A stretch of DNA of 32,008 nucleotides, from positions 1-32,008 of the forward strand of contig MFSU01000099.1 of assembly GCA_001785115.1 (NCBI GenBank). Direction: 5' to 3'. Shown here in pieces: positions 1 through 32,008 of this stretch. Each line of letters begins with the position of its first letter. Position 1 is the stretch's first letter. This DNA is from Candidatus Muproteobacteria bacterium RBG_16_65_34. GTDB taxonomy: Bacteria > Pseudomonadota > Gammaproteobacteria > Acidiferrobacterales > Sulfurifustaceae. Both the position numbers and the translations under genes were made by a program. Below the pieces are notes generated by a model. That model was not told the origin of the DNA, did no database searches, and worked only from the letters and a program-made list of their open reading frames with translations.

Positions 1-129
1 GTCCTCACGCTCAACCCCGGCGTTCACCCCTTTGAAATCGAAGCGCGTGGCGACCTCGCGGTTGGCCTGGTCCACGGCATTCGTGACCTCCTGCATGTTG
101 ACCTCGGACACCACATCGAAAGAAGGCAT
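1..129 (-). CDS. yajQ: YajQ family nucleotide/cyclic-di-GMP-binding protein, N-terminal part, truncated by window edge
   Basis: Minus-strand translation from ATG at 129: [43 protein letters not shown], the classic YajQ N-terminus. Not in the supplied ORF track because it is cut by the edge. Confidence 0.93.
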
Positions 130-311
130 GGGCGGTTTGGCGTTTGCGGTTGGTGTGGTGCCCGGCGCCCTCGGCGATCCATGCGGGCGAATAAAGAGCG
201 CAGCCAGGCAGCGCAGCGAGCAGGGGCGCGGTGTTGGTGTTCGCTACTCTACCCAAGATGCACCGGGATGTGCAACACGATGATGTGTCCCGCGCGCCGG
301 CAGGCTGCCGG

Positions 312-1064
312 TCATGCGCGCCGGCGGTTTCCGCGCAGGGGCTTGTGCAGTTTCACCGGCGCGGCGCGACGGCGCATGCGCAGGTTGAGGAGCTCGACCG
401 ACACTGAGAACGCCATGGCGAAGTAGATGTAGCCCCTGGGGACGTGGAACTCGAGACCTTCGGCGATGAGCGCCGTGCCGACCAGGATCAGGAACGACAG
501 CGCCAGCATCTTGATGGTCGGGTGGTTGTCCACGAAGTCGCTGATGGCGCGCGCCGCGAACATCATCACCAGCACCGCCATCACGATCGCGAGCGCCATC
601 ACCGCCACCTGCTCGACCAGGCCGACGGCGGTGATCACCGAGTCGAGCGAGAACACGATGTCGATGACGGCGATCTGGATCAGCACCCCGGCGAAGGAGG
701 CAACCGCGCGGTGCTGCGCGCTCTCGGTCGTGCCCTCCAGGCTGGCGTGGATTTCACTGGTGCTCTTCACCAGCAGGAACAGCCCGCCGCCCAGCAGGAT
801 CAGGTCACGCCCGGAGATCTCCTGGCCGAGAAGCCCAAACAGCGGCGTGTTGAGGCTCATCACCCACACCAGCGACAGCAGCAGGGCGAGGCGCGTGATC
901 ATGGCGAGCGCCAGGCCGAGCACCCGCGCCTTGTGGCGCTGGCGCGCCGGTAAGCGTCCGACCAGGATGGAGATGAAAATAATGTTGTCGATGCCGAGGA
1001 CGATCTCAAGGGCCGTGAGCGTGGCGAGCGCCGCCCAGGCCTGCGGGTCGGAAAGCCATTCCAT
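312..1064 (-). CDS. TerC family integral membrane protein
   Basis: TerC-like motifs (LEIVLGIDNIIFISIL, DIVFSLDSVITAVG) and multiple TM segments. Confidence 0.93.
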   Translation of the reverse strand: MEWLSDPQAWAALATLTALEIVLGIDNIIFISILVGRLPARQRHKARVLGLALAMITRLALLLSLVWVMSLNTPLFGLLGQEISGRDLILLGGGLFLLVKSTSEIHASLEGTTESAQHRAVASFAGVLIQIAVIDIVFSLDSVITAVGLVEQVAVMALAIVMAVLVMMFAARAISDFVDNHPTIKMLALSFLILVGTALIAEGLEFHVPRGYIYFAMAFSVSVELLNLRMRRRAAPVKLHKPLRGNRRRA

Positions 1065-1119
1065 ACGCGGTCTCCGGATGTCGGTTTCTTGTCCCGCCGG
1101 GCGGCGCGGGGCGAGCGGA

Positions 1120-1680
1120 TCAGTGGCGCTCTTTGCTGGCGTGCTTGGGGGTGCTCTCGGCGATCTTGTCCATGATCGCGAACAGCACGCCCGAGAGTAC
1201 GAGGGTGAAGTGAATGCCGACCTTCCAGGCGAGCTGCTTGTCCTCGATCGTCCAGGTGCCGAGCGTGCCCGGGGTGCCGACGTTGCCGACGTTGACGAAC
1301 GCCTTGAGGAGCTCGATGGCGGAGATCGCGACGATCGAGGCGATCACCTTGATCTTGAGGCCGGAGAAATCGACCTTGCCCATCCAGTCCGGGCGGTCCT
1401 CGTGGCCCGCGGTGTTGATTTTGGACACGAAGTTCTCATAGCCGCTGAAGATGACGATGAGCAGCAGGTTCGCGACCAGCGACATGTCCACCAGCGTCAG
1501 GATCATGAGGATGATATCGGACTCCGGGGCGCCCAGGACATGCGGTAAAAGATGAAAGAACTCCTGGCCGAACTTGATGAGCAGAATCACCACGCCGCCC
1601 ACCAGGCCGAGATAGAACGGCGCCAGCAGCCAGCGGCTGTTGAAGATCAGGACTTCCATGCCATGTTCGATTCTTTTCAT
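1120..1680 (-). CDS. UPF0114 / YqhA family membrane protein
   Basis: MEVLIFNSRWLLAPFYLGL...LVDMSLVANLLLIVIFSGYENFVSK matches the YqhA/TIGR00645 pattern. Confidence 0.9.
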   Translation of the reverse strand: MKRIEHGMEVLIFNSRWLLAPFYLGLVGGVVILLIKFGQEFFHLLPHVLGAPESDIILMILTLVDMSLVANLLLIVIFSGYENFVSKINTAGHEDRPDWMGKVDFSGLKIKVIASIVAISAIELLKAFVNVGNVGTPGTLGTWTIEDKQLAWKVGIHFTLVLSGVLFAIMDKIAESTPKHASKERH

Positions 1681-1821
1681 GATGGATGATTTGCTCTTTT
1701 GATATGTTTTGATGCACGTCAGCGGGAACTTGCTGTTTCCCGCAAGTCCACTCGACTGAGCGGAGCATTATCGTGGTCCTGAAAAAACTTTCAAGTTTGT
1801 GTGGCGGGTGGCCCGACGCTG

Positions 1822-2238
1822 TCACCTGGCAAAGATCTGGTTCATGTCGGCGAAGGCCTTGAATTCCAGCGCATTGCCGCTCGGGTCGAGAAAGAACATC
1901 GTCGCCTGCTCGCCGACTTGGCCCCGGAAGCGGATGTGCGGCTCGATGACGAACTTTACACCCGCACGGCGCAGGCGCTCGGCGAGTTCCCGCCACCCAT
2001 CCATACTCAGGATCACGCCGAAGTGCGGCACCGGCACATCGTCGCCGTCCACCGGGTTGTACGCGGCGATGCCGGCGCGGTCGGCGGCGAGATGCGCGAC
2101 GATCTGGTGACCGTACAGATCGAAGTCCACCCAGGCATCGCTCGATCGACCCTCGCGGCAGCCGAGCACGCCGCCGTAGAACGCCCGCGCCGCGGCGAGG
2201 TCGTGGACCGGAAACGCGAGATGGAATGGAGTGCTCAT
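1822..2238 (-). CDS. VOC family (glyoxalase-like) protein
   Basis: [30 protein letters not shown]...[16 protein letters not shown]; start set to ATG at 2238 rather than the upstream TTG. Confidence 0.88.
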
Positions 2239-2250
2239 AAATATCAATGG

Positions 2251-2339
2251 ACAGGATTAACAGGATTACGCAGGATTAACAAGATTAAAGAAAATCTCGA
2301 ACTAATCCTGTGAATCCTGAAAAATCCTGTGAATCCTGT
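2251..2339. repeat. Foldback microrepeat element A: 4+4 units of ACAGGATTa (9/10 nt), mirrored
   Basis: Left arm 2251-2287 ACAGGATTA/ACAGGATTAC/GCAGGATTA/ACAAGATTA; right arm 2303-2339 TAATCCTGT/GAATCCTGA/AAAATCCTGT/GAATCCTGT. About 31/37 complementary by hand alignment; 15-nt loop. Confidence 0.9.
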
Positions 2340-2738
2340 CTATTCCTTTTTGTCCAGCTTGAGCGCCGCGGAGTTGATGCAGTAGCGCAGTCCCGTGGGC
2401 TCCGGCCCGTCGGGAAAGACATGCCCGAGATGCGCCCCGCACTGGCGGCAGCGCACCTCGGTGCGGCGCATGCCGATACTCCGATCCTCCTCCGCGGCGA
2501 GATTTCCCGGATCGAGCGGCGCATAAAAGCTCGGCCAGCCGCTGCCGGAGTCGTATTTGGTTTCGGAGTCGAAGAGCGGCGCGCCGCAACAGACGCAGCG
2601 GTAGACGCCTTGGTCGTGGCAGTCGGAGTATTTTCCCGTGAAAGCGCGCTCGGTGCCTTTCTCGCGCGTGATGCGATACTGCTCGGGTGTGAGCATCTGC
2701 TTCCATTCCTCGTTGGTTTTCGCGACCTTCCAGTCCAT
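2340..2738 (-). CDS. msrB: Peptide-methionine (R)-S-oxide reductase
   Basis: CxxC pairs, [10 protein letters not shown] and [11 protein letters not shown] motifs. Confidence 0.96.
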
Positions 2739-2753
2739 GGCGCACCTCCGTGG

Positions 2754-3428
2754 CTAGAGTTCGCTCCACATGCGCACCAGGTTCACGTACGCCGCGTTCA
2801 CCTGGGCGGTTTCCTCGGCCTGCGGCGCGTCGGCCAGCAGCTTCTCGCGCGCCAGGTTGAGCCCGTAGAGCAGCTCGCGCCGCGCCGGGTCGCGCACCAG
2901 GCTTTGCACCCAGGTGACGGCCACGAGCCGCTCGCCGCGCGTGACTTCGGCGACGCGATGCCGGCTCGAGGCGGGGTACATCACCGCGTCACCGGCCGGC
3001 AGCTTCATCTTATTTTCACCGAAGGCGGTGTGGATGACCAGTTCGCCGCCGTCGTAATCCCCAGGATCATTGAGGAAAATCGTGATCGCGATGTCGGTGC
3101 GGTAGAGTCCGGCCGCGCCGCCCATGATCGGGTCGTCCACGTGATCGCCGTAGCGCATGCCGGGGACGTAGCGCGCGTAAAAAGGGGCGGCGACCTTGAG
3201 CGGCAGCGCGCCCGCGCGGTAAACCGGATGGCGCACGAGGTCACCCATGACCAGATCGTCGAGCCGCGCGAGGTCCTGCGCGCCGCGTTCGGCCTCCTGG
3301 TTGTTTTTCACGCGCGCCGCGGCGAGACCGGCGGAGGCCTTGCCGTCCACGAACTTCACGCGCGCGAGCATCTCGCGCGCGCCCTGGAGCTGGTCGGGAG
3401 TAAGGATACTTTTCAGATGGAGCAGCAT
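2754..3428 (-). CDS. PKHD-type Fe(II)/2OG hydroxylase (PiuC/YbiX family)
   Basis: RYGDHVDDPIMG, FLNDPGDYDGGELVIH, LPAGDAVMYPASSRHRVAEVTRGERLVAVTWVQS. Confidence 0.93.
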   Translation of the reverse strand: MLLHLKSILTPDQLQGAREMLARVKFVDGKASAGLAAARVKNNQEAERGAQDLARLDDLVMGDLVRHPVYRAGALPLKVAAPFYARYVPGMRYGDHVDDPIMGGAAGLYRTDIAITIFLNDPGDYDGGELVIHTAFGENKMKLPAGDAVMYPASSRHRVAEVTRGERLVAVTWVQSLVRDPARRELLYGLNLAREKLLADAPQAEETAQVNAAYVNLVRMWSEL

Positions 3429-3434
3429 GGAAAG

Positions 3435-3511
3435 CGATCAGCGCTCAGCACTCAGCGGTCAGCTTAAACCGAAAGCGGTCGCGCTGAAAGCTGATCGCTG
3501 ATGGCTGATAG
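3435..3511. repeat. Foldback microrepeat element B: 4+4 heptamers, CnnTCAG mirrored by CTGAnnG
   Basis: CGATCAG CGCTCAG CACTCAG CGGTCAG (3435-3462), then CTGAAAG CTGATCG CTGATGG CTGATAG (3484-3511). Confidence 0.92.
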
Positions 3512-3515
3512 CGCT

Positions 3516-4229
3516 TCATCTGTAAAACAGCGTCAGCCCGCCGAAGAGGATCATCCACGCCACCACGCGGCGGAATACCTGTTCGTTGATGTGCAGGTGC
3601 AGTTGGTTGCTGAACCAGAGCGTGATCGCCAAGAACGGTCCGCTGAACACCATCATTTGCGCGATCTGTTCGGTATAGGTGCCGTGTAACAGGTACTCGA
3701 CGGCGCGCAGACTGTTCATCGCCAGAAAAAACGCAAAGGCGTAGTGGCGCACTGCGGCCTTTTCCGGAAACGTCGCCAGCAAGCGCGTCATGGCAATTGG
3801 CCCGCTGATGCCGAACATCGCCTGCGAGGTGCCGGCGAGCGTATCCATGACGCGCATCCCCTTTGGCCCGAACCGCGCGCGGTGCGGCGCGATCACCAGA
3901 AACAGTCCCGCCGCCGTGATCGCCGAGGCGAGCAGCATCTGGAATACCGTCGCCGAGAAGTAATAGAAGAGGGCGAATCCCGCGATCGCGCCGAGTCCCG
4001 CGAAGAACAGCATGCGCGCCATGAATCGGGCGTCCACCTTTTTGGGCGAGCGGATCAGTCCGATCGCGGCAACCAGAATCTGCGGCAGCACCGAGTAAAC
4101 GACGAGCGTCTTCGTGTCGTAGAAGAAGCTCAGCAGCGGCAGCATCAGAATCGTGCCGGCGAGACCGAAGACGATCTCGAAGGTGTAGGTGAGGACGCAG
4201 ACGGCGGTGAGGACGGCAAGCGCGAGCAT
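3516..4229 (-). CDS. TSUP family (sulfite exporter TauE/SafE-like) membrane protein
   Basis: Multi-TM protein of TauE/SafE layout: FEIVFGLAGTILMLPLLSFFYDTKTLVVYSVLPQ. Confidence 0.8.
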   Translation of the reverse strand: MLALAVLTAVCVLTYTFEIVFGLAGTILMLPLLSFFYDTKTLVVYSVLPQILVAAIGLIRSPKKVDARFMARMLFFAGLGAIAGFALFYYFSATVFQMLLASAITAAGLFLVIAPHRARFGPKGMRVMDTLAGTSQAMFGISGPIAMTRLLATFPEKAAVRHYAFAFFLAMNSLRAVEYLLHGTYTEQIAQMMVFSGPFLAITLWFSNQLHLHINEQVFRRVVAWMILFGGLTLFYR

Positions 4230-4351
4230 CAGCGCACCGGTGCGGAATGCGGGATGCGGAGCGCGGAACGGACGATCATCTCCCGGCAGAGGTCGGGCGC
4301 GAGCGCATTCGGGATTTCATAGGTGAAGCTGAGCGGTTTGATTTCGCGCAT
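4229..4351 (-). pseudogene. Truncated N-terminus resembling a 2OG-Fe(II) oxygenase/prolyl hydroxylase, running into a heptamer array
   Basis: MREIKPLSFTYEIPNALAPDLCREMIVR, then SALRIPHSAPVR encoded by the heptamer repeats; its TGA overlaps the ATG of the TSUP gene. Confidence 0.55.
4242..4269. repeat. Microrepeat element C: 4 tandem heptamers GCGGAAT-like, one arm
   Basis: GCGGAAT GCGGGAT GCGGAGC GCGGAAC, exact 7-nt register. Confidence 0.85.
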
Positions 4352-4383
4352 GAACGGCCGTCCGAGACCCTCCACCGCGCGGC

Positions 4384-5466
4384 TCAGTGTTTCTGGTTCA
4401 TCGCGGGGACCGCGCAGACCGGGGTGGCGCCGGCGGATGCCGCGAGCAGGCGCTCGATTGCGGCTTCCGCGTCCGCGCCGCCCGTGCGATGCGCGGCGAG
4501 CAGCCGCTGCGCCAACTCGAGCCAGTGCGCCTCGCCCTCGGCGATCGCCGCGCGCAGCGGCTCGATGTCATCGCGCGCAACCCAGCGGCGATAGCTTTCG
4601 AGCGCCTGCGGGAAAAGCTCGCGGCGCATGCCGGTGAAACAGGCGAAGTAAAAGTGCAGCGCCGGGGTATTGCGCCGCTCGATGAGCGTGGGCAGGGTGG
4701 AGGCGCAGTCCGCCAGAAGATCGCGGACCGCGCGCACCGCGATCTCGGTCCTGGAGCGTGCGAGCGCCGCGCGCATCGCGCCCCAGTCCGCGCCCAGACG
4801 TTCGCCCGCGAGCGCCTCACCCAGCTCGTGCAGGATCATGGTCTCGGTCTCGTTCTGCGTCATGCGATCGAGCGCGCCCTCCGCGTCGGCCTCGAAGTCG
4901 TAACAGGCGAGGGCGCGACTCATGGCCTCGTTCCGCCGGTTCCAGCGCCACTCCTCGATCTTCTCCCACAGAAACCGGCGCACCGACTCCTGGCGCACGA
5001 AGATCGTGTCGCCTTGCAGCATCGCGGGTGGCGCCTCGAGGTCGCGGGCATACTCGCAGGAGGAGACGACAACGGTATGGCCGGCGCGCTCCTCTTTGTG
5101 CAACAGCGTGCCGAGGAAGAAATGCGGTTTGTGGAAGCGGCCGTAGCCGCCGCTGTAGACATAGCCTCGCGGGATCAGCTCGCGGTTTGCGGTCTCGGTG
5201 TCGAACGGGTCGGAGGCGCCGCGCTCCAGCGGCAGCGGCTCGAAGGCGCTCGCTTCCAGTCCCTGCCACATCGCCTCGCGCTCGTCGAGCCAGGCGCTCA
5301 CGTCCTGTTGCGGCAGGTTGTACGAGAACGACAGTTGATGCTCCCAGCGGTAATACTCGCGCATCTTCATGAGAAAGACGCAGAGTGTGAAATCGCCGGC
5401 GTGCCGCGCATCGGAGATGTGGCAGTTCTTCTGGACTGTATTGGCGAGGAGTCCCAGGTTCAGCAT
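4384..5466 (-). CDS. Conserved hypothetical protein
   Basis: Long ORF, protein-like composition; plausible start MLNLGLLANTVQKNCHISDARHAGDFTLC at 5466 rather than 5652. Confidence 0.75.
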   Translation of the reverse strand: MLNLGLLANTVQKNCHISDARHAGDFTLCVFLMKMREYYRWEHQLSFSYNLPQQDVSAWLDEREAMWQGLEASAFEPLPLERGASDPFDTETANRELIPRGYVYSGGYGRFHKPHFFLGTLLHKEERAGHTVVVSSCEYARDLEAPPAMLQGDTIFVRQESVRRFLWEKIEEWRWNRRNEAMSRALACYDFEADAEGALDRMTQNETETMILHELGEALAGERLGADWGAMRAALARSRTEIAVRAVRDLLADCASTLPTLIERRNTPALHFYFACFTGMRRELFPQALESYRRWVARDDIEPLRAAIAEGEAHWLELAQRLLAAHRTGGADAEAAIERLLAASAGATPVCAVPAMNQKH

Positions 5467-5675
5467 GGCGCGCACCGAAACGCATCCGTCGTTTATGGGC
5501 AAAGTATATGCCCGGCCTCCATGCGGAAACCAGCATGAATTTTGCGCGGCTATGGCCGCTGCGGCGTCGAGACCTTCTACTTTGGGGGTATCGCTTAGGT
5601 GATATCGATCCGGCCTCGATTTCTGGTTATTTATCAGGTTTACTGCCGGCAACGGCTTTCGATCGGGAGAACGTC

Positions 5676-5876
5676 ATGGACAAGACCTATCATGAAACCA
5701 TCGGCAAGATGGAAAAGCAGGGCGTGGATAGGGAATACATCAACGGTTGGGCCAGCGGATTTCTGCATAACCCCAGGCGCGAGGAGCAGCGTCTGACGCA
5801 GGCGTATGAGGCCGGGTATGCCGACGGCCACGCGGGCAAGACCGACGGCTTCGGATCCTGGGCGAAGAAGCTCTGA
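5676..5876 (+). CDS. Small hypothetical protein (66 aa)
   Basis: MDKTYHETIGKMEKQGVDREYINGWASGFLHNPRREEQRLTQAYEAGYADGHAGKTDGFGSWAKKL; plausible internal start in ORF 5508-5876. Confidence 0.7.
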   Translation: MDKTYHETIGKMEKQGVDREYINGWASGFLHNPRREEQRLTQAYEAGYADGHAGKTDGFGSWAKKL

Positions 5877-5905
5877 CGCCACGCCGCCGCGGCGCGGCGC
5901 CCCGG

Positions 5906-6334
5906 CTACCCGCCGCGCTGCGCCCGGTCGTACCATTTCCGGGCCTCCGGCTCGTTCTGCGGCACGCCCAGGCCTTGCTCGTACATCATCCCCAGGGTCA
6001 TCTGCGACCCGGCGAGACCTTGTTCCGCCGCTTTTTGAAACCAGCGAAACGCCTCGGCCGCGTTCTTCGGCGCGCACTCGCCCTGCAGGTACATGAAGCC
6101 CAGGCCGTGCTGGGCGAGGGCGATGCCCTGCTCGGCGGCGGCGCGCATCCACTTGAACGCCAGGAGATCGTTTTTGACGACCCCAAGGCCGTTCTGATGC
6201 ATGATCGCCATGCGATACTGGGCCCGCGGGTCGCCCTGTTCCGCGAGCGGCGAGAGCAGCTTGAGCGCGTTGGCGAACTCCTTGGCCTCGAAGGCGGCGA
6301 TACCGCTCGCAAGCTCCATGTTGGGCTCGGACAT
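5906..6334 (-). CDS. SEL1-like (TPR) repeat protein
   Basis: Repeated A.Y..A.M...G.GV..N...A..W...AA.QG.A.AQ..LG.MY units. Confidence 0.92.
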   Translation of the reverse strand: MSEPNMELASGIAAFEAKEFANALKLLSPLAEQGDPRAQYRMAIMHQNGLGVVKNDLLAFKWMRAAAEQGIALAQHGLGFMYLQGECAPKNAAEAFRWFQKAAEQGLAGSQMTLGMMYEQGLGVPQNEPEARKWYDRAQRGG

Positions 6335-6417
6335 CGATTCACTCCGGTCGGAATTCGTGTGGAGAGATTGTGCCAAAGCCGACGCCCCGGCGCACGCGTA
6401 GGCCCATAAAAATTAAC

Positions 6418-6489
6418 CACAGAGGACACAGAGAACACAGAGGATTTTTTTGGATGGATCATTTCTCTGTGCTCTCTGTGCCCTCTGTG
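6418..6489. repeat. Foldback microrepeat element D: 3+3 units of CACAGAGga (9 nt), mirrored
   Basis: CACAGAGGA CACAGAGAA CACAGAGGA (6418-6444); TTCTCTGTG CTCTCTGTG CCCTCTGTG (6463-6489). Confidence 0.92.
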
Positions 6490-6526
6490 GTGAAATATCG
6501 ACCTGTCCGCTTGAGAGAAAGCCGCC

Positions 6527-7090
6527 ATGGCGCTGCGTTTGAAAACCCGCTTCAGCACCAAGGGTCCCAAGACCCTGGAGCAACGCGCGACGGTGATTTC
6601 GAGCAACCTCTGGCGCATCGCGCAGCATGCGGCGCGCCACATGGAGGTCGAGGGCCTCAAGCTGGGCGGGGACCGGCAGGTGGCGCGGGTGATCGTCGAG
6701 TTCATCGCCTTCCAGGTGCAGATTGCGGACCGCATCGTTTATGGGCAGCTCGCCGAGGACGACCGCCGCACGCTCATCAACGCCCTCGGCCGGCAGCTTG
6801 CGCGCAACGTGCAGGAGAACCTCGCCGAGTTTATCGGTCCGGGGGAGTACGCCGAGTCTTTTGTCGGCACGCTCAATGCGCGCTTCGCCGAGTACGCGGA
6901 CTGCGCGTATACGGAGAAGGGACCGAGCTATAACTTCGTGCGCATCCTCGGGGAGAAGGTGGCCGAGGCGATGGCCGCCACCGAAACCAAATGGGTGCTG
7001 GAGCATGTGATGGAGATCGAGGCGCCGGAGGTGGTGAATGCCACCAGGAAGCTGGTCGGAGAAGTGCTCGGCGTGAAGACCGGCGGATAG
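6527..7090 (+). CDS. Conserved hypothetical protein (187 aa)
   Basis: Complete ORF MALRLKTRFSTKGPKTLEQRATVISSNLW...; no family recognised. Confidence 0.8.
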   Translation: MALRLKTRFSTKGPKTLEQRATVISSNLWRIAQHAARHMEVEGLKLGGDRQVARVIVEFIAFQVQIADRIVYGQLAEDDRRTLINALGRQLARNVQENLAEFIGPGEYAESFVGTLNARFAEYADCAYTEKGPSYNFVRILGEKVAEAMAATETKWVLEHVMEIEAPEVVNATRKLVGEVLGVKTGG

Positions 7091-7172
7091 AACAGACTTA
7101 AATGACAATTCATAACCAACTGATAATACGATACAATCATTGCACCTCGTGACCGCAAACATGACGCCGACC

Positions 7173-8283
7173 ATGCAAGAGCTGAATCCCCTGATTAGCA
7201 AACTCGAAGACCTCAAGACCCGCCTGACGGAAATTCGGGGGGGTCTTTGACTACGACACCAAGCACGAGCGCCTGACCGAGGTCCGGCGCGAGCTCGAAC
7301 AGCCGAATATCTGGGATAATCCCAAGCTTGCCCAGGAGCTGGGACGCGAGCGCGCGCGCCTGGAGGAGGAGCTCGGGCGGCTCGATCGCCTCGACGGCGA
7401 GCTTACTCAGGCGCATGAGCTGCTGGAGCTGGCGCGCGATGAGCAAGACGCCGAGGTGGCGCAATCGGTGGCAGGTGACCTCGATCGCCTGGAGCAGCAA
7501 GTCGCCGAGCTCGAGTTCCAGCAGATGTTCTCGGGCGAGATGGACGCGCATAATGCCTTCGTGGACGTCCAGGCCGGCGCCGGCGGTACCGAGGCCCAGG
7601 ACTGGGCCAACATGCTGCTGCGCATGTACCTCATGTGGGGCGACAAGCGCGGCTTCAAGACCGAGGTGCTCGAGCTTTCGGAAGGTGAGGTGGCGGGCAT
7701 CAAGAGCGCCACGGTGAAGTTCACCGGGCCGTACGCCTACGGGTGGCTGCGCACGGAGTCGGGTGTGCACCGCCTGGTGCGCAAGTCGCCATTCGATGCC
7801 GGGCACCGGCGGCATACCTCATTCGCCTCGGTGTTCGTCTATCCCGAAGTGGACGAGGATATCGCGGTGGAGGTCAATCCGGCCGATCTGCGCGTGGATA
7901 CCTACCGTGCAAGCGGGGCAGGTGGCCAGCACGTGAACCGCACCGACTCCGCGGTGCGTATCACGCATCTGCCGAGCGGGGTTGTGGTCCAGTGCCAGTC
8001 GGACCGCTCGCAGCACCGCAACCGCGCCGAGGCCATGACGATGCTGCGCGCGCGGCTCTACGAGCGCGAGATGAAGGAGCGGCTCAAGGAGAAGCAGAAA
8101 CTCGAGGAGACCAAGGCCGACGTCGAGTGGGGCCACCAGATACGCTCCTATGTCCTCGATCAGTCGCGTATCAAGGACCTGCGCACGGGGGTGGAAGTCG
8201 GCAATCCGGATGCGGTATTGAACGGCGAACTCGACAAGTTCATCGAGGCGAGTCTGCGGGACCCTGCGGTAAACATAAGGTAA
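7173..8283 (+). CDS. prfB: Peptide chain release factor 2, expressed through programmed +1 frameshift
   Basis: ORF1 [25 protein letters not shown] (7173-7250; ATG 7161 also possible), then +1 frame [16 protein letters not shown]...[18 protein letters not shown]...[20 protein letters not shown]. Confidence 0.97.
7235..7251 (+). promoter_or_regulatory. RF2 programmed +1 frameshift site
   Basis: ATTCGGGGGGGTCTTTGAC: SD-like G-run, CTT slip codon at 7245-7247, TGA-C at 7248-7251. Confidence 0.95.
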
Positions 8284-8324
8284 GAAATAAGAACAATGCT
8301 GTAACACTCTGAATATAATAAATA

Positions 8325-9827
<1,503 letters not shown>

Positions 9828-9837
9828 AAAGAAATAG

Positions 9838-9864
9838 ACAGGATTAACAGGATTTACAGGATTA
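9838..9864. repeat. Single-arm microrepeat, 3 x ACAGGATTw (same word family as element A)
   Basis: ACAGGATTA ACAGGATTT ACAGGATTA beginning 10 nt after the lysS stop codon. Confidence 0.88.
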
Positions 9865-9872
9865 GAATCAAA

Positions 9873-9914
9873 AGCTAAAAGCTATAGGCTATAGGCTATA
9901 GGCTAACGGCTAAC
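9873..9914. repeat. Heptamer tandem array, 6 x GGCTAtA-like
   Basis: AGCTAAA AGCTATA GGCTATA GGCTATA GGCTAAC GGCTAAC, 42 nt in perfect 7-nt register. Confidence 0.92.
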
Positions 9915-9920
9915 GGCCTT

Positions 9921-10790
9921 TCATCCCCCCAGCAGCTTCTTGAGATCGGCGAGATCGGTTTTGGTCTCTTCCAGCAGCGCCAGGCTTTCCTCGGGCGTAA
10001 TGCCGATCTTGCCGAACGCGGGCACGCCGCCCCAGTCGACCTGCGCATGGCGGTGGCCGGTGCCGGCGTAGCTCAGGAGGTTCGCCACCATGACCACATC
10101 GACGTAATCCACGGTCGCGCTGTAGCGGCCGAGGTCCTCGTGCTCCGCGGCCACCGCGATGAGCTCCGCGGGGAACTGCCAGGTCTCGAGGATGAGCTTG
10201 CCGATCGAGGTATGCATGTTTTCGATCACCTGGTCGATCGCCTGCTCGTCGTTGGCGAGCTCGGGGAAGTCCTCGACGCGCACGAGCAGCGGAAGCGCTC
10301 CGATGTCGTGCAGCAGCCCCGCGAGCAGCGCCTCATCCGCGGACAGCGAGGTATAACGACGCGCGAGCATGCCGCTGATCGCCGCTACGTTCGTGCCGTG
10401 CAACCAGAGTGTCTGCAAGCGCTTGCGCAGACGCGGGGTCTTGGCCTGGAAGATCTGCTGCATGATGAGGCTCGTGACGAGGTCGCGCACCGTCTTATTG
10501 CCCAGCCGGGTGACCGCAAGCTGCACGCTGTCGATATAGGTGCGCCCGCGGTACAGGGCGCTGTTCGCGACCTGGATCAGGCGCGCGCTTAAGGCCACGT
10601 CCATCGCGATCATGCGCGCGACCTGGGCCGTGGAGGTATTCTCATCCTCCACCGCCTGGCGTACCTTCGTGGCCACCTCCGGCAGGGTGGGGAGCTTCAG
10701 GGCCTTGCTCTTGAGATCTTCCAGAACGACCGCAATGAAGCGATCGACGATATCGGGCGCGGCCGCCGGCAGTGCCTTGGGTTGATTCAC
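9921..10790 (-). CDS. HDOD domain protein
   Basis: LPTLPEVATKVRQAVEDENTSTAQVARMIAMDVALSARLIQVANSALY...LLAGLLHDIGALPLL. Confidence 0.92.
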   Translation of the reverse strand: MNQPKALPAAAPDIVDRFIAVVLEDLKSKALKLPTLPEVATKVRQAVEDENTSTAQVARMIAMDVALSARLIQVANSALYRGRTYIDSVQLAVTRLGNKTVRDLVTSLIMQQIFQAKTPRLRKRLQTLWLHGTNVAAISGMLARRYTSLSADEALLAGLLHDIGALPLLVRVEDFPELANDEQAIDQVIENMHTSIGKLILETWQFPAELIAVAAEHEDLGRYSATVDYVDVVMVANLLSYAGTGHRHAQVDWGGVPAFGKIGITPEESLALLEETKTDLADLKKLLGG

Positions 10791-10897
10791 GACCCCTCTT
10801 GCAGATGTGCGGGTTATAGAGATGATGATAGACCATGGTTGCCCCCGTGCCCCGGGATTCCGGCGCCGTCCGCGCGCGTGGTGGCATATTTATTGGC

Positions 10898-11860
10898 ATG
10901 GGTAACGAAGCGACATTGAGTCCGGCGATTTTTCTCATGGGGCCGACCGCCACCGGCAAGAGCGCGCTTGCGCTCGCCCTGCACGAGCGACTGCCGGTGG
11001 AGATCGTGAGCGTCGACTCCTCCCAGGTCTACCGCGGGATGGATATCGGCACCGCCAAGCCCACGCCCGAGGAGCGGCTGCGCGCCCCGCACCGGCTGAT
11101 CGACATCCGCGACCCGGCCGAGCGCTATTCCGCCGCCGAGTTCTGCGCCGACGCGCTGCGGGAGATGGCGGAGATTTCGCGCCGCGGCCGCATCCCGCTG
11201 CTCGTGGGCGGGACAATGTTCTATTTTCGCGCGCTGGAATACGGGCTTTCGGAGTTGCCTTCGGCCGACGTCGAGGTGCGGGCGCGCCTGAGCGCGGAGG
11301 GCGCGCGCCGCGGGTGGCCCGCGCTGCACGCGCGCCTGGCGGCGTTCGATCCGGAGACCGCGGCGCGCTTAAGCCCCAACGATGCGCAACGCATCCAACG
11401 CGCGCTCGAAATCCATGAGCTTACCGGTCAGCCGCCGAGCGCGGTTAAGCGCATGCAAACACGCGCCGTTTTCCCCTATCGTGCCGTGAAGATTGCGCTG
11501 GCTTCGGAGCGCCCGGTACTGCATGCGCGTATCGCAGAGCGATTCCACGTCATGCTCGAACTGGGATTGGTCGCGGAGGTCGAAGGGTTGACCCGGCGGG
11601 GCGATCTCAGTCCCGAGATGCCTTCCATGCGCACCGTCGGCTATCGGCAGGCATGGAAATACTTGACTGGAGATATCAACTATAATCAAATGGTTGAACA
11701 GGCCATCGCCGCGACGCGGCAACTCGCGAAGCGCCAGATGACCTGGCTGCGCGGTTACGAGGGAGTTCGGTTTCTCGACGCCGCCGCAGGGCTGTCGGTG
11801 GACGCGTGCCTGGAGTTTTTGAGGCGGGAAGGCGTGTTGCCGTCTGAACTGAGGTTATAA
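10898..11860 (+). CDS. miaA: tRNA dimethylallyltransferase
   Basis: [47 protein letters not shown]. Confidence 0.97.
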
Positions 11861-11933
11861 TTAAAACGACGTGGGTAGTAACGATAACGCAGCAAACGAT
11901 CGTAAAACGAACATAAAAAGCAGGAGAACTCTC

Positions 11934-12200
11934 ATGAGCCAGCAAAAGGGGCAAGCGCTACAAGACCCTTTCCTTAATGTCTTGCGCAAGGAGCACGTCC
12001 CGGTATCCATCTTTTTGGTCAATGGCATCAAGTTACAGGGGCAGATCGAGTCCTTTGACCAGTTCGTGGTGCTGCTCAAGAATTCGGTGAGCCAGATGAT
12101 CTACAAGCACGCGATTTCGACGGTTGTGCCCAGCCGCCCCGTAAAATTTCACATTGAGAACTCCGACGTCGATACCACCAAAGGACCCGGAAACGAATAG
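11934..12200 (+). CDS. hfq: RNA chaperone Hfq
   Basis: [74 protein letters not shown] upstream. Confidence 0.99.
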
Positions 12201-13533
12201 TTTCCCGCCCGCAGCCGCGCGCGGCCCATCCCCCCGCAGGGAGCGCGCGTTACTGGTGCACCTGCGTCTGTCCGGGAAGGCCGACCAGGAGGACGTCGAG
12301 GAACTCAGGCTGCTGGCGGAATCCGCCGGCGCCGAGGTCTGTGAGACGATCACCGGCAGCCGCGACCGGCCGGACGCGGCCACGTTCGTCGGCAAAGGCA
12401 AGGCGCAGGAGATTCAACTCGCGGCGGCGCGCCACGGTGCGCAGCTCGCGCTCGTCAATCATGCGCTTACTCCGTCGCAGGAGCGCAACCTCGAGAAGGC
12501 CGTGGGTTGCCGGGTGCTTGACCGCACGGGGCTCATCCTCGATATCTTCGCCCAGCGCGCCCGTTCGGCCGAGGGCAAGCTGCAGGTCGAGCTCGCTCAG
12601 CTCGAGCACCTGTCCACGCGCCTGATCCGCGGCTGGACCCACCTGGAGCGGCAGAAGGGCGGCATCGGCCTGCGCGGTCCCGGCGAGACTCAGCTCGAAG
12701 TGGACCGGCGACTGATCCGCGACCGCATCAAAAAGCTCCATGAGCGGCTGGCGCGGGTCAGTACCCAGCGGCGCAACCGCCGCAAGGCGCGTCTCAAGGT
12801 CCCGATCCCGACGGCGTCGCTCGTGGGCTACACCAATGCCGGCAAGTCCTCGCTCTTCAACCGCCTGACCGCGGCCTCGGTCTATAGCGCCGATCAGCTT
12901 TTCGCGACGCTCGATCCCACCATGCGCCGGCTCGAGCTGCCGGGCAACCTCGCGGTGATCCTCGCCGACACCGTCGGTTTCATCCGCCACCTGCCGCACG
13001 ACCTCGTGGAGGCGTTCAAATCGACCCTGGAGGAGGTGGCCGAGGCGAGCCTGCTGCTGCACGTGGTGGATTCGAGCAGCCCCGAGCGGCTCGAGCAGAT
13101 CGAGCAGGTGAACCGCGTGCTCTCCGAGATTCATGCGGAGGCGATCCCGCAGATTCTGGTGTTCAACAAGATCGATCTCACAGGCGAGCGGCCGCGCATC
13201 GAGCGCGACGCCTCCGGCCGCACGCGCGTATGGCTTTCCGCCAAGACCGGCGCGGGCGTGGAGCTTTTGATCGAGGTGCTGACGCAGCATTACCGCCGGA
13301 AGTTGCAGCGCCTGCGCCTGAGGTTGCCGCCGCAGGCCGGGCGGCTGCGCGCGCTGCTCTACGAACGCGCCGAGGTGCTGCGCGAGACCCTGCTCGACTC
13401 CGGCGAGTGCGAGATCGAGGCGGCGTTCGATCCGGACCGGCTGGCCTGGTTCACGCGCCAGCCGGATTTTCATGCGGAATATCTGCTGCCCGATGAGCAA
13501 CGCGTCCTTGCTCCCACCGGGTCCTGCCCCTAA
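12154..13533 (+). CDS. hflX: GTPase HflX (TTG start, overlapping hfq 3' end)
   Basis: [63 protein letters not shown]. The start codon is uncertain. Confidence 0.95.
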
Positions 13534-13581
13534 AATGCCGCCTTCGCGGTCCTATCCAGAATTTAGAAGAAGGAGCTTTTT

Positions 13582-14796
13582 GTGGCGTGGAATGAACCGG
13601 GCAAGCCCGGGGACAAAGACCCCTGGGGCCAGCGCAGAAAATCCGCGGGCCAGCCCGACCTCGATCAGATCGTCCGGAACATCCAGGACAAGCTGCGCGC
13701 GCTGTTCGGCGGCCGCAAGGGCGGTGGCGACGGCGGCGGCTTTGCCTCCGGAACCGCGGGCGGTTTCGGGCTTGGGCTCATTGTCGCCGTCGTTCTGGCG
13801 TTGTGGCTCCTGAGCGGATTCTACGTCGTGCAGCAAGGCGAGCGTGGCGTGGTGCTGCGTTTCGGCAAGAAATCCGAGATCACCGAGGCCGGCCTGCGCT
13901 GGCACCTGCCCTATCCCGTCGAGAAGGTGGACAAGGTGAATGTGGAGAAGGTCTCGACGTTCGAGATCGGATACCGCTCCAATCTGCGCTCCAGCGGCAA
14001 GACCAAGATGCCCAAGGAAGGGCTGATGCTCACCGAGGACGAGAACATCATCGACATCGAGTTCGCCGTGCAGTACAAAATCAAGGATGCGAGCAACTAT
14101 CTCTTCAGCGTCCGCGACCCCGAGACCACCATCGCCCAGGCGACCGAATCCGCGGTGCGTGAGGTCGTGGGCAAGAACCCGCTCGACTTCGTGTTTACCG
14201 AGGGCCGCGACCAGGTGAACCAGAGCGCCCGCGAGCTGTTGCAGCAGATTCTCGACCGCTATCAGATCGGCATCCAGATCGTGACGGTGGAGATGCAGCG
14301 CGCGCAGCCGCCGGAGGAGGTGAAGGCCTCCTTCGACGACGCCGTGAAGGCGCGCGAGGACGAGCAGCGCTTGAAGAACGAGGCCGAGGCCTACGCCAAT
14401 GACGTCATCCCGCGCGCGCGCGGCGGCGCGTCGCGCCTGATGCAGGAGGCCGAGGGCTACAAGGCGAGCTCGATCGCCCGCGCCGACGGCGACGCGCGGC
14501 GATTCAGCGCGATCGCCAATGAATACGTGAAGGCGCCGGCGGTGACACGCGAGCGCCTCTACATCGAGACCATGGAGCAGGTGTTCTCGAACACCACCAA
14601 AATATTCGTCGACCAGAAGGCGGGCGGGAACATCCTGTACCTGCCGCTCGACAAGCTTATGGCGGCCCCGGAAACCGCGGCCAGGGCGGCGGAACCCCCG
14701 GCCACCGCGGCGGAGTCCGAGGGCGCGTCCACGCGCGGTAACGATGCGGCGCGCGGGCGTTCGGACCAGTCGCGCCGGCGTGGGGGCGGTCAATGA
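13582..14796 (+). CDS. hflK: FtsH protease modulator HflK (GTG start)
   Basis: MAWNEPGKPGDKDPWG...DLDQIVRNIQDKLRALFGG, SPFH domain; AGGAG upstream of the GTG. Confidence 0.97.
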   Translation: MAWNEPGKPGDKDPWGQRRKSAGQPDLDQIVRNIQDKLRALFGGRKGGGDGGGFASGTAGGFGLGLIVAVVLALWLLSGFYVVQQGERGVVLRFGKKSEITEAGLRWHLPYPVEKVDKVNVEKVSTFEIGYRSNLRSSGKTKMPKEGLMLTEDENIIDIEFAVQYKIKDASNYLFSVRDPETTIAQATESAVREVVGKNPLDFVFTEGRDQVNQSARELLQQILDRYQIGIQIVTVEMQRAQPPEEVKASFDDAVKAREDEQRLKNEAEAYANDVIPRARGGASRLMQEAEGYKASSIARADGDARRFSAIANEYVKAPAVTRERLYIETMEQVFSNTTKIFVDQKAGGNILYLPLDKLMAAPETAARAAEPPATAAESEGASTRGNDAARGRSDQSRRRGGGQ

Positions 14797-15662
14797 ACCA
14801 GACCAAGCTCCTCGCCCTTTTGGGTATCGGTCTGCTCGTCGTGGTGGCGGTGGGATCCACCGTCTACACCGTGCGCGAGGGACAGAAGGTCATCGTCGTG
14901 CGCTTCGGCCAGGTGCTGCGGTACGACGAGGGGCCGGGCCTGCACGTGAAGACCCCGTTCCTCGACGAGGCGCGCTACTTCGATGCGCGCATCCTCACGA
15001 TGGATTCCGATCCGCAGCCGTTCCTGACCAAGGAAAAGAAATATGTGCTCGTGGATTCGTTCGTAAAGTGGCGCATTTCCGACGCCCTCAAATACTATCT
15101 GACGGTCGGTGGACAGGAATTTGACGCCCGGCGGCGCCTGGAGCAGATCGTGAACAGCGGGCTGCGCGACGAATTCGGCAAGCGCACGGTGAAAAGCGTG
15201 ATCTCCTCCGAGCGCAGCAAGATCATGCAGATACTCACCGAGAATACCGACCGGGAGGCGCACAAGTTCGGCATCGAGGTCGTGGACGTGCGCATCCAGC
15301 GCGTCGATCTGCCCGATGAGGTGAGCCAGTCGGTGTACCAGCGCATGAAGGCCGAGCGCTCGCGCGTCGCCAACGAGCTGCGCGCCCAGGGTGCGGAGGT
15401 GGCGGAGAAGATCCGAGCCGAGGCCGAGCGCAAGCGCGATATCCTGCTCGCCGACGCCTACCGCCAGGCCGAACGCATCCGCGGCGAGGGCGACGCCCGC
15501 GCCACCGCGATCTACGCCGACTCCTACAACAAGGCGCCGGAGTTCTATTCGCTCTACCGCAGCCTCAACGCCTACAAGGAAAGCTTCCGGAAAAAGGACG
15601 ACATCCTGATCGTCGATCCCAGTTCGGATTTCTTCCGTTACATGAAGAAACCCGGGCGGTAG
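14793..15662 (+). CDS. hflC: FtsH protease modulator HflC
   Basis: SPFH protein overlapping hflK by ATGA: FVKWRISDALKYYLTVGG, ERSRVANELRAQGAEVAEKIRAEAERKRDILLADAYR. Confidence 0.97.
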   Translation: MNQTKLLALLGIGLLVVVAVGSTVYTVREGQKVIVVRFGQVLRYDEGPGLHVKTPFLDEARYFDARILTMDSDPQPFLTKEKKYVLVDSFVKWRISDALKYYLTVGGQEFDARRRLEQIVNSGLRDEFGKRTVKSVISSERSKIMQILTENTDREAHKFGIEVVDVRIQRVDLPDEVSQSVYQRMKAERSRVANELRAQGAEVAEKIRAEAERKRDILLADAYRQAERIRGEGDARATAIYADSYNKAPEFYSLYRSLNAYKESFRKKDDILIVDPSSDFFRYMKKPGR

Positions 15663-15675
15663 GCGCCGGCCCCGC

Positions 15676-15861
15676 ATGTCGCATGACCTCGGCGTCGCGC
15701 TGGCGTTGCTCCTGGTGCTGGAGGGCATCCTGCCGTTTCTCAACCCCGCCGGCCTCAGAAAGACCCTCGAGACGATCCAGGGTCTGAACGACGGCCAGTT
15801 GCGTTTCGCGGGCCTGAGCTCCATGTTGCTTGGGCTCGTGCTGCTCTATATCCTGCGCTGA
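15676..15861 (+). CDS. DUF2065 (YjeT-like) membrane protein
   Basis: MSHDLGVALALLLVLEGILPFLNPAGLRKTLETIQGLNDGQLRFAGLSSMLLGLVLLYILR, in the usual hflC-hisZ gap. Confidence 0.92.
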   Translation: MSHDLGVALALLLVLEGILPFLNPAGLRKTLETIQGLNDGQLRFAGLSSMLLGLVLLYILR

Positions 15862-15886
15862 TCGGCACATCCTGAATACCCGACTC

Positions 15887-17074
15887 ATGTCCGCCAAAGA
15901 CCGCTGGCTGCTGCCCGATGGCATCGAGGAGATCCTGCCCGCGGAGGCGCGCAGGCTCGAGGCCCTGCGCCGCGGTATCCTCGATCTGTTCGCCGCCTGC
16001 GGCTACGAGCTCGTGATGCCGCCGCTCATCGAGTATCTCGATTCCCTGCAGATCGGCGCGGCGCGCGATCTCGATCTGCAGACCTTCAAGCTTACCGACC
16101 AGCTCACCGGGCGGCTCATGGGTGTGCGGCCCGACATGACACCACAGGCGGCGCGCATCGACGCGCATTACTTGAAACGCAACACCCCGGTGCGGCTGTG
16201 TTATATCGGCTCGGTGCTGCACACGCGCCCGGATGAGTTCGGCGGCTCGCGGCCGTTACAGCTCGGCGCGGAGCTCTTCGGGCACGCCGGTCCCGAGAGC
16301 GATGCCGAGGTCTTGGGCCTTATGGCGGCCAGCCTCGATCTGGCCGGTATCGGTGACGTACACATCGATCTCGGGCACGTGGGCATATTCCGCGGGCTGG
16401 CCGCCGGGGCGCGCCTCGCCCCGGAGCTTGAGGCGAATCTCTTCGATGCCTTGCAGCGCAAGGCGCGCACCGAGGTCGAGGCGCTGCTCGCGGCGTCCGC
16501 GATCGCGCCGGCGCTGCGGCCGATGCTGCTCGGGTTGCTCGATTTAAGCGGCGGCGTGGACGTGCTCGCCGAGGCGCAGACGCGCCTCGGCGGCGCGCCC
16601 GAGCCGGTGCACCGGGCGTTGCAGGATCTACAACGCGTGGCGGAGCTTGTGCGTCGTCAGCCGAATGCGCCGACGCTCTACGTCGACCTTGCGGAGCTTT
16701 CCGGTTACCACTACTACACCGGGGTGGTGTTCTCCGCGTTCGTGCCGGGGCACGGGCGCGCGATCGCCAAGGGCGGACGCTACGACGGCATCGGGCGCGC
16801 CTTCGGGCGCGCGCGCGCCGCCACCGGCTTCGGCGCGGACCTGCGCCAGTGGCTGCGGCTTTCCGCGGGGCCGGAGATTCCGTTGACCGGCATCCTCGCG
16901 CCGGCCGAGGACGATGCGCCGCTGCGCGCGGAGATCGCGCGCCTGCGCGCGGCGGGCGAACGTGTCGTGGCGCGCCTGCCGGACGATGGGGCAAAAGCGG
17001 CCGACTACGGCTGCGACCGGGCGCTGGTCAAAAAGAACGGGCGCTGGATAGTCGAAAATTTAAAAAATTCATGA
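15887..17074 (+). CDS. hisZ: ATP phosphoribosyltransferase regulatory subunit
   Basis: HisRS-like without anticodon-binding domain: WLLPDGIEEILPAEARRLEALRR, RPDMTPQAARIDAHYL, YYTGVVFSAFVPGHG; lies before purA. Confidence 0.95.
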   Translation: MSAKDRWLLPDGIEEILPAEARRLEALRRGILDLFAACGYELVMPPLIEYLDSLQIGAARDLDLQTFKLTDQLTGRLMGVRPDMTPQAARIDAHYLKRNTPVRLCYIGSVLHTRPDEFGGSRPLQLGAELFGHAGPESDAEVLGLMAASLDLAGIGDVHIDLGHVGIFRGLAAGARLAPELEANLFDALQRKARTEVEALLAASAIAPALRPMLLGLLDLSGGVDVLAEAQTRLGGAPEPVHRALQDLQRVAELVRRQPNAPTLYVDLAELSGYHYYTGVVFSAFVPGHGRAIAKGGRYDGIGRAFGRARAATGFGADLRQWLRLSAGPEIPLTGILAPAEDDAPLRAEIARLRAAGERVVARLPDDGAKAADYGCDRALVKKNGRWIVENLKNS

Positions 17075-17075
17075 A

Positions 17076-17162
17076 ACCGCAGATGAACGCCGATAGACGC
17101 AGATTTTGCAGGCAAGCGGCTTTTGGTTTTTATCGGCGTTCATCCGCGTTCATCCGCGGTTC
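17076..17162. repeat. Foldback microrepeat element E: 3+3 units of CGCAGATGAA (10 nt), mirrored
   Basis: CGCAGATGAA CGCCGATAGA CGCAGATTTT (17078-17107); TATCGGCGTT CATCCGCGTT CATCCGCGGT (17131-17160); begins right after the hisZ TGA. Confidence 0.9.
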
Positions 17163-17185
17163 CGGTTTTCTTTAGAGATTTTTAG

Positions 17186-18487
<1,302 letters not shown>

Positions 18488-18491
18488 AGAG

Positions 18492-18547
18492 TTTCAAGTT
18501 CCAAGTTCAAAGTTCCAAGTTAAAACTTTAAACTTGAAACTTGGAAC
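18492..18547. repeat. Foldback microrepeat element F: 8 consecutive heptamers TTCCAAG...CTTGGAA, mirrored
   Basis: TTTCAAG TTCCAAG TTCAAAG TTCCAAG TTAAAAC TTTAAAC TTGAAAC TTGGAAC. Confidence 0.92.
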
Positions 18548-18556
18548 TGGAAGTGT

Positions 18557-18641
18557 TGGTACCGAGGAGAGGACTTGAACCTCCACGGGTCGCCCCACTA
18601 GAACCTGAATCTAGCGCGTCTACCAATTCCGCCACCCCGGC
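18557..18641 (-). tRNA. tRNA-Leu, anticodon CAG, CCA encoded
   Basis: Reverse complement GCCGGGGTGGCGGAATTGGTAGACGCGCTAGATTCAGGTTCTAGTGGGGCGACCCGTGGAGGTTCAAGTCCTCTCCTCGGTACCA; 7-bp acceptor, anticodon stem CTAGA/TCTAG with loop TTCAGGT, long class II variable arm. Confidence 0.96.
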
Positions 18642-18708
18642 ATCGAAGAACCCGTAATAATGATACGGGACCCGACAGGACGGCGCACTTTACCGAGAGA
18701 CCCAAAAC

Positions 18709-20958
18709 ATGTCAACGCAGAAAAACAAACCGTTCCAGGATCCGATGGGTAGCCGCGAGGCGGACCGCTATGAGTTTCCGGTGCCCTCGCGTGAGGCGGT
18801 GCTCGCGCTTCTCGGCGCGCGCGGCCGGCCGCTTTCCTTCGAGGAGATCGCTGAGGCCCTGGAGGTGCGCGCGGAGCGCGATCTCGATGCGTTCTCCCGC
18901 AGGTTGCGCGCCATGGAGCGTGACGGCCAGTTGCTCCAGAACCGCCGCGGCCTGTACGGCCTCGCGAGCAAGATGGATATGCTGAGCGGGCGCGTGACCG
19001 GCCACCCGGACGGCTTCGGCTTTCTCATCCCGGACGACGGATCCCCCGATCTGTTCCTCGCGCCGCGCGAGATGCAGCAGGTGCTGCACGGCGACCGCGC
19101 GATGGCGCGCACCGTCGGCGCGGACCCGCGCGGGCGGCCGCTGGGCGTGATCGTCGAGGTGCTGGAGCGCGCGCACAAGACCATCGTCGGGCGGTTCAAG
19201 CGCGCCGAGCGCATGGGTTTCGTCGCGCCCGAGGACCGGCGCCTCACGCAGGACATCTTGATCCCGCCGGGCGATGAGTTGAGCGCGCGCGAGGGTCAGA
19301 TCGTGGTCGCCGAGATCACCGCCCAGCCCACCCGCCGCACCGCGCCCGTCGGGCGCGTGATCGAGATCCTGGGCGAGCACATGGCCCCGGGCATGGAGAT
19401 CGAGGTCGCGATCCGCAAGCACCAGATCCCGCATGTCTGGCCGGAGGCGGTGGAGGCGGAGGCCGCGCGCTTTACCCCCGAGGTGCCGGAGGAGGCCAAG
19501 GGCGGGCGCATGGACCTGCGCGCGTTGCCGCTCGTCACGATCGACGGCGAGGACGCGCGCGACTTCGACGACGCCGTGTACTGCGAGCGCGACGGCAAGG
19601 GCTGGCGGCTCATCGTCGCGATCGCCGATGTGTCGCATTACGTCCGCCCCGGCGCGGCGCTCGACCGTGAGGCCTACGAGCGCGGCAACTCGGTGTATTT
19701 CCCGCGCAACGTGATTCCGATGCTGCCCGAGGCGCTTTCGAACGGGCTCTGTTCGATCAATCCGCACGTGGACCGGCTGTGCATGGTCTGCGAGGCACAT
19801 GTCGGGCCGACCGGTGCGATCAAGGATTTTCGCTTCTTCGAGGGCGTGATGAACTCCAAGGCGCGCCTCACGTACACCAAGGTCGCGGCGATCCTGGTGG
19901 ACAGGGACGAGCGGCTTCGGCACGACTATGCGCAACTCATGCCGCAACTCGAGGAGCTGCACGCGCTGTATAAGGTGTTGCACGAGACACGCCTGAAGCG
20001 CGGCGCGGTGGATTTCGAGCTTCCCGAGACGCGCATCGTGTTCGATGAGCACCGCAAGATCAAGAAGATCGTCCCGGTCGAACGCAACGACGCGCACCGC
20101 CTGATCGAGGAGTGCATGCTCGCGGCCAACGTCTGTGCGGCGGAGCTTTTGAAGAAGCACAAGGTCCCGGCGCCGTACCGCATCCACGAGGGCCCCACGC
20201 CGGAGAAGCTCACCGAGCTGCGCGAGTTCCTGTTCGAGCTCGGGTTGTCGCTCGGCGGCGGTGAATCGCCCGAGGCGCAGCACTACGCCAAGCTCATCAA
20301 GGCCGTGGAGCAGCGCCCGGACGCGCGCCTGATCCACACGGTGTTGCTGCGCTCGTTGAGCCAGGCGATGTACAGCCCGGACAACATCGGCCACTTCGCG
20401 CTCGGCTACCCGAACTATACGCATTTCACCTCGCCGATCCGGCGCTACCCGGATCTCATCGTGCACCGCGAGATCAAGAACATTCTGGCGCAACGTAAAA
20501 CGCAGCTTTCGCAGGAGCAGGCGGTTCAGCTCGGCCAGCACTGCTCCATGACCGAGCGCCGCGCGGACGAGGCCACGCGCGGGGTGACGCGCTGGCTCAA
20601 GTGCGAGTACATGCTGGACCACGTGGGCGCGGAGTTCGACGGCATCATCAGCGGCGTGACCAATTTCGGCGTGTTCGTCGAGCTGACGGATATCTACGTG
20701 GACGGTCTGGTGCACATTACCTCGCTCGGCAACGACTACTTCCACTTCGATCCGGCACACCACCGGTTGCTGGGCGAGCGCACGCGCCAGGTGTACCGCC
20801 TCGGCGACAAGCTACACGTGCGCGTGGCGCGGGTGAACCTCGATGAGATGAAGATCGATTTCGAGCTCGTGGCGCCGCCGGCGCCCGCGCGCGCGCCTGA
20901 GGCCGCGCCGTCGCGCCGTGCCGGTAGGCGCGGAGGCAAAAAACGCCGCAGACGCTGA
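18709..20958 (+). CDS. rnr: Ribonuclease R
   Basis: RNB motifs (TIDGEDARDFDDAVYCE), HFTSPIRRYPDLIVHR, S1 domain, basic C-terminal tail. Confidence 0.97.
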   Translation: MSTQKNKPFQDPMGSREADRYEFPVPSREAVLALLGARGRPLSFEEIAEALEVRAERDLDAFSRRLRAMERDGQLLQNRRGLYGLASKMDMLSGRVTGHPDGFGFLIPDDGSPDLFLAPREMQQVLHGDRAMARTVGADPRGRPLGVIVEVLERAHKTIVGRFKRAERMGFVAPEDRRLTQDILIPPGDELSAREGQIVVAEITAQPTRRTAPVGRVIEILGEHMAPGMEIEVAIRKHQIPHVWPEAVEAEAARFTPEVPEEAKGGRMDLRALPLVTIDGEDARDFDDAVYCERDGKGWRLIVAIADVSHYVRPGAALDREAYERGNSVYFPRNVIPMLPEALSNGLCSINPHVDRLCMVCEAHVGPTGAIKDFRFFEGVMNSKARLTYTKVAAILVDRDERLRHDYAQLMPQLEELHALYKVLHETRLKRGAVDFELPETRIVFDEHRKIKKIVPVERNDAHRLIEECMLAANVCAAELLKKHKVPAPYRIHEGPTPEKLTELREFLFELGLSLGGGESPEAQHYAKLIKAVEQRPDARLIHTVLLRSLSQAMYSPDNIGHFALGYPNYTHFTSPIRRYPDLIVHREIKNILAQRKTQLSQEQAVQLGQHCSMTERRADEATRGVTRWLKCEYMLDHVGAEFDGIISGVTNFGVFVELTDIYVDGLVHITSLGNDYFHFDPAHHRLLGERTRQVYRLGDKLHVRVARVNLDEMKIDFELVAPPAPARAPEAAPSRRAGRRGGKKRRRR

Positions 20959-20960
20959 CC

Positions 20961-21707
20961 ATGGCCGAGGAGCAGGTCTATGGACTGCATGCCGTGCTCG
21001 CGGCGCTGGCGAAAAATCCCGCGGGCATCGAGGGCGTGTGGCTGAGCGCGGGCCGCGCCGACGCCCGGATCGCCGAGGTGGAACGGGCGGCGCGCGCCGC
21101 CTCGGTGCCGATTCATCGCGTCGCGCGCGAGGAACTCGAGGCGATGGCCGAAGGCCTGCGCCATCAGGGCGTGGTGGCGCGGCTACGTCGGGGCCCGCGC
21201 CCGGGGCCGCAGGATTTCGAAGACTTTCTCGCAGCGCTTCCGCCGAAACCGCTGCTGCTGATTTTGGACGGCGTGCAGGACCCGCATAACCTCGGGGCGT
21301 GCCTGCGAAGCGCCGAGGCCGCCGGGGCGCATGCCGTGATCGTGCCCAAGGACAACTCGGCGCCGCTGTCCGACGTGGCGCGCAAGAGCGCGAGCGGGGC
21401 GGCCGAGACCGTGCCGCTCTTTCGGGTCACCAACCTCGCACGCACCCTGGACGCGCTCAAGGAGGCCGGGGTCTGGACCATCGGCGCCACCCATGACGCC
21501 GGCGCGACCCTGTACGCCGCCGACCTCACCGGCCCCGCCGCCCTCGTCCTGGGCGGGGAGGGCAAGGGCCTGCGACGCCTCACCCGCGAGCGCTGCGACC
21601 TCCTCGTCTCCATCCCCATGGCCGGCACCGTCGGCAGCCTCAACGTCTCGGTCGCGGCCGGGATCTGTCTCTTCGAGGCGGTGCGCCAGCGCCGAAAAGC
21701 CCGATAG
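20961..21707 (+). CDS. rlmB: 23S rRNA (guanosine-2'-O-)-methyltransferase RlmB
   Basis: SpoU family: LLILDGVQDPHNLGACLRSAEAAGAHAVIVPKDNSAPL, VLGGEGKGLRRLTRERCDLLVSIPMAGTVGSLNVSVAAGICLFE. Confidence 0.97.
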   Translation: MAEEQVYGLHAVLAALAKNPAGIEGVWLSAGRADARIAEVERAARAASVPIHRVAREELEAMAEGLRHQGVVARLRRGPRPGPQDFEDFLAALPPKPLLLILDGVQDPHNLGACLRSAEAAGAHAVIVPKDNSAPLSDVARKSASGAAETVPLFRVTNLARTLDALKEAGVWTIGATHDAGATLYAADLTGPAALVLGGEGKGLRRLTRERCDLLVSIPMAGTVGSLNVSVAAGICLFEAVRQRRKAR

Positions 21708-21769
21708 CACCTGGCTCCGAGGGGTTTCTGTTGACCTCGTGTTAGGATTTCCCGCGGATCGCCAGGGGA

Positions 21770-21886
21770 ATGGGAGGAGTTTTGGTCCCGGAACCGGAAC
21801 AACAAGCGCGGCAGACTATAGACAAGCTGCTCACCGAATTCGGGTGGGCGCTCCTTGAGGCTGCTCGGACGAAGGATGTTGAATGA
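21770..21886 (+). pseudogene. Remnant resembling type I restriction endonuclease (HsdR) N-terminus
   Basis: MGGVLVPEPEQQARQTIDKLLTEFGWALLEAARTKDVE*; the PEQQAR..IDKLL...GW pattern is typical of HsdR starts, then the similarity ends abruptly. Confidence 0.5.
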
Positions 21887-22249
21887 CCAAGAAGCCAAAA
21901 CGATCTCGGGGAAGTCGTCCTGTACCGGGCCGAGGACGGTAAGACCGCCGTGGACGTGCGGCTGGCCGGGGAGACGGTTTGGCTCACGCAGGCGCAGATG
22001 GCCGAGCTTTTCGATCGCGACCAGTCGGTAATTTCACGACATGTCGGCGACGTATTCAGGGAAAAGGAGCCGGGCCAGAAAAGCAGTATGCAAAAAATGC
22101 ATATTGCAAAATCCGACAAGCCCATCGTTCTTTACAGTCGGATTTCGTCATCAAGAATCATCCGTTTTCCGACGGCAACAAGCGCATCGGCTCGTTCCTG
22201 TTCGTGGATTTCCTGAACCGAAACGGCCGACTGTTCGGAACGGCGAAGC
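21883..22249 (+). pseudogene. RhuM family gene remnant with internal deletion: N-terminal RhuM part joined to C-terminal Fic-core part
   Basis: VVLYRAEDGKTAVDVRLAGETVWLTQAQMAELFDRDQSVISRHVGDVFREKE...KSSMQKMHIAKSDKPI, then in another frame [31 protein letters not shown]. Confidence 0.8.
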
Positions 22250-22423
22250 GGCGATACCGTCACCGTCATCAAGGATCTCAAGGTTAAAGGTTCCTCGTCG
22301 GTGGTGAAGGTCGGCACCAAGGTCAAGAACATCCGGCTGGTCGAGGGCGATCACAATATCGACTGCAAGATCGACGGGATCGGGCCGATGAATCTGAAAT
22401 CGGAGTTCGTGAAAAAGGCATAA
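22250..22423 (+). pseudogene. 3' fragment of a phnA/yjdM-like gene
   Basis: [57 protein letters not shown], parallel to the intact gene at 26241-26582. Confidence 0.88.
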
Positions 22424-22490
22424 CCGACGTGCCGGTTTACAATATCCGGGCCCGTTACTTGTTGCCATCCCTCAATCGGCGAATTTGGAC

Positions 22491-23216
22491 ATGAGCGAAT
22501 CGCTGTTCCAATACCGCCTGCGGATCAGCCCGCATAGCCGCCGCATCCGCTTGCGCGTTACGCCGCGGCTCGGCTTGGAGGTGGTGATTCCGTCCGGCTT
22601 CGACCCAGGGCGGGTGCCCGTGCTGCTCAAGCGCAAGCAACGCTGGATTCGCGCCGCGTTGGAACGGATGGAATCGCTGCGTGCGCTCCATGCGCCCGAC
22701 TGGTGCCTGCCCGCGCAGATTCAGTTGCCGGCGGTTGGCCTCATCTGGGCGGTGTCGGCGAAGCCGTCCGACAACGCCGCCCGCACGGCGGTGCGCGAGA
22801 CCGGAGCCGGGCAACTGCTGATCTCGGGCGCCGTTGAGAATGAGCAGGCGTGCCGGGCGGCGCTGGGGCGCTGGCTGCTGCGCCAAGCCCACCGGCATTT
22901 GCTACCGGGGCTTGAGCGCACCAGCCACGACCTGGGACTGCCGTACCAGCGCGCGCTGATCCGGCGCCAGAAAACCCGCTGGGGCAGTTGCTCCCGCGAC
23001 GGCACGATTTCCCTGAATGCCAAGCTGCTGTTTCTTTCCCCGGAGACGGTCAATTATGTGATGATTCACGAGCTGTGCCACCGGGTGGAGCTGAACCACT
23101 CCCCGCGGTTCTGGCGGCTGGTGGAACGGCATTGCCCCGATTTTCGGCGGATCAACGCGCAACGGCGCGATCTGTGGAAGGCGGTACCGCACTGGGCGGA
23201 AAAGGCGGTGTTATGA
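22491..23216 (+). CDS. YgjP-like metallopeptidase (DUF45/M48-like)
   Basis: RRQKTRWGSCSRDGTISLNAKLLFLSPETVNYVMIHELCHRVELNHSPRFW with HExxH. Confidence 0.94.
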   Translation: MSESLFQYRLRISPHSRRIRLRVTPRLGLEVVIPSGFDPGRVPVLLKRKQRWIRAALERMESLRALHAPDWCLPAQIQLPAVGLIWAVSAKPSDNAARTAVRETGAGQLLISGAVENEQACRAALGRWLLRQAHRHLLPGLERTSHDLGLPYQRALIRRQKTRWGSCSRDGTISLNAKLLFLSPETVNYVMIHELCHRVELNHSPRFWRLVERHCPDFRRINAQRRDLWKAVPHWAEKAVL

Positions 23217-23431
23217 AGGAAATTGAATTCAAACTGATCGGAGACTATGTCGAGTTGAATCAGCTGTTGAAGCTGGCCGGCGTGTGTGCCAGCGGCGGCG
23301 CCGGCAAGCTGTTGGTGGCGTCCGGCGAAGTCTCGGTGGACGACCAGGTGGAGCTGCGCAAGACCTGCAAGATTCGCGCGGGCCAGGTGGTGCGCGTGGA
23401 CGACGTGCGCATTCGCGTAGCTAATCCGTGA
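23213..23431 (+). CDS. RNA-binding S4 domain protein (YbcJ-like)
   Basis: MKEIEFKLIGDYVELNQLLKLAGVCASGGAGKLLVASGEVSVDDQVELRKTCKIRAGQVVRVDDVRIRV; ATGA overlap with the preceding gene. Confidence 0.9.
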   Translation: MKEIEFKLIGDYVELNQLLKLAGVCASGGAGKLLVASGEVSVDDQVELRKTCKIRAGQVVRVDDVRIRVANP

Positions 23432-23697
23432 TAACAGGACGGACCAGGCTCAGGAGGGAAGGCGCCGCCTGGCCGCGGAGCTATTCGCTGAAATCCAACC
23501 CGGCGATGACGTGGGTTCAGTTGTCCTTGGGGCCCTTCTTCATTCAGCATCTTCTCATTGACGTCATTGCGGTCGCGCTCGCCTGACTTGATCTTTTCGA
23601 TGTAACGCGCGTTGCACTCCGCTCCGCCACGGCGATCTTGGAAAAACCGGGGTCAGAGAAGAATGGCACTTACTTAAACGGTTCCATGCTCGATGAA

Positions 23698-23820
23698 GGG
23701 TGGGTTAGGCACGCAGTTTGTGCCGTAACCCACCAGATATGCCGCCAGGCACTCATTAAAAAAGGCGTTGTGTTGCTACGCAACGCTTGGTGGGTTACGC
23801 AAAAAACGCTAACCCACCCA
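23698..23820. repeat. Composite palindromic element with GTGGGTTA/TAACCCAC hairpins
   Basis: GTGGGTTAGGCAC...GTGCCGTAACCCAC (23700-23733), GGTGGGTTACGC..CGCTAACCCACC (23789-23818), internal GCGTTG/CAACGC. Confidence 0.82.
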
Positions 23821-23830
23821 TTTCGACTTA

Positions 23831-25041
23831 ACAGGCTGTTGAAAAATACCCCTTCATCTACAACCGAACTCTCCATTCCATTAATTTCCCGACCTTCTCG
23901 CCAGTTTCCGGGTTGGGTGCTGTCCCGGTTCTGACCTTCAAGACGTGCGTGGGTGTCTGGATCACCCGGTTGCCGCGTTCAGTGCCAGGATATTTCGCAT
24001 TCGCACCAGGTTCCAGCTCAGCATGCCGAACTGGAACAAGGCATCCACTCGCGCCAGGCCGCGTTGTTTGACTTGGCGTAAGGTACCGATACTTTTGTTC
24101 CAGCCAAACGCCTCTTCGATGCGTTTGCGGATTTTCTGGCTGACCGCATAACCGGCGTGGCGCTGCGTGCGTCGGTCGATGGCGCTGCCTTTCTTCTTCG
24201 CCGCCACATGCACCGTGATGCGCTCATCGCGACAGCCCCGGACGAAGCTCTCGACGTCATAGCCTTTGTCGCCGCCCACCGTCTTGCGGCGCTTACCCGG
24301 TAGGGCCCTCAGCAGTGCCAGCGCCGTGTCGCGCTCGGCCGTACCACTGGCGTGACTGACTTTGGCTTGCGCGATGAGGCCGTGGCGGTTTTCCATGACG
24401 CTGTGGCCCTGGTAACACAGGATGGCTCCGGTCCCTTGGGATTTGCGGTACAAGCGGGCGTCCGGGTCGGTGACGGAATGGTGGGTGTCGTTCTTGCGTT
24501 CTTCGCCGCGGAAATCGCGCTCCTCGTTGCGGCCGGTGCCGCCCGGACCTTCGTCTTTCGGGCGGAAGCTCTTCTGGGAGGCCCAAGCCTGGATCAGGGT
24601 GCCATCGACGCTGAAGTGCTCCTCCGAGAGCAGGCCGCGGGTGCGGGCCATTTCGACCACGGTCTCAAAGAGTTCGCCCACCACGTCGTGGGCCAGCAGC
24701 CGGTCGCGGTTCTTACTGAAGGTGGAGTGGCTCCAGACCGCCTCGTCCATCGTCAGGCCCACGAACCAGCGGTAGAGCATGTTGTAGCGCACCTGTTCCA
24801 CCAGTTGGCGTTCGCTGCGGATGGTGTAGAGGACCTGCAGCAGCAGGGCGCGGACCAGGCGCTCCGGGGGGATCGACTTGCGGCCGGCCTCGGCGTAGAT
24901 CGACTCAAACAGCCCGTCGAGATCCTTCAGTGCCTCATCGATCAGATTGCGCAGGGCGCGCAGCGGATGATCCAGCGGCACGAAATTTTCCACGGTGGCC
25001 GTCACAAACAGGGCGTTCTGACTGATGTCGGCACCGCGCAT
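23831..25041 (-). mobile_element. IS5-like insertion sequence, ends not both resolved
   Basis: Intact transposase ORF plus an ACAGGCTGTTGAAAAA end-like sequence at 23831; no matching end seen on the other side. Confidence 0.7.
23962..25041 (-). CDS. IS5 family-like transposase (DDE; DUF772 N-terminal domain)
   Basis: LDHPLRALRNLIDEALKDL...ALLLQVLYTIRSERQLVEQVRYNMLYRWFVGL...HFSVDGTLIQAWAS...GGDKGYD...KRIEEAFGWNK. Confidence 0.94.
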   Translation of the reverse strand: MRGADISQNALFVTATVENFVPLDHPLRALRNLIDEALKDLDGLFESIYAEAGRKSIPPERLVRALLLQVLYTIRSERQLVEQVRYNMLYRWFVGLTMDEAVWSHSTFSKNRDRLLAHDVVGELFETVVEMARTRGLLSEEHFSVDGTLIQAWASQKSFRPKDEGPGGTGRNEERDFRGEERKNDTHHSVTDPDARLYRKSQGTGAILCYQGHSVMENRHGLIAQAKVSHASGTAERDTALALLRALPGKRRKTVGGDKGYDVESFVRGCRDERITVHVAAKKKGSAIDRRTQRHAGYAVSQKIRKRIEEAFGWNKSIGTLRQVKQRGLARVDALFQFGMLSWNLVRMRNILALNAATG

Positions 25042-25277
25042 CGGGCTATCCTTCGTGTGATTATCGTCCTGAGATACTATCAGCGATAGTTCGCGGAAGG
25101 AATTGGCGACCCGGCTTGCCGCCGAAAGGCGTTATGCCACGCATCCAAAAGGGCGTCCCGGCAAAAAAGAGCGGCGTCGGATTATTCAAATCAAGAAGGC
25201 ACGGATCGAATAAAAAATTGGCCGGGTGGAGCAATCCGGGACATCTCAGTCTGAGACCCCGGTTATCTGAGAAGACG

Positions 25278-26093
25278 ATGGGGCCGCTGTTAACTCAAGA
25301 AGTCCACGAAACACTGCGCGCTGCTGCGCGTGCCGGTGTGCCCACGGTTGAGTGTTCGCTGGACCTGGATCGTACGACGACGCGGGTCGAGGTCGACGCG
25401 GAGGGATGGATCTGGCGCGGCCAGCGATTCCCGTATTTGAAGGCGTGTAAGGACCGAACCATCTACCACTGGGTTGACGCGACGTTTGCGCCGGCGGCGC
25501 GGTTCACCACGTCGCTGATCAAGTTGGTGCCGACGGAGTGGGGACCGCCGACGTTCGAGATCGATGGCATCAAGATGTTGCCCACGGCGCGGGTCTCGCC
25601 CTATGCGGATGCCGAACGCAAAGTGGGATTGATACAGCCGCGCGGCAAGGTAATATTGGATACCTGCGGCGGCCTTGGCTATTTCGCCGCCTGGTGTTTG
25701 CAGGGCGAGGCGCGGCACGTGCTTTCTTACGAGAAGAATCCCGACGTGCTTTGGCTGCGCAGCCTGAATCCCTGGTCGCCGGCGAGTGACGATCGATTAA
25801 CGTTGACTGCGGGCGATATTGGCGAGCAGATCGCCGCGCTGCCGAGCGAGTCGGTGGATGCCGTGCTGCACGACCCGCCGCGCTTCGGCATCGCCGGCGA
25901 ACTCTACGCCCAGGCGTTTTATGACCAACTGGCCCGCGTGCTCAAGCGCCACGGCAAGCTGTTTCATTACACCGGCACACCGAACAAACTCACCAGCGGC
26001 CGCGATGTGCCGAACGAAGTGGCGAAGCGTCTGCGCCAGGCGGGGTTTGTTACGGAGTTGGTTGGGGATGGGGTGTTGGCGGTGAAGAAATAG
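25278..26093 (+). CDS. Class I SAM-dependent methyltransferase resembling the archaeal COG2521 family
   Basis: PPTFEIDGIKMLPTARVSPYADAERKVGLIQPRGKVILDTCGGLGYFAAWCL...VLHDPPRFGIAGELYAQAFYDQLARVLKRHGKLFHYTGTPNK. Confidence 0.75.
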   Translation: MGPLLTQEVHETLRAAARAGVPTVECSLDLDRTTTRVEVDAEGWIWRGQRFPYLKACKDRTIYHWVDATFAPAARFTTSLIKLVPTEWGPPTFEIDGIKMLPTARVSPYADAERKVGLIQPRGKVILDTCGGLGYFAAWCLQGEARHVLSYEKNPDVLWLRSLNPWSPASDDRLTLTAGDIGEQIAALPSESVDAVLHDPPRFGIAGELYAQAFYDQLARVLKRHGKLFHYTGTPNKLTSGRDVPNEVAKRLRQAGFVTELVGDGVLAVKK

Positions 26094-26094
26094 A

Positions 26095-26130
26095 CCTCGG
26101 TCCGGAGCACGGTTTCCGCTAATGTTCCGG
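26095..26130 (+). repeat. REP-like boundary motif, divergent copy 1
   Basis: CTCGGTCCGGAGCACGGTTTCCGCTAATGTTCCGG. Confidence 0.5.
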
Positions 26131-26240
26131 CGAGTTGATTCGGCTTGAGGCAAACTCCCGGCTCCGCCGGGAGACTCACAACGGTTCGACCTGCGGCCTT
26201 TGATTCCCACGATTCAGCTAACCGGATACAGAATAGAACC

Positions 26241-26582
26241 ATGAGCAACCTGCCCAAATGTCCGAAGTGTGGCTCGGAGTACACCTACGAAGATGGAAAT
26301 ATATTCGTCTGCCCGGAGTGTGCGCACGAATGGTCAAAAGAGGCGGTCACCGAAAGCAGCGACGATGTCCGAGTGATCAAGGATGCGCACGGCAACGTGC
26401 TGCAAGATGGCGATAGCGTTACCGTCATTAAAGACCTCAAGGTCAAGGGTTCATCGTTGGTGGTCAAGGTCGGCACCAAGGTCAAAAATATCCGGCTGGT
26501 CGATGGCGATCACAATATCGACTGCAAGATTGACGGGATTGGGCCGATGAAGCTGAAATCCGAGTTTGTGAAAAAAGCATAA
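26241..26582 (+). CDS. yjdM: PhnA/YjdM family zinc-ribbon protein
   Basis: [35 protein letters not shown]...[69 protein letters not shown]. Confidence 0.96.
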
Positions 26583-26705
26583 TTCTGGTGGGTCTTCGTG
26601 AAATTAAAGGGCCCAGGCTGGAGTATTCGATTGAGCTAACCCGATATTGTGATGTCTGTCATTTATAATGAATGCGGTCAACACAAGCATAGCGAGGACG
26701 TAAGT

Positions 26706-27407
26706 ATGGGTGCACAGTGGAAAACAAAGATCAAAGAGACAACGGCCGCGGCCAAAGGCCGGATCTTCACGAAGCTGGCCAAGGAGATCATGATCGCCGC
26801 GCGCAACGGCGCCGATCCGAACATGAATTCAAAGCTGCGCATGGCGGTGGAGCAGGCCAAGAAGGCCTCGATGCCCAAAGACAACATCGAGCGGGCGATC
26901 AAGAAGGGTGCGGGTCTCCTGGATGGAGGGGTGAGCTACGAGAAGCTCCTCTACGAAGGGTTTGCGCCGCACCGGGTGCCCGTGATCGTCGAGTGCCTGA
27001 CGGACAACGTGAACCGCACGGCCTCCAACGTTCGGGTGCTGTTTCGCCAAGGGCATCTGGGCGCCTCGGGTTCGGTATCCTGGGATTTCGACCATCTCGG
27101 CATGATCGAGGCGACCCCGGAATCCGCGGGCGCCGACCCGGAGCTTGCCGCCATCGAGGCCGGCGCCCGTGATCTGGAGCCGGCGGAAAACGGCGCCACA
27201 CTGTTTCTCACCGACCCCTCCGATCTGGATGCCGTGGCCCGCGCTCTGCCGGCGCATGGATTCGTCATGCAGTCCGCGCAATTGGGTTACCGGCCCAAAA
27301 ATCCGGTCACGCTGGGCGCGGCGGAGCGCACCGAGGTCGAAGCGTTCCTGGAGGCCATCGATGCCGACGATGACGTGCAAAACATCTATGCGGGGCTGGC
27401 GGGTTAG
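26706..27407 (+). CDS. YebC/PmpR family protein
   Basis: [52 protein letters not shown]...[18 protein letters not shown]. Confidence 0.95.
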
Positions 27408-27427
27408 CTCAATCTGAAACAAACAAT

Positions 27428-27455
27428 CGGGGTCAAAGTTTCCGCTGATATTCAC
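27428..27455 (+). repeat. REP-like boundary motif, copy 2
   Basis: CGGGGTCAAAGTTTCCGCTGATATTCAC. Confidence 0.6.
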
Positions 27456-27461
27456 GTTCGC

Positions 27462-27698
27462 GCGCTTTATGCGGTCGCCGCCCGCCGGGTGCGCTTGCGG
27501 TCGAAGAATCGTCCGTTTCTGGACGGAAACAAGCGCACCGCCGCCGACTGCATGCCGACCTTTCTGGCGCTGAACGGCATCGAGCCGATCCTGACTCCGG
27601 AGCAGCTCTTCGAATGGGCCTTGCAGGTGGCGGTCGGCGAGCTGGACCGCGCCGGGCTGGCGAAACTGCTTCGCGCGCATTCCCGCCGCAGCCGTTGA
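27462..27698 (+). pseudogene. C-terminal remnant of a Doc/Fic (death-on-curing) protein
   Basis: SKNRPFLDGNKRTAADCMPTFLALNGIEPILTPEQLFEWALQVAVGELDRAGLAKLLRAHSRRSR*; no N-terminal half, and the core motif reads RPFLDGNKR rather than HPFxDGNKR. Confidence 0.82.
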
Positions 27699-27756
27699 CC
27701 CCGCAGCGAGCCGCTTGGTGCTTTGTAGTCCAGCCGCCGGCCGCGCCCCGAAACCT

Positions 27757-27793
27757 CAGGGTCAGAGCAAAGTCTCCGCTAATATTTATTCGG
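27757..27793 (+). repeat. REP-like boundary motif, copy 3
   Basis: CAGGGTCAGAGCAAAGTCTCCGCTAATATTTATTCGG. Confidence 0.6.
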
Positions 27794-27847
27794 GCCCGAA
27801 GATGGCCGACGAGCGCGGGTAGCAGGCACCCCATGGCCGGTCAGCCC

Positions 27848-27877
27848 TTGCCGGGGGAGGGGGCGTTCCGGTAGAAT
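27848..27877 (+). promoter_or_regulatory. Candidate sigma70 promoter of the rpsF operon
   Basis: TTGCCG - 18 nt - TAGAAT, 109 nt upstream of the rpsF ATG. Confidence 0.5.
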
Positions 27878-27890
27878 CCGCCGCTCTTTT

Positions 27891-27928
27891 AGGCAGTCAG
27901 CCCCTCGGGGCACCCTTGCCTTACCGGC
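27891..27928 (+). promoter_or_regulatory. Candidate S6:S18-binding leader structure upstream of rpsF
   Basis: AGGCAG-(GCCCC tc GGGGC)-accc-TTGCCT-TACCGG: nested helix ending in an ACCG element, resembling the known rpsF-leader S6:S18 motif. Confidence 0.5.
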
Positions 27929-27985
27929 CGAAAATAACAACAAAACGGCAGCGGAAGGCTGATGTTTATCCATAAGGAGTGTTGC

Positions 27986-28405
27986 ATGCGTCATTACGAA
28001 GTCGTGTTTCTGGTCCATCCGGATCAGAGCGAGCAGGTGCCGGCCATGATCGAGCGCTACCGCGCGCTCATCGAGTCGGCCCAAGGCAAGATTCATCGCC
28101 TCGAGGACTGGGGCCGCCGCCAGCTCACCTTTCCCATCAACAAGGTGCACAAGGCGCACTACGTGCTCATGAACATCGAGTGCGCCCTGGAGACCCTGCG
28201 CGAGCTCGAGTCGGCCTTCCGCTTCAACGACGCCGTGCTGCGCTCACTCGTCATCAGTCGCATAGAGCCCGTGACCACCCCCTCGCCGCTCATGAAGGAA
28301 AAGCAGCAGGAGGAGGCGCGGTCGGCCCCCGCGGCCGAAGCGGCGCCGGCCAGCGAGGCCGCACCGGCCGCACCGGCCGAAACGGGTGCGGACGCCGCGC
28401 CTTGA
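27986..28405 (+). CDS. rpsF: 30S ribosomal protein S6
   Basis: [53 protein letters not shown]. Confidence 0.98.
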
Positions 28406-28432
28406 TCTGAACGTATTCCGGAGCGAGAAGCC

Positions 28433-28657
28433 ATGTCACGTTTTTTCAAACGCAGGAAATACTGCCGCTTCACGGCGGAGAAGGTAGAGGAGATCGACTA
28501 CAAGGATCTCGCGGTACTCAAGTCCTTCATCACCGAGACCGGCCGCATCATCCCGAGCCGCAACACCGGCACCAAGGCGCGCTACCAGCGCCAGCTCACG
28601 CGCGCCATCAAGTACGCCCGCTACCTCGCGCTGTTGCCGTACAGCGACAGCCATTAA
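28433..28657 (+). CDS. rpsR: 30S ribosomal protein S18
   Basis: [64 protein letters not shown]. Confidence 0.99.
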
Positions 28658-28678
28658 ACCGGATTCGAGGATTCAACG

Positions 28679-29128
28679 ATGGAAGTCATCCTGCTTGAGA
28701 AGGTGCGTAACCTCGGCGACCTGGGCGAACAGGTCAAGGTCAAGTCCGGGTTCGCGCGCAATTACCTCATTCCCTACGGCAAGGCCGTGACCGCCAACGA
28801 GGCCAACCGCGCCAAGTTCGAGGTGCGCCGCGCCGAGCTCGAAATGGCCCAGGCCGATGTGCTCGGCAAGGCGCGCGCGCGCGGCGAGAAGCTGAACGGC
28901 GCGACCGTCCAGATCGTGCGCAAGGTGAGCGAGGAGGGCAAGCTCTTCGGCTCCGTCAGCATCAAGGACATCTGCGATGCGATGCACGAGGCCGGCTTCG
29001 ATCTGGCTAAATCCGAGGTCCATCTCGACCACGGCGCGCTCAAGGAAGTGGGCGACCACGAGATTTCGATCGCGCTCCATCCCGAGGTCAGTGTCAAGAT
29101 CATCGTTTCGGTGGTCGGCGAGAAGTAA
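28679..29128 (+). CDS. rplI: 50S ribosomal protein L9
   Basis: MEVILLEKVRNLGDLGEQVKVKSGFARNYLIPYGKAVTANEAN. Confidence 0.99.
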   Translation: MEVILLEKVRNLGDLGEQVKVKSGFARNYLIPYGKAVTANEANRAKFEVRRAELEMAQADVLGKARARGEKLNGATVQIVRKVSEEGKLFGSVSIKDICDAMHEAGFDLAKSEVHLDHGALKEVGDHEISIALHPEVSVKIIVSVVGEK

Positions 29129-29280
29129 GCCTTACGCCTTGTCAAGACGCCGCTTGTCCGTCCCCGCTTGCATTGGGCGCACGGCGGGATAATGATGACT
29201 GCCAGTCGCAGGAGCCGTTGCCGAATGTTTTTTGGCGGCTTGTCTGCAGAGCAGCGCAACCACAGAAAGGGCAGGGCACG

Positions 29281-30675
29281 GTGGAGGAACGCGCCTATTC
29301 CAGGCGAAGCGGTGCGGAAGCGAGCGTCGATGCGCTCAAGGTTCCGCCCCAATCGATCGATGCGGAGCAGTCCGTCCTGGGCGGTCTGCTGCTCGACAAC
29401 GCGAGTTGGGACCGGGTCGCCGATCTCCTCACCGAAAACGATTTCTATCGCCGCGAGCATCGGCTGATCTTCCGGGCGATCGCCGCGCTGTGCCAGGAGA
29501 GCAGCCCCGCGGACGTCGTGACCGTCTCGGAGTGGCTGGAGCAGAGCGGGGATCTCGAGAAGGTGGGCGGGCTCACCTACCTGGGCAGTCTCGCCAACAA
29601 CACCCCCAGCGCCGCCAATATCGCCGCGTACGCCGCCATCGTGCGCGAACGCGCGATCATGCGCAGCCTCGTCGAGGCGGCGGGCGATATCAGCGGCGCC
29701 GCCTACAGCCCCGAGGGCCGCAACGCCGCGGAGCTGCTGGATTTCGCCGAAGGCCGCATCCTCGAGATCAGCGAGCTCGGCCCGCGGCGCGGCGAGTTTC
29801 AACCCATCAACCGGCTGCTCTCCCAGGCCGTCGACCGCATCGATGCGCTCTACCGCTCCGAGTCCTCGATCACCGGCGTGCCCACGGGCTTCACCGACCT
29901 CGATGAGATGACCTCGGGTCTGCAAGCCGCGGACCTCATCATCATCGCCGGGCGCCCGTCCATGGGCAAAACCTCGCTCGCCATGAACATCGCCGAGAAC
30001 GCCGCCGTGGGCCACAAGGCGCCGGTGGCGGTGTTCAGCATGGAGATGCCCGGCACGCAGCTCGCGATGCGCATGATGGCCTCGCTCGGGCGCATCAACG
30101 CCCACCGCGTGCGTACCGGCAAGCTCGATGACGAGGATTGGCCGCGGCTCACCTCGGCCGTGAGTCTCTTGAACGAGGCGCCGATCTATATCGACGACAC
30201 GCCGGGGCTATCGCCGCTCGAGCTGCGGGCGCGCGCCCGGCGCATCAAGCGCGAGCACGGGCTCGGCCTGATCCTCGTGGATTATCTCCAGCTCATGCAG
30301 TCCCCCGACGCGGCGAACGAGAACCGCGCCACCGAGATCTCCGGTATCACGCGCGCGCTCAAGAACCTCGCCAAGGAGCTCAACGTGCCGCTCATCGCCA
30401 TGTCGCAGTTGAACCGCAGCGTGGAGAGCCGCAACGATAAGCGCCCGCTCATGGCCGACCTGCGCGAGTCGGGCGCCATCGAACAGGACGCCGACGTGAT
30501 TTTGTTCATCTACCGCGACGAGGTGTACAACAAAGAGAGCGCAGACAAGGGTGTGGCCGAGATCATCATCGGCAAGCAGCGTAACGGCCCCACGGGGACC
30601 GTGCGGCTCACCTTTTTGGGCGAGTACACGCGCTTCGAGAACTACACCAGCGCCGGACACGACGGAACTTACTGA
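29281..30675 (+). CDS. dnaB: Replicative DNA helicase
   Basis: VPPQSIDAEQSVLGGLLLDN, IIAGRPSMGKTSLAMNIAENAA, DYLQLM; GTG start at 29281 chosen over the ORF start 29173. Confidence 0.97.
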   Translation: MEERAYSRRSGAEASVDALKVPPQSIDAEQSVLGGLLLDNASWDRVADLLTENDFYRREHRLIFRAIAALCQESSPADVVTVSEWLEQSGDLEKVGGLTYLGSLANNTPSAANIAAYAAIVRERAIMRSLVEAAGDISGAAYSPEGRNAAELLDFAEGRILEISELGPRRGEFQPINRLLSQAVDRIDALYRSESSITGVPTGFTDLDEMTSGLQAADLIIIAGRPSMGKTSLAMNIAENAAVGHKAPVAVFSMEMPGTQLAMRMMASLGRINAHRVRTGKLDDEDWPRLTSAVSLLNEAPIYIDDTPGLSPLELRARARRIKREHGLGLILVDYLQLMQSPDAANENRATEISGITRALKNLAKELNVPLIAMSQLNRSVESRNDKRPLMADLRESGAIEQDADVILFIYRDEVYNKESADKGVAEIIIGKQRNGPTGTVRLTFLGEYTRFENYTSAGHDGTY

Positions 30676-30684
30676 ACGCGATCT

Positions 30685-31758
30685 ATGGGACGCCCGGCGC
30701 GCGCGCTGCTCGACGCCGGAGCACTGCGCCACAATCTCGGTGAGGTCAAGCGCCGCGCGCCGCGCGCGCGCGTGATGGCCATCGTGAAGGCCAGCGGCTA
30801 CGGCCACGGGCTCGCGTGGGTGGCGCGGACGCTGGCCGACGCCGACGCCTTCGGCGTGGCGAGCGTGGAGGAGGGGATGACGCTGCGCGCGGCGGGCGTC
30901 ACGCGCCCGATCTGCCTGCTGGCGGGATTCTTCGAAGACTCCGAGCTGGACTTGCTCTCGCGGCATCGGTTGTCGCCGGTGGTGCATCACGCGGACCAGG
31001 TGCACGCGCTCGAGACAGCCCAGGTTGAGGCCCCGCTTTCCATCTGGCTCAAGCTCGATACCGGCATGCACCGGATCGGCTTTGCGCCCGAAGCCTTCGA
31101 CGACGTCCTCGCGCGGCTCAGGGCCTGCGCCGCGGTGGGCGAAATCCGGGCGATGACGCATTTCGCCAACGCCGACGCCGCGGCCGACGCCGCCACACGT
31201 GCGCAGATCGAAGCCTTTCGCAGGCATGCCGACGACCGCGGGCTCGAGACGAGCCTGGCGAACTCCGCCGGCGTGCTGGCCTGGCCCGAGAGCCACGCCG
31301 ATTGGGTGCGCCCCGGCATCATGCTTTACGGCGGATCGCCGCTTCTCGGAAAATCGGCCGAGGCGCTCGACTTGAAACCCGTGATGACGCTGACCACGGC
31401 GCTCATCGCGGTGCATCGGCGCCGCAAGGGCGAGGCGGTCGGCTACGGCGGGGATTATCGCTGCCCCGAGGACATGCCGGTGGGGGTGGCGGCCATCGGT
31501 TATGGCGACGGCTACCCGCGCCACGCGCCCGCGGGCACGCCGGTGCTGGTGAACGGTCGCCGCGTGTCCTTGATTGGGCGCGTCTCCATGGACATGATCA
31601 TGCTCGACCTGCGTACGCAGCCCGAGGCCAAGGTCGGCGACCCGTTGGTGCTGTGGGGCGAGGGTTTGTCTGTGGACGAAATCGCCGCCCGGGCCGGCAC
31701 GATTTCCTATGAGCTGCTGTGCCGCGTGGCCGAGCGCGTCCCGCGAGTAGTTATATGA
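30685..31758 (+). CDS. alr: Alanine racemase
   Basis: MAIVKASGYGHGL, HFANAD, WVRPGIMLYGGSP, GYGDGYPR, GRVSMDMIMLDL. Confidence 0.97.
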   Translation: MGRPARALLDAGALRHNLGEVKRRAPRARVMAIVKASGYGHGLAWVARTLADADAFGVASVEEGMTLRAAGVTRPICLLAGFFEDSELDLLSRHRLSPVVHHADQVHALETAQVEAPLSIWLKLDTGMHRIGFAPEAFDDVLARLRACAAVGEIRAMTHFANADAAADAATRAQIEAFRRHADDRGLETSLANSAGVLAWPESHADWVRPGIMLYGGSPLLGKSAEALDLKPVMTLTTALIAVHRRRKGEAVGYGGDYRCPEDMPVGVAAIGYGDGYPRHAPAGTPVLVNGRRVSLIGRVSMDMIMLDLRTQPEAKVGDPLVLWGEGLSVDEIAARAGTISYELLCRVAERVPRVVI

Positions 31759-31766
31759 TTATTCGC

Positions 31767-31793
31767 CGCAGAGATCGCAGAGGACGCAGAGAT
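31767..31793. repeat. Single-arm microrepeat G1: 3 x CGCAGAGrw (9 nt)
   Basis: CGCAGAGAT CGCAGAGGA CGCAGAGAT starting 9 nt after the alr stop. Confidence 0.85.
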
Positions 31794-31816
31794 TTAACCT
31801 AGAAAAAGCAGTTGTC

Positions 31817-31834
31817 CGCAGATTTCGCAGATTA
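31817..31834. repeat. Single-arm microrepeat G2: 2 x CGCAGATTw (9 nt)
   Basis: CGCAGATTT CGCAGATTA. Confidence 0.65.
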
Positions 31835-31920
31835 TTGCGACGGCACAAATCTATCTGAACATGCCCGAGGTACCGTCTCCGCGCCGGCTCCGGATCGAAG
31901 CCTCCATGCCGCCGCAATAA
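31832..31920. repeat. Imperfect 14-bp inverted repeat
   Basis: TTATTGCGACGGCA (31832-31845) and TGCCGCCGCAATAA (31907-31920), 13/14 complementary. Confidence 0.6.
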
Positions 31921-31944
31921 TCGAAAACTCATATGATATTCGTC

Positions 31945-32008
31945 CCGCCACTAAATCGACACAAAGGGACTGCAAATTGGCACGGCGGTACCGTCGATTT
32001 AGTGGCGG
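31945..32008. repeat. Perfect 16-bp inverted repeat at window end
   Basis: CCGCCACTAAATCGAC (31945-31960) and GTCGATTTAGTGGCGG (31993-32008). Confidence 0.85.

Follow-up and report, generated by a model that had tools for sequence, protein, structure and literature searches.

Short tandem repeats lying between genes have been described in several bacteria, and a number of them resemble the elements considered here. The STRR heptamers of cyanobacteria and the GGGAATC heptamers of Xanthomonas, 70-75 of the latter being in inverted pairs (PMC4692102), are likewise intergenic arrays of 7-nt units; in the portions of that literature drawn on here, they are treated as repeats (G-quadruplex, regulation) and not as the ends of a gene cassette. 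The Beggiatoaceae possess abundant intergenic direct repeats of the 7-mer TAACTGA, with only one inverted case, for which a regulatory role has been proposed (PMC4679880). The 23S rRNA intervening sequences of Leptospira and Coxiella carry an S23 four-helix ORF (PF05635) inside terminal inverted repeats; in the Coxiella element, tandem heptamers (GACAGAT) precede the ORF in a copy number that varies among strains, and the intervening sequence is cut out by RNase III (PMC4990558). Finally, MITEs and the REPINs associated with RAYT are short, noncoding inverted-repeat elements that occur in many copies and probably derive from a gene-carrying partner. Both the heptamers of the S23 intervening sequence in Coxiella and the mirrored ones of Xanthomonas are hence already published; our literature searches, which used repeat sequences and family names, recovered no report joining array and gene, no paper tying the GxxExxY family to repeats, and no precedent of the intervening-sequence type for the GxxExxY class.

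The window, that is, the whole 32,008-nt stretch of DNA analyzed here, contains tandem arrays of 7-, 9-, and 10-nt units at the gaps named in the original prediction, as follows:

2251..2347, no strand assigned: foldback A, with the 9-nt word ACAGGATTA and arms at 2251-2288 and 2304-2347
3433..3509, no strand assigned: foldback B, with the 7-nt word CnnTCAG, in the gap between the 2OG-Fe(II) oxygenase (piuC-type) and TauE/TSUP genes
4241..4268, plus strand: 7-nt array of TGCGGAA, weak and unmirrored
6415..6492, no strand assigned: foldback D, with the 9-nt word CACAGAGga and the ends ACC...GGT
9838..9864, plus strand: 9-nt array of ACAGGATTA, unmirrored, 3' of the lysS stop
9870..9917, plus strand: 7-nt array of GGCTATA/GGCTAAC, adjoining the 9838..9864 array
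17076..17161, no strand assigned: foldback F, with the 10-nt word CGCAGATGAA / GTTCATCCGC, in the hisZ/purA gap
18490..18552, no strand assigned: foldback H, with the 7-nt word AAGTTCC/TTCAAAG, in the gap between the purA stop and tRNA-Leu
31767..31834, plus strand: CGCAGAGat array, located after alr, and then a short, identically oriented CGCAGATT array; unmirrored

About ten elements had been predicted, part of them mirrored. The arrays are real, but the one at 4241-4268 is weak and that at 17171-17191 consists of two copies only; likewise, five strong foldbacks are present (A, B, D, F, and H, with folding energies of -45, -41, -46, -40, and -25 kcal/mol, respectively), but 9838-9917 and 31767-31834 are each two different arrays side by side. 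The msrB stop codon (CTA at 2340-2342) falls within the right end of foldback A, CTATTC. A search of the window with Rfam matched a tRNA and nothing else, neither a known RNA family nor rRNA.

Comparable arrays are scattered over the rest of the genome (75% complete). In the 1.18 Mb surveyed, those of period 7, 9, 10, and 14 number 149, 180, 82, and 55, against 0, 1, 10, and 10 in a Markov-3 control, far above chance, as had been expected. Placements are intergenic in 355 cases and genic in 71, and 208 of the 568 gaps of at least 40 nt, about a third, contain an array. The period-7 arrays, mostly intergenic, thus conform to the STRR description, whereas the 9/10-nt class lies outside it. The predicted excess of mirrored arms is borne out, with a mirrored partner within 1 kb for 267/492 arrays of period 7-10 or 14 versus 8/178 of period 11-13, 15, or 18. 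The genome has 121 foldbacks in the surveyed sequence, with loops mostly of 10-60 nt and a common end consensus; as in MITEs, short, noncoding inverted-repeat ends are therefore present in many copies. Proximity to stop codons did not hold as a general rule: the median distance from an array is 60 nt to the upstream stop and 74 nt to the downstream start (p=0.24), and we rejected stop-codon targeting on this lack of genome-wide asymmetry, despite four mapped cassettes lying directly after a stop, in tight gaps.

The words of the arrays form two sets, one of CAG type with 9/10 nt and one with 7 nt. It had been suggested that architecture rather than sequence is conserved; the shared property goes beyond architecture, since particular words recur across phyla and are split by the protein carried. 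The exact 18-mer ACCACAGAGGACACAGAG, represented in foldback D, was found across many phyla, including archaea, in a total of 117 contig stretches; only 2 of these 117 loci have a GxxExxY gene or fragment, and therefore empty forms dominate there.

The genes found between arms divide by unit length. Mirrored 7-nt arrays enclose each of the genome's four TIGR02436/PF05635 four-helix-bundle (S23) genes, and both GxxExxY genes (PF13366, PD-(D/E)XK nuclease) lie between mirrored 9-nt arrays, with ACAGGATT and CGCAGAG as their arms. A complete cassette of about 0.35-0.6 kb consists of a single small ORF with an array of some three to six short units on one side and, on the other, an inverted array of the same word. 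Among 200 genomes of the same phylum, left and right flanks are complementary (SW of at least 14) at 21/33 four-helix and 26/31 GxxExxY loci, compared with 5/128 small genes outside these families and 6-15% of pairs made from mismatched flanks; together with the folding of the window foldbacks, this identifies terminal inverted repeats with the capacity for stem formation. Significant periodicity is of 7/14 nt in 15/15 four-helix loci and of 9/10 nt in 11/11 GxxExxY loci, and the same split extends to further genomes and to plasmids of cyanobacteria, where flanking heptamer arrays accompany S23 genes in 7/7 distinct loci inspected. The latter have the same anatomy as the cassettes described here, which vindicates the choice of the STRR heptamers as an analog. 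Known intervening sequences reside in 23S rRNA genes, whereas the four-helix loci here are sited between protein genes and have an array at either end; Rfam found rRNA in 0/20 of them, and insertion in rRNA was accordingly rejected.

Words connect the window to these cassettes. Foldback A belongs to the same family as one GxxExxY cassette (L126), and the word of foldback F is that of another (L166); TGCGGAA is related to GTGCGGA, the word of a four-helix cassette (L131), and the array at 9870..9917 has its word group in common with a further one (L128). Orphan 7-nt array words lie within one mismatch of the words of the four local four-helix cassettes in 38% of cases, versus 12% for shuffled words. 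This sharing is only partial, an observation that counts against cassette descent. The PF05635 ORF, present in four related loci of the same genome, is absent from the window copies, and because no ORF remnant lies inside the window foldbacks, the case for deriving them from cassettes depends on the words and ends that the two have in common. Taking these findings together, we propose, with a probability of roughly 0.7, that the window elements are mostly noncoding remnants of single-gene, mobile-like cassettes, transposition itself not having been seen. The window copies are best understood as MITE-like derivatives that have been emptied: the GxxExxY cassettes and their remnant stages supply the gene-carrying relative that shares their ends, but the ends here are tandem microrepeats and the partner gene encodes no known transposase.

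One possibility is that the elements are instead kept for a role at the RNA level, the transcribed hairpins serving as sites of processing, as terminators, or as stabilizers and the protein genes being incidental passengers. The strong RNA hairpins given by the foldbacks, the depletion of arrays in divergent gaps (31/321 placements versus 108/606 gaps), and the RNase III cleavage in Coxiella are in keeping with such a role, but nearly half of the arrays have no close mirrored partner, orthologous gaps of relatives lack the element, and two unrelated protein families occur specifically between arms, each with its own unit length. With tRNA as the sole Rfam match, a known RNA family was rejected. 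We regard an RNA-level role as unlikely.

Comparison of orthologous gaps showed the element to be present in some relatives and missing from others. A plasmid cassette with a four-helix gene, with GTAAT as a 5-bp direct repeat on both sides, occurs in Trichormus and Scytonema and is missing, at 98% identity, from the plasmids of Nostoc linckia, Tolypothrix, and N. carneum; further empty and occupied sites were found in Calothrix, Nostoc, and the radA gap of Bacteroides. In the ribF/ileS gap, three genomes (G025, G017, and G048) have the full cassette, two (G160 and G184) a decayed one, four (G040, G124, G132, and G204) a remnant of about 50 nt, and four (G044, G112, G021, and G009) none. Neither here nor at the TraM site of Nostoc is a clean insertion the only difference in gap sequence, which counts against the cassette reading. 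A target duplication is visible at one site only, an aggregate scan having given nothing at a fixed offset.

These sites also bear on the proposed origin by slippage and foldback synthesis, whereby mirrored arrays would arise at random gaps with no mobile element. Words do drift inside single arrays, and slippage alters unit number, the Trichormus and Scytonema copies of one cassette differing by 14 nt, but it accounts for nothing beyond that: a single 9-nt word is found across many phyla, a single-gene segment is present or missing as a block in the occupied/empty pairs, and at the variable linker bases the two arms agree about as often as chance predicts, with a small excess at one linker position (12 elements). 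As these bases are mostly unmirrored, foldback copying of the arms was rejected, and we consider this origin highly improbable.

A protein co-occurring with array number had been sought, and GxxExxY (PF13366/TIGR04256) is one: CRCAGAG arrays are found in 22/33 genomes with the gene versus 6/167 without it (p=4e-16) and, inside one family, in 21/26 versus 4/21 (p=3e-5). Its AF2 model (pLDDT 93.7) has the PD-(D/E)XK nuclease SSO0001 as best match, and the nuclease core residues E38, D78, E88, and K90 are conserved. One genome (G037) has 34 array matches and no detected GxxExxY, which counts against the nuclease link. The four-helix protein is without a catalytic domain, which counts against the cassette reading for the 7-nt class.

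An unrelated enzyme might move the elements in trans, either a RAYT/Y1 transposase or a DGR-like reverse transcriptase (RT), with the small proteins as accessories. A sub-threshold match of the four-helix protein to bAvd suggests the latter, and three Y1_Tnp genes are present in the genome. However, no RT was found in the genome at its 75% completeness, and genomes with the four-helix gene show no RT enrichment (8/35 versus 63/165), on which ground an RT in trans was discarded. Unlike in REPINs, the ends are not shared with a Y1 gene: the immediate complementary flanks of the three Y1 genes are other sequences, one of them REP-like, and within the family Y1 presence fails to predict array number (p=0.27), which led us to discard RAYT/Y1. 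Movement in trans by such enzymes is, if anything, a shade less probable than the RNA-level role.

In the cassettes, the 7-nt class carries the PF05635/TIGR02436 four-helix-bundle protein and the 9/10-nt class the PF13366/TIGR04256 (GxxExxY) PD-(D/E)XK nuclease. We infer that the protein of each cassette recognizes its unit word, and it might aid insertion of the cassette into intergenic gaps through a cut staggered by about 5 bp and act in trans on emptied foldbacks. The arms, as RNA, would form hairpins open to trimming by RNase III; therefore, insertion in operons would be tolerable.

The elements do constitute one under-described class, as originally predicted. The chances appear about even that they represent an unrecognized class of mobile DNA, common to many phyla, that ends in tandem microrepeats rather than fixed terminal repeats, with one nuclease-driven lineage (GxxExxY, 9/10 nt) and one S23-driven lineage (7 nt), and with STRRs, Xanthomonas heptamers, and rRNA intervening sequences as members or remnants. 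Such a class would give a testable job to two families of small proteins that are widespread and unexplained, S23/four-helix bundle and GxxExxY, and would offer a single explanation for the short tandem repeats of cyanobacteria and Xanthomonas and for rRNA intervening sequences. With such arrays in about a third of the gaps of this genome, it also suggests a source for intergenic hairpins.

The 7-, 9- and 10-nt arrays that the original prediction placed at named gaps were borne out by a tandem-repeat search and direct reading. Its claim that some are mirrored held for five elements, which form long hairpins on folding; two others are unmirrored pairs of adjacent arrays, and one is weak:

2251-2347, long hairpin (folding)
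3433-3509, long hairpin (folding)
6415-6492, long hairpin (folding)
17076-17161, long hairpin (folding)
18490-18552, long hairpin (folding)
9838-9917, two dissimilar adjacent arrays, unmirrored
31767-31834, two dissimilar adjacent arrays, unmirrored
4241-4268, weak array

A repeat of ~100 nt adjoins a CGCAGATT array both in the window (31834-31930) and at locus L205 (about 8890-9010), and a separate inverted repeat (CCGCCACTAAATCGAC) occupies 31948-32008 of the window.

In the 1.18 Mb surveyed for arrays, window included, from the 2.03-Mb, 75%-complete genome bin, arrays of period 7, 9, 10 and 14 number 149, 180, 82 and 55 versus 0, 1, 10 and 10 in a Markov-3 control. A mirrored partner lies within 1 kb of 267/492 arrays of period 7 to 10 or 14, as against 8/178 of other periods, and 121 foldbacks were counted, with loops mainly of 10 to 60 nt and a tail reaching several hundred. 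Gene calling with a simple codon model placed 355 arrays between genes and 71 within them; an array is present in 208 of the 568 gaps of at least 40 nt.

Conservation goes beyond architecture, to which the original prediction had confined it, because words are shared across phyla and foldback ends in this genome have a consensus (tTcaC/CGCAGAG, gAATaG/ACAGGATT, ggAAC/CGCAGAT). The exact 18-mer ACCACAGAGGACACAGAG occurs in at least 117 contig stretches from many phyla, the matches listed including Acidobacteria, Bacteroidota, Chloroflexi, Planctomycetes, Cyanobacteria, Chlamydiae, Nitrospirae, Proteobacteria and archaea. The two arms of an element are inexact mirror copies. Since linker bases agree between arms roughly as often as chance would give in most comparisons (each on a small sample; the exception is linker 2 in 12 cross-phylum elements, 0.33 versus 0.08), we read the word as probably maintained by recognition rather than by copying of one arm from the other.

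The GxxExxY and four-helix bundle families, expected to lie near such repeats, were chosen for search on that basis. All six such genes of this genome sit between mirrored arrays: two GxxExxY genes (TIGR04256) flanked by the 9-nt words ACAGGATTA and CGCAGAGAA, and four four-helix genes (TIGR02436) flanked by the 7-nt words GCCTATA, GTGAACC, CGAGGGG and GTGCGGA. Across 200 same-phylum genomes, this cassette anatomy recurs, the left and right flanks of both families being mutually complementary far above controls, and unit length is coupled to the protein, with period 7/14 in every above-threshold four-helix locus and 9/10 in every such GxxExxY locus. The four-helix (S23) protein belongs to PF05635 (23S_rRNA_IVP) and matches bAvd weakly; structures of relatives have been solved (2GSC, 2RLD). 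The GxxExxY protein is PF13366 (PDDEXK_3), with conserved core residues E, D, ExK and Q; a structure search with its AlphaFold model (pLDDT 93.7) gave as best matches the PD-(D/E)XK nucleases SSO0001 (a Cas4 protein) and lambda-type exonucleases, none at E<0.001. Well-matched inverted arms also flank three further small genes of this genome (L197:17416-17835, L213:7061-7510, L208:1771-2235), which are CBS-domain-like and NUDIX-like by reading, with one of no assigned kind; these genes may be passengers or sit between neighboring solo elements.

Cassette sites are polymorphic. At site 1, plasmid C of Trichormus and one plasmid of Scytonema are occupied (AAAAAGTAAT-cassette-GTAATTAAC, a 5-bp direct repeat), and the left arrays of these two copies differ by 14 nt, a change in unit number. 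The site is empty (AAAAAGTAATTAAC) in ~98% identical plasmids of Nostoc linckia, Tolypothrix and N. carneum. Presence and absence recur, at lower identity, at site 2 (Calothrix integrase gap), site 3 (Nostoc TraM gap) and the Bacteroides radA gap. The ribF/ileS gap of one genus displays full, internally decayed, ~50-nt-remnant and absent states, and this series gives the most direct support for deriving empty foldbacks from gene-carrying ones. Its remnants have CGCAGAG-type arms and its full copies CGCAGATGAA arms, which shows that a change of word is possible. A decayed GxxExxY element (L305, G160:C246) bears an extra hairpin insertion (GCATGGACTTTTTCCACCC...GGGTGGAAAAAGTCCATGC), apparently of a different repeat family.

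The originally suggested test for a protein tracking element number was positive for GxxExxY: CRCAGAGNNCRCAGAG occurs at least twice in 22/33 genomes with the gene versus 6/167 lacking it (p=4e-16). Inside a single family, where shared ancestry is only partly removed, the figures are 21/26 versus 4/21 (p=3e-5). Neither reverse transcriptases nor Y1 transposases showed a comparable pattern in this genome set. Two Y1 (RAYT-like) transposase genes (L354, L356) have their own inverted flanks, distinct from the arrays and in one case REP-like (TGTAGGTTGGGGTGAGCCCC). The 99%-complete genome G037 has 34 CRCAGAG-array matches and no detected GxxExxY gene; a divergent helper or past activity is possible.

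The Coxiella 23S intervening sequence combines an S23 ORF, variable tandem heptamers, a 28-bp terminal stem and excision by RNase III (PMC4990558); Xanthomonas has 70 to 75 inverted pairs of GGGAATC heptamers (PMC4692102) and Beggiatoaceae TAACTGA repeats (PMC4679880). In the open-licence literature we found no report uniting arrays with genes, nor one on GxxExxY and repeats. The link between arrays and S23 genes extends to cyanobacterial repeats: plasmid S23 genes of Calothrix, Nostoc, Geminocystis, Anabaena, Stanieria and Trichormus all adjoin heptanucleotide arrays, clearly mirrored in most cases. Plasmid pANA02 of Anabaena sp. 90 (L328) has a type I-D CRISPR operon whose cas6 and cas4 genes are separated by an S23 cassette.

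Taking these findings together, we consider the anatomy and origin of the elements as gene-carrying cassettes and their emptied remnants very probable, and give the whole explanation, mechanism included, a probability of about 0.7. The detailed mechanism is a tentative proposal: the encoded protein would recognize the repeat unit, the cassette would insert via a staggered cut, and the protein would act in trans on emptied copies. Insertions in operons might be tolerated because the arms would form hairpins open to trimming by RNase III.
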